64,000 bases of DNA from Fasciolopsis buskii. Its lineage: Eukaryota; Platyhelminthes; Trematoda; Plagiorchiida; Fasciolidae. Of this stretch, positions 1 to 64,000 are shown in pieces. Within the stretch, counting starts at the first letter, position 1. Each line of letters starts with the position of its first letter. The notes beneath the pieces are model-generated. The model was not told the DNA's origin and made no database searches. It saw nothing but the letters and a program-made list of their open reading frames with translations. The DNA is taken from assembly GCA_008360955.1 (NCBI GenBank), contig LUCM01005979.1, positions 173,216-237,215 of the forward strand. Reading direction: 5' to 3'. Both the position numbers and the translations under genes were made by a program.

Positions 1-1034
1 ATTGCCACTATGTACCAGAATGCTTCTGAACCAAACCATGTAAGCAAAAACAACGAGAAGTCTACGACGAATGAAAGCATGCGTTTATATGCGAAGAGTG
101 AAGAATCCCGATTTGTGGAATATCTTCAAGCCAATGGAATTAGAGGCATGTTTGAACTCTGTCCGTGTGCCTCCACAGTTCTGATTGGTTTGTTTTCATA
201 ACAGGCCACAGAGAAATCGTATCGCAGTGCTCCCTGTGACTGGCACGTAGAGTGGCCACAAATAATAAGAGAACTTTGTACTTTCGAATGAAGACACATG
301 TAAGTTGCTAGTATTTATTGATCGTCTGAACGAAACTGGAATTATATTTGCAGCTCGTTTTGGATCAGCAGAATAAAAATACTGTTACAGCACTGGATTG
401 GCCACAAACCGTACTGTGTTCCTATAAGGGAAGATGTGTGTAGAGTAGATAGACTGCGTTACTTAGATGGTTGCACATTTGAGGATAGAATCAAAATGTC
501 ATTACGTGTAGAAAAAGCTTTTCGGGCTTTACCAACCTGGGAGGTCCACATCGTCACCGTGACTTCCGTTCATCGGTAATAGGTTACGTAAAAATGTCAA
601 CAAATAGGCAATTTTAAACGGCTAGGAAAAGTGGACATGATAGACTAAAAACAAGCGAACACCACTTTCCTCATGATAATGCTTGAATATGATGAAGGAA
701 TTGTCCTGACAACTTTGAGGTTAAACGTAATGAAATGCCACTATGACCACCGGAAGATGTTCTGGCAATTGTTAGTGTGAAAAGGTTGAGTCATGTACAT
801 ATCGACTATCTAGTTGTAAGCTTTTCTCCGAGGCAACTGATGATCAAAAGATGAATCGAGAAGATTAGACGATGATGTTATGGCAGAAAGATAGGAGTAA
901 GTTAAGAAGCGGACTACTTCGTGCACGTCCAGTTAGACGACCGATTTGGAGTTCACGAGATCCATTAGAGCAATGAGTAACGTTCTTACGTTCGAAATCA
1001 TTTCTCTTCCACAAAGTTCTACTTTCTACCTTGC

Positions 1035-1155
1035 ACCGGATTTTTCACTGCTTATCATTTGTCCCTATTTTGAGTAGACAGTGTTGTGAGATGGGAACCG
1101 AAGTCGTTGTATATGAGTATCAGCTTGATGATTGTAAAAGTGAACTAGAATGAAG
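1035..1155 (-). repeat. Dispersed repeat R1, copy 1
   Basis: On the minus strand GACTTCGGTTCCCATCTCAC, CTGTCTACTCAAAATAGGGA and CAGTGAAAAATCCGGTGC match the plus-strand copy at 2575-2692. The two lie 1.4 kb apart in inverted orientation. Confidence 0.5.
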
Positions 1156-2574
1156 TGAGCTGCAACGATGTTCGGGATTTTTGATCTATGCACAATTGAC
1201 TGAGTGATGATTGCACTATGCTCAACTAAAAAACTAATAATCGATTTTGAGGCAAAGTTACAAATCAACTGCTTTGTTGAAGAGATAGTGGTCAGTTTTA
1301 TAATATTACTAGATTGGAGATGTAGTAGAATCAGACTCTTTTTGATAAGCTTCATTGTACAGATTCTATTTCTGATGTATCGCCGAAAACTGTGGAGACA
1401 AAAACTGCCAAGTTTATCGGGTTTGCTTAGGTTCATCCTCTTCACAATGGATGCGGTGCTACAAAGTCGATTTGGAACGGTAATGAACGAAAGAGACCCG
1501 AAAGCCCAAGCTTTCGATCTACCCGAAATGATTATCGACGATTTACCGATCGTCAGCTCCAGGCAGTAGAGTATCCATACCGTCAAAGTCGCAGACGGCC
1601 AACTGCATGAAGATTTGGTTTTAAAAGTGATGTTCTTTCCAAAGAGAGTCTTATAAAAAATGAGACTTTGCGAACAACCGATGAAATCAGACACTGCTAG
1701 TAACTTTGACTAGCCGAAATGATTGTAGCTTCAGTGCTCATGTGTCCAAGGTTGCCGTTGACGTTTTTGGCCTTATGACTGTGTGAGTCAGTCTGTCAAC
1801 AGAAATACCTTTCAAATAGACCTCACATGACCTTCTGAATAGTATGTGCACGTATTTGACTGATGAATTTGACGGACTGTCCTTCGAAGTACAACTTTCA
1901 GGCAAAGATCTCAGGTCATCCGGTAACCCTAAGGTTCTAGTGCATCCTGAGTCGATGTTACTATATTAAAATGGAATATATTCTACCATGCTTTTGTACA
2001 TGGTTATAATTCGGGTAAAATAAGAGCTACTGGGATGAACAGAAAAATTATCATCTTATGGCCGATGATACAGAAAACCGAATTTTCATTTGTGTTCGAA
2101 TGAACACGACACGGTTTACCACTGAGGGACAGGTGAAATGGTATCCATAGTGTAAATCGATTTTCCACGTGAAACAGATGGAAATTTTTTATCGGGCATA
2201 GGCTAGAACAAAAGAAAATAAACCGCTGTACGCAACTGTTTCTCCTCAACTGACTAGGTTCAACATTTCCGACGTGATGTAACCTTTCGATCGAATTCGG
2301 CGATCTTCGTCCATTGGCCAAGAAATATTTCCCGCACTTTACTATATCACACTCAGTGGATTTGCTTGGAATTAGGGAAAATGTATTACTAGTACGGTTG
2401 ACGAATTCAGCTATTGATTTGAAGATAGAGAAGATTCCTGCAGTGTTGAGGTGTCACACGTAGATTCTACTTCTTAAACGGAATTGTAATCAGATGGCAA
2501 GTTGGCTTCACATTTAGATGACGTACACATAACGCTTCCAACTTATTCGTGCAGTTTCATTTCAATTCATTTCC

Positions 2575-2692
2575 GTTTAGTCCAGTTTTACATCCATCAA
2601 CTTGACATCACATGCGCTGACTTCGGTTCCCATCCCACAATACCGTCTACTCAAATAGGAATGAAGGAGAAATAGTGAAAAATCCGATGCGA
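2575..2692 (+). repeat. Dispersed repeat R1, copy 2
   Basis: CGCTGACTTCGGTTCCCATC, CCGTCTACTCAAATAGGAAT and AGTGAAAAATCCGATGC pair with copy 1. More distant relatives are at 43570-43682 and 52680-52785. No coding potential. Confidence 0.5.
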
Positions 2693-5600
2693 GCTAATAA
2701 GTAGGACTATGAGGAAGAGGACTGATCTCGAATGCCAGAATATCACTGATTGTGGAAGGTAGTCATATCTCCCATCATCTTCAGCCATATTGGCAGTGGA
2801 GATCGCATGAGTCCCAACCCGTTAGTCAAACCGAATTTACATCGGACAGTCAGCTGGTTTATGTCATTTTACATTTTATTATGTTATCTGCTAACCTTCT
2901 CGATTCAGCTTGCAACCACCCACTGCCTGGGTGAACAGCGTACAACTAGGCAGTCGTTATGCAGGAGTAAGTAATACATGTCCCAACAGCCTTAGCCAGA
3001 TAAGTACCAGTAATTCTGTGCAAATCATGTTCCTGCGATTGACTGGGGTAAGGGCAGTTTGTCGGTTTGGGTATGGTCAACTGCTTTTAACATAATTTCG
3101 TTTCACTTTCTGGCAGTGGCCAAGCCGACATGAAAAATCAATATCACAAGTTCGAACACGATACTTGTTTCACCCAGACCCGGTACTCTCAGAATTTATA
3201 CCCCTACTTATTTGCATAGGTGATGGCACATAGGAAATAACCCCTATCGGACACCGAGACACGCCGTACATATGCAGGTGTACACATGGATGCTTTGTTC
3301 CATGAGTACACCGGGAAAGAGAAATACTTTGATGATTAGAAATCAACGGGAAGATCGATCCGGATTACGTTATTCACGTCACTTCAAGGTATTTCCAAGC
3401 TCCCTTCCCGTTGGGCAAATCGGTTAGTAGAAATTGTTGTGGTCCATCGATATGGAACAGATGAAAATGTGTTTGACGAACGAACCAATCCAAAATTGCA
3501 CCTGTCGAAATCCTTAAAAACGCTAAAAGGAGGAGAAGATTACCGGTCATCGGAACATGCAAATTAAGTTCATTCTAGTCATTATAATTTGTTTTAGTTT
3601 CTATTTGATTATAGAATAGATATGTATACCACTTCTATGAGGTAGTCCTTAATAATCTGTGGGCTGACGAATGACGAGTAATCATGCGTTTGCGTGGTAT
3701 CTTTGCCTGAAATCATCAAACGGAATATATCCACCAGTATTAATCCGCGCTGGATTGATTCCGACACAAAACAAGCAACTGAAGACAAGGTGCAAAAAAA
3801 GACAACAACTGAAATCACGTTCGGTTTTTAGTTACATGCCGTTACAAATAAAATAGGAGGAATTCAAGTTGGTGAGAAATATTTCACTGCATATCTATCT
3901 GATTTTCGCATACAGACGAATCCGTTGGAAATATCACTCAGGTTGGACCTTGATTTTGTTGACAGTCATCCGCTGGCGTCAACATGAATTACATGTTCAC
4001 TTTCTGGCCCCGTGTGTACGGAATTATTGATAAACCAACAGAAAAATAGACACTATTTCTCTTAGTCTTACTCTATTCACTTATTGTTTGTTTTAATGCA
4101 AATTCATTCAATAAGCACCATTACTAACAGATAAACATTGCTTTTTCAAAAGCCCACGATTCTGTTCAGATATTGGTCAAAATGGCTGTTTCCACGTGAA
4201 TTTAGCAGGTTCACATATTTCTACTATCGATGAACTCCCGCAGTTTGTAATCCACTGACTCCTAAACAGGACACATCTTGCCGTTTGATTAACAAATAAA
4301 ACACTAAGAGAAACATTACTGTAAATCGATTCGCATTTTAGGCAATTTGATATGATCAGTTTATTGAACGGGGTTTTCATGATACCAATTGGAAGAAACT
4401 GATCAAACAGCAATCCTTTGATCTTCGCGCAGTTTTTTTACGTGTCTACTAATCCGGTCGGTTTCGCAATCTCATGTATTGACAAACTTGAAATGGAGTC
4501 ACTGATTTGTTTTGTCCTAGGAATTTAGGCAGACCTAAATACGTAAAACCACGGTGTAAAATTACCAGTCGGACTGTGTGAGTCGTACCGTTTGGAAATT
4601 GGCACGCACACATAAGCGGTGCGTCATTTTAATTCACAAAACTTCGCGGCATGATCCGTGTAAATAGACTATCCACATGTCGTCGATGGGACTGTATGGT
4701 TTCGTGGTGCGTGCCAAGAGAAATTCCATTTTGGTGTTAATCAATCAGTGTGTACTGACCTTGACAAAATAAGTTCAGACCATACATGGTCTAGCATGGA
4801 TTAACAGAGATCGCTTTGGGCGGTACGAGTAACGAAGCAATGTGAACTACTTATACATGCATGAGTAGAGATCGAGACGGTTATCAAGTTAGTATCGTTT
4901 ATGAGTAAATCAACAAACAAGAGGTAAAGTCAGTCAGAATCTGTCAGTGTACTTGAAGCAGACAAATAGCTTGATTTGCACGCAAAATAATTCAGTAAGC
5001 GAATTCAATGCTTCACACTAAGCGGAGGGGTTGTGAAATGGCTATACCATGGTCCAATTACGATAAGATCTGTTAACCACAGTGGACAGTCGGAGTCAAC
5101 TGTGCGAATCCGCTTTTCTCTTGTCACGGTATACATTGGCACATAAAATCTGGCCAATAGCTTAACAAAATCACCAATATCAGTGAAATTTGGAATGATC
5201 AGGAGTAGATTTGTACAAAACGGCGAGAACGTTTCGGATAATTTGATGCAAGTCACACCAAATGTGATCTGATCCATCGTATTCTTGAAGCGACCACATT
5301 TTATTCGTGTGATTTCACTTCAACGTGCACAAAATGTCGAAATTTTGAACACGTGTCATGCAACATGTTTGCTTAGTAAATTCACAAAGAAAAGGAATTG
5401 ATCTAATTTTAATGGTACTTTAGATATCGAATAAAACGCATCAAAAGAGTGTCAGGCTTCTAGGCATCGTACGATATAAAACAATCATGACTTGCGATTA
5501 CTAATAAAAGGTTTCGGATATAGCAGATGTTCAGAGGTTCAGCTTTAAATGCCGGTGCCTTCATCAACTTCCTCTTCATTCCACTCCATCCCCACAAAAG

Positions 5601-6336
5601 TATGCTTTTTGTATGCCATTATTTGGCTGAAAGGGTTTTTTAGTCTTTGTATCGTCCTATCACGACTGTTCATGTATTTTTTCGAGTCCACCAGGAAGCT
5701 ACATGATGACGCGGACGTGTTAAAACAGGATTAAATCATTCAACGACCACAGTGAACGATTTCCCGAAAAATCAGCCTCTCCATAGCATCAAGTGTGCAG
5801 GACGAGTAACTTGCTTGTCTAAAATCCAGGAGACGGTTGCCTAGACTGATTCCGTGAGAATAAACCATTCAGTTAGCCTCAATGCGAGCTTCAGACAGAA
5901 ACACCATGAGGTATAAACCAAAGTCTATTTGAACTGGCGAAAGGCATTTTACCTCACATACGTACTGACAAAACACAAAGTTTCGTGAACAGTGATCACG
6001 TGAACTGAAAAAAACAGTGAAATCCAGTCATTGGACAAAGTCGAATTTGGATGACCCAGTCAACCGGTGCTTTGTCAAACAACGTCTTATGACGGTTAAT
6101 TCGGAGGCCGAACGAAACACCGTTTCAGCGACCGGAAGGCAGTGAAAATAATCGACTAGCAACAAAAGGAGGGGGCACATTAATTTCGTTAGCAATAGGT
6201 ATCCTCGTAACTCCGTAAACATGGTAGTGACGGCGTCTGACAAATAGTTATTTTTATCTATCAGCGACAGCAAACAATTTATGGATCACCGGCATTTTGC
6301 TCCCCTTGTCATAGAATTAACGATGTACGTTTTCAT

Positions 6337-6396
6337 TAGAAAGGGGATTGTGGCCGGCACAGGGCTGCCGAGTGAGAAAGTTGACCGGCTGTCTGG
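6337..6396 (-). repeat. Fragment of the same tRNA-derived SINE
   Basis: GGGCTGCCGAGTGAGAAAGT followed by TGACCGGC corresponds to the body segment of the SINE at 17450-17481. The tRNA head and tail are not recognisable. Confidence 0.5.
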
Positions 6397-6597
6397 TAAC
6401 CAGTTTGGTTTGTTTGAAACACACAGTGTTCTTTAGCCAAATGAACAACAGGGGAAGAAGACCACTATTCACTGATGTGTGCATTTCATTTTAATCTCTT
6501 CAACCACCAACACAAAACGATGTGAGAATTATGTAATGTAACATTCATTTGTGAGCTGTGATGAGCATCTAGCGGAATTACATTCGGCACAAGAAAT

Positions 6598-7045
6598 AGT
6601 TGATGTCATCTCCATGACAAACACCAATCACTTGTTGGTGGTCGTTGTGTAGGAAAGTTTGTGTTGGTAACCGTATTAACATTACATCAATGAAAGCCAA
6701 ACTCATCGTGTTCGTATTGTACAACTAAAGTTTGAAAGATGAAATGGGGTCAAGTGTGTGTTCTGTTATTCTTACATGTTTTGCGGGTGATGATGACCCC
6801 GAGTGATGTTCAGGATAACCGTTCGTTTGGTGTTGTGATATCGATTAGATCATCCAACAGGGAATATGCTCTGATATACGCTGGAAAATTTATTCGATGT
6901 ATTCTGTCGATGTGAATGTCACCGCAACTGGAGATGAAATGATATGCGAGATGTGAAACGGCTTGTGATATCCGATTTGCTTGCTGTTTTGTCAGAATAT
7001 TCTGCCGTGCATTCGGGAGGATGTGAGTGTGTGCGAGTAGGAATG
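6598..7045 (+). repeat. 0.44-kb repeat, copy 1 (pair with 22886)
   Basis: From GTTGATGTCATCTCCATGAC to the CATTCGGGAGGATGTGA region this segment matches 22886-23335 almost base for base, then diverges. It holds the disrupted version of a small signal-peptide ORF. It is not related to the LINE families of the window. Confidence 0.85.
6739..6915 (+). pseudogene. Interrupted copy of a small putative secreted peptide ORF
   Basis: The ATG at 6739 opens the same frame as at 23026 (MKWGQVCVLLFLHVL) but stops after 58 codons, because the glycine codon GGA of the other copy is TGA here (6913-6915). Differences in the shared frame are about half silent and half replacing, giving no sign of protein-level constraint. 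It may be only a repeat with a chance ORF. Confidence 0.35.
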
Positions 7046-7739
7046 TGCCGCTTATGGCCACGGAGACCATATCGAGTTGGTAAGACAGCCCAGTCGGACG
7101 TAAGATTCTAGAATCGAAACAAGCCAGATTGTATCGAACCGTAATCAGAACATATCAATGGAAATAAGGCAAACGATTCACCATTTGGTTGTATAAGTGG
7201 TCCACTTGTTTAGAAGTCTATCGACTGTTGTTTTATTCATTATCCTATGAATATTAGTGAATTAAAACCGTACGGTGTGAGGACAATCCCCCGCTCGGAT
7301 ACATAAATTCAACTCAGCAATCGAACAATGGAAATCTGAGCGAGCTTTTTTCTGAATAAGCATCCAAGCGAAATATTCAACGACTGTATCACACCCACAA
7401 AACCCCTGCTAATTTTCATAAAATGCCAATGACCATTTGCAAGAGTATTCCTGTTCCTGTTATCAAACATTTTCAGATTTTCCACTTATCGGATCAACTG
7501 CTCTTCTTGTGTGAACTCTGCTTCTAATTACGTACCTTTGGGAATACCCCTTTGCACAAGTAAATGGCGTTTTTGACCTACCACTCTCCAGTTTATCCGT
7601 TTTCGATATTGATCTTTGTTCGGCACGACCACAGTTTACAAAAAAACCGTTCTGTAAAAGCAGCAAAACATTTAAGTGAGCTGGGACCAAAGCGTAATGG
7701 AACTAAACCTCCAGAGACCCGGTGTTTTTATTAGACCGC

Positions 7740-7820
7740 TTCAAAGTGACCAAACGGCCTAAGCCGCTGTGTTCAAATCCCAGTCCACTCTGCGCGTGGG
7801 TTCGAATTCCACCGTTGACA
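7740..7820 (+). tRNA. tRNA-Leu(CAA)-like sequence, probably pseudogene or SINE head
   Basis: The sequence follows tRNA-Leu layout: A-box-like TGACCAAACGGCC, anticodon loop TTCAAAT (CAA), a variable arm, a T arm GTGGG-TTCGAAT-TCCAC with only a G-T pair, and a 3' stem CGTTGAC. The acceptor stem has mismatches (5' TTCAAAG against 3' CGTTGAC) and the anticodon stem is imperfect, so function is doubtful. It lies directly in front of a tRNA-derived SINE (7831). Confidence 0.45.
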
Positions 7821-7830
7821 ATGTCTTTTA

Positions 7831-7998
7831 CCGGCGATGATCAAGCGGATAAGGTCGTGATGTTCGGATGTGAAGGTTGCAGTTGGAATCCTCGCACCCC
7901 CGGTCAACTTCCACATTTGGCAGCCCACTGTTAAACGCGCGCCCCTTCCTGAAAAACGATGTGTGTCGGTATTTCAATAATAAAAGAATTAAAAAAGA
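7831..7998 (+). repeat. tRNA-derived SINE, copy 1
   Basis: Matches 17390-17555 in the opposite orientation: CCGGCGATGATCAAGCGGAT (A-box region), TTGGAATCCTCGCACC (decayed B box), CCCCGGTCAACTTCCACATT, CCTTCCTGAAAAACGATG, and an A-rich tail AATAAAAGAATTAAAAAAG. No coding capacity. Confidence 0.65.
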
Positions 7999-8135
7999 TA
8001 ACAGATAAAAAAGCCGCTATCATAGAAGTTATAAATCATACGAAAAGAATCCTAGAGCAGGCAAGGCAGCAAACTTCGACTGCGGTTGCCCCGAATGAAC
8101 TAACTCAAGAGCTGCCATGTCATTACCTGTGCGTA

Positions 8136-8166
<31 letters not shown>

Positions 8167-10689
8167 GGAGTCTTTTGACCCACTGAAACGTTCTGTTTAT
8201 GGTTTGGTACGATCTGCAGGCCTGTAGGTGGTTTGTTCTGACCATAGACTATAAGGTCTGACTGGGTGATCTTTCCAACTCCAGGGACCAAAGTTTGGTT
8301 ATTTCATCCAGAATTAGCGCTTCGAGGATAGTTAAGTAGCACTTGGCATTCCACTGGGCCGTTTGCACCCCCAAAACACAGGCCACCGATTTTGTAAGCG
8401 GGGAATGGAAACTTATTTCCCCACTCAGTTCAGTTCGACTTACGTTTAATAGCCATTATCCTAGAATACCGATACTCTGTTGTTGGTTGCTAGCTTGCAG
8501 TACGGAATAATATCAGAAAAGACCAAAATCTCCATCAGATAGGATTCTTTGGTGCCCCATCGTCTAAGGTCTCCAGTCATCGTGTTTTGAGGGTCTCGTG
8601 AGCTCCAACCCTGTAATCCAACTCGACCTACTCCGGACAGCGCACTTTTGTTTGATAATAGAATTTCGATTTCAGCCAGTGGGTTGCCTAATCCTTGAGC
8701 TGTTCAGATGACAGAAGCAAAATAAATGTGATGCACGACAAAGAGCGTTTCTCCACGAGTAGTTTCGATCTACCGAGTTGAAAATGACTTTGCGTTCTCC
8801 AGAGGAAATCTTTTGATTTTACTGGGTGCTAACTGATCATTTTTGTAAATTCACAATACAACAGCACAACAACATTGAATCACAGATGTCTCACAAAGTC
8901 ACCTATCACGAAAATCGAAGCTGATCCTGGCTCATGGAATTTCCTAGAAGTCTGATGCCTACCGTCTTAAGTCTAGTGAGAGAATCTTGAACATTCCCAA
9001 ACATCGATTTATGGGCTAGAAAAAATTCTGATTAATGCTACATATTCCTCCGTATTCCGCGTTTATTGTTCGCAATTTTGAATGAAAAATTATGAATTTG
9101 TGAGGGACTCTCGAAGATGATTCACTGGATATTTGTGAATTCGGGACTGTTCACATCCATTCTAAAACTGACACAATTATATCACGCGATAGTCTCTGCA
9201 ATATCAAAAGGGTTAAATTTATTCATAGTGCATAAGATACTTTCTGTTCGTTCAACGGCCACTGGATAGCGTTGATTAGATTCTAGCAGCACTTTAGTAG
9301 CTAAAATAGTGTTTTACCGCTGGCCTAGATTGGACTACGTGCGTACCTTAGACAACACCATTTGCAAACGTGTGTATCATGTGGGAGTTGTGTGACCCAG
9401 ACACGAGGCTCGGTAACGTGCTGTTATTCTCGTCAAAACTTGTCGTCAGCAGAGAAGAGCGTATTTATTTCAACCTTGACCGTGACCGTTAATTGTGGCC
9501 TTAGGTTGCCACAAGATAACCGGAGACTGCAGTCTCGAGTGTCTTTAGTACCAGCTGGCCATCGATTAAAATTATTAATAATAACAATAGTACTAATTAC
9601 AAGCAGGATGTGGAATAACTATTTTTATGAAATTTTGGAGCCAAACACAATAGTCGAACAGTCTTTTCCAACAGTTTGAAAGAAAACACCATTTGTTTAA
9701 CATGTTGCTTAGCTCTTAAATCACAGAATGTACCGTAGGTTGAATATATGATTTCGGACAATCCATACTGCCTACGGGATATGAGAGATGAACTGTTGTT
9801 TCTATCCAGATTATCTGGTGGTTAAAAATACAGTCATGTGATAGTTTTGTAATAGGGTAAAAAGAAAGCAGGACTTGCTGACCTAGAATCAGTAGTTTTT
9901 TCCTATGTCATGCTTCACGTACGAGGGCCGAATTCGTAACCATTAGCCTTAGCTCAGTGTAAATTTTCCGAGGTACAACAAAGTTAAGTTTTCGACATCC
10001 GTGTATCGTATGCAAGAACATTTCCATTGCATTTTCAGGCCGCTGTCAATTCACAAACGGTTGTGGTGACATATAAATCAGCATTACGAACCGACGGCAT
10101 TCATAACTGATGTATGAACACGTAGTTAACTGACGGATTAAGATGATGAAACGAGATTTTTCGGACAGCAAACAAAACCCTAATCCAAGCTAACCAATAG
10201 CGAGGCACATTAAACAATGCATACATACGGTTGACTAACTGTCATCTTTCAAGCCCCTGTTACGTAAGCGCAACTCAGTCAAGGATTGTTTGTCACGTTG
10301 CGTAAACCACTATTATGCACGCTAAAGGTGCTGACGCAATCAACTCATCTGCGATGCAGCTGATCACAGTATAAGTGACGGGAATTTACGCGATCTTCCA
10401 GTGAGATTGTTTTTACATATGCAATTAACTTGAGTATTACGAAATGTTGACACCTCGCACCATCTGTCTTCTTTTTGTGTTGATGAACCGCATAAAGGGG
10501 GCAAGATGTTTCAAGATGCATCTCTGATAGCTCGATGCTACAAAATACTAATAAGAAAAAAGCATGGGGAAGATTCGGCAGTTTATTGAAATTGCCAAAG
10601 GGTTATCATTCAGAAATGATGTTTAGATTAAATTCCTATTGACTCAATTTAAGTCAAATAGTAGCTCTCGAAACTTTTGCTTAAACATG
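7999..10689. other. No recognised gene
   Basis: AT-rich, with only the AT microsatellite at 8139. The 105-codon frame at 9362-9679 shows no motif. Confidence 0.5.
8139..8166. repeat. (AT)n microsatellite
   Basis: About 14 perfect AT units. Confidence 0.95.
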
Positions 10690-10905
10690 CTCCAGATTTT
10701 AATTGCGAATGATATAATAATAATAATACTAACACAGGGTTGTCGGTAGATGTAATGCGCCAACGTTTCGACTACCATAGGCAAGTTTTGATTGTGAAAA
10801 TTGCCTTGAGAAAGACCATCCACAGTAGTGGAAACGTTGGCGCATTGCATCTACCAACAACGCTGTGTTATTAACATTATATCATTCACAATTAAAACCA
10901 GTACA
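10690..10905. repeat. Foldback element with about 80-bp inverted arms
   Basis: The left arm (10690-10775: ATTGCGAATGATATAAT, AACACAGGGTTGTCGGTAGA, AATGCGCCAACGTTTCGAC) reappears reverse-complemented at about 10825-10905 (GTGGAAACGTTGGCGCATTG, ATCTACCAACAACGCTGTGT, ATTATATCATTCACAAT). The loop is about 50 bp. The boxes GTCGAAACGTTGG / GTGGAAACGTTGG resemble the GAAAC-containing part of terminal repeats of Penelope-like elements; no protein is encoded. Confidence 0.7.
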
Positions 10906-11284
10906 TGGTGTATCGATTTTTCGATATACTCCTTACATCATTTTGTCTTGATGCTCTAGATTTCTTCGTTTGAGATCGTTACTTATGCTTCCTTTACTAC
11001 CAGTTCTGATGCATTTGATGCTATCCTTTGGATAGTGAGTCGAAAAACCGTGATTCGCGGAACAAGCAGTTGTTCAGGCTACTCGGTATAAGCTGTCATG
11101 TCACCTATCTAAAACAGAAAATTCGAACGGAAAGTAAGGTGGTGCAAGATAAAAATATACATATATGGATATCTTTATCCATCAAACATTGGCTTGAAAG
11201 CAAACATGATGGCAACGCAACATGTAAACGGGACTTCACAGAAGGGAGATAAACAAGAGGGGAAAATAATGAACCGTAGAAAGT

Positions 11285-14190
11285 AAATGTCATTTTGTAT
11301 TCGTACCGTTCACATTTCGTGACTTTTCGGTTGTTTTTCCATTGTTTTCAAGGGTGACGATTTCCACACAAGCCACACAGCATTTGCACCAATGATTTCG
11401 GTTCTCACCCAAATCCCTTAGCGTCTCCAACCAGCAACAATCCTTATCTCTCGCGAACCAACCAGAAAGGCGGAAAGCAACAACCGACACGAAATCGGAG
11501 TTAACTTCATCATACCTCTACGACAAGTCAGTCTGAACGCCACTTCGCTTCTTCCAGCCTGGCCCAGCATGTGCGAAAAGGGCACGAAAATGTAGACGGT
11601 GGGCAGGCAAAAGCTATATGTGTCTAAACCACCGAGAGCGATGTAGAGCGATTATCTCAGTCAGAGGACGGCTGTCTGCACCCAACACGCAACCACGCAC
11701 CTCGCCGTTGCTTACCCGATGTTCCCACTAGACACTAACAATGCTTCCAAAACATCGGTGATCAAACACAGGAAGTCGCCGAGCATCCCCAACACGGATC
11801 TCGTAGCCGTAAACGGCACTGCAAATTGTGGCATGGTACGCCCTTCTCTTGAGGGAAAGTCGGATGTCATGATGGCAACACAAGTATCGCAGTTTCGCGA
11901 AAGCTGCCCTGGCTTTCGTAATTCGTGATGGAACCTCCTCCCCAACAAATCTATCAAATGTTATCAGGCTCCCGGGGTAATTGGAGTTATTGCCCACTTC
12001 TAACTGTCAACCACAAAGAGTGCAAAGCACAAACGGTATCCAAATACCTCAATCGCCAAGCAGACCAACGTGCATTGAATTGCCTGTGCATTGTCACTCA
12101 GCGAGGCGATATCATTGGCATACTCTAGGTCAAATATTCAACTTCCTGGGATGAGTTCAACTGCATCGTCTAAAAGACCAGATAAAGCGTTCTGTAGAAC
12201 ACCCAATATGATAAAGTCAGAGATGAGGATATAGGACACCCCTGCTGTACATCGCTAGAGACCACCAAGGATAACGGAAGCTGGTCATAAGCCCAAACCT
12301 GTCTGAAGTATGACGGTACAACTCCTTCAGAACCGACACAATTCTCGGATACTCCATTTCTCAACAAACAGTGCCATATCGCAGATCTATTAACGAGATC
12401 AAAGGCTGCGCGAATGTCCGAGAACACAATGATCATTGGCTTTCGGAATGCAAAACGGTCCTCCAACACCTGTCGGAAAATGGAGATTTGATCTATGCAT
12501 TTAGGACCAGCGTCAAATCCGGCCTGCTTCTCACGCGTGTTGTATAACCTCTGAAGAATGACGGGTGAAAACAACTAGTTGAAATAGGCTAATACCTTTG
12601 TAGTTAGCGCAGTCACTTCCCTATCGTCGATGGGTCCGTCTCCACAAAAAGGATACATCTTAGGTTAACACTGATTCGAGAAAAAACCTGAAGTTCTTCG
12701 GTCAGTTCCGTTCTGCCTTTAAACAGACCTTGGGAAATTTCATCGGAAGTTGGTGCTTTATGACATCAAAAGAGCGGATTTCCGTCAGTGCTCCGCCTAG
12801 CATGGAAGACGGCGCTACGGATTGCTTTTTTATCTAGTGAAACAGTTTTTCGATTTCCTTATGATAACATCATGTTACATCTCCGAGGCTTGCTGAGACC
12901 ACCAGATCTCGCGAGCCTTACTCAAGCTTGGATTGAGTTCACACCTCGTCATGAGCCCTACTTCAGTATACTCACTACCAGGCGGGATGGAAAGGCGTGA
13001 GTTAAGAGGCAAAAGAGACTGAGCAATAATTAAAGGTATCACAATTCAAAGGAGCAAGCCGCAAATCATGAAGCAGGCAGAATGCAAGGCATGCAAACAA
13101 TGCTCAATGATGCTTTCAGGTGCGGCCACTCCAAGCTTTCCAGCAAGTACGCTTTCAAGGATTGAAAGGTGGATCGGATCAGATAGTTTGTTGCAATCTA
13201 ACTGATGCCACATCGTGCAATTTCGGCACACACCAAAGAATATGGACAGCTTGATGCATACTAAGGTGTGGTCCGAATAGAGCAGAGTGCTCCGGGACCT
13301 CCGGCAGTCTTGCCGGAAAACTCACTATTTCCACCTCATAGTGATTTTGACAATTGCGGCCCACCGCTGATTCGAAGACGGTGGACAACAAGTGGCTTAC
13401 CGGCCACGTCAACTTCAGAAACTCGTACTGACAAGAAACAATTAACGGTTTGACCGCAAATCCAACAACCATCCGCCGTTTTCAGAACATCAGGAATCAA
13501 GACCAAAAAGGCCTTCCAAGTGCGTCCCATTCAAGGACATCCGACCTACTCGAGCATTCATGTCTCCAGCCAAAATCACCGTGTCATCCAGTCTTGCTGT
13601 GCGTAAGAGATCATACAGCTTTCAATAGAAGGTGTCCTTCACTGTATCTGGGCTGCAATCTGTTGGCGTGTGCACTGAGACGACAAGCAAGTTGCGCCTG
13701 TCAGAGCGACGACTGTTTACTTTTCACGGACCTCTAGGTCTCGCTGCACATAGCCGACTGTCGATTGGGATCCACTCAAGTAGTGCAGCCTCAGTCCTTT
13801 CGCTGAGAACCACACCAACGTCAGCGAAATCACAAACCGCAGCCCCACGGTCCTCAGAAAGATGCAAATGAGACTTCACGGAAAGACTAGATGGAGAATG
13901 CCAGCCGGATAGCATGGCAGAGAGATTTTTAAGTGCGAGTCTTTTGGTTACAGCGTATCTTTGACTAGGGTCTCCAGTGCACAAGCTAAACACCGGTTGT
14001 CCTAAACTCATCAGTGTTCGCAAGTTGAATGTGGTCAATCTGAAGGGGAATCGAGGATAAGGAAATGTATCACCCGACCGAAGCGGGATCGGTAAGACAT
14101 GCATGCTATCCGAGGGAAAACGAGAGAGAGAGAGAAAAGGAACAGGACTTATACCAGTGATACTACCACTTGGATGGTCCACTGCAGTTC
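11285..14190 (-). mobile_element. Degraded LINE (family B), endonuclease through reverse transcriptase
   Basis: Minus-strand remnant of a second LINE family. The endonuclease start is at about 14080-13724 (FNLRTLMSLGQPVF, then VVLSERTEAALLEWIPIDSR), decayed endonuclease/linker at 13720-12840, reverse transcriptase at 12574-12170 (QRLYNTREKQAGF, RAAFDLVNRSAIWHCLLRNG, DVQQGCPISSS), the catalytic box as LEYANDIASL near 12130-12090, and C-terminal pieces (DARRLPVFDHRC at about 11790, WLETLRDLGENRNHW at about 11410). Many stops and frameshifts are present. The catalytic Asp-Asp pair reads Asn-Asp. The interval 12838-13911 recurs at 38390-39463. Confidence 0.8.
12838..13911 (-). repeat. 1,074-bp LINE-B segment, near-identical to 38390-39463
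   Basis: The two segments start at TGAAACAG and stop at the same LINE position with no length difference (constant offset 25,552). I noticed only about ten substitutions by eye, for example at 13323/38875 and in the last 100 bases. The copies agree even in stop codons and frameshifts, so the dead sequence was duplicated rather than two active elements inserting. Confidence 0.85.
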
Positions 14191-17100
14191 CCGAAGAATT
14201 TAGGAAAATAGGGTGGGAAGAGTAATAACACTAACTAGTGGGGGGACAAACATTTTTGTACGGTAAAAAAGCTCTTTTGTAACTGGAAGAAGAGCTAGAA
14301 ACGTTTGTGCGAAGATCAGCCATATTCATGGTTGTTGGCATTGTGGGCTGTTGCGTTACTCAGTCGCCCAGTCCAGAGAAGGCTTTTTTATTCGAGGGTG
14401 CATCTCTAGGTTTCGCGCAGCCAGGCGCATTCTGCAAGGCGGTAGAATTATTCCAGACAATCCAGTGGTCATTTGATCGGTTCATACGCCTCTTTTGGAA
14501 ATCCTCGTCAGGTCAGTGGCACACCACAAGAGGCAATGACCACGCTTGGTTGGCGGGCCACACTCGCCACGTCGCAGTGCCACCAGCGGGATCTTGTGGC
14601 ATTTTTAGGCAGAATGATTGTCAGGCAGAAACTCGCCGCATCCTCGACACTGCCACTGCTTTTCCGCGGCCGCCTATTCGGTGGGCTTGATCCTACCGCA
14701 TTCACGGTTAGCCACGTGGATTATGGCTGTTTCCTTATCCTCAAACCAGGGACGGGCCCAATACCATGCACCTCTGCCCTAAGATATGATATTATCAGAT
14801 AAATGTCAATTCTACCCCAGGCCGTTCATACCGAACTAAGGCTCGTGGCTGCAATATCGTAGGCAAGAATTACCGAAGCTAAGCTAACTTGCGCTTGTTC
14901 CCTTTTAACTGAGTGCACACTAGGTTGCTACTTATCCTGGATAGATCCAGCAGTTTGCTCCTACCACGTCCCATACGTAGTATAGCATGCTCAAAACCGG
15001 ATGTTCAATTTACGAACTAAGCAATATGTCAATTAGCTGGTGACTTTCTCACACGCTGTCGGATAGGACAGTTCATCTGTTGCCTTTGCCTCTTAAACGA
15101 CTGGGAAATGGGTATTTCGTGTTTAATAATCGTTAGTTGCTGCTAAATGGCCTGAATCTATTAAACAAAAACTGTTTTGTTGAAAGATGTCCATAGACTG
15201 CCCAACACTTTTCATAATCTGCTAAATGCCGCTTCCAGATATACTGTGCTAGCATTAGTAGTTCTAAAGCCTACTCCTTTGGAATTTAACTGTGATTTTT
15301 GCTCAGTGCTTCGTTTCTCTCTATCTCCGTTTTTTTCAGGTGTCAAAGAAATACGGTCGGACGACCAGGAACCCATTGTTGAGTACCACGAAGAGACGGC
15401 CAAAACAACGTCCATCCCTGGAACTGTTAACATTGCTTATTACAGTTGAACAACCCTTTTCTTTCCAATTTATTTTGTCCTATGGCGTTTATCTTTTTTT
15501 GGAGACTGTGAGCCCTGTCGGTGAGTCGGCAATTGACGGTTTAGTCTCATGTATGTACCGCACAATTACCTGTGGCTAGCACTTGTTTAACGAGTACTTA
15601 TCTCCAGTCCAACTCGGACTCGTTTCCGATCGTTGACTGGTCTACGTAAGCTCCTTATTCTAGTCTGTTCGTTACAATATCTAGACACAGGACAATTTAT
15701 TCTTGAGCAACTACAAATCGTGTACCAGTCCTGACCAAACTTGCAAGATACCTTAACAACGCTTTGTTGATGACCAGTAGGCACATTTTCCTTTTGACTA
15801 AGCACAAGTACTTTTCGTTCCTTTAGACAACATTTTATTTTGTAGGTTTATTTATTTTTAAGTTTGCCAAAGAACTAGGATTGTACTGAAATCCCATCTT
15901 TTGGGAAAAAGGGAGCCACTGAGTTGAAACAATAGCTCGGCAAACAAAGACTATTTAGCGTATCCCGATAACCGACACGATGTTTCGAAAACACCACCCT
16001 GCCCATGTACAAAGAATCCAGTCCCGTGAAGGAAGCTTGGCCTATGTTGGGTAGCGTTGCTACCATGAATTTGATGGAATCGCAAACTAATAAGACCTTA
16101 TTTTTTCGTCCCACTTACCCTAATCTGATCATGTGTCTGTCTATCCGATTTTTCAGACTATGGAGACATTCCTCCGAGTCGCAAGTCAGAAATCAAGCCT
16201 GCAAATAATGTGACCTAGTGAGAGTCTCAAAGACGGTTCATACTATGCCAACAGAAAACCTGACTTCCGGACAAAATTCTGCTCGCGGATCGATCATCTG
16301 AAATCCGATCACGTGAGTTGCGACTTTCCCACTTGTGGAATTTCCGTTCACGTGCTGTCTATGTCCGATTCACTGTAATGTTTACGGACTAATTTTGCAG
16401 ATAGTTAGGCATGTCGATTTCGGATTTGCGTGAGATCATATTCACTCTTGTCGTTTGGTTGCTTCACTGGAGCATTCCACGTCAGCTGGATCAGAGGAAT
16501 GACCGAATTGGGGAGTAATTTAACCCAGTTCCAAAGTTGACGTGAGTAGCTCCAAGCAGATTCGTCTATCTCTCTACTCCGTCTGCGTGGTACTTCTCGT
16601 AACGTACAGGTTGACTCACACAACAGCAAAATCTCTCGTCCCTAGACGTGACCGTTCGAAGTTAAGTGTTTACGAAGAGGGGAAATCAATAACTGCAAAC
16701 GAGTTAATTTTGTGGAACTTGTTGATCAAACTATAACGTGATTAGCACAGGACTAGTGCATAGTGTAACAGCCAAGCAACTGTGTGACCAATTCCGATAG
16801 ATGGACTCTGGTGTGAAATAAAGTGTGTATAGTTTAGAGCAATGCGACAAACAGATACACATGAAAACGAAAAAGATACCCAGTAAACAAGGCAATGACA
16901 ACATTTGTTTTGCAGTGTTTCGTACGAGGAATCAAAGGAGGACGGCTCATGATTTCGGGTTAAAAATAAAATCTTTTAGAATTGGTTGTTGCTCAGAAAA
17001 TCTTTGTCGGTCAAGTGCCCCTGAACGGATGCATCTCTCAGGAGATAGTTACCCCATAGTGAATATCACACTTTAAACTTGCCACATTTTTTTAAGTTCG

Positions 17101-17389
17101 TACACAGAAACCAGTTATTTTTACGGTCCACAACCGACCATGATTTAGCTCAAAGAAACCTTTTACTCTTTATTAGCGGAGGTTTGTGTTCCAGCTCGTC
17201 AACATACGAGCTAACGACAGTCAAAATCCCGCCGAGATAGAAGACTTTTCACAGTTAGATCAATTGTATAAGTATCAAAAATCTACCAATCAAAATTTCC
17301 ATAAGTCACACTATCTGTGATTCATTTTGATCACTTGAACGGAATGTGATATCGTACGGTCCATACCATACACATTCTTTGCTTCTTTT
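14191..17389. other. No recognised gene; possible retroelement debris at 14.3-14.8 kb
   Basis: GC-richer sequence at 14307-14800 lies just 5' of the family-B endonuclease and may belong to that element or another retroelement, but no motif was identified. A segment at 15342-15521 has acceptor- and donor-like ends but two competing frames and no recognisable protein. Confidence 0.4.
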
Positions 17390-17555
17390 ACTTCCTTTTA
17401 TTAGTAACACAACAATGTGTATCATTTTTCAGGAAGGAGGCCGCGGTCAGCAGAGGACTGCCAAGTGGGGAAGTTGACCGGCGGTGGAAGGATTCGAACC
17501 CGCGACCTTCGCGTCCAAATGCCTCTACCTTATCCGCCTGGCCACTGCCGGCTCA
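17390..17555 (-). repeat. tRNA-derived SINE, copy 2
   Basis: Read on the minus strand: GCCGGCAGTGGCCAGGCGGA (A-box), GCGGGTTCGAATCCTTCCAC (intact B box), CCGGTCAACTTCCCCACTTG, CTCCTTCCTGAAAAATGATA, then AATAAAAGGAAGTAAAAG. The head looks like a tRNA and supplies an internal RNA polymerase III promoter. The open frame at 17484 is a by-product of this element. Confidence 0.7.
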
Positions 17556-19440
17556 CATGAGACAGTCAGAGAAACGGCTGACAAGAATAGGGCTTCTCAT
17601 AAGGCTCCGATCATTTACCTTGGGATTCAGATCACAAACATTTTATCAGCCAAGTCATCGGAAGCACACGAAAATCAACAAACTGAGTTATCAACAAAAC
17701 GGACTGTAAAAATCTCTCGGGATGGGATTTTCAAGGCCGGTGAAAGATGCGCAAATGCACATCCCACTTAGCATTTATTGATTTTATTTCACGACATGAA
17801 TCAATTGGTACCATGTGTGACCTAGTGAAACCTTACAAGGTCCAATCCCAATTCGGATTTCCACTTCGTGTTTGTCAATATTCAGGGCCCTCGGGTTCGG
17901 TCCAAAAATAAATCGACAGGCCTGTCATGGGCTTGTATGCAGGCCCCAGTGGATAAAAACAAACGAGCTTCGTTAGTTTGCGACTTCTATACGTGTGCCT
18001 CACACTGGGTTGTTCGTACGTTCAGATAAAGAGAAAAATGCAATAAGTATATGGTGTGTTGAAAGAAAAACTGCTCATAAGACTTTCCATACCGAAACTA
18101 CTGCATAAATTTTCTTCCACTGGCGGATGATATTAACGTAGTTTACCGACTTGGTAAACTTGACTCCAATCCATTTAGTTTCGAGACCTTTTGATATTCG
18201 TATCGTTGGAATCAAACCGATGGGCCACATCCACGTGCCAAATTATTGGTCGAAGTTATCGATTTTAAGGATATGATTCGCTCGGTTTGTACGTTTGCGC
18301 ATGCGAATATAAAGTCAACGACAGACACGTACAACTTATCGGAAGTAAGCATCCATGTTTTGCGAGAATTAAATATTTTTTTCAAGTCCCTTAGCTTACA
18401 AAAATGAAAGCAATTAGGGAGCCCTGATGAGAAGTGGACGAAAAAATTGTACCACCTGAAAAGAAAAAGCGAAAGCTGCACCATGTGACCCGTAACACGC
18501 CCTTGGCCTTCGAAAGAGTGATACCGTTTGGTGGGAACCGCCCATAACATGCGCTTTGAATGAGACGAACGGTAAGTTTGAAGAACGTTTCTTTTTTCCA
18601 AAATACCGTACAATGAAAGCCAATTTGCATTCCAATTTTAGAAGTTTGTAGGAATTTGTTTATTGTCGATCAAAGCCTGATCTATGGGATTGCCTCCAGA
18701 GGTTTGAACATACTAGTCCTCTAATTTTAAAAATTTTTATGTTGTATATGCCCACGATTGGGTAAAAAGAACAGTTAGAGTTAAATGTTTGTTGTTACCA
18801 TTCAGCAGTTCGTTAGCATCATGGTGTGATTTCAAGATGACATTTTTATATTCCGACATCATAGATTGCTAAATTGTGGGCTGAATTGCAAACGGAAGCA
18901 CAAGAAAACGGGAATATTGATTAAACTATATTAATACCCGAGTGAAACGGATAAAGGTACAAATTTTGAGGTACAGGCAGGTACAGTGTGTGAGTTGACT
19001 TTGGGATGAGACGAGAAGCAACTCGTGAACAAACGGAGTCGGCAAGCTCGAGAAAATGTTTGGCGAAAGCCGATTGGCCAACGCCAGTTGAGGCACACAA
19101 TGTGGGAATCGATACCATATGGCAAGATACTCAGTTTTATGAATCGAAATATTTTGCCTCCATGCATTCGAAGTAATTTCAAAGCCGCAGAAGCCGGACC
19201 TCGCCGAGAGGGGTTTACTAATTGTCTACGGTATTATCAGAACAGGGCAATGGTTTCGACAGCTAAGAACTTTTCTCTTACGATACTCAAGCAACAGGAC
19301 AAGAGAAATGATAATGTTACACGCTCGTGTTGGGGACAATGTAGGAGCCACTGAGTAAACAATTTTTGACCGAACCGTTGTTTATTGAATCATGATTCGG
19401 TCACGTCACGGTCAAAACATCAGCCGCAACAACATCAATA

Positions 19441-19616
19441 GTAATAACAAGAACAACAACAACAACAACAACAACAGTAATTGACAGAACTAACAACAAG
19501 AACAACAGCAATAGTAATAAACAAGCACAACAACAACAACAGTAATAACAAAAGCAACAGTAATAATAACAACAATAACACAACAACAGCAACAAGAACA
19601 ACAACAATAATAATAA
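19441..19616. repeat. Imperfect (AAC)n/(AAT)n trinucleotide microsatellite
   Basis: About 175 bp made of AAC, AAT, AGC and AAG triplets, with one uninterrupted run of ACA units near 19455-19475. It creates artificial poly-Asn/Thr and poly-Leu/Val/Cys frames in all readings. Confidence 0.95.
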
Positions 19617-20646
19617 CAGAGCGACGAACTGAATTCATTGCTCTATCAAATTGTAACTCGGCCCACAGCCGCCACATCTGTCCCCAAGTGACCGAAACTT
19701 TTGTCTGCACATGTTGAGCAGGGTTAGGGGCCGATGCTAGAAAATTTAAGACCTTTTGTTTTCGTACGATGATTCATCTCACAGTGAAACAAGGTCATGT
19801 CCCGGAAACGGGAGCGAGTGATAAACCCTTTCTGGCATCCGGTGAACGATGCACGGACCAAGGTGATAATCAGCCATTCGCCTTAAATCGGAGGCAATGT
19901 GAAAATAATCTGATTTTCAGAAAGCTTTCAGATTTGATCTGGAATGCTGCTCGAAATGATGACCAGAGAAGGGACAATGAACCCAACATAACGAAGGCGG
20001 TCAGTCAGCAATCCTTGATGCGTCCGGACCTACACAAATGATTTAATTGTGACAAATAAAGGACTGACCCCAAACCATTTTATTCTCATCGCTTGATTAG
20101 GCCAGATGCGCTGGAATTGGAATGAAAACAACAGACTAGAGCGGTCAAAGCTAGCGACAAAGATATTTCCCATTTTAGAACTGTATAACCTTCAGGAATG
20201 AAGCGACCGATTGAAACAGGGCTTCAAAGTAAGCGCACATGTATGTACGAGGTGATTTCCAACGACTAATGCGTGACGCGGTCCTCATAAACTGGACTGT
20301 AAGAATGACCACACTTTGCAGTAGTTAATACCTTGAAGGATGACACTTTCGATCACTCAATGAAAACCGAATAAATTATAGTCAACAGTATCGTGAATTT
20401 CCAAACAGTGCCGTAAAACTTTTCATTTGTATATCACAAAACGGTACGAGGACTCTACACCTCTTCCTGTCTTTCTCACAATGCATACATCCATACGGTC
20501 AACCATTTCGGCTGAATCTAACCGATGAATACGTAGCTATTTAGTTCGCTCTCCCTCATCCAGCTGAAACAAACTATTGAAAATTGACACTAAACAGTTT
20601 TAGTTCGCACGGTTACCTTTTCGCGATTGAAAAATTATTCATTTAG

Positions 20647-20859
20647 ACGGGCCTGCTGGAATCTAGGGTAAAGTCATGTCACGACGGAATGTTCGAATCT
20701 GAAAAACTGGCACAAAAAATGCGACCTACACCGCTCGAACTCTTGATCAGCTGGTTGGACATCCCGACCGGTGTGTACATTCGCCACCAGATTGACAGTG
20801 ACGAGCTGGTGCTTGACCAGTCACCGCGTTACGTGATCCGCTATTTCAGATGGAGATAA
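20647..20859 (+). CDS. Unidentified terminal coding exon
   Basis: A GC-richer island in AT-rich sequence, preceded by a good acceptor (TTATTCATTTAG at 20635-20646). It is open in phase 0 for 70 codons and ends in TAA (20857-20859). It reads LLESRVKSCHDGMFESEK, then MRPTPLELLISWLDIPTGVY, IRHQIDSDELVLDQ and SPRYVIRYFRWR. Codon use and residue pattern look genuinely protein coding. AATAAA at 21284-21289 could be its polyadenylation signal. I found no convincing upstream exon and do not recognise the family. A retroposed or orphan exon remains possible. Confidence 0.5.
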   Translation, partial: TGLLESRVKSCHDGMFESEKLAQKMRPTPLELLISWLDIPTGVYIRHQIDSDELVLDQSPRYVIRYFRWR

Positions 20860-22885
20860 AAAAAGTCAGCAGGAAACGGTAACCAAGTGTTATACCAGTG
20901 CGAATTTATTCCAGCCAGCTTCACATGACCAGTTGTAAGATTGGCCGAAATATCACTAAGTTAAAAAGTATTTCAATCCACCAAGGATTTTTTTCGTCAG
21001 GCTGTGGGCTCTGATCTTAGTCTAGTAGCGCTAGGCTACCGTCTAATACGTTCTGGTTACCGATTTACACGCTCTAGCTATCATTTAACAACCTAAAGCT
21101 GATTTTTCCATTTCTGGTTTAAGATTGAATTGTGATTGTGGAGACTACTTGAAAGACGCACACACAACCGAGTAGGTCACATGATTTAGTCGACAGCGTC
21201 GAAGACATGCAATCAAGTTCACGATCCAGACGTCTGGACTGTATGTAAAATTCAACGCTTAACAGTCGATTTGCTGCCCGCAAAATAAACACGTATTTTT
21301 GGACAACGCATCAAAAGCAAGTATATCACGCGCGAGCGCTAGAGCCAACCAGGTGACTTAATAAATCAGCGCGTTCGACGAGGAAGTGTGTCGATTCCAG
21401 TCCCGATCGAGTCTATTAAAATCAGTCCGAGGTTGTTGAACGACAGTCAGAGGCTACTAAATCTTGAAAATGAACTGCCTGTACAGAACGCTGTTTGGTC
21501 ACAGAGAACCATTGCAGAGAACCTGTTGATGGAATCTATTTTAGGTCCAGTTTGTTCTGATTCGGTCGGTCACTACTTGACCCATGCGATCGATTAGCCA
21601 TCGGTTTTCCCGTTCACTTGATCTTCATTCTAAACAGAACCATCTGAAAAAGGGCAATTTCTTCATAAACTGGGAATCACATCAAGTTAATTGCATTCGG
21701 TAAATCCAATACTGCTGTCATCGCGCAATCACAATAGCTTTAATTTTGCTTGAAAACCAGTCTTGAGAAAGGTTATTCGTGTTAGCCAAAACGTCTACAA
21801 ATTGACAACAATTTCGACCACACTGAACAATAAGTGCATTAAATTCAAATTCGCAGAATAAATTCATTGGAAACCATTGCTATTGTGAAGCTTTTTGAGA
21901 TGATAACAGAGCAGAACTGGATGCCAATTGTGATAACGCGGGATCGATTCCGAACCTTGGTATCGAGTTTGGAGTTATGCGTACGTGCTTCGTCGTCCTA
22001 AATCTGCTTCTTATTTTCAAATATAACCGATTCGCCTGCGTAAATTTGAAGTATGCTGTCAGTAAGGGTTGCAAAAGACTTGAGGAAAAGTGACGATAAT
22101 GGTGGAGACTTGCGATACAAATTCAAAGCTTCTGATGTCTAGTACCAAGTCAGATATTCAAAGGTTATCTAGTGAAGAACAATGCAGTGTTCGGAATAAA
22201 TGCCATCAGTCATCGAAACTTTCCGCTATCCGTCTCAGTTTGGTGAGAAGATTCAGAACGATTGCTGCAATGAGTTTCCAAAAATAAAAGAAGATTCGAC
22301 ATTTAACATGTATCGAGAAAGCATTTAAGAATCTAACAAATTTGACATTGGATATTTTGGTCGTCATTTTCTATTGCTTTTTGTATTCGGCTTTAACTGA
22401 AAGTGATAAGAATTCAAAGGAACGTTAACATGAAAGCCGTATTTCCTGTTCGGATGTCAGACTGTCGAGAATCTCGGTGACGAATCGTCAGTCGATGAGA
22501 ACGAAAATGACCCAAAACGTCATCTGCAACGCAACACAAGAACACGTTCAATGGTGTATTCATTACGAGCAAATTTAGCACGATGATGATGTTCTACCCA
22601 CGATCAAAACAGCGTTAGGTATTCATCAGTCATTTGAAAGCAATATAATCACTGTTTGTTGAACTTTGGAATTCTCTCACTTGGAGCATTAATTCTAGGT
22701 GCATTCAACAGGATATTTGGTGCAGGGAGTGTTAGATTAATTCTTTAGTCGAGCAACTTCGAGATAATTTCAACAGTTCGTGTTGCCCTTTGCGAACGCT
22801 TTCAGAAAACAATCGAAAAATTATGCAGTATTCCGTTAATAACTGCAGCGAACAAGCAAAGGGATTAAATTATGTGCAGAAAACA

Positions 22886-23335
22886 GTTGATGTCATCTCC
22901 ATGACAAACACCAATTACTTGTTGGTGGTCGTTGTGTAGGAAAGTTTGTGTTGGTAACCGTATTAACATTACATCAATGAAAGCCAAACTCATCGTGTTC
23001 GTATTGTACAACTAAAGTTTGAAAGATGAAATGGGGTCAAGTGTGTGTTCTGTTATTCTTACATGTTTTGCGGGTGATGATGACCCCGAGTGATGCTCAG
23101 GATAACCGTTCGTTTGGTGTTGTGATATCGATTAGATCATCCAACAGGGAATATGCTCTGATATATGCTGGGAAATTTATTCGATGTATTTTGTCGATGG
23201 GAGTGTCACCGCAACTGGAGATGAAATGATATGCAAGATGTGAAACGGATTGTGATATCCGATTTGCTTGCTGTTTTGTCAGAATATTCTGCCGTGCATT
23301 CGGGAGGATGTGAAGGTTTGCCACTTATGGCCGAA
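22886..23335 (+). repeat. 0.44-kb repeat, copy 2
   Basis: Partner of 6598-7045. It carries the longer version of the small ORF on the plus strand; the minus strand is also open through the same region in both copies (23324-23097 and 7070-6810). The nature of the element is unknown. Confidence 0.85.
23026..23229 (+). CDS. Putative small secreted peptide (67 residues), unrecognised
   Basis: The N-terminus MKWGQVCVLLFLHVLRVM has the form of a signal peptide (Lys, hydrophobic core), with a plausible cleavage after PSDA. The mature part (QDNRSFGVVISIRSSNREY...) has a single Cys and no known domain. It lies inside a two-copy repeat and the other copy has a premature stop. It could be the first exon of a short gene or a chance frame in a transposable element. 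Confidence 0.25.
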   Translation: MKWGQVCVLLFLHVLRVMMTPSDAQDNRSFGVVISIRSSNREYALIYAGKFIRCILSMGVSPQLEMK

Positions 23336-26300
23336 CTGAATTCGTGATTCACATCATTAAGAATGTGACCTGCACTGAAGCCAGTCTACGGTGTGCGGCG
23401 TTATCCGATGCCTTGTAGATTGGGGCACCCCTCGCCCTTCGTCGACTGTTGACGCCGACGAAGTTATCAGGGCAACCACTGCGAATGAGTACGGCGTGAA
23501 AGCTTTTTACCTTTTCGAAGGTGTCGGCTGTCTAAATGCCAATGCGGACGTCCTAAAGAGTTTTTACTGAGCAACGTTTGTATGTAATGTGCGTAAAAAT
23601 TGAGAAATGCAAATACTGATCACTTCATGTGACTTTTCGGTGGATGGAGCTTTTTACTGCCCGCTTGGGTTGCCTCGCAATGCCAACAAAATTTAAGTAA
23701 TCGTTGTTCTATTGTTCATAAGAAACTAACGTGTTCGGGTGATCAGTGTATTTGCATTTCGCAAATTTTACCCTACTTGCATGTGAATGGAGTTCAGGAA
23801 TGAATATCACCGCATCAAGGGTAATTGTTCATCCAAGGCACCACAAGAAGAATAATATCTGTTCCCCTGGATAAAGAGCACTCATTTTTTCATACTTCTA
23901 CAGTGTTCACTGTAACATAACAATCCCATCAAGATACAAAGAGGATATGACTTGAATTTAAATAAAGAAAAGTGAACACTCGTTTTACTAGACGTCTGAT
24001 TTCGATTGTGAACAAGTTCAGAAAGAACATAGGGTTAACAGAAACTTTGAAAAGCGTTATCCAAGAAGTGCCAAGTGTTTACTTGTTCTCTGGGTCATTC
24101 TTTTTACTTTTATCCGTTCAAAGAACAGCTTAGCCCATCCGCATTAGCAGAACAACAAATGGTGCTTCTCTCATCACGGATTCTGAACAACGCCCCTCTT
24201 TTATCCTTTTTCGGGAACAGAATAGAGTAAATTGTTTCGGTCCCTAATGCCAAGCATACTAATTTAAGGGCTGTTTCATAGCTCCGGTTTGATCGGTGGA
24301 GCCGTTGTTCAGATCGGAAAGATTACACTATATGACAAATAGAGGTAATTACGATATATCACAGGGTATCTTTCTTCGAGGCGCCTTCATAGCAGACGAG
24401 AAATCTGGCTACTGAGAACGTCTAAACACGAAAAACCGGTGCTAACTATTACACAAATTGACATCTTTCCGAATGCTGGATCAAGTCATAAACGGTTACC
24501 CATCCGGAAGTGTATCCTACAGGTCTCGCCTATGATATGAACTGGCTAAAGTTTCCAGCCACTTCAGATAAACAAGTAGAGCGGAGTCGGTAAAAAGGAC
24601 GTGATTTCAAGCAACGTGAATTTCTGCAAAGGATAAATTGCTTCTGTCACATTCTGCACAAAAGAAGTAGACCAGCTTGCTGAAAATAATGAAGTGTATC
24701 CTCTGAGGTACTCACATGAACAATACGTGTCCCTTGTCTCAGAGTTGCAAAGGTTCACTCAGATTCAGATTCTGAGCTTACATAATTAAGCAACTACATT
24801 TCTGACCCCCTCAGTACATGACCAAAAAACTAAAGCAAAAGTATAAAGCTATTCATCACTGGAGGGATCAAGTCAAAAATAATCATGGTAAACCGGGGGA
24901 CCTCGCAATGGTACCGATGATTTTGATAAAATGGGCTGTTTTCGGAGGTCACTTTGTTTGTTTCCGCCCGCGACATACAACTTTGGTACCAGCATTTGCT
25001 TGAAGACGCTTCTTCCAACTAGTGTTTTTAAACTTTCACAGATAAGGATGTCTTGTGCTCTAGGGATTCAGGGAAAGTGCCCCAGCTACTGGAAGATACT
25101 CAGACATCATATTCAGTTGATTTTTCAAAGCTATGGTTGCATCGAACATGAAACAAAAGTTTTTCTTTTGTTTCATTATACTGTGAAAACGTTTCTGTGA
25201 CTTGCTTCATACTTCAGATGAGGCTTTAAAAATCCTCTTTCCTCGCTGTGCTTCGCTTATTAATTGAATTATACTTTACATTATTTCAAGGATACAAACC
25301 GCGGATGAGTTGTACTGTGATCAACGGTTGGTGACGGCGACCCGAGACCCACGTGGCTGAATTCCAGATCAGCATCGCTCCAATTTGATAGGAACGGTCT
25401 CATGACGGTGCATCCGTCCACTGAGTAATCACCAAATATTTTCGCTCTGATACGCTAAATCTTACTTTCATGAGAACCAGTGATTTTGCACACAAGACTT
25501 TGTATTTTTTTCGCTAGGGAAATGTTGATCGTGCACGTCCAAAATAGTCGAAAGAACGAACAGGATATGACTTGAAAACGTTCTCCCGACATTGGCCCAT
25601 GTACCTTCCGCTACAGAAATGAAATACATATCTAGTTTATTTCAGCTGTCTTAATAAGAGGATTTTTACTATTAGTGTTGAATAAAAAAATATTTCGGAT
25701 GCACATTGCTTTTCGGCGATGACAACGATCCTTTCAAATATTCGCTACAACAATGGTGCTTTTGTAATTTTATTATTGGATAACATTGTATGCAATTTTT
25801 CAGGAAAGAAGATACCCAATTCGAAGTTGCTCTCCGTGGAAGGCCCTGAATCCAAAATATTCACGTCGGATGTTCGCAAAAGGTCATCACCCCCAGACCA
25901 CTGGCATAAAATCTACTGGAACTTGAGTTTATTTTGCATGATACGACTCGGTGGTGAACAACATGAATTACTTTGTTTTTCGGTACACCATCATCAAAAT
26001 AAACTTATCCAATACGCACAGTTAACACGGTTATTGTGCACGGAACCATCTGGTAGTCGCTATTTCAGTAGTCCATTCGGAACAATAGGGATGTCGAAAA
26101 CTTGACCAAATGAGTGACTGCGGTGGAGCAACTGCCTAAACGCATTTAAGTGGCAAATCTGCAGTCTTCCACGGGCATCTTCCAAGCTAGGACCTCGTGC
26201 AACACTAGTCAACAATCTCTAGTTATGAGTACAACTCCAGATCATCTGCACCTGTTTTACGTAGATGATTAACTACACTTCTTAAGGAATCTAGAACAAA

Positions 26301-27004
26301 CAGAGTAGCTACAAGCAATCTGAAAAATATCCAACATTTGCTAGAAAATAACTGGTAGATGCGTCCCAGCTTCTTCAATTAAGTCATTTTATCACACGTG
26401 GTGGTTTATGAACGGCAACTTGTCGAGAATCCGTGATGGTGGTCAATGGCATGACTCCGCATCCGTGTGTACTTTAAAAATATGCGCCCACAAGCACGCC
26501 AAAGTGATTTTCGAAAACGTGACATAGTAGACCATTTGAAGGTCGTTGGAATAAGCGTATTGTTTCATAACCATTTCTATCGATTTGCCCGGTGGTTAGT
26601 CGAATAGACTTCAAGCTGAATAAAAAACGACAGAGAAATATGGTTGTAAATGCGTTCGATTAAAGTTATCTACCAATCACATGCGCCTGTCGTTTCTGAT
26701 GCGACTAACCGTTTAAGAAAACAACAGCTTTTAGTTGTTTACTGTGCAGTCAATTATCGTCAGTTCAAACAATTATCACTCCACTCCTGGTGCTACCGAT
26801 CCAAAGTTTTAACTCTAAAGACCTTTGTTTGGGAACCGGGTGACGGGGTCTGTTTCAAACAACGTTCTGATGAATATATTTAGACCGTGCAGAGGGACGT
26901 TATATTTTGAATAGAAGTATGCTGAATATGTGCTGAAGGATATACACACGAGCGAATAACTTTATTGCAAGCAAGTAAATTTTTCTGACATCAAAATATT
27001 CTTC
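23336..27004. other. No recognised gene
   Basis: It holds the 12-bp hairpin at 25148 and, near 26250-26280, a possible FYVDD scrap of a decayed reverse transcriptase. The frame 25719-26105 has a good acceptor (TTTTTCAG at about 25802) but no domain I recognise. Confidence 0.4.
25148..25176. repeat. Perfect 12-bp hairpin
   Basis: ATGAAACAAAAG and its exact reverse complement CTTTTGTTTCAT are separated by five T residues. It is not followed by a T-run on either strand and has no neighbouring gene; function unknown. Confidence 0.8.
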
Positions 27005-30000
27005 ATCATCATCATCGTTCAGCGTTAAACAGCAAGGCAAGCCTCACTGACCGCTGCCTTTCCCTAGAGTTACACGTTTATATAAAAAGAGTGAATATCC
27101 AAGGAGAACAGGGAGTGGACCTACACAACCGGGAAAAGATAAGACGCTGCTGCAGCCAACACACGGAACACAGTCTAACTGTACTAACGCACTCTTTCAA
27201 TCATTCTGAATCGATAGAAAATGACAACACGATCCCCACTGTTCACGGTTCATTGCCATGTCCTTCAGTGTCTCCAGCCAATTAGTTGACGGGTCTCTCG
27301 GACCCCAACCACGAAGACGTGAGACACCTACATTACTTAGGTTCGCTGTACATTTTCTCATTCCACGTTGCCACGTCATCTGTTGGCCTCCACATGGCTT
27401 CTTCCATTCCTTAGGAGGAACACAAAATAGGGCACGGTATGGTAGACGAGTGTTCGTCATACGCAATACGTAACCCAAACAGCGTAGTCTGCTAAGTTTC
27501 ATACACTGAAACAAGCTATTCTCAGAAGTGGCACCCAATACCAGATTCCTAACCTCAATATTACTCACCCGGTCACTCCATCCAATCCTAGCCATACTAC
27601 GCAGACATCGGTTGTCGAAAACCTCCAACCGACGAACATCGCCCACACGCATACTCCACGTCTCGCAACCGTACAACAGAACTGAACGCACTGCGGCACT
27701 GTACACACGACCTTTCAACTTCAGTGAAATATCAGGCCGATGCCACAAGTGCTTCAATTCAGCGTAAGCTGCAAGAGCCTTGGATATACGCATACTTACC
27801 TCCACTCGCGGGCTACCATCGTTGGACACGCAGCTACCAAGGTAGGTGAAACGGTCCACCATTGTTATTTCCTCTCCATCCAGTATCAAGTTCGGCGCTG
27901 CTGTCGTCCAATCCTGTAACAGTACTTTGCATTTTGAAGGTGCAAAGCACATGCCGAACCGAGCGACCGAGCAACCAATCTCGACAGTCTACCTAGTGCC
28001 CGTTGTGCATGGTCCGTAGACTCGAACAGGCACACGACGTCGTCTGCGTAATCTAGGTCGCATAGCTTCCCTTCACTTCCCAGTTCGACTCCTACATCCC
28101 GGAGACCTCCTAAAGCATCTTCCATCACCTCGTCCATGACGAAGTTGAGCAAGAATGGAGAGATGGGACACCCTTGTCGAACGCCACTAGTTGTTTCGAA
28201 TGAACTTGACAGTTCACCGTATACCCTAACGCGACCATAGGTATGCGAGTACAATGCTCGCAACAGGTTCACAAACTTCGTTGGCATACCGTTCCGGTGG
28301 AGAGCACTGAGTAGTGCCGGTCGATCCACGGAGTCGAAAGCACCTTTCAAGTGGAGGAAGACTACGATCGTACGGCGGCGGTGCGTGTGGCGCGTTTCGA
28401 GTACCTGTCGAAGAGTGAATATTTAGTCGATGCAACCTCGACCTGACCGAAATACGGCCTGTTGTTCGCGGATATTACTCTATTGAATCGGTGTCAAACG
28501 GCGCAGCGTTATCGAAGCTAATACCTTAGTAACTATCGGAATTAAACTAAAATCCACGATGATTGCTGCAATCACTCCGTGTACCCTTCTTGAAGATGGG
28601 CACAATCAGTGATTCACCCCATGATAGCGGGATACGCTCATCGTTCCAAATATCATGAAGCGAGGAGGCAAGTGATTTCATCAGTACTTCTCCACCCAAT
28701 TTGAAAAGAACTGGGGGAAGTTCATCGGGACCGGCAGCTTTTCCCCTCTTCAGAAGCCGAATATTCGACTCCACTTCCACTTCCGTTGGGGGATCAAGTG
28801 ACCATCCCAAGGATTCACAGCTCCAGACGTCGGACTAGATACGATAGCGTATGGCCAGTTAAACTGATCCTTGAAATGTTCTGCCCAACGGTCCGTTCTT
28901 TCCTGTCTACCATGGATGAGCTCTCCATTCTTATCGCACACGACTTCACTAACCGAAGTTCGCCGCCCACCGCTGTCGCGTATAAGCTTAAACAGTCTCT
29001 GACTGTTACCTGAAGCGGACGCCACTTCCATCTCTTCGGCTACCTTAACCCACCAGCTTTCGCGGTCATTCCTAAAGCTTATTGCCAACTAACGCTGCAA
29101 CTGCCAACGTATCTTATTCATTTCCTTGCAGTTAAGCAGCTCGCGTTTTTGCTCCATTAGAATTAGCGACGCTTGAGAGATCCAGTGTTTTTGATGAACA
29201 CTAGATCTGGGACCGCAGACGAAATTCGCTGCCAAATGCATCGCCTGCTTAATTTGATCCCACTGATCGTCTACATTGCTACTGGTCGCAGTTCTTAGTC
29301 CCTCGGGTAGTTTCTGTTCGTAGCTGTTGCGAACAGCCGAATCAGACAAACGTTCGACAGCCAATCGGATTTGTGGCCTGCGTCGATGGCCATTGAGCTG
29401 CAGCAAAAATCGCATTAAAACTAACGCATGGTCCGATTCGACGTACGTGGTCCAGTATGATCTACAGTTCTGGACAGAACCACGCCAACGGTAGCTAACT
29501 GCGATATGGTCAATCTGACTGAAAGTTCCTGTCGAGCCAGAGCGCCATGTCGCTGTGCGACGCGAACTGTGTCGGAAATTCGTACTAGATAGGAATAAAT
29601 GATTATCTGCACAGAATCGGATAAGTCTTTCTCCGTTGTCTGTTCGCTGTGCAGGCAAGGCACATCGCCCGCCTAAATAGGATTCCGGTGCACTCAGTTT
29701 TCCAACTTGTGCATTGAAGTCACCTGCTACCACCACAATGTCACAGCGTCTGCTCTTCCGAACAAGAGTGACGAGGTTATCGTAAAACTCGTCTTTCTCC
29801 ATATCAGTGCTGCAGTCTGTTGGAGCGTATGCTGAGATAACAAATAAACAATGCTTAACACTACTTTCCTTTCGGACGCCAACTGATCCCTGCAGTCTCA
29901 TGGCACACAAGCGACTGTTGACTGGGATCCAGTCTAAACTAAAAGGGCTGCTTCAGCCTTCTCACTCAACACTATTCCTACACCACGTTGACCCATAGCT

Positions 30001-30430
30001 TGAGCTGCTTCGTCTCCTGAAGTGCGAAGAAAATATCTTGACGAGACGTTTGGCGCAGTTAGTTGAATTACCCTAGTCCACTCGAATCCTGAATTCGTGT
30101 TTCACTCACGCAGCAGACATCAACCGAAAGTGAGTCCACTGTCAGATTCAAACACGCCTGTTGGCCAGCCTGCATCAAAGTGCGCACAATGAAGGAACCC
30201 AGATGCAGAGGCTGACGAGGCTTGAGAAAATGTGAGCTAACAGACTGAAAACCACCTACTACACTACTTGACAATAAAATGTTGCGAATATCGGGCGTGT
30301 TATCAATGGAGATACTATGGGTAGGCAGAAGGGGCAAACAGATTTGGTTGGAGACAGAAGAGACAGGTTGAATAAAAGAGAGGGAACTCTTGATTGACCT
30401 TAATTCACCCCACGCCAGTTGTTATTTATC
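27005..30430 (-). mobile_element. Near full-length APE-type non-LTR retrotransposon (RTE-like LINE, family A)
   Basis: The best preserved retroelement of the window, about 3.4 kb. Reading leftwards: 5' region with IVRTLMQAGQQ and VDVCCVSETRIQDSS (about 30210-30068), an APE endonuclease (VVVAGDFNAQVG and the late SDHALV signature, 29910-29089), a linker with WAEHFKDQFN (29088-28750), and reverse transcriptase with IVPIFKKGTRS, KGAFDSVDR, RQGCPISPFL and the catalytic LDYADDVV (28810-27886). The C-terminal domain has LLYGCETW and NRCLRSMARIGWSDRVSN (27952-27197). Frameshifts and stops separate these blocks, so it is not autonomous as written. The 3' end is a short GATGAT-type tail (about 27005-27020), as is usual for RTE-like elements. 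Clade assignment by phylogeny was not possible; plus-strand ORFs here are antisense shadows. Confidence 0.85.
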
Positions 30431-30984
30431 ATTATCACTTCTTGAATGTTAACAGACAGACAGTTAACCACGCTGTTAAACAAAACTATGTCCTCTGTGT
30501 CAGAGGTTGCTTCTAACCGTTGCTCCAAAATTTACACCACCCTAGTTTATGAGCGTCGGTATGAGCAACAGTCAGGCATCGTACATCCGGAATCAAGAAC
30601 GCGAAGGAGTAAAGCTGTTTTAAATCCTGTGGCTGTTGACATCCGTAATGGGAATCAAGCAGATCAAGTGAACAGTCACCTAGTCAGATGCTGACGGTTC
30701 ACTTATCCAAGTGAAGGGATTCCGAAAGCAAAACAACGTGCTTTGAGAGTTGTCCGAAAAGATTTTGGTCAGGTGGAAGGCATCAAAAATAGATTTAAAC
30801 GGCCAAAATAAGATGTTAGTCGACTAATGGATGTTGGTGTACATTAGCTCGAGATAACCTAATGGAATGAGGTACCAACTAAAAACAGGGCATATACATG
30901 CAAATCTAAAACTTTGTTATGACATGCCTGAAGTGGGAGGCATATGTACCATAGTCACTGGGATACACTACATGAGGACGAAAA

Positions 30985-31145
30985 CACCAACATGGACCCT
31001 GGAACTTGGAGTGGTGCAGAACCACATAAAATCATACTAGATCAGGTGTGATAACGAGCCGAGTGATAGCCACTTACCGTCTACCACCAAAGTGACCGGC
31101 AGATGTTACATTTCAACCTCTGACCCTTTCGCCTACAGACAATTA
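30985..31145. repeat. Dispersed repeat, diverged copy of 54588-54775
   Basis: Alignable over about 150 bp by shared blocks (GGAGTGGTGC, AGATCAGGTGTGATAACGAG, CTTACCGTCTACCACCAAAG). No ORF. Confidence 0.4.
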
Positions 31146-34100
31146 GTCCACTTGACCACCAAAGATCAAACTGAACCAAGACAATGCACATTGTAGAGTG
31201 TGTTCATGTGGGACAGGTCCAAATGAAACTGATTGTCCCATCCCTGACACGTTTGAAATACGAACCATGGAGCCGATTCAGTCGACTCAAACAGCTGTCA
31301 GACCAGTGAAAGCGATGAACCAATATGGGACCACTTCGGATATCTTCACTGATCGTCCCCCAACGGAACACCATACATTAGTATCAAATCCTCGCGGTTA
31401 GGTCAAGAGGTGATGCTCGTCTAGCGCATTCTGTTCAAACCCCTTGTCGTGGGAGTTTAAGAGATCGTTCGAAAGCTTTCCGGTTGGATTAGAAAAACGA
31501 AACTGAAGCCCATCGAACCTTCGAGGTCGGGCTGATTTCGCTGACCAACTACCGTACACAGAACGTCGGTTAATTGACGTTCCTCCCAAAAGCAACTTTT
31601 CTATACTTGAACAGTAAAGAAATCACATTACCTACCGATGTGCACTGGAAGGAAACGATTTCACTTAGTGATTAATTCGCGAACTGATGAAGCTGTGCTT
31701 CTCACAGTGTAAAGAAAACAACAAGGTGTATAGAAATTCATTTGTACGAAACTCGATCTGTTCATTTGAGTGCAGTAACACACCCGAATTCAGGAAACTA
31801 CAAGCAATTCATTTTGAACCAAAGCCTTTCAAAATATTACAACAGCTTTAACCCTGTTAAGAGTGCCTACAACTGGCCATATTTCGACTTGATGCACACA
31901 ATCCGTGCCGTATTTTGTTCGTATAATAATAATGATAATAAGAATAATGATCGATATTTAAAATGAATAGGTACCTGATCAATGATTACCGACTGAAAGT
32001 CCATCCCCTTGGGCAAGAATGAAGGTCAAATTTAGTGAAATGGCTTGTTCAATATCTTGCTCCATGGAAAAAATACCCACAGAGTACAAACAACAGATTC
32101 CGCGTGAGGATATACTCGGCTTATTTGAATCCCACCCATCACACACAGATACGATCCATGATTTCAACAATGGAAATGAGAATAACTAGAATATCGCTTA
32201 AAATGACAACTTGACAAACCCACAAATTGTCATACGTACGTTTGAAGCTATTTCCACGACGTGTAGATTATTGCAAGCAAAAACGGGCGTTATATATACA
32301 ATATTTTTCAATGATTTTTGTGATTAAACCAGATCAATGAATCGAACAGATGCGATCAAGCGTCTTCTCAGTTCAAGAATTACCTATCCTCTGACTTTCA
32401 ACCGCTATCATGAGCAAACTCGCTGACTGTGAATACACGTTCATAGTCTGTGACAGAAGGGTGATTCTTGACAGTTCCTTGCCGTTCTGTGATCGAGATA
32501 AATAAAACCGGAGCGATATAGGCCAATTGGCCGACCTACCGCCTTTCCAATTTCAAAACTTGGCTATTAGCCTGACTACTCCACTTATGAACAAGGCCGT
32601 ACGAGCGGATCAAGGTGCATGCGACAATGGCCAGGTTAGTTGTGATTTATGGAAACTGGATTTTTTTATTATAATCCTAGAACGGGCACGCCTCATTGCT
32701 TCTAGGGCTCACTATACTGGGGTGAATGAGCCAACAACTCCACGCACGTTCTCAATAGATAAGGCGTGGCCGACAACCAATCGCTGTCTACCTTTGTCCA
32801 ATAAGAAACACGTGAACAGAGGATGCGAGAAGTAGGGACCAACCAAGTACAACTTCATTTTGGTTATCCTCTTGGTTTATTACTCATGATTACAGCGGCG
32901 AAACGGAAGAAAAATGCTTGCCCCAGAGTTGTTCCCTGCCGTCACTACGATGAAAATGAACGCATATGTATGGGGCACGCAATCTCGTGGGCAATGTGAA
33001 TGAATTACGGGGCGCATACGGACATTGAAGTTGTTGAAAACAATCGTCGAAAAGATAGCGAGTTTTGTGGAGACCTTCAAAACAGATCAGTTTTACTTTC
33101 GTGAATAGATATCACTGCTGAGCGTAGTGAACAGAAAAGTTAGATTAAACTGCCTAGGAAATAATCATCAGAATGACTTTGATCACCATGAAACAAGAAT
33201 GTGCGATTCGATTGCAGAAGGAAAAAAAACCCGAGATGCAAAAAGCACCTAATTGCCTCTTATTGCTTTAGACGAAGTCAGCGCAAAAAAATCAGGAATT
33301 AATAGTCATAAGAGAATAAACGACAGGCCGGTACCGGGTAGTGGATGCGGACGTGGTAGATCGAACAACGAGACATGAGGTTAGCACTTCTGGTGACTTC
33401 CATTCTCGCTAATTCGAGTGTCCTTCACGATCACAACCGATTATCGTTTAGCTGCTATCCTTTGCTTCATTCTCTAGCCCCGAATGATAAAGCAAGTTCC
33501 AGTGAACGTAGATGGACTGCCCAGCAAACGACCTACAAGTGTTTTCATTCGCAGCTGACAACACAGTAATCTACAATTCTATTCCATGCGTGAGCTACAG
33601 TAAATCATTTAGACTCAAATGCCTGTCGTTACGGGTATTTAGCAAATAGATTCGAGCAGTCAACCCAAGAACGAGGAACATCAACATAGTTCATGATTGA
33701 TATGCCGGAGAAGCTCACTTGTCGCCCGCTGCTGCGACGAAGCCATCTTTGACCTGGCCTCTACGTTCACTCGGATTCTGAGCATTTAGTTGCATCAATA
33801 ACTGAGTAGAAAGCCCTGATCGGGACTCAAATCGTCTATCGCCGATTTTCCTGTTGATACGACCAAGCAAACATGCATCCTTGTGACATCTAATTCTTCA
33901 GACAGGCATCGGAATAATCAACAACATTCAACCGATTCACGTAATTAGTAACCAATGCCAACGTGATCAAACTGTTCAACGGCGTGAATGCAAAAGTGGG
34001 CTCCAAGTGAATTGAAGTTGCTTTTTATGTCAAAATCTATATATTCCAATACAAGTGGTTGCTCTTGTCGGTTCGACGGGTTGGGACAGTAAACCGGCCT

Positions 34101-34827
34101 TTGGTAGTACCTTTCAGTCTCCCCTACAAGTAACAACTGCAACGTCTGCTAAAGACATACCTCGAAGTAATCTGTGCACTTCGTCTCAGCATAGGCAAAA
34201 ACAGCGCGACGGACAATCATAAGCGCTTCAATCAATCGGTGCTGATAAGCAGAGAACCGTCCAATCGAACTGCTCATAAACGATTATTGGCCAGGAACGA
34301 CAGTTGATTATATTCCCCATAGATAGATCCTGATGTCAAGGCAAATGCTACTTTAGGGCTGTATATACCACAGAAGTCGGAACACTTTTGGGAACGGTAT
34401 CCAGAGCGTTTGCCCCGAAAGTCCAGCTAACAAAGCAGCGGGACGTTAGCATACGACGGAAGCACGCGTGGCGGAGCAATTTCGAACTTATCACGTAAGA
34501 TCTGGCTGCTATTTGTGCATTGCTTTGCTTCCTCCGGTGCACGAATTAACATCCAGTTACCCGTCCAAATCCATTGCTCGAAAAACCTAAGAAAGCAAAC
34601 GGAGAGGTAAACGGTATTCCATCGCAGACTGCCAATAGCTAATCAATGAAGTATGATGACTTCTTTTACCGTCGAGAGAAACTCCGACTATTCCCATCTG
34701 ATGAAGGTTTGGACCCGTAAACTGCTATTTTCAACCTTTGCTCGCTGAAGTGATTTTGTCAAGCCCTTATTGTCGTCTGTAGACTTTTCTATCTAAGGGA
34801 TTTGCAGAAAGATTCAACAATCTTGTT
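31146..34827. other. No recognised gene
   Basis: Nothing beyond scattered short frames. A stretch ending in a donor-like site at 32633 (GGCCAG|GTTAGT) lacks a usable pyrimidine tract at its upstream end. Confidence 0.45.
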
Positions 34828-35379
34828 GTTATGGTGGCCATTCTATGGTTTTTGGCGCCGCAGATTTTATTCCTGCTTTTAATTTTCCAAAACAACTTGC
34901 CCTTATTCTAAGTATTTCGAAATTGACGTTATTTTAAATACTGCGCGGTTGAATATTTTTATATATCTGCAAAAAGATTCGTAAAAACTCGTTCTGTGAT
35001 TGGCCACTCGACATATCGATCAAGGCCATCCAACAAAACTATCTAAACGATAGAGCACACTTGTATTAATGGGTCAACAATAAACGCGCGGCAGTGTCCT
35101 GTGTTTGTCTTCTCTCTTCCGCTAGCGGGCTGGGCGAGCTGTTCGTATTCCGTGCCTTTTTCTGTCCTGTGTGGCTGCTCATTCAAGGGAGCAGCAGTCC
35201 CGTTCCATTAGTTGTGCAACTACGGGCTTCGAGTCTTGAGCCCGAACTTTTGCGTCTCCAACCTCAGTGTGTTCGTGTCCTACTAGACCACAGGCTGCGC
35301 TCCTGTGCTATCGTGCGCCGCTAGTACTTGTGTCATGTGCTTCAGTGTGTGTAGATCAACCAATTTCGGCAACATAACA
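34828..35379 (+). repeat. LTR-like dispersed repeat, copy 1
   Basis: About 550 bp shared with 59738-60301 at roughly 85-90% by eye. It begins TGTTATGGTGG and ends CGGCAACATAACA, so has TG...CA ends, and contains AATAAA (35079-35084) followed by a GT-rich stretch, as in the R region of an LTR. No internal retroviral genes are adjacent, so a solo LTR is the favoured reading. Both copies could equally be another non-coding repeat. Confidence 0.5.
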
Positions 35380-37750
35380 CTTATCTGCTAGCTTACGGAC
35401 AGCAGATAGATTACAAACCATGATGAATATTAAAGAGATCCTTATTAGGGCTAATGCATCTACTTTGCTGCATGATTTCGGTAAACTTGAATGCGCAGAA
35501 ACCCCAAGATATAGGGGGAGATATAAGGCTGCACCACTTGAGGGTTAGTGTGACAAAACTACTCGTTACCTTAAGCGGTATTTGTACCAAGGTTGTTTGA
35601 AATCCGAGAAGTTGGGGCCCAGAAACGCTTGAGATTTACGGTCTGCTTTTCAAGCACTACATAAAGACACTCATGAAGCCAATGTTATTGACAGACACAA
35701 TCTAAATCGACCGATTCCGATATCGGAAGCCTCTGCTGTAGGCATTAGACCAGGTGACTCAATTTCGTCGGGAAACTAAACATATTCGACGATAAGCTGC
35801 CCTTAGTTTTTTATCGACAAAAAGTACGAAATTGCTGTTTGTTGGAAATCATTCTTGCAGCAAAAATGAATTTCTATCGCAGCTAATGACAAACACCAAC
35901 GAGAAGAGATCTAAGAAACGTCTTGGATGTATAGAATTCAGTGATTGACAGATAGCAGATTTTATTTTTCCTGCAATTGCAATTGTATTGAAATGGTGAG
36001 CTTTGACCACCACAATAGTGCTTCAGTTAATCACTGTTATGGGGAAGATGACGTTTTTGATTTTGGGATTTGAGGGGCCCCAGCGGCTAGTAGCAATAAA
36101 ACCACGTATCACCATGCACATCTTACCCAAACAGTGAAAAAGAGAACGGTATTCAAATTACAGTATACTGCTTCCTGTCTTTGGACCGCGGTAAATCATG
36201 TAAGTATAGGACCCCTTGACTTTAAGGATCAAATAACGCTCCTGACAAGAGACAATTGTGTATGCATCATCATCACCATCACAAAAAATAAAAGCGGCAT
36301 ACATGTAGCGAATGGTTTTGGTCAACCTGACTTGACAGACACGTGGGTGGGTTGACATATGTGCACGAGCATGCGCGTCCAAACACACGCACAGGCGCTT
36401 TGACAACAAACACATACACACGCGGAAGTAATACCGTATCCGCGTGAATCAGTAGCTCCGAAGCGATAGTGCCGCGACAAAAGCAGCCTCCGATGCAGAT
36501 GATCAAGAAAAGACGACTTATGCGAGGACAAGTGTGCATAAGTACTGTACTCTAGGGTGAGAGCCGGCACACAGGTGATGGCGTATAGGAAAAATACAGA
36601 AATAGAGCAGCAAAGGACAAGCGCCTCTATGCGGTATGACGAACACCTCATCGCATGTGGAAGTCTTTGACAAATGCGAGAATGGACACACAAACGTTCA
36701 CTACGGGCGCTTGGAGTCTGTAAGTAATCCTGGCATGCGTCTGGTTCGAAGCTATCCAAACGAGATTTTTATTTAAATTGCAGTTCCCAAGCGCGGACAG
36801 TTTGCCAGATAAAACAGACGTCCTAAAAGATGAGCACTAGAATCAGCCGTCCATAGAAGACACGCGAACCGTCGCCGCTTGTGAGATGGAATGAATGGTG
36901 ATAAAATTGAAAGTACACCAGCTGTGTGGGCGCAGTAAGCTGGACTAAGGGGAACCACTCACAAAACAAACACAAGAGACCAATCAAAAAGACAAAATGG
37001 AACGAGGACAAGCGTATAGAATGGCTGGTATGCATTCACACAGACCTAACACAGTGCGGAAAACGTATGCATGGAGTGGGCATGCGTCATTGAATAGAAT
37101 GAAATGACTGTCCTGGTTGAATAGAATTTGGGAAGACTGTGACAGTAAACAGAATCCACAAACGAAACAAGGATACTTTTGGGCTCAGGAACAAGGGAAT
37201 GGGATGCACTTTTTGTCAGCAGTTCACCGCTGAATCTGTTGTACGCATGTAAGCAGACGTAGGTGATCCTGTATACAGAAATACGTGGTTTGACAGGAAG
37301 GGATTTTAGTGACGGTGACGACGATGTACCTGATCGTGTTCGGTTCCGATAATAAAGCACCCATATCAGTGAGTATGCGTTACGAGGTACCGTCGAAGAT
37401 TTGGGTAGAATAACAAAAAGAAACAGACTTACAATATCACAGGAATCTTGTTCATGTGGTAGACGTAAACAAGAACAAGATTCGAAGGCGACTAGGCAGA
37501 CGAGATCAAGTATGTAACTGGATCACAGTCGAACTACGACAGGACAGAGATAGCACTAGCAGTCAGTTGTAGGTAGCTATGCACGACAGCCATTACCGTT
37601 TGGTGAGGCCGAGGCGAATAGAGTAACACGAATATAATGATTGTTTCCATAAGATAACTTGACAAACCAAGGATGTGACTGATTGGCTCCTGTGACGGTG
37701 ACTGACGGATAGATTTGTCATGACGTTACTCATGCAATGCCAAATCGGAA
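35380..37750. other. No recognised gene; probable ZFAND4 3' UTR and downstream flank
   Basis: I see no supported exon here. The minus-strand reading frames at 36158-36759 and 37046-37360 are open by composition (CA/GT-rich DNA) and lack domain motifs. The part next to 37750 is expected to hold the ZFAND4 3' UTR. Confidence 0.5.
36767..36772 (-). promoter_or_regulatory. Possible polyadenylation signal for ZFAND4
   Basis: On the minus strand an AATAAA-type hexamer occurs at about this position, roughly 1 kb past the TGA stop. The interval 36773-37750 would then be 3' UTR. The hexamer is common by chance in AT-rich sequence, so this is only a candidate. Confidence 0.25.
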
Positions 37751-37886
37751 TCAGATTTTCGGCAATTTCGGCGCAGTGACTACTGGATTGGAATCAATTA
37801 ACGTCCGTCGAGCTTCCGCTTTGTAGTCAAACGGACAGGCGTGAACCTCTGCATAGCGATGGCGAGAACAGAAGTTTCGACCGCAA
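37751..37886 (-). CDS. ZFAND4: ZFAND4 terminal exon: second half of AN1 zinc finger and C-terminus
   Basis: A short last exon of 44 residues plus a TGA stop (37753-37751), preceded by the acceptor ATTGTTTCTACAG. It completes an Arg codon (CG|T) and reads CGRNFCSRHRYAEVHAC, then FDYKAEARR and finally NPVVTAPKLPKI. With the preceding exon the zinc ligands are C-x2-C-x11-C-x1-C-x4-C-x2-H-x5-H-x1-C, a full AN1 pattern with all eight ligands intact. The AN1 finger and the short conserved tail are the strongest family signature. The intron cuts the finger between ligands 3 and 4. Confidence 0.96.
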
Positions 37887-40800
37887 CTGTAGAAACAATA
37901 AAAAGACAGTATAGCCCAACGGCAAAGAACGAATTACCAGACATCAGTTTATCTGTATCAAGAATATTACAAAATAAGGTATATAGATTTTAGAGAACTA
38001 AAAGCTCAAAGTGAAAAATGACTCAGAAACGTTTACCATAGTCATAAACCCGAGCCTAGATGACAAAATATCTAGTAATAGAACCTAATAGTAATCGGGA
38101 AAATGATGCAGCGAAAAGAATCATGCACAAGCTTAGCAATAACTTCCACAGAACGAGGTCGTTTCGCTGCACCATTCTACGATCGCCCGCGTCGCACAAG
38201 ATAACCGCACCCGGGGTTCCAAGTGTTTCGGGGACGGTGGGTGGTGAAAGGCACGAGAGTCCGTGAATGGGAAAAGTTGCACGTCCAAGTGTCGGAGTAC
38301 TCAGTTTAAGAATATACCAAGAGTCCCGACCAAAGAAATTCACAAACTATTTAACTCCAACTGCTTTCGTACAAAGAACTCTCATCTGATGAAACAGCTT
38401 TTCGATTTCTTTATGATAACATCATGTTACATCTCCGAGGCTTGCTGAGACCACCAGATCTCGCGAGCCTTACTCAAGCTTGGATTGAGTTCACACCTCG
38501 TCATGAGCCCTACTTCAGTATACTCACTACCAGGCGGGATGGAAAGGCGTGAGTTAAGAGGCAAAAGAGACTGAGCAATAATTAAAGGTATCACAATTCA
38601 AAGGAGCAAGCCGCAAATCATGAAGCAGGCAGAATGCAAGGCATGCAAACAATGCTCAATGATGCTTTCAGGTGCGGCCACTCCAAGCTTTCCAGCAAGT
38701 ACGCTTTCAAGGATTGAAAGGTGGATCGGATCAGATAGTTTGTTGCAATCTAACTGATGCCACATCGTGCAATTTCGGCACACACCAAAGAATATGGACA
38801 GCTTGATGCATACTAAGGTGTGGTCCGAATAGAGCAGAGTGCTCCGGGACCTCCGGCAGTCTTGCCGGAAAACTCAATATTTCCACCTCATAGTGATTTT
38901 GACAATTGCGGCCCACCGCTGATTCGAAGACGGTGGACAACAAGTGGCTTACCGGCCACGTCAACTTCAGAAACTCGTACTGACAAGAAACAATTAACGG
39001 TTTGACCGCAAATCCAACAACCATCCGCCGTTTTCAGAACATCAGGAATCAAGACCAAAAAGGCCTTCCAAGTGCGTCCCATTCAAGGACATCCGACCTA
39101 CTCGAGCATTCATGTCTCCAGCCAAAATCACCGTGTCATCCAGTCTTGCTGTGCGTAAGAGATCATACAGCTTTCAATAGAAGGTGTCCTTCACTGTATC
39201 TGGGCTGCAATCTGTTGGCGTGTGCACTGAGACGACAAGCAAGTTGCGCCTGTCAGAGCGACGACTGTTTACTTTTCACGGACCTCTAGGTCTCGCTGCA
39301 CATAGCCGACTGTCGATTGGGATCCACTCAAGTAGTGCAGCCTCAGTCCTTTCGCTGAGAACTACACCAACGTCAGCGAAATTACAAAGCGCAGCCCCAC
39401 GGTCCCCAGAAAGATGCAAATGAGACTTCACGGAAAGACTAGATGGAGAATGTCAGTCGGACGGCGCCCCCATCCAGATAGGGCAAGAGGCTACTCTAGC
39501 CAGAAATCATGCAACTTGCAATATACAAATGCTGCGTCTCCATAACGTACTTGCAAGGTCTCTTTACCATAGATACTCTTACTAGCCCAGGTAAAACCTC
39601 GTTCTCTCGTTTCACTCTTCGCATGCCACGTGATTCGTCTTTGAGCATCTGTTGTCATGTTGGTGTTGTGATCGCCTTGAGCACGACAGCCGACCGTGAA
39701 CTAACTGTTCGACTGAATCCCGGTCAACAACCATTTGTGCTGTTCGGTTGGAGGGTTCCGTAGGCGTCAATAGCAATTGACCGAAGTGTCGTCGTCTATT
39801 CTTTGTACCGATTTATGCGTCCACTGAAATCAGCCCTCCTGAGGCAAAAGGTAAGTCCTATCGTGACATTTTTTATGAGGTGCTTCGCGGAGAAGTCCAG
39901 TGAAAGGGGTATGCCTCATAGCCACTGCACGGTGGAGGACGGACCGGCAACCATTACCCTGAAAGACGGGATGTCATAGAACCGATAACGAGCCGGGAAC
40001 CAATAAGTTGTCAACTACCATCGCCGACTAGTCCGACGTCTAACGTACGGTGTGGTCGCTGCTGGCGATTTTAACGCCAAACGTGGTTGCTTAGAGGAGA
40101 CGGGACGGCGCATCGGAGGCCCACATGTTGTCCCCATCGATCTCAGCGACAAAGGCGATCACTTCATTCAAGTTTGTTCAGATAACAGACTGTTTATGGG
40201 AAACTAACTTTGCCATAAAAAGCGACATCAGCTCACCTAGCACCTCAGGTTGGTCACCTTGTTATCGGTCACCGGTGGTATGGATCAACCAAAGATTGTC
40301 AATCATTCTGGTCCACACTTGTAGGCTCAGATCATGCTTCAGTTCGAACTTGCATTTGTCTGCATCTAGTCTGTGGCTGCTTCAACACAAAACATATGCG
40401 TCATGCGCAACTGATTTAAGGTGAAAATCGCCAACTTCAATTCCGATTGAAGCTTGCAGCCTCGTTATCGTCAAAACAAAATGCCCGGGATGCAAACACT
40501 CTTGGATTAATTGAAATTTGTGCTCTCGGCGGCAACTACCACAGGATTTCAGGCAAAGTATACTTCAGAAACAATGGACATCGTCGACTTCAACTTCTCC
40601 GTTGGATCCTCGCAGATCCATCCCCCGGTATACATCAAATGAGACGAGTAACATCTATTGACCAGGAGACTGAGAAATGACCGCGAGCAGAGATGGACGC
40701 GAAAATGGAAAAGAGCGCAGGTATCTGCAATAACTGGAGTTTGTACCGACTGATAAGGAATATTATTCGACGCAAGCCACATGTAAGCGAGCTGATCAAG

Positions 40801-43693
40801 AGATCCACTGATTCACTGTCATACATGTCGGCGTTGGGCAGAACATTTTGGGGTGGGGTTTACTTGGTCAACTGATAAAGTGGGGCTCCCACTAATGCCT
40901 GCAAGCGAACCAGTGCAGGTCGATATCAATTTTCCATCCGAAATAGAGACCATCAGGGAAATAGGTTTTCCTGGAAGGCATAAGACAATCGGCCTTCATC
41001 AAGGATGGAGGCGAAGTGTTAACGTCAGGGTTAATAAAAACCTCTGGGATTAATATAGGCAAGTTAACAGATCTCTAAGGTTTGGTGTGCATCGGTGACC
41101 GCATCGCTTAACAAGAAAGATAACAGATCCTCACCTGAAAACGATAGGGAATAGTTTTGTAAGTGTCGCATGTTGACTACATGCGAGCATTTTTCGGCGC
41201 CGCGTGCGTTTGTCCGTGAGAATCAAGCCGGAGAAATCCAATTCACTTAGCCAGTTTCTGTATTCGAACAACCGAAGTCAAGTTCGTGCTCGTGACAATC
41301 CTTTACCCGACTGCACCACGAGGTGGTGCTCGTCAGGGTTGCTCCCTTTCACCCTTTCGTTTCAACTGTCATTTCGACGACAATGGAAATCGACCCTTCC
41401 TCGTGTGGAAATAGTAACGCTGATATTTGCTCATACAGTAAGTTGTTTGACCTACAACACGAAGATGTTGCCTAACTGAATGAGGACTCTGGTAAGTTGT
41501 CGGAAGCTCGAACGAGTCCAGACGTTTGGAATGGGTTTTGTACCTTCGAATTGTGAAATGCTTTTACTGGTCTGGATTGGCTCGAACGTCAACCTTTTCC
41601 TTGCAGAGAAAGAACTGCGTAAGGTAAACATATTTTATTGCGTATGTACCCATATCTTATCTGATGGTCCAACATCGGATGGACCGTCCGCGCGTATACA
41701 GAAGACTTGAATGGCATTCACCAATGAGGCATTTGTGGCGTCGGTGTAATGCATGGTTATCAACGAAAATTTGGGTGTACGAAGCAGTATTGAAGTTTGC
41801 CCTGATATACGACTGCGAACATCTTCGGTGCTTGGACGCCGTTATCTTCGTCATGCTGGTAGAATATGGTGGGAGCGTCTCCGAAGGCCAGACAGTACGG
41901 GATACTAGGGTCCAAATTTTAGAAGAGGCAATTAGTCTGAAAAGATTAAGGTGATTGAAACATGTATAGCGCATGCCCACAGAACGACTGCTGTGTTCTC
42001 CAGGATGGGTCGTGATGGAGAGCGGACGACACGGAAGAAGTATGAAGACCTTAACCAATGGACTGGCCAGTGTAGGTGCAGCTAGACTACAGGATGGGGA
42101 CCATAAGATCTCCGAAGCGATAGTTGGAAACAGTTGGTGATGTGACTTTGTCGCAGTCAGGTGTTTCCGCAACCGAAGTCTTTTTTTCGTCTGTATAGTT
42201 GTCCAACTCGATATTATGCAGTCGATCTTCTGCTATTCCTCGTTCTTTTTTTGTCGCTTTTGAGTTCATGGTGTTTTGGGACAGAAATCAAAACTAGAGC
42301 AAATTAGTACATGGTTAATTGCTCCAAAAACAGCATACGAAAATCTCCTTGCTGGAAAAACACTGCAACTGACGGTGATCAGGTAATAGTGTATTTACGA
42401 AAATGAAAACCACACTGCTGCAGACTTCCATACCCGGCAGATTGCCGAAACTAGTTAAGTTACGTTTGTACAACCACTAATTCTGTACTGATTTGCCCTG
42501 GTTTTTTCTGCTACCCCACACCACCGAACAATAGTGACAGAAAATTAGAACAGCATACGACGGAAGGAAGTATAGAGAGAGGCGAAAATTCGGTTAAAGA
42601 ACATTGACTATGGCAGTTAGTCATATCACTCAAAGTCTTCAGACAGCGTTGACAAACCTCGTGGATCCCAGGCCGATAATCTAACTCGACATACTCGACA
42701 CAATCCATTAGTTGGGGTTTTCATAACCAACCAACACGTCATGGACTGATCATTCTGATTCATCTTCAAGTTATTACCTGTCTCGGAAAATTGTATTCCA
42801 GTGGAGTAAATTTGCAGACATGCGTAATACATATCCCAATCACCATAACATTGAAATTCCGTGCCTCTTTCAACAACTTAACTTCAGAATTACTAAGAGA
42901 ATAATCCTATCGTATTCTAGCAATGTTACTAAACTTTGGTTGCAGTTCCCCTCCACCACATTTGTGTATAAATACGGAATGAGCATATGTATTTGATACA
43001 GTTGGTAAGAAACAAACACAAAACAGAACTTTTGTGAATAGTTGTGCCCGAAAGCACCGAGCGGCTAGATGGTCAAAATAGGATAAAACACTGCAATTAA
43101 AAAGGAACTGGGAAAAGGCAACACTTACCGGCAGGAGTAACTATTCACAATGCCTATTTTCCTTAGACAGAGTGCGCAACGCTTACGCCGCATCCCATTG
43201 GACGAGTGAGGTTTGAGCGGAGAACGAGGACTGACTGCGGACGTGTCACCCTTACCTGGAGTTGAAGGTGCAGCTAGTGGCCTAAGGAGTGAGCCATCCG
43301 TTTTGTTCGTCGGAGTTTTCACCATCCCCAGGTTGCCACCACTGCTACCCAGACGTGAGCAGACACGGGCTCTGCTCTCACCGGCGGATAAGAGACGAAC
43401 CGGATTCAGGGACTGATCTATACACAAGAAAAGCCGAAGAGGAAAAACGCCAATTTAAGAATGAGATGTACTTGATATTTCGATACAGAACAGAAAGAGA
43501 AACTGTAATAAACAACCATGGTGTGAAACACACTGCTGAAATTCTAAAATCGCGGCTCACAGATGCAGCTTACTTAAATTTAGTTCTTACGACAACTAAC
43601 GTTGCACCAATCAGCTCTGCTGTTGGTTGCTGCTTCACAACATCGTCTGCTCAAAAAAGAGCATGAGAAATAATGAAAGATTAACTTCAAAGG

Positions 43694-43735
<42 letters not shown>

Positions 43736-46700
43736 CACAAATTTGAATGCAGACTGAGTCTTCGGAATCGGGTTAAACGATGAAAACAATGAGTGAGGGA
43801 TGGGAATTAGAAAAAACACAGTTTGTAGAGTTCACCACACATGCTAGCTCTTTTCTCCATCTCCACGTCATCGGGAATCCACCGAGATGAATGATTCCTC
43901 AATTCGCATACGGAAATGCTCTGCTCCAAATTCCCGAGTGAAGCAGCAACCACATCACCGATCTGTACCCGTTAACAGCTGGTAAGGATCACAACCACCC
44001 CCGACAGTGCTGCTATTCTTCTTTTCCCTAAAATTCCTAATCGACCAACGCCCGACGTCATTTTTCAACCTCCAAGTTGATGTATTAGACGAATGGGCAC
44101 CTCATTCAAAGTGGTATCGGGAAGGAGGAATCCGCAAGGGTGTAACGGAGGCTGAATTCGACGATATCCGTCGCTTTTGAAGTTTACTTTACCTGAAATC
44201 CTGTGCTAAATACCGCCGCACGTGTGTAGGACAACAGGGGTTTAGGTTGTGCACCGGAGACCCTAGTCATGGATATGCTGCAACCAAGAGACTCGCACTT
44301 AAAAATCTCTCTGCCATGCTATCCGACTGACATTCCCCATCTAGTCTTTCCGTGAAGTCTCATTTGCATCTTTCTGGGGACCGTGGGGCTGCGCTTTGTA
44401 ATTTCGCTGACGTTGGTGTAGTTCTCAGCGAAAGGACTGAGGCTGCACTACTTGAGTGGATCCCAATCGACAGTCGGCTATGTGCAGCGAGACCTAGAGG
44501 TCCGTGAAAAGTAAACAGTCGTCGCTCTGACAGGCGCAACTTGCTTGTCGTCTCAGTGCACACGCCAACAGATTGCAGCCCAGATACAGTGAAGGACACC
44601 TTCTATTGAAAGCTGTATGATCTCTTACGCACAGCAAGACTGGATGACACGGTGATTTTGGCTGGAGACATGAATGCTCGAGTAGGTCGGATGTCCTTGA
44701 ATGGGACGCACTTGGAAGGCCTTTTTGGTCTTGATTCCTGATGTTCTGAAAACGGCGGATGGTTGTTGGATTTGCGGTCAAACCGTTAATTGTTTCTTGT
44801 CAGTACGAGTTTCAGTCGTTCCAGTGTCTTCTGACATGAAACATCCCGTCATCATGAAGAAAGCCCTGAAGCTGTTTCACCAGACAAAGCTACTGGTACG
44901 AAAGCATGAAGCGTGGAGGGCTATCGATTGTAAGTCGTACGTCCTTCATATCACTAACTGTGTTGTCCTTTGACCTATGCGGACAGCACTTATCTGCATG
45001 TGAGAAATTTGCTGGCGAAATTTCTTTAAATCCCCCGCATCTTCCGCACAACAACTTTTCGAATTGCCGCTCTCATATTTCAATCCTCTAAAATCAATAT
45101 CTATAGGAACTCCATTGCGGCATATTTAGCACGATTTTCAAAAACAGCTACCGTGTTCTAACCGAATTCTTGAACAGCCTATCATACTGTGCTCTGATCA
45201 CTCCTCTATGATTGATTTTTATTATTTTTTCAAGGTGATGAGAGTAAATTTTTTTTTACCCCCACGTTTTTCGACTGAAATGTAGTATTATTTTATGTGC
45301 ACTTGTCTATGCGATAAAATACAATGATTTCAGTTTGATGGTTCGCTTATCCACAATCTGTAACTTCGTCTTGCACGCTAGGCAGAGCGCAGCAAAGCAC
45401 AATTTAGCTATTCCTTAGGGCCAACTCTTCCCTGTTGCATCAGACCCGATCACTAAAAGGGATATACAGGGAAATCCGGTCGTTACGATACCAGAAAGCA
45501 CGGAGCTCGATGGGCACTCTACAGCCCCATTTAAAGAAGGACGAATGGAGATAATCACAAGACTTCAAGCTTTTTTCTCGAACACATGGTACACCGAGAA
45601 GGTCCCATCGTCGCGACGCAGTGGATATTTCCTTCCATCTTTGAAAAGGGCTCGCGCAGTGAATACGATCACCTTAAGGGCAATAGCCTATTCCCAATAA
45701 CGTCAAAGTTGCTTTCACCCGTCGTTCTTCCCAGGTTATACAACAAGCGTGGAGGGCAAACCCGTGAGAAACAGGCTAGGCTTTGCGCTATTAATGGATA
45801 CATCGATTAAATCTTCATATTCCGACAGATGTTAGAGCACCGTTACGCTTTCTAAACACCAACGATCGTGTTCACGCACAGTTGCGCTGCGCAATATCCT
45901 TATCTTTCCAACTTTATCATATAGGATTTTCTACAGAACGCTTTATCTGGTCTTTTAGACGATGCAGCTGAAACTCATCCCAGGAAGTTGAATATTTGAC
46001 TTAGAGTATGCCAATGACATCGCCTCGCTGGGTGCCGATGCACAAGCAATTCAAAGCAAGTTGGTCTGCAAGGCGAATGAGGTATTCGGATAGGGTCCGC
46101 GCTTTGCGGGTATGGTTATCAATAAGACGTGGGCAATAGCTTCAGCGACTTCGAGAGCCTGAGCATCATCATCATCACCAACATCGTTCAGCGTTAAACA
46201 GCAAGGAAAGCCTCACTGACCGCTGCCTTTAACCCAGAGGTACACGTTTCTATAAAAAGAGTGAATATCCAAGGAGAACAGGGAGTGGACCTACACAACC
46301 GGGAAAAGATAAGACGCTGCTGCAGCCAACACACGGAACACAGTCTAACTGTACTAACGCACTCTTTCAATCACTCTGAATCGATAGAAAATGACAACAC
46401 GATCCCCACTGTTCACGGTTCATTGCCATGTCCTTCAGTGTCTCCAGCCAATTAGTTGACGGGTCTCTCGGACCCCAACCACGAAGACGTGAGACACCTA
46501 CATTACTTAGGTTCGCTGTACATTTTCTCATCCCGCGTTGCAACGTCATCTGTTGACCTCCAGACGGTTCCTTTCATTCCCTGGGAGGAACACAAAATAG
46601 GGCACGGTATGGTAGACGAGTGTTCACCAAACGCAACAAGTGACGCAAACAACGTAGTATACTAAGTTTCATACGATGAAACAAGCTATACCAAGAAGTG

Positions 46701-49700
46701 GCACCCAATACCAGATTCCTGACCCCTACATTACTCACCCGGTCACTCCATCCAATCCTAGCCATACTACGCAGACATCGGTGGTCGAAAACCTCTAACC
46801 AACGAACATCTCCCACACGAATATTTCATGTCTCGCAACCGTACAACAGAACCAAGCGCATTGTAGCGCAGTACACATGACCTTTCAACTTCAGTGAAAT
46901 ATCAGGCCGACACCACAAGTGCTTCAGTCCAGCGTAAGCTGCCCGAGCCTTCGATATACGCGTCTTTACCTCTGATGCCGAGCTACCATCGTTCGACACG
47001 CAGTTACCAAGGTAGGTGAAACGGTCCACAATCATTAGTTCCTCTCCGCTCAGCACCAAGTTTGGCACTACTGTCGTTCAGTCCTGTAACAGCACTTTAC
47101 ACCTAGAATGTGCAAAGCACATGCCAAACCGAACTACAACCGTCGACAGTCTATCTAATGCACGTTGTGTATAGTCCGCAGATTCAAATAGACACACGAC
47201 GTTATCTGTGTAATCTAGGTCACAGCTTTCATCATTTCCCAGTTCGACCCCTACATCCTGAAGACCTCTTAAAGCGTCCTCCATTACCTCGTCAATGAAA
47301 AACCTGAATAAGAATGGAAAGTTAGGATACCCTCGTCGAAGACCGCTAGTAGTTTCGAATGAACATGACAGTTCACCGTTTACCCTCACGCGACCATGGG
47401 TATGCGAATACAATGCTCTCAAACAGGCTTTAGAACTTCGCTGGCATACCCTTCCGGTGGAGAGCACTGAACAGTGCTGTCCGATCCACTGAATCGAACG
47501 CACCTTTCAGGTCGGGAAAGACTACGATCGTAGGGCGCCGGTGTGTGTGTGGTGCGCGTTTCGAGTACTTGTCGAAGAGCGAATATCTAGTCGATGCAAC
47601 CTCGACCTGGACGAAATTCGGCCTGTTATACACGGATGTTGCTCTCGCGAAGAGGTGTCAAACGACGCATTATTAGCGAAGCTAACACCTCAATAACTAT
47701 CGGAATTAAGCTAATCCACGATGATTGCTACAGGCACTCCGTGTGACGTGTGATGTGAAATATGGGTCACCAAGACCGGTCGATTTTTCGCACTTATATC
47801 TCGATTCACAGATGACGTTAACCGACAAGCAAAATGAAAGGCAGAAATTTCAACAAGCAAACCACAGCTTATATGTAGGTGAAAGGATCCCGAAGACTGA
47901 GCATTTCGAGAGTCGAAGTAATGTTCAACTCTACGCGCAGCCCTTACAGCATGTGTCCGAAATATACTCCGCATTTCTTGTTTTCTATCTACACCTCAAT
48001 TTCATTTTTCTTCGTTCTTTTCTACATCGAACGGCGCGTTTGCAACGGAATAGGTGAATATGCATGGTGGACAGGGAGTGATCCCACACGGGCGAGAAGA
48101 GAAATGAACGCCGTAGAAGATAACACTTGTTCTGATCTTTGTAATTCGTCAGAAAATGGCAACGCCATCGCCAATGTTCACGGTTCATTGCCATGTCCTT
48201 TAGTGACTCCAGCTACTGAGACGAGGGATCTTTCGGACCTCAGCTACGAAGAGGTGAGACATCTACTTCACCTAAGCTGGCTGTACGTTTTTCTGTTCTT
48301 CTTTGCCGACCTCCACTCCGTGGTAGGAACAGAAAATAGGACAGTACGGTAGACAAGAGTTCGCCATATGCAACAAGTGACCCAACCGACGAAGTTTACC
48401 AAACATGATACGCTGTGACAGGATGTTTTCTGAAACGAAACCTAATACTTGATCCCTCACTCGTATACTGCTTACTCCGTTCCTCCATGCAATTCGAGCG
48501 ATAGTATATAGATATTGATAATCAGAAACCTCAAAGCAACAAACATCAATAGCACAAAAGCTCCAAGTCCCGCAACCGTACTGCAGCGCGTTTCCTGTTG
48601 GCCGTCATATTGGTTTGGTTGTGTAAGCGTTCATGCTTGTTGATACGCTTATTTGGCCTCGGATCATGTTATTTTTCTGATCCTGTCCTTTTCAGGTCAG
48701 TCGGGCGACCCCTTCGGAGATCGTTGTCTCAGCGCAGAACTTCCGCGGAATTTCAAGTCGACATTACAAGCGCTTCAGTCCAGCGTACGCCGCTCGAACT
48801 TTGGCTATAACCACGGTCATTTCCAGTACCGTGCTACCATCTTTCCTCACGAAAGTCGACACAACGAGCCGAATTTACTTTTATTAAAAGCACCACGCAT
48901 GACTGGAAGGTGTATACTCCGTGGCCGCTAGGACCTACTACGCGAGGGAAAAAAGAAACCGGCAACCATGACTCTGAAAATTGAGGTGGCATAGAATCAT
49001 ACATGTCATGTGGTACCGAGCAGGGGGGAAAGCGATCGGCAACCTTCTGCATACTAGGTAGATTTTCTTACGAAATATGACTAGTGAGCCAGGTCAATAT
49101 AGCCCCAAACCGTTATTTTTCTTATGGTCCTTGCAATATTATTGCTATTATTGTCGTGTCACTATAAGTCATCGGATATAGCAGTTTCCTTGTTATCATT
49201 CGCGGTGTTGTAGAGTATAATGAAGTCTTCAGTAGCGATCGAAAATAGCGTTATTTAATTTAGAGACAACACCAGACACAATTAAGATCAAGAAATGAAT
49301 TCTGAGCGATGAATTAAGGCCAACAACTTACTAGGAATGTTTCCAACTAAATTAGGTAGGAACTGATGATGTTGTGGCGCTCCGCTCTTCAAACCGTGGG
49401 ATAACGCACGAGGAGAAAGTACCGACGGTGGCTTTGCTAACATGGAGACGGCACAGGGCGACGGTGACATTCGCGATGTCGATTCATCCTTGTATGTGCT
49501 TGGATTTTGGCCTGATGAATCACCGTTAATCAGGAGAGCGTTTTGAGCAACCAGTGATGACGTCCCATCAATGCGGATGCATGGCAAAGTGTTAGAGCCA
49601 TCACTTGGAGGACTTGCAGAAACGATCGAGCAAGGATCGGAAGAGGCGTGTTGAATGATCGATTGCTTCGGAGATTTTAACTGCTTTTCATTCGTATTGA

Positions 49701-52700
49701 GATGGACAATTAAACTGGGTTCCGGCGGGGTAACTGTACCAAAGCGTCTCTGACGGGGTCGCTGCTCAAGATGTGAATCTGAAATGGCGCTGTGAATAAC
49801 CGGGCTGGTTCTCCCTGGGGGTGAAAGCTCTACACTGGTAAAGCAACCAGTGTTAACATTTGAGGGATGGTCAGGAAGTGTCGCAGGTGACGAACGCTGT
49901 GGGTCTTCTTTTTTCCTGCAATCTGGGTCTAAAATGGATGAAGTGGAAAAAAATCAGAAACAGTTTCAATGAAAACAAGTGACAAGTAAGCGAAGAAATG
50001 GTTCCATAGACAGTAGTGACGAGAATTCGAAAGCAATTTTCCAGTATCAAAAATTGTATGGGAAAAAACAGGTAGGAAGACGATGCGCACGTTTCATCGT
50101 TATCCTTTAACGATTTTGTTTCAAAGCGCACGGAAATAAAATGGACAATGCAAATACACCATTCACGTCACTAGCATTCCTTTCGACCTACATCCTTTAC
50201 AATTTGTGGTCAGCAACGTGTCCGGCCTAAAAAGAGAAAAAGCGACAAATGTTTATTGGAGATAACTTTCCATACCTCTAAGTCAACTCACAATATAATC
50301 CTTCGTAAAATCCAGCATGTGAGAAAATAGTGGGAAAGTAGAACTTAGACTGGTCCTCCCAAAGGATTTCCGAGTCACCCTTGGTGAGGCACACTAATAG
50401 TTTTGATCAAAACGTAGTCATAAACTCTTGGAACATGATGACGAATACTAACAACACCACCACTATACAAGGAAGACCGAACACCACGGTGGTCGCAAAA
50501 AAGCAAAAGTTATCTTGATTTTCCACTGACTAACATGACCATTCCCATGTTTGCTTAATCGACCAAAAACTTGTCGAACTGCTAGAAACTTCCGATAGGT
50601 ACACACGAAGTCCGAATACAAGTACAGCCTTTTGTTAACCTCATGAGGCATTAGCATATGGAAGAAACAAAGTACATCACAAGCAGCAAGGAGTTCAACA
50701 TGCACTTCGTTACCAGTGCGTTGTCACTCAGCATCATCATCGTCACCAACATCGTTCAGCGTTAAACAGCAAGGAAAGCCTCACTGACCGCTGCCTTTAA
50801 CCCAGAGGTACACGTTTCTATAAAAAGAGTGAATATCCAAGGAGAACAGGGAGTGGACCTACACAACCGGGAAAAGATAAGACGCTGCTGCAGCCAACAC
50901 ACGGAACACAGTCTAACTGTACTAACGCACTCTTTCAATCACTCTGAATCGATAGAAAATGACAACACGATCCCCACTGTTCACGGTTCATTGCCATGTC
51001 CTTCAGTGTCTCCAGCCAATTAGTTGACGGGTCTCTCGGACCCCAACCACGAAGACGTGAGACACCTACATTACCTAGGTTCGCTGTACATTTTCTCATC
51101 CCGCGTTGCAACGTCATCTGTTGACCTCCAGACGGTTCCTTTCATTCCCTGGGAGGAACACAAAATAGGGCACGGTATGGTAGACGAGTGTTCACCAAAC
51201 GCAACAGGTGACGCAAACAACGTAGTATACTAAGTTTCATACGATGAAACAAGCTATACCAAGAAGTGGCACCCAATACCAGATTCCTGACCCCTACATT
51301 ACTCACCCGGTCACTCCATCCAATCCTAGCCATACTACGCAGACATCGGTGGTCGAAAACCTCTAACCAACGAACATCTCCCACACGAATATTTCATGTC
51401 TCGCAACCGTACAACAGAACCAAGCGCATTGTAGCGCAGTACACATGACCTTTCAACTTCAGTGAAATATCAGGCCGACACCACAAGTGCTTCAGTCCAG
51501 CGTAAGCTGCCCGAGCCTTCGATATACGCGTCTTTACCTCTGATGCCGAGCTACCATCGTTCGACACGCAGTTACCAAGGTAGGTGAAACGGTCCACAAT
51601 CATTAGTTCCTCTCCGCTCAGCACCAAGTTTGGCACTACTGTCGTTCAGTCCTGTAACAGCACTTTACACCTAGAATGTGCAAAGCACATGCCAAACCGA
51701 ACTACAACCGTCGACAGTCTATCTAATGCACGTTGTGTATAGTCCGCAGATTCAAATAGACACACGACGTTATCTGTGTAATCTAGGTCACAGCTTTCAT
51801 CATTTCCCAGTTCGACCCCTACATCCTGAAGACCTCTTAAAGCGTCCTCCATTACCTCGTCAATGAAAAACCTGAATAAGAATGGAAAGTTAGGATACCC
51901 TCGTCGAAGACCGCTAGTAGTTTCGAATGAACATGACAGTTCACCGTTTACCCTCACGCGACCATGGGTATGCGAATACAATGCTCTCAAACAGGCTTTA
52001 GAACTTCGCTGGCATACCCTTCCGGTGGAGAGCACTGAACAGTGCTGTCCGATCCACTGAATCGAACGCACCTTTCAGGTCGGGAAAGACTACGATCGTA
52101 GGGCGCCGGTGTGTGTGTGGTGCGCGTTTCGAGTACTTGTCGAAGAGCGAATATCTAGTCGATGCAACCTCGACCTGGACGAAATTCGGCCTGTTATACA
52201 CGGATGTTGCTCTCGCGAAGAGGTGTCAAACGACGCATTATTAGCGAAGCTAACACCTCAATAACTATCGGAATTAAGCTAATCCACGATGATTGCTACA
52301 GGCACTCCGTGTGACGTGTGATGTGAAATATGGGTCACCAAGACCGGTCGATTTTTCGCACTTATATCTCGATTCACAGATGACGTTAACCGACAAGCAA
52401 AATGAAAGGCAGAAATTTCAACAAGCAAACCACAGCTTATATGTAGGTGAAAGGATCCCGAAGACTGAGCATTTCGAGAGTCGAAGTAATGTTCAACTCT
52501 ACGCGCAGCCCTTACAGCATGTGTCCGAAATATACTCCGCATTTCTTGTTTTCTATCTACACCTCAATTTCATTTTTCTTCGTTCTTTTCTACATCGAAC
52601 GGCGCGTTTGCTTCGCTTTTTCATTGCAAATTGTCACGCTGGTTCGGATTTTTGCGCGGATTAGTCCGGAGATCGTTAATTGCAGTTAGTTCTGTAGCCA

Positions 52701-55700
52701 TTAGCTTTCTACCAACGTGCTGATTTCGGTTGCTGCCTCACAGCACCATCGACTCAAACAGAAGAATGAGAACTAATGAACATCGACTGCAAAATAACAA
52801 TTTGTAGAACCAGTAGGTAGTCTTTCAACTATGGAAAATTGTATCATCGGATGAGCCTCGCCGAACTTTCTCACAACCTTATCCGTATCATCATTGTTCG
52901 GCAGTGCAGAATTTATGATCAATATATCGATAGTAGTGGCAGAGGCTTGTTATTGTTGCCTTCCTAGGTGACAAAAAATGTGTCCGCTAGGAGTGAACCG
53001 GGTGGTGACTCCATTGCAATTCCGTCTTTCTGACGACAATAGACACCACTGAATAGAAAGTGCACGTTGAATGTGAATTTTAGCAACAAATATTTAAGAC
53101 TCTCAATCGGAATTCCCATTGACATGTGCTCCTTGTCGATAAAATCCACCGTTTTTACTAGCGGCACGTTTGTGAACAGGGAGGCAGCAATCTAGTAAGG
53201 ACATAACCTTGTAGATGTTTGCTTCTTTGATAGCATCCACAGACTGAAAACCATCACATTGTGTGCTTACCAATCTATTTTTACTGGTTCAAGTTGGTAT
53301 ACAAGTCACTGAGCTGAGTCGATCATGAAAAAAATAGGATGTAAAGGAATCATGGGTTTCTTGGATTCTTGGTAGCCCATAAAGTATTGGTATATGCTTC
53401 AAATTTTAAAAAAGGGCTATGATCACTGCAACGGGATGGTAAACTGTTTTTCCGCGCGACCCGTTTGATCTGCTCCGGATGTATCTTTGCTGAATGTAGA
53501 TTCGTCACTGAGCGACTGCGATAACCTCGCAATGTAATCGCAATGTAATCGCAATGATTCAATATGGTGATCCCAGCGCACTTGTCCGGTCAACGTAAAA
53601 TAATCTGTCGATTTTGTTTCAATTATTTTAACTCTTCAGTATGGTTTCTTGTTAGTAGCCAGCAATTTCTCACCTGAAATCGACAGCCTTGATAGCATGC
53701 TGTCACCAACGCACTCTTGAAGCATTCTAACTCAGTTACCGACCTGAACATTGAATCATGTATGCTTCATGAGGGCCCCAAGAGACAGTGGGGTATGGCT
53801 CAGTGGATACCCAATAGCGCTGGAAGCTCATACACTTGGATCAATTATTGTACCACTCAGGTTTTCGATTGAGCTGCCAACTCAGATCAGTCCACGACTG
53901 AGAGGACCAGGCATGATTGGATCTCCGACTTGAGACAAGCCACTCTGTATAGCTAATCGGATCATGGAGGCATGCAAGCCGTCACACTATATCAAGGCAC
54001 AGTCTCATTGTGACGGCCGAACTACGGCCTTTACATTTCTCATATAAACAGTCAAATTACCCCAACCTACGTTCATGTCATTCTGTGCGTCGTTTACTCC
54101 GTGTTCCTGCTTCAATATGCACTGACTTTCACGTGAATATTCGGTAATCCGCATGACGTGAATGGTGTTTTGTCGTTCCACTTGGCAATCACTTCACCTC
54201 TGTTTGTTTACGCTAACCATGCATGTACCTTCCATTTATTAACCCCATCATTTCCCTATTTTGTCCTGACTTACGATGCTGCGTATTTTCTTCTACCACT
54301 ATATGGCGATGTAAAGCAACAACCAGAGTACGTCAGTGCAAGTTTAATGAGTGTAAAAAAGGAAACTGAGCCTTTATTTCATCAAGATTGGCCCTCCGTT
54401 CTTTACATCCAACTGTTCGTTTCTCCTTAATGTGATTATCGATATTTACGCCATTCTGATGACTCCGTCCCGTTTCGCTAGGCCAAATTTTTAGTATGCC
54501 CGCCCAGACAATTGGAGAAACCCTCAGCGTTCTAACTCCATGGTCTACGCCTGAGTACAGAGGATGGAATATATATCATAGCCACTAGGGTCCAATATAA
54601 GAGAATGGCGACCATGTCATTAATTTGGAGTGGCGTGGACCAAGATAAGGTCTCAAAAGATCAGGTGTGGTAACAGGGCAGGTGACGACGAATCGCCGTT
54701 TACCAGGGAAGTGATCAGTGGACCTGGTTTGAACTTCTGATCCTTTTGAGATGACAGGTGCATAATTCTCTCGGACATCACTAGTTAAAAGAAAGGCCGA
54801 AACACCCGGCATTCTTAGCCACTCACCTATGCAAGCACTAACCGGCCCCGAATTCGCTCAATTTGGATGATCGAGTGAGAACCGATGTTTCCAGCCTGGT
54901 GTCGTCGCTAGTCCGAAACTTACGGTTTTTTTCGTTCGTTACGATCACTCCCTCAAACAATTGCAGACGGTCCACTTAATTTCACTCACCTGGGAAGTTG
55001 GCTGCTTGAACCACGAGTTGTGCATGCATTAAATGCCAACCATCGGCAGCTAATTTAGTGGTTAAAAATGACTAAGTACAAGCACGATACCTGTGAGCTC
55101 AAATAATAAAGATGTGTAGTTGAAAATAATCAATTACGCATCGGGAAGCGAAGTTAGGATAGAAAACGTGATCTGGCATGTGTTTACCGCCAGCTCGACC
55201 AAGAAACAGTAATTTCGTTAGAGTACACACCAGAAAAACTAGTACAGTAAATTTGGTCACATATGAGTGATTTCTAGCCAGAGCAGAATGCCGTCACAAT
55301 AGAACGCTGATGAGCATTGTGACCACCTTATCATTGTGTAATGAAAAAGCACCAAAAACTGCAACTGACGTGATATTGAAACTGCTAATCTTATTGAAAA
55401 AAAATCACACTGGTCTACCAAGTCACAATATCGGGCTCGATGGTCCTCATGTGATGTGCTCATTTGCAGTATTAACTTAAAATGTGAGCGCGGTTTAGAA
55501 TTATTTACATGTACCTGACTATACAGATAATGGGGACAGCGAAGAGTAAAAACATTCTGGAGGATTTAGAATCCGAAGACTAAGACAAAATAACTCATCT
55601 CACCTGGAATTTGGGTAACAACAGTTTCCCGTCCTTGGACATCTCGTCGCCGGCGGCTCTGGCGTCGCACACGTGCTTCTCGCATACGACTCTTGAGATC

Positions 55701-58700
55701 TTGCACTTTTTCAGCTAATTGTGTACGCTCCTGATGCCATGCAGTTCCGTTTTGAACTCTTGATGACGAGTCTTTCCGACGCTCTCGATTACTGGTGACT
55801 CCGAAGTCCGCTTCGAACTCATTACGCCAGTTTTCCCCACTGAACGCAGCACGACCAGAATAGGAATATGAGTAAGGTGAATAGATGGACGCGACGGGGG
55901 GGCCAAACAGGAGATCCGCGGTGCGGTGGAAGAATAAGTAATCTTCCAGGTCAGCTAAGCTGTCATCATCTTCTGGACCACATGTATACGCTCCCTTGGT
56001 TTCCACGGAATCACCATCATCGTCATCATCATCATCCAAGTCATCATCTTCCGGTTCCCCCTCGCCATTTTCATCCTCATGTGCTCCAGTACCGAATTCA
56101 TATAGAGCGGACGTTCCGGCAGTATCCTGTTCTTCATCCGTTACCCCGGTGCCCCAGTGACATGCATCCGAGCTAGCAGCATGGGTCAACTCGTCTGTGG
56201 CTTCCAGAAGAGGGGAAGCTCGCGGTCTTAACCAGCCATATCGCCCACGTCCGTATCCCCGTTCATTACCACTAGTTTGACAAGGTAAAGCCAAACGATC
56301 ACCAGTCACGGATAACAAACCGGCCAGAATGGTAGCTGTAGCAGAGGATACATCCGAATTGGTAAAAGCAAAATCGTCAATCCCATTCGACGGGTTTGTT
56401 GCCGAATCGGATTGTATAATTAGGTTGAATCCGCCAGTGGGTGAGTCGCGATCGCTCCCAGGAGCAGAAGAGGGACTACTGTCATTATCCTGTTCGGTCA
56501 TCCCAACAAGTGGGAATCGGCCGTGATGCAAGGCCGACTGACTTATTGTGGTCATTTCACTGGGTTCATACAAACGCCAATAAGAAGAAAGGTCAAATGA
56601 ATTCAGCGGGTGCCGCATGCGACTAGATGAGTCAATCAACGGTGGGTAATCCAAAGGAGGCGAACTTGGACGGGCAGTCCCTTCAGTATTGCTTTCTTGA
56701 CGACCTTCTAATATTCCGGTCGCGCCTAAACCGGGACCAAAACTGTCTCCATCTGAATGAGCCTTAGATGATCTTGGTGAGGACAAGGAGGCAGGCGCTG
56801 ATGTTTTTTGGACACAGTCTAATTGGTCTGCCGGAATCTCGAGTACAGTGTTTGTAATTCCGAGAGATTCGCTTTTAAAATCCGTGGGAGCACCCGCGTC
56901 TGCAGATCCGCTGTGAATCGTATTTCTTGCTGAGTTGGACAGAGACTCTCGTTCACAAAGCCTATATCAGCAAATAAAAAAGTTTGGCATCACAAATCAG
57001 TGGCAAACCAGGATGAACAAAAACTCAAAAGTTACATCGTCATAATCACCCTACAGCGCTAAACGAGGCAAGCCATAATGACCGCCGTCTTTTCATGATT
57101 TTATAAAAAGAGTGAATATCCAAGGGAAACAGAGAGTGGACCTACATAGCCGGGAAAAGATAAGAATGCTGCTGAAGCCAACATATGGAATACATTGAGA
57201 ACAACACAAGCTCGTTTTCAGTTATTCGTTTTCATGCCAATACATAACATTAAATATGGTCTGGAGATGGTTCAAGGGAATTTGTCATCAGTTCACAACT
57301 CTAAGAATGTGTCTGTGTGTATGTGTAATTGAGCATTCTGTGTGTATTCCTCACCTGCTCCTGTGGGACCGGGTATATTGGCCGCACGACTAGGCGTTTG
57401 TCCGATCGCGTTCGTGAACACCTCCCGGTTTGGTTGAACACAGGAACAATGAGGGCAATCACTAGCGTGGTGTGTTCACACCTTGTCGAGTCAAAACACT
57501 CAGTGAACGTGACAAGTGCTTTTCGCACCATCTACAAAGTTAGGAGCGGACAATCAAGAACTGTCAAGTGTCGCATCTTGAACACAGCCGAAGCCGTACC
57601 GATCCGTTTGTGTAACACCCCTTTATGAGCTCAGAAACAATTTGTCCAGACTCTTAAACTTTCCTGGCCGACGTGTCACTATCCGACAAGTGGTCTACAA
57701 CCTGATCGTGTGACAAATTGATCAATTACACACACACACAGACGCATTCTTAGAGTTGTGAACTGATGTGACTGCAAATCGACAATTTCCCTTGAACCAT
57801 CTCCAAACTATATTTAATGTTATGTGTTGGCATGAACACGAATAACTGAAAAAAGCTTGTTCGCCACGTTGTGTTGTTCTCAATGTGTTCTGTGGGATTT
57901 TTCAAACATGGAATACAGTCTAACTGTGCAAACCTGCTTTCTCAATCATTCTGATTCGACAGAAAATGACAACACGACCGCCACTGTTCACGCTTCACTG
58001 CCATATCCTTCAGTGTCTCCAACCAGATAATTGATGGGTCATTCGGACCCCAACCACCAAGACGCAAGACACCTACTTTACTGTATATTTTCACATTCCA
58101 CTTTGCCACGTCATCTGGTTACCTCCATATGGCTTCTTCCACTCCAGATGAAGAACCCAAAATTGATCGACGTGTGTTTGCCACACGCAACACGTGATCC
58201 AACCAGCGTACTCTACTAAATCTCATAGGCTAAAATAGTGTATTCTCAGAATAATAAACTAATACTAGATTCCTAACCTCTACATTACTCACCCGGTCAC
58301 TCCATCCAATCCTAGCCATACTACGCAGACATCGGTGGTCGAAAACCTCTAACCAACGAACATCTCCCACACGAATATTTCATGTCTCGCAACCGTACAA
58401 CAGAACCAAGCGCATTGTAGCGCAGTACACATGACCTTTCAACTTCAGTGAAATATCAGGCCGACACCACAAGTGCTTCAGTCCAGCGTAAGCTGCCCGA
58501 GCCTTCGATATACGCGTCTTTACCTCTGATGCCGAGCTACCATCGTTCGACACGCAGTTACCAAGGTAGGTGAAACGGTCCACAATCATTAGTTCCTCTC
58601 CGCTCAGCACCAAGTTTGGCACTACTGTCGTTCAGTCCTGTAACAGCACTTTACACCTAGAATGTGCAAAGCACATGCCAAACCGAACTACAACCGTCGA

Positions 58701-61700
58701 CAGTCTATCTAATGCACGTTGTGTATAGTCCGCAGATTCAAATAGACACACGACGTTATCTGTGTAATCTAGGTCACAGCTTTCATCATTTCCCAGTTCG
58801 ACCCCTACATCCTGAAGACCTCTTAAAGCGTCCTCCATTACCTCGTCAATGAAAAACCTGAATAAGAATGGAAAGTTAGGATACCCTCGTCGAAGACCGC
58901 TAGTAGTTTCGAATGAACATGACAGTTCACCGTTTACCCTCACGCGACCATGGGTATGCGAATACAATGCTCTCAAACAGGCTTTAGAACTTCGCTGGCA
59001 TACCCTTCCGGTGGAGAGCACTGAACAGTGCTGTCCGATCCACTGAATCGAACGCACCTTTCAGGTCGGGAAAGACTACGATCGTAGGGCGCCGGTGTGT
59101 GTGTGGTGCGCGTTTCGAGTACTTGTCGAAGAGCGAATATCTAGTCGATGCAACCTCGACTTGGACGAAATCCGGCCTGTTATACACGGATGTTGCTCTC
59201 GCGAAGAGGTGTCAAACGACGCATTATTAGCGAAGCTAACACCTCAATAACTATCGGAATTAAGCTAATCCACGATGATTGCTACAGTCACTCCGTTTGC
59301 CCTTCTTGAGGATGGATACAATGAGTGACTCAACCCACGATAAAGCATTACATTCTTTGCTCCGACCAAAAGTTACAGAATATTTATCTATGGTGTACTT
59401 AGTTTGCTCAGTTGTTCAGACACTAGCTTCAAACATAAAAACGCACTCAATAAATCGCCAGTTTACATCGGCATATACAGTTGTGCCTCGAAGATGAAAC
59501 AGATGAAAAACGACCAAGATGAAACAACGCGGGGGAAAACGGACTACCTATCCAAATGATAAAACTTTAAGTTATACACTTTTTGTTGCAAAATCTACAT
59601 AAGTTACCAATTTCGTTGTTAGGATGCCCAAGTTACACTTTTGTCACACTGGACGATTCGGCCCCTTAATAGGAAACGAAGCGTTTTCAGAAATCATTTA
59701 ATTATGAAGGTTACTCTTCCATAGGCGTCAAGATCCGTGACCATTTTAGGGTTTTGATGCCACAGATCTTAGCCCTGTTGGTAATTTCACAAAAGAATCC
59801 ACCATTTTCTCAGTATTTTTAAATTGACGTAGTTTTAAATATTGCACGGTTGAAATTCTTTAAATGTCCGCAAAAAGATTTGCAAAAACTCGTTCTGTGA
59901 CTGGCTGTTTCACATACCAACCAAGGCCACCCAATACAACTACCTAAACGATAGAGCACACTTGATTTCTGACTTGTATTGGTGGGTCAACAAAAAACGC
60001 GCGGCAGTGTCCTGTGTTCGCCTTCTCTCTTCCGCTAGCGGGCTGGGCGAGCTGTTCGTATTCCGTGCCTTTTTCTGTCTTGTGTGGCTGCTCATTCAAG
60101 GGAGTAGCAGTCTCGTTCTATTAATTGTGCGACTACGGGGCTTGAAGACTTGAGCCCGAACTATTGTGTCGCCAACCTCAGTGTGTTCGTGTCCTGCTAG
60201 GTCGCAGGCTGCGTGCTCCTGTACTATCGTGCGACGCTAGTGCTCACGTCTTGTGCTTTAGTGTGTTTGTGTGTAGATCAACCAACTTCGGCAACACAAC
60301 AATAAGTTACTTTTGATTTCGGGTATACTGACCCTATCAGATTCGTGAATTCGAGCCGAAGTTAACCTCTAGTTCCAGACGACAGACGACGAAGTAACGG
60401 TGTTTTTCACAGTGTTCCTCTTATGATGAGCCTGTCGACCAACAATTCATCCCTAGGAGTTTAAACGATAAAATTCCTGGGGGTTCTGCTAACCGAGTCA
60501 ACTTAACGTCCTTAAAAGTAAAGAGTGAATGTTTGAAAAGTCACACAGAACACATTGAAAAACAAACGTGGCGAGCAAGCTCGTCTTCAACTATTCGTAC
60601 TCATACCTATACATTACAGTAAATATGGTTGGGAATGGATCAATTTACAGCCGTATCATTTCACAATTCTAAGAATGTGTCTGTGTATGTGTATTTGATC
60701 AGCTTCCTTGATCCATTCCCAACTATATTTATTGTTATGTAAGGAATGAATGGTTGTTGCGTTTACATAAAGTTTTTAGTGGCACCTTCTCATTCGCACA
60801 GAGCCAGATACAACTTGCCTCATAGATCGAACACAGTTTAAGATGTAGACTAAAAACATGCGGCGAGATGTCTTCATTGGTGTTCCGGAACACGATGGAA
60901 TCGGAAAAGCAGCGCAGAAGGGTTGGTACAGATAAGAACATTGATTCGGTAATGAAATAATGTGAACGTAAACAACAATTCGACAGCGAATCATATAAAT
61001 CAAAGCCCTCCTTCATGTATTCCAGGTGGCCGAATTTTCCAATCTCATCACCGACCACCGCGGCGATAGACGGTAGTCTTTTTGTTACCCATCTTGTTGT
61101 CGTGGTTGACTTTCTGGGAGCTTGTAGTTATTCAGCACCACGCTTTAAGGCCACGGTTACCGGTTGCCATAGGCTCTCAAAACCATGGAGTGTCTCAGAA
61201 TGTAATCAAACCAAAATGTAAGATGCTGATCTCGTCGCCTTAGGCCATATTGCCATGGTGAACAGATAATCGCAAACTAGGATCTAAAGATCTGGAGTGA
61301 TGAACCAACTGAAATCCTGATAAACTAGACGCGGTGGCGAGTTTGATACCATCGAGCATCCTTGATGTCAGTGAGTAAAGTATACTGTATTACTCTAGAC
61401 ATTTTAAATGGCCCCATGATTTCCTAATCCTCACCACTGTGGTACAGCGCTAAACGTCAGGGAGAGTCACACTGGATACCGGTTTTCTTACAATTCTCCT
61501 GGACTAAAAGCAAGCATAAAATTCAGGCCTACTTACCATCTTGGTGATTTAGATTTCGACGGAGAATTCTGTAAAACAGGATGCAAACGAGAACAATCTT
61601 GAATCTGTGAGGGCTCAGAATTGAGTGACGAAGTGTTCGAGGTTGTTAACTTCGACAGGCTGTTTGCAAGTAGGTCTGGGCTGTGTTCATCCACAGTTTG

Positions 61701-62119
61701 AGTTTTGTTATCAAGGCCAACAGTTTCTTGTCCAGGTGATTGTTCGTTCAGAGTGGTTTCAGAATCTCCTGTCCCACTGAGTTTAGCTTGAGGTGGATTC
61801 ACAGGACGCATTGCTTGCTTATTTGAGGTACGAATCCCTGAAGGACTTAGGACAGGCAGAGTCAACCGCGACAGTTGAGTTGAACGACTGCGATCACCAG
61901 CGATTTTGCTTAGCTTAGATATCATAGGAGTCGTGGGTGAACCCAGGTGGATGGGTGTGAGACGCAGTGGAGGTACACGGTGAGCATTAAGTGGTCCTCC
62001 TCGAAGTCCCAAGACCAAACGCAACGTTGAGCCACCCGGAATAGAATAATCATGGAGACGACGATGATCGTCAAGCTCGTCGTTTTTCCAGATCAAGTGT
62101 TGTTGTGTGACCGGTATGC
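37751..62119 (-). CDS. ZFAND4: ZFAND4-like AN1 zinc finger / ubiquitin-like protein gene (5 exons, 5' end outside window)
   Basis: Gene-level entry. Coding exons are 62119-61537, 56961-55604, 49928-49332, 43417-43129 and 37886-37751. Each junction has AG acceptor and GT donor (GTAAGT three times, GTGAG once) and the phases fit with no slack: TG+G (Trp), G+AC (Asp), A+AT (Asn), CG+T (Arg). After the first split codon the exons add to 2,961 nt, exactly 987 codons with the stop. The protein joins a ubiquitin-like domain (HLIW, HDYSI, LVLGLRGGP) to a C-terminal AN1 finger, the architecture known for ZFAND4. AN1 fingers with ubiquitin-like domains are generally tied to ubiquitin/proteasome protein quality control; the exact role of ZFAND4 is poorly known. 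It is longer than vertebrate ZFAND4 (roughly 730 residues), mainly in the low-complexity middle. Introns of about 4.6, 5.7, 5.9 and 5.2 kb are packed with retroelements. The first exon(s) were not found. Confidence 0.92.
38390..39463 (-). mobile_element. Truncated LINE-B fragment inside ZFAND4 intron
   Basis: Minus-strand copy of 12838-13911, containing the decayed endonuclease region and linker. It lies in the intron between the two AN1-finger exons. Its right end (39463) abuts a different, plus-strand LINE. Shared substitutions show that it is closer to the plus-strand copy at 44318-44815 than to the copy at 13 kb. Confidence 0.85.
39490..42085 (+). mobile_element. Highly decayed full-span LINE in ZFAND4 intron
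   Basis: A plus-strand LINE related to families A and B but much older. Recognisable islands in order: CCVSIT and IDTLTSPG (39530-39600), endonuclease AGDFNAK (40061-40081), linker IETIREIGF (about 40945), reverse-transcriptase neighbourhood FGMGFVPSNCEMLL (about 41527), RHLWRRCNAWLSTK (about 41715), and the C-terminal domain with RTTAVFSRMGRDGERTTRK (about 41985). All are broken by stops and frameshifts. It is antisense to ZFAND4. Confidence 0.7.
43129..43417 (-). CDS. ZFAND4: ZFAND4 exon: linker and first half of the AN1 zinc finger
   Basis: The acceptor TGTGTATAG ends at 43418 and the donor GTAAGTG starts at 43128. The exon begins by completing an Asn codon (A|AT), runs through a Ser/Pro/Gly linker (GDTSAVSPRSPLKPHSSNG) and ends in KRCALCLRKIGIVNSYSC plus two bases of an Arg codon. 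CALC and the Cys 12 residues later are zinc ligands 1-3 of the AN1 finger. Phase and motif continue exactly into the exon at 37886. LINE segments in inverted orientation stand on both sides (38966-39463 and 44318-44815). Confidence 0.95.
43570..43682 (+). repeat. Dispersed repeat R1, copy 3
   Basis: TTGGTTGCTGCTTCACAACA and CGTCTGCTCAAAAAAGAGCA correspond to the R1 core and are most like 52680-52785. It lies just upstream, in gene sense, of the AN1 exon at 43417. Confidence 0.45.
43698..43733. repeat. (AT)n microsatellite in ZFAND4 intron
   Basis: About 18 perfect AT units, next to R1 copy 3. Confidence 0.95.
44224..44815 (+). mobile_element. LINE-B 5' fragment (endonuclease start), plus strand
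   Basis: Plus-strand copy of the family-B 5' part: RLALKNLSAML, then VVLSERTEAALLEWIPIDSR. It matches 39463-38966 in reverse complement almost exactly, including substitutions private to that copy. It also continues about 90 bp further 5', where it matches 13998-13912. Similarity ends at about 44815, after TCAGTACGAGTTTC, where an unrelated coding-like stretch begins. Confidence 0.8.
44816..44929 (+). CDS. Coding-like fragment with consensus donor (unidentified, possible captured exon)
   Basis: Directly after the LINE-B break there is an open frame reading VSSDMKHPVIMKKALKLFHQ and then VRKHEAWRAID, ending at a consensus donor, GTAAGT, from 44930. Possible acceptors are CAG at 44806-44808 (inside the LINE copy) and CAG within 44816-44830. 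The residue composition is that of a helical globular protein, unlike the decayed sequence around it. It is antisense to ZFAND4 and inside its intron. I do not recognise the family. It could be an exon fragment carried by transposition, a nested gene, or chance. Confidence 0.3.
44930..45424. other. Intronic, AT-rich, nothing recognised
   Basis: This part of ZFAND4 intron lies between two LINE-B fragments. Apart from T-runs near 45220-45270, I see no gene, structured repeat or motif. Confidence 0.5.
45425..46161 (+). mobile_element. LINE-B reverse-transcriptase fragment, plus strand
   Basis: Plus-strand piece with FEKGSRSEYDHLKGNSL, then SKLLSPVVLPRLYN and REKQA, and after a frameshift LEYANDIASL (about 45997-46030), the same altered catalytic box as at 12.1 kb. 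It ends where a family-A LINE tail begins at 46162, so family A inserted into, or was joined to, this older element. Confidence 0.75.
46162..47735 (-). mobile_element. LINE-A 3' part, minus strand, inactive reverse transcriptase
   Basis: Minus-strand family-A fragment. The 3' tail is GATGATGATGATGCT at 46162-46176; C-terminal blocks at 46367-46816 contain DHRCLRSMARIGWSDRVSN, and reverse transcriptase at 47633-46826 contains KGAFDSVDRTALFSALHR, the NVVCLFESADYTQRALDRL region and FTYLGNCVSNDGS. The catalytic YADD of the 28-kb copy is YTDN here, so the enzyme would be dead even without the frameshifts. It forms the left part of the duplicated 1,882-bp block. Confidence 0.85.
46162..48043 (-). 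repeat. 1,882-bp duplicated block, copy 1
   Basis: Matches 50730-52611 with constant offset 4,568 and no indels. I noticed only about three substitutions (near 46174, 46507 and 46639). It contains the LINE-A 3' part plus about 300 bp of other sequence (47736-48043) that also occurs in the second copy. The inclusion of non-LINE flank and the identical dead reverse transcriptase point to segmental duplication, not two retrotransposition events. Confidence 0.9.
48044..48860 (-). mobile_element. Second, more diverged LINE-A 3' fragment
   Basis: It begins exactly where the duplicated block ends. Minus-strand pieces show the 3' end (GTGAATAT ... ACAGGGAGTG), a degraded tail domain (MAMNREHWRWRCHFL), RRLGHLLHMANSCLPYC (about 48350-48400) and, further 5', VRAAYAGLK-like residues near 48780. 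It is clearly less similar to family A at 28 kb than the neighbouring copies and is broken throughout. Confidence 0.65.
49332..49928 (-). CDS. ZFAND4: ZFAND4 exon: Ser/Pro-rich linker, symmetric phase
   Basis: The acceptor is a clean pyrimidine tract followed by TTTTAG, ending at 49929; the donor is GTAAGT from 49331. The first two bases complete an Asp codon (G|AC) and the exon then reads PDCRKKEDPQRSSPATLPD and continues open for about 198 codons to NLVGNIP. The composition is Ser/Pro/Thr-rich without a known fold, matching the linker region of the family. The length is exactly 597 nt with the same phase at both ends, so it could be skipped without a frameshift. It lies between two near-identical 1.9-kb direct repeats (46162-48043 and 50730-52611). 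Confidence 0.9.
50730..52611 (-). repeat. 1,882-bp duplicated block, copy 2 (LINE-A fragment plus flank)
   Basis: Second copy of 46162-48043, in the neighbouring ZFAND4 intron and in the same orientation. It contains the same LINE-A fragment with YTDN catalytic box (51646-52071), the C-terminal domain (50935-51384) and the same 300-bp flank. The sequences diverge completely on both sides. Together the copies bracket the exon 49332-49928. A collapsed or mis-joined assembly is the main alternative to a true duplication. Confidence 0.9.
52680..52785 (+). repeat. Dispersed repeat R1, copy 4
   Basis: GCTGATTTCGGTTGCTGCCT and CATCGACTCAAACAGAAGAA match the R1 core; the copy follows shortly after the right end of the duplicated 1.9-kb block. 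Confidence 0.45.
52955..53450 (-). mobile_element. Penelope-like element reverse-transcriptase fragment
   Basis: Translated from the minus strand, the blocks in order are LWATKNPRNP and IPLHPIFFMIDSAQ (about 53400-53300; the family's 'PKxHKP..PLRPI' region), QLEPVKI, SLFTNVPLVKTVDFI and KYLLLKFTFNVHFLFSGVYC, then RQKDGIAMESPPGSLLAD (about 53030-52975; family 'YRQxDGxAMGSPLGP'). This order is specific to Penelope-like reverse transcriptases. Several stops and frameshifts are present and the catalytic YVDD region was not found. It is a dead fragment in ZFAND4 intron. Confidence 0.75.
53526..53555. repeat. Short 11-bp tandem repeat
   Basis: TCGCAATGTAA is repeated about 2.6 times. Confidence 0.8.
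53785..53995 (+). repeat. tRNA-like dispersed repeat (possible SINE)
   Basis: GGTATGGCTCAGTGGATACC resembles a polymerase III A-box region, and AGGTTTTCGATTGAG is a weak B box. The 3' part (TTGAGACAAGCCACTCTGTA) recurs at 63365-63445 as TTGAGATAAGTTATTCTGTA. A tRNA-derived SINE is likely but not proved. Confidence 0.4.
54588..54775. repeat. Dispersed repeat, pair with about 30990-31140
   Basis: The shared core GGAGTGG, AGATCAGGTGTGGTAACAGG, CGCCGTTTACCAGGGAAGTG and ACTTCTGATCC is seen in diverged form at 30990-31140 (AGATCAGGTGTGATAACGAG and following). Its opposite strand contains AGTTCAAACC, a B-box-like motif, so a SINE is possible. Confidence 0.4.
55604..56961 (-). CDS. ZFAND4: ZFAND4 exon: large low-complexity acidic middle and basic helical segment
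   Basis: The largest visible exon (1,358 bp, about 452 codons). The acceptor TGATATAG ends at 56962 and the donor is GTGAG from 55603. It opens with the last base of a Trp codon. The protein is Ser/Pro/Gly-rich, has a strongly acidic run (EPEDDDLDDDDDDDGDS, about 56010-56060), then a probable helix near its end (QLAEKVQDLKSRMREARV, about 55670-55720) followed by an Arg-rich patch (RRQSRRRR) that could bind RNA or act as a nuclear signal (inference). No catalytic motif is seen. The exon is asymmetric in phase (enters 2, leaves 1), so skipping it would shift the frame. Other ORFs in this interval are shadows. Confidence 0.9.
57040..59345 (-). mobile_element. LINE-A fragment interrupted by a Penelope-like insertion
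   Basis: The 3' end is at about 57040-57194 (AGTGAATATCCAAGGGAAAC), resumes after the inserted element at 57908, and continues through C-terminal domain and reverse transcriptase to about 59345 (GATTGCTACAGTCACTCCG and LINE sequence matching 28560). From 57908 to about 58280 it is diverged from the 46/50-kb copies, while 58280-59287 is almost identical to 46726-47733 (constant offset 11,554; I noticed two substitutions). The catalytic box is again YTDN. Confidence 0.85.
57195..57907 (+). mobile_element. Short Penelope-like element with GIY-YIG nuclease and inverted terminal arms
   Basis: The ends are defined by a 10-bp target duplication, ATGGAATACA, at 57185-57194 and 57908-57917. An uninterrupted relative at about 62819 shows the empty site. 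The plus-strand frame 57340-57720 reads CSCGTGYIGRTTRRLSDRVR (GIY-YIG start with GYIG, Arg and EH), then CSHLVESKHSV, FRTIYKVRSGQS and TAEAVPIRLCN, typical of the C-terminal endonuclease of Penelope-like elements. Arms at 57195-57340 and 57725-57907 are inverted repeats of each other (for example TTCACAACTCTAAGAATG and its complement), and the right arm is longer. The reverse-transcriptase part is missing, so this is a 5'-truncated or internally deleted copy. Confidence 0.8.
59738..60301 (+). repeat. LTR-like dispersed repeat, copy 2 (ZFAND4 intron)
   Basis: Partner of 34828-35379. The most conserved block is 59990-60110 (GCGCGGCAGTGTCCTGTGTT ... GCGAGCTGTTCGTATTCCG). The AATAAA of copy 1 is AAAAAA here. 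It is plus strand, antisense to the host gene. Confidence 0.5.
60530..60760. mobile_element. Penelope-like terminal-arm remnant, foldback structure
   Basis: The left part matches the arms of the element at 57.2-57.9 kb (TTGAAAAGTCACACAGAACA, TTCTAAGAATGTGTCTGTG). The segment around AATATGGTTGGGAATGGATC (about 60623-60642) is repeated in inverse at about 60709-60733, so two arms face each other with about 70 bp between and no coding sequence. It lies in ZFAND4 intron. Confidence 0.6.
61537..62119 (-). CDS. ZFAND4: ZFAND4 exon: second half of ubiquitin-like domain plus Ser/Thr/Pro-rich linker
   Basis: The acceptor (TATTGTTTTAG) lies just left of 62122 and the donor is GTAAGT at 61536-61531. 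The exon opens inside a Gly codon (G|GC) and reads GIPVTQQHLIW, then HDYSI and STLRLVLGLRGGPLNAHRVP. These are the last strands of a ubiquitin-like fold ending in the RGGP typical of ZFAND4. About 135 residues of Ser/Thr/Pro-rich, probably disordered linker follow, ending SKSKSPR with two bases (TG) of the next codon. An in-frame Met lies upstream inside the intron side (62174), but the good acceptor and the half-domain argue against it being the true start. Confidence 0.92.
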
Positions 62120-62684
62120 CTAAAACAATACATATCAAATAGGATTGTGAATCTGGAAAAGTAATAAAATACATTTGAACTAAATTTACACACCAAACAG
62201 CAGCAGATTTGAAAACATATGGTGGAACCTTCTGAAGGCTGAGTATTCCGTCGAATACCTAACTGTAGATTGCGAGACGTTAAAGAATACGTGGAAGTCA
62301 TCTCATTAACAACTATAATAGAAAGATTTACTATTCAAGTCAGGTAAGTTATACAACTAATGCCATACACTGAAATAATTCACCTGTCATTATTTCACAT
62401 CAACATTTAACCAAAAATAAAATGAGAAATAGTGGATGGACAAGCGAAAAACAGATGGAGATCTGTATAATTAAAGGATTTACTGAGGTCAAGTTGATTA
62501 AGCGTCTGACAACTCCGACGTTTAACACATACTAGCGAGATCCGAGGATAAAATACAATACACCCGATTTTAGAGCTGCCACTAAATAGCCTGTATATGC
62601 GAGCAGAATGTGAAGAAACTGCTGAATGCAAGTTGTGAGTCTTAAAAAGCAACAGCCTCAGTTCTTATCCGCAGCAAAATTATC

Positions 62685-63315
62685 TTTCAGCGTTAAACAA
62701 CAAGGCAAGCCGTAATGACCGTCGTCTTTGCATAATTTTATAAAAAAGAGTGAATATCCAAGGGGAACAGAGAGTGGACCTACATAGCCGGGATAAGATA
62801 AGAATGCTGCTGAAGCCAACATATGGGATACAGTCTAACTGTACAAACGTGCTTTCTCAACCATTCTGATTCGACAGAAAATGACAACACGATCGCCACA
62901 CGTAGACATCGGTGGTCGAAAATCTGTAACCGAGGAACATCTCCGAGGAGTAAGTTCTTGTCCCCACAGAAACGGAGAAGTCATTCGTCGTTATCTGTTC
63001 GCTGAGCAGGCAAGGCGCACCGTCCACCTTGTGCATTAAAACTACCTGCTAACCACTTCCGAACAAGGGTGACGAGATCATCATAAAACTCGTCTTTTTG
63101 CATGTCAGTGCTGTAATCTGTTGAGGTTCATAATCAATAAACTCCATTTAACACTACTATACTCCCGGAAGCCGACTGATCCATTTACTTCACCATTTGA
63201 GAATGAACCGTTATCAGTGGGGATATTATGGGTAGGCAGAACGGGCTAAGAGATTGGGTTGCAGACGGAAGAGACAGGTGGAATAAAAGAGGGAATTCTA
63301 ATTAGTAGCAAGGTT
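62685..63315 (-). mobile_element. LINE-A copy with large internal deletions
   Basis: It keeps the family-A 3' end (62690-62905, AAGAGTGAATATCCAAGGGG), a scrap of C-terminal domain (62905-62960), an endonuclease piece (about 62985-63180, matching 29640-29890) and the 5' region (63205-63310, GGGTAGGCAGAACGGG, matching 30306-30400). It lies upstream of the first visible ZFAND4 exon. Confidence 0.7.
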
Positions 63316-63364
63316 ATCACTCCCCTCCATGCCCCCGCTCATCAGACCTCTACCCATTAACTTT

Positions 63365-63445
63365 CCAAACATGATTAGATCTTCGGCTTGAGATAAGTTA
63401 TTCTGTATAGTTCGTTGGGTCATGAAGTCCGTGTTTCTGAGCCTA
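63365..63445 (+). repeat. Partial copy of the repeat at 53.9 kb
   Basis: CATGATTAGATCTTCGGCTT to TCATGAAGTCCGTG aligns with 53919-53985 at roughly 75% by eye. It follows directly after the deleted LINE-A copy. Confidence 0.4.
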
Positions 63446-64000
63446 ATAAAAGCAGAGTTAGCTGTTGAAAAACACTAAACTTTGCCGATATCATAAATTC
63501 GAACACTGATATATCGGACAACTTTCTGCGTTAAGCGTTCACTGTGCATGTTTTTGCTGTCACCAATTCGTTTCTAAAAGAATCTACAAAAGACATCAAT
63601 TCTCAGTGGCAATCGATGTACTGTAATTACACGTTTAAAGCACACCACCCTTGTTTCAAATCCTTATGCTTACAATCAAATGAATAAGATATTTCAGGTG
63701 TGCATTATAATTTCCTTTCATCGATTGTTTACTAGCGTACATCAGACTGTGAAACCCATGGACGGTGTTTTACTTTTTTAAGTTCGCACAAGAAGTACTA
63801 TTTCCGCTCGTTATATCTTTCAGGTACCAGCAAACAAAATTGAGCCATAGTTAGAGCCCAGCTTGTCGGAAATATCAGATCGTTAACGAATGCATGCAGT
63901 TGCCCAACTAACCACAGAAGATTGGAGTATTGTCTTATTCGCAACATCTACACTGAACATTTCAAACACGATTTACTGCTTTGCGACGCACCTTGAAGTG

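What the first reader, a model, noticed from the sequence alone, without database searches (positions are those of the whole stretch)
37751..62119. A five-exon ZFAND4 gene with very long, transposon-filled introns
Only the two largest exons stand out as long ORFs. The AN1-finger exons (43417-43129 and 37886-37751) are short, and the last (44 residues) is easily missed. All four junctions agree in phase and the finger comes out with all eight ligands. About 88% of the 24.4-kb span is intron. An automated annotation is likely to have split or truncated this gene.
Basis: partly seen in the sequence, partly recalled or inferred. Interest (0 to 1): 0.75.

Follow-up and report, generated by a model that had tools for sequence, protein, structure and literature searches.

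The report
Fluke ZFAND4 gene, first exon missing

Summary
The five exons are real: GT-AG junctions, phases that agree, each covered by orthologous proteins. The gene is ZFAND4 of a digenean fluke, 89% identical to an unnamed 4.65-kb contig and 67% to annotated Fasciola gigantica ZFAND4. The interpretation needs correcting. The model has no start codon and begins at position 34 of the ubiquitin profile. Full-length relatives have about 34 more residues, and no match to them was found in the window. So there are at least six coding exons and the 5' end lies outside the window. Repeats found within the window cover about 42% of intron bases, as expected in repeat-rich fluke genomes (PMC8519440, passages). 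Five of 11 annotated fluke orthologues lack the finger. Two by-products are more interesting. A roughly 74-residue segment after the ubiquitin domain is found in 110 of 110 further non-flatworm ZFAND4 sequences, as a remnant in 4 of 4 cestode sequences, and in 0 of 19 trematode sequences. A second, very divergent gene elsewhere in this genome has the same two domains and the same two intron positions.

The parts
61537..62119 (-). Second coding exon of ZFAND4 (first in the window): ubiquitin domain from Gly35 on, then linker; 583 bases, starts in phase 1
55604..56961 (-). Third coding exon: linker with acidic run, SLADLEDYL motif and predicted helix; 1,358 bases
49332..49928 (-). Fourth coding exon: linker with RRFGTVTPP motif; 597 bases, phase 1 at both ends; alternative acceptor would start it at 49922
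43129..43417 (-). Fifth coding exon: linker and first part of the AN1 finger (ligands 1-3); 289 bases
37751..37886 (-). Sixth and last coding exon: AN1 ligands 4-8, APKLPKI end and stop; 136 bases
   Evidence: 44 of 44 residues identical to P0001
46159..48043 (-). Repeat with reverse-transcriptase fragment in the intron after the 49928 exon
   Evidence: RVT_1 23.2 bits, below the 29.6 cut-off
50727..52611 (-). Near-identical copy of the repeat (4 differences in 1,885 bases) in the intron before the 49928 exon
57906..59342 (-). Third copy of the repeat, 92% identical to 46331-47745, in the intron before the 56961 exon

Best explanation
The locus is the ZFAND4 (ANUBL1) gene of an unnamed digenean fluke related to Fasciola, minus its first coding exon, which lies beyond the window. 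The full protein should have about 1,020 residues: an N-terminal ubiquitin-like domain, a long, mostly disordered linker with an acidic run and a helix, and a C-terminal AN1 zinc finger. Shown: the gene model from the second coding exon on, and orthology. Inferred: the ubiquitin-like domain is a permanent part of the protein, because its RGG is followed by proline and the positions of ubiquitin Lys48 and Lys63 are Asp and Gly, while Ile44 and Val70 of the binding patch are kept. The likeliest job, by analogy with other ZFAND proteins, is an adaptor between the proteasome or ubiquitin receptors (ubiquitin-like end) and partners bound by the AN1 end. That last step is untested here; I give it about even odds.
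For: Spliced model with consistent phases. zf-AN1 above cut-off, ubiquitin profile 34-70. 14 homologues, the 11 named ones all trematodes. P0001 covers residues 35-1018 on exactly these exons; 885 of 986 window residues identical to P0001 and 677 of 986 to F. gigantica. Groups with F. gigantica and P0001 in a tree of 23 rows, support 97/91. The AN1 exon region matches one place in the genome. Relatives' residues 1-34 have no match in the window. Alignment of the F. gigantica protein with ubiquitin. Disordered linker in the F. gigantica model.
Against: No RNA from this species was available, and the transcript nature of P0001 is inferred from its length. The ubiquitin half in the window is below Pfam's cut-off on its own (19.2 against 25.4 bits). 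The first exon was not found: part of the adjoining DNA reads N and the rest of the upstream contig gave no match. Junctions 1 and 2 lie in poorly conserved linker (F. gigantica matches only 11 and 12 of 30 columns there). The review passages give 'N/A' for ZFAND4 function, so the adaptor role is analogy (PMC11799193).
Confidence: 0.94

Rival explanations
1. The gene really has five coding exons and starts in the open frame of the 62119 exon, giving a protein with half a ubiquitin domain.
For: The frame is open upstream of 62119 as far as 62258 and contains an ATG (MYFITFPD...).
Against: An acceptor sits exactly where the relatives' GIP begins; the upstream reading does not resemble the relatives' first 34 residues, which are strongly conserved. 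Half a ubiquitin fold is unlikely to be stable (general knowledge).
Confidence: 0.03
2. The locus is a decaying pseudogene.
For: First exon not found; introns full of repeats.
Against: No stop or frameshift in 986 codons, intact splice signals, all eight finger ligands, 44 of 44 residues of the last exon identical to P0001.
Confidence: 0.02
3. The AN1 exons belong to another gene and were joined to the ubiquitin exons by the reader.
For: Introns of 4.6-5.9 kb separate the parts.
Against: Single orthologous proteins in other flukes hold all parts in this order. In three other AN1 genes of this genome the profile match, and a CAG just before it, fall ahead of the third ligand, not behind it as here.
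Confidence: 0.01

Closest known systems
AN1-type zinc finger protein 4, Fasciola gigantica (P0002)
   Same: Same domains and order, same C-terminal end, aligns to all five window exons
   Different: Has the N-terminal half of the ubiquitin domain that the window lacks; 67% identity; linker differs
ZFAND4 of other animals (e.g. P0058 Callorhinchus, P0044 Mercenaria)
   Same: N-terminal ubiquitin domain, one C-terminal AN1 finger, APKLPKI end
   Different: They carry a conserved segment after RGGP that was not detected in the window protein or any trematode sequence tested; they lack the SLADLEDYL and RRFGTVTPP motifs
A20/AN1 proteins (ZFAND3, 5, 6)
   Same: AN1 finger; a solved chain named AN1-type zinc finger protein 5 matches the window finger at E 3.4e-17
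   Different: They have an A20 finger and no ubiquitin-like domain (ZFAND3 and 5 rows of the table in PMC11799193, passages); Pfam reported no A20 in the window protein

Membership tests
ZFAND4 (ANUBL1) | One AN1 zinc finger at the C-terminus with eight zinc ligands | tested here: met
   PF01428 33.1 bits, cut-off 27.9, residues 929-964 of 986; ligands read in the translation
ZFAND4 (ANUBL1) | Ubiquitin-like domain at the N-terminus | tested here: inconclusive
   Only the second half lies in the window: profile 34-70 of 72, 19.2 bits, below the cut-off of 25.4; that half is 96% identical to P0001. The first half is not in the window
ZFAND4 (ANUBL1) | No A20 finger | tested here: met
   Pfam reports only zf-AN1 and ubiquitin at E up to 1
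ZFAND4 (ANUBL1) | Groups with named ZFAND4 proteins | tested here: met
   With F. gigantica ZFAND4 and P0001, 97/91, in a 23-row tree rooted at the midpoint for drawing only
ZFAND4 with the post-ubiquitin segment, as seen in other animals (my own label, not a published definition) | Conserved segment of about 74 residues after RGGP | tested here: not met
   0 of 19 trematode sequences including the window protein, and nothing in six frames of the window (best E 4.3)
Non-LTR retrotransposon (intron repeats) | Reverse transcriptase and endonuclease domains | tested here: inconclusive
   In the introns only a sub-threshold RVT_1 fragment (23.2 bits, cut-off 29.6); its 86-87% identical relative at 27000-28582 overlaps a frame with RVT_1 66.1 bits and lies beside an endonuclease frame at 29092-29952. 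Any RTE-clade name would be recalled, not tested

The most novel reading that the evidence does not exclude
Parasitic flatworms rebuilt ZFAND4: the near-invariant segment that follows the ubiquitin domain in other animals decayed in cestodes and vanished in trematodes, two new conserved motifs (SLADLEDYL..LFGPP and RRFGTVTPP) arose in both groups, and a second, fast-evolving gene with the same domain plan appeared. ZFAND4 would then have changed partners in this lineage, and the lost segment is an undescribed functional unit of animal ZFAND4.
Probability: 0.5. Interest if true: 0.4.

Novelty: new member of a known kind. Interest (0 to 1): 0.22.

Why it matters
The gene model corrects the exon count and gives a near-complete ZFAND4 for another fluke. 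The comparison singles out a conserved segment of animal ZFAND4 for which Pfam shows no family in the proteins scanned and which the trematode sequences tested lack; it points to where an unknown function of ZFAND4 may sit. Otherwise the locus is ordinary.

Tried and rejected
First exon: I looked in the rest of the window and in the readable part of the upstream contig and found nothing. Part of the contig next to the window reads N, so the exon may lie there; I cannot tell. A whole-genome search with the ubiquitin domain, in which only the best candidates are scored, gave five places: this gene's second exon; two on C4971, which belong together as another gene; and weak matches on C2448 and C5802 (36% and 32% identity) that cover both halves of a ubiquitin-like domain. 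None is a convincing first exon for this gene.

Missed internal exon for the lost segment: the segment profile finds nothing significant in six frames of the window (best E 4.3), and P0001 aligns fully without an extra exon.

The C4971 gene on a tree: its branch is 4.25 changes per column, so its place is not determined.

Structure models support the ubiquitin fold, a helix and the finger. The post-ubiquitin segment is a helix plus hairpin at low confidence in the hemichordate model (block means 46-66), so I ran no fold search. A genome-wide copy count of the intron repeat was asked for seven times and never answered, so 'transposon' rests on window-internal repeats and Pfam.

Selection effects: the 110 further non-flatworm sequences came mostly from a search with a protein that has the segment (the best 120 of 834 listed), so forms without it could have been passed over; birds and mammals dominate them; some are unnamed contigs counted as non-flatworm by similarity. 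P0013, P0017 and P0019 of the trematode set are incomplete or have no Pfam ubiquitin domain listed. P0001, P0006 and P0007 are unnamed contigs counted as trematodes by similarity. No free-living flatworm or monogenean was among the named hits.

Full report
What is there. On the minus strand, five exons at 62119-61537, 56961-55604, 49928-49332, 43417-43129 and 37886-37751 splice with GT-AG junctions and consistent phases into 986 whole codons ending APKLPKI-stop. Introns make up 87.8% of the 24,369-base span. The protein carries a zf-AN1 finger (33.1 bits, cut-off 27.9) and the second half of a ubiquitin domain (profile 34-70 of 72, 19.2 bits, under the cut-off of 25.4).

Is it more than chance. 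A search of about 5.8 billion proteins (7,993 candidates scored) gave 14 hits; the 11 that are named are all trematodes. The best, P0001, is an unnamed 4,651-base contig encoding 1,018 residues; since the genomic exons span over 24 kb, it is presumably a transcript (inference). tblastn of P0001 on the window gives five blocks that meet at the predicted junctions and cover residues 35-1018 except residue 229, which sits on a junction. 885 of 986 window residues are identical to P0001 and 677 of 986 to F. gigantica ZFAND4. Around the four junctions P0001 matches in 19, 24, 28 and 30 of 30 columns, F. gigantica in 11, 12, 22 and 29 of 30; the first two lie in poorly conserved linker. In a 23-row tree the window protein groups with these two (97/91).

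The first exon in the window starts with an acceptor and in mid-domain. Orthologues with an N-terminus begin about M(LM)DLFIETLTGVSFELHVSPxETVMSIKSKIQRAE|GIP. That stretch has no match in the window nor in the readable part of the contig upstream. The window is bases 173216-237215 of contig C3531 in a 703-Mb, 6,974-contig assembly. Part of the adjoining DNA reads N, so the first exon may be there. The gene therefore has at least six coding exons, and the 987-residue product is an incomplete protein.

A small doubt remains at the fourth coding exon. Its acceptor is tandem, TTTTAG|ACCCAG|AT. P0001 reads QIPNCRKK, two residues shorter than the window's QIPDPDCRKK, and fits the second AG (49922); the F. 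gigantica protein has the length expected of the first (49928). Both keep the frame.

The introns. Window-internal repeats cover 59, 33, 55 and 22% of the four introns, 0% of the five exons and 15% of 1-37750; weighted, about 42% of intron bases (arithmetic). Ten translated frames were scanned with Pfam: RVT_1 above cut-off in one (27889-28422), Exo_endo_phos_2 above cut-off in one (29092-29952), sub-threshold RVT_1 in two (47081-47506, 12173-12574), sub-threshold DUF6451 in one, no family in five. The two frames above cut-off lie outside the gene. Two copies of one repeat, 46159-48043 and 50727-52611, differ at 4 of 1,885 bases and flank the 597-base exon in direct orientation. LINE-rich introns, and gene annotation fragmented by them, are described for Fasciola (PMC8519440, abstract and passages).

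Annotation. Of the 14 hits, 9 carry both domains by the precomputed Pfam column. Leaving out the three unnamed contigs, 6 of 11 annotated proteins carry both and 5 lack the finger.

Family context. In this genome, seven places pass the zf-AN1 cut-off: two on C6250, and one each on C6717, C3531 (this gene), C4085, C5343 and C4971. In the C6717, C4085 and C5343 genes the recognisable finger sequence runs from a G-(I/F)-x-C just after a CAG, which puts the likely intron before the third ligand (their donor sides were not examined). Here the intron falls in the Arg codon between the third and fourth ligands. This speaks against the AN1 exons belonging to one of those genes.

The C4971 gene has its own first ubiquitin half (MLIFIRALAGTVIRLNVRPCETVENVKSRIAHLKG), a phase-1 intron in the same Gly codon, a second ubiquitin half (GIPVSQQHLIF...), and further on an AN1 finger with all eight ligands, split in the same Arg codon in the same phase. 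The exons between were chosen by frame and splice signal only and are candidates. I read it as a paralogue; two shared intron positions in two domains are the argument. Its last exon ends without APKLPKI, and the fluke motifs and the post-ubiquitin segment gave no significant match in the 30 kb examined, some of which reads N (best E 0.034 for the SLADLEDYL profile, outside the gene model).

The lost segment. Thirteen non-flatworm ZFAND4 proteins share a segment of 75 alignment columns after RGGP, 42 of them invariant. A profile of it finds 110 of 110 further non-flatworm sequences at E below 1e-10, 4 of 4 cestode sequences at E 0.0016-0.014 over a short stretch only, and 0 of 19 trematode sequences (best E 32). 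Pfam shows no family there in the two non-flatworm and two cestode proteins scanned. Conversely, the SLADLEDYL..LFGPP motif was located in 16 of 19 trematode sequences and RRFGTVTPP in 16 of 19; profiles of them match 3 of 4 cestode proteins and 0 of 123 non-flatworm ones at E below 0.01. A third profile, of the helix after the acidic run, matches 3 of 4 cestode and weakly 5 of 123 non-flatworm proteins at that level, so that part may be shared by all. Caveats on sampling are under Tried and rejected.

How it probably works. Read against ubiquitin (alignment of the F. gigantica protein), the window keeps Ile44 and Val70 and has Asp for Lys48 and Gly for Lys63; its RGG is followed by Pro. From general knowledge, a proline after the Gly-Gly is a poor substrate for deubiquitinases, so the domain should stay attached. 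The F. gigantica model shows the ubiquitin fold at block-mean pLDDT 86-93, a helix at 655-691 (57-87), the finger region (58-79), a low-confidence helix at 583-599 and otherwise disorder (overall mean 41.4). The likeliest role is an adaptor with a ubiquitin-like handle and an AN1 handle. A review's passages list proteasome interaction for ZFAND2B, 3 and 5, give N/A for ZFAND4 in the table, note its raised expression in some cancers, and name it in a sentence on inhibitors of NF-kappaB activation (PMC11799193, passages). Text searches found ZFAND4 in 61 papers (25 listed) and ANUBL1 in 36 (10 listed); I saw listings only, apart from that review, and cannot say that no functional study exists.

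Verdict. A real, ordinary gene, correctly named, with its first coding exon outside the window and the exon count therefore wrong. The comparative by-products are worth more than the finding itself.

Noticed in passing
Genome contig C4971, about 178098-200880 (loci L007, L010-L013, L020): A second, very divergent gene with a ubiquitin-like domain and an AN1 finger, whose introns split both domains at the same codons and in the same phases as the window gene; a likely ZFAND4 paralogue.
   Followed up: partly
46159-48043 and 50727-52611: Two direct repeats, 4 differences in 1,885 bases, flank the 597-base fourth coding exon, which is phase 1 at both ends: recombination between them would remove 199 residues in frame, or they may mark an assembly or recent-duplication effect.
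   Followed up: partly
Non-flatworm ZFAND4 proteins, e.g. P0044 about residues 75-150: A strongly conserved segment without a Pfam family, detected in 110 of 110 further sequences and in none of 19 trematode sequences.
   Followed up: partly
12832-13909, 38384-39461 and 44322-44813: Copies of another repeat, 97-99.8% identical, in both orientations, two of them in introns of this gene; no Pfam family in the frames scanned.
   Followed up: no
P0073 and P0018 (public proteins): Likely annotation slips: P0073 is named MARCHF8 but carries the ubiquitin and AN1 domains of ZFAND4; P0018 repeats a long stretch that includes part of the finger.
   Followed up: no
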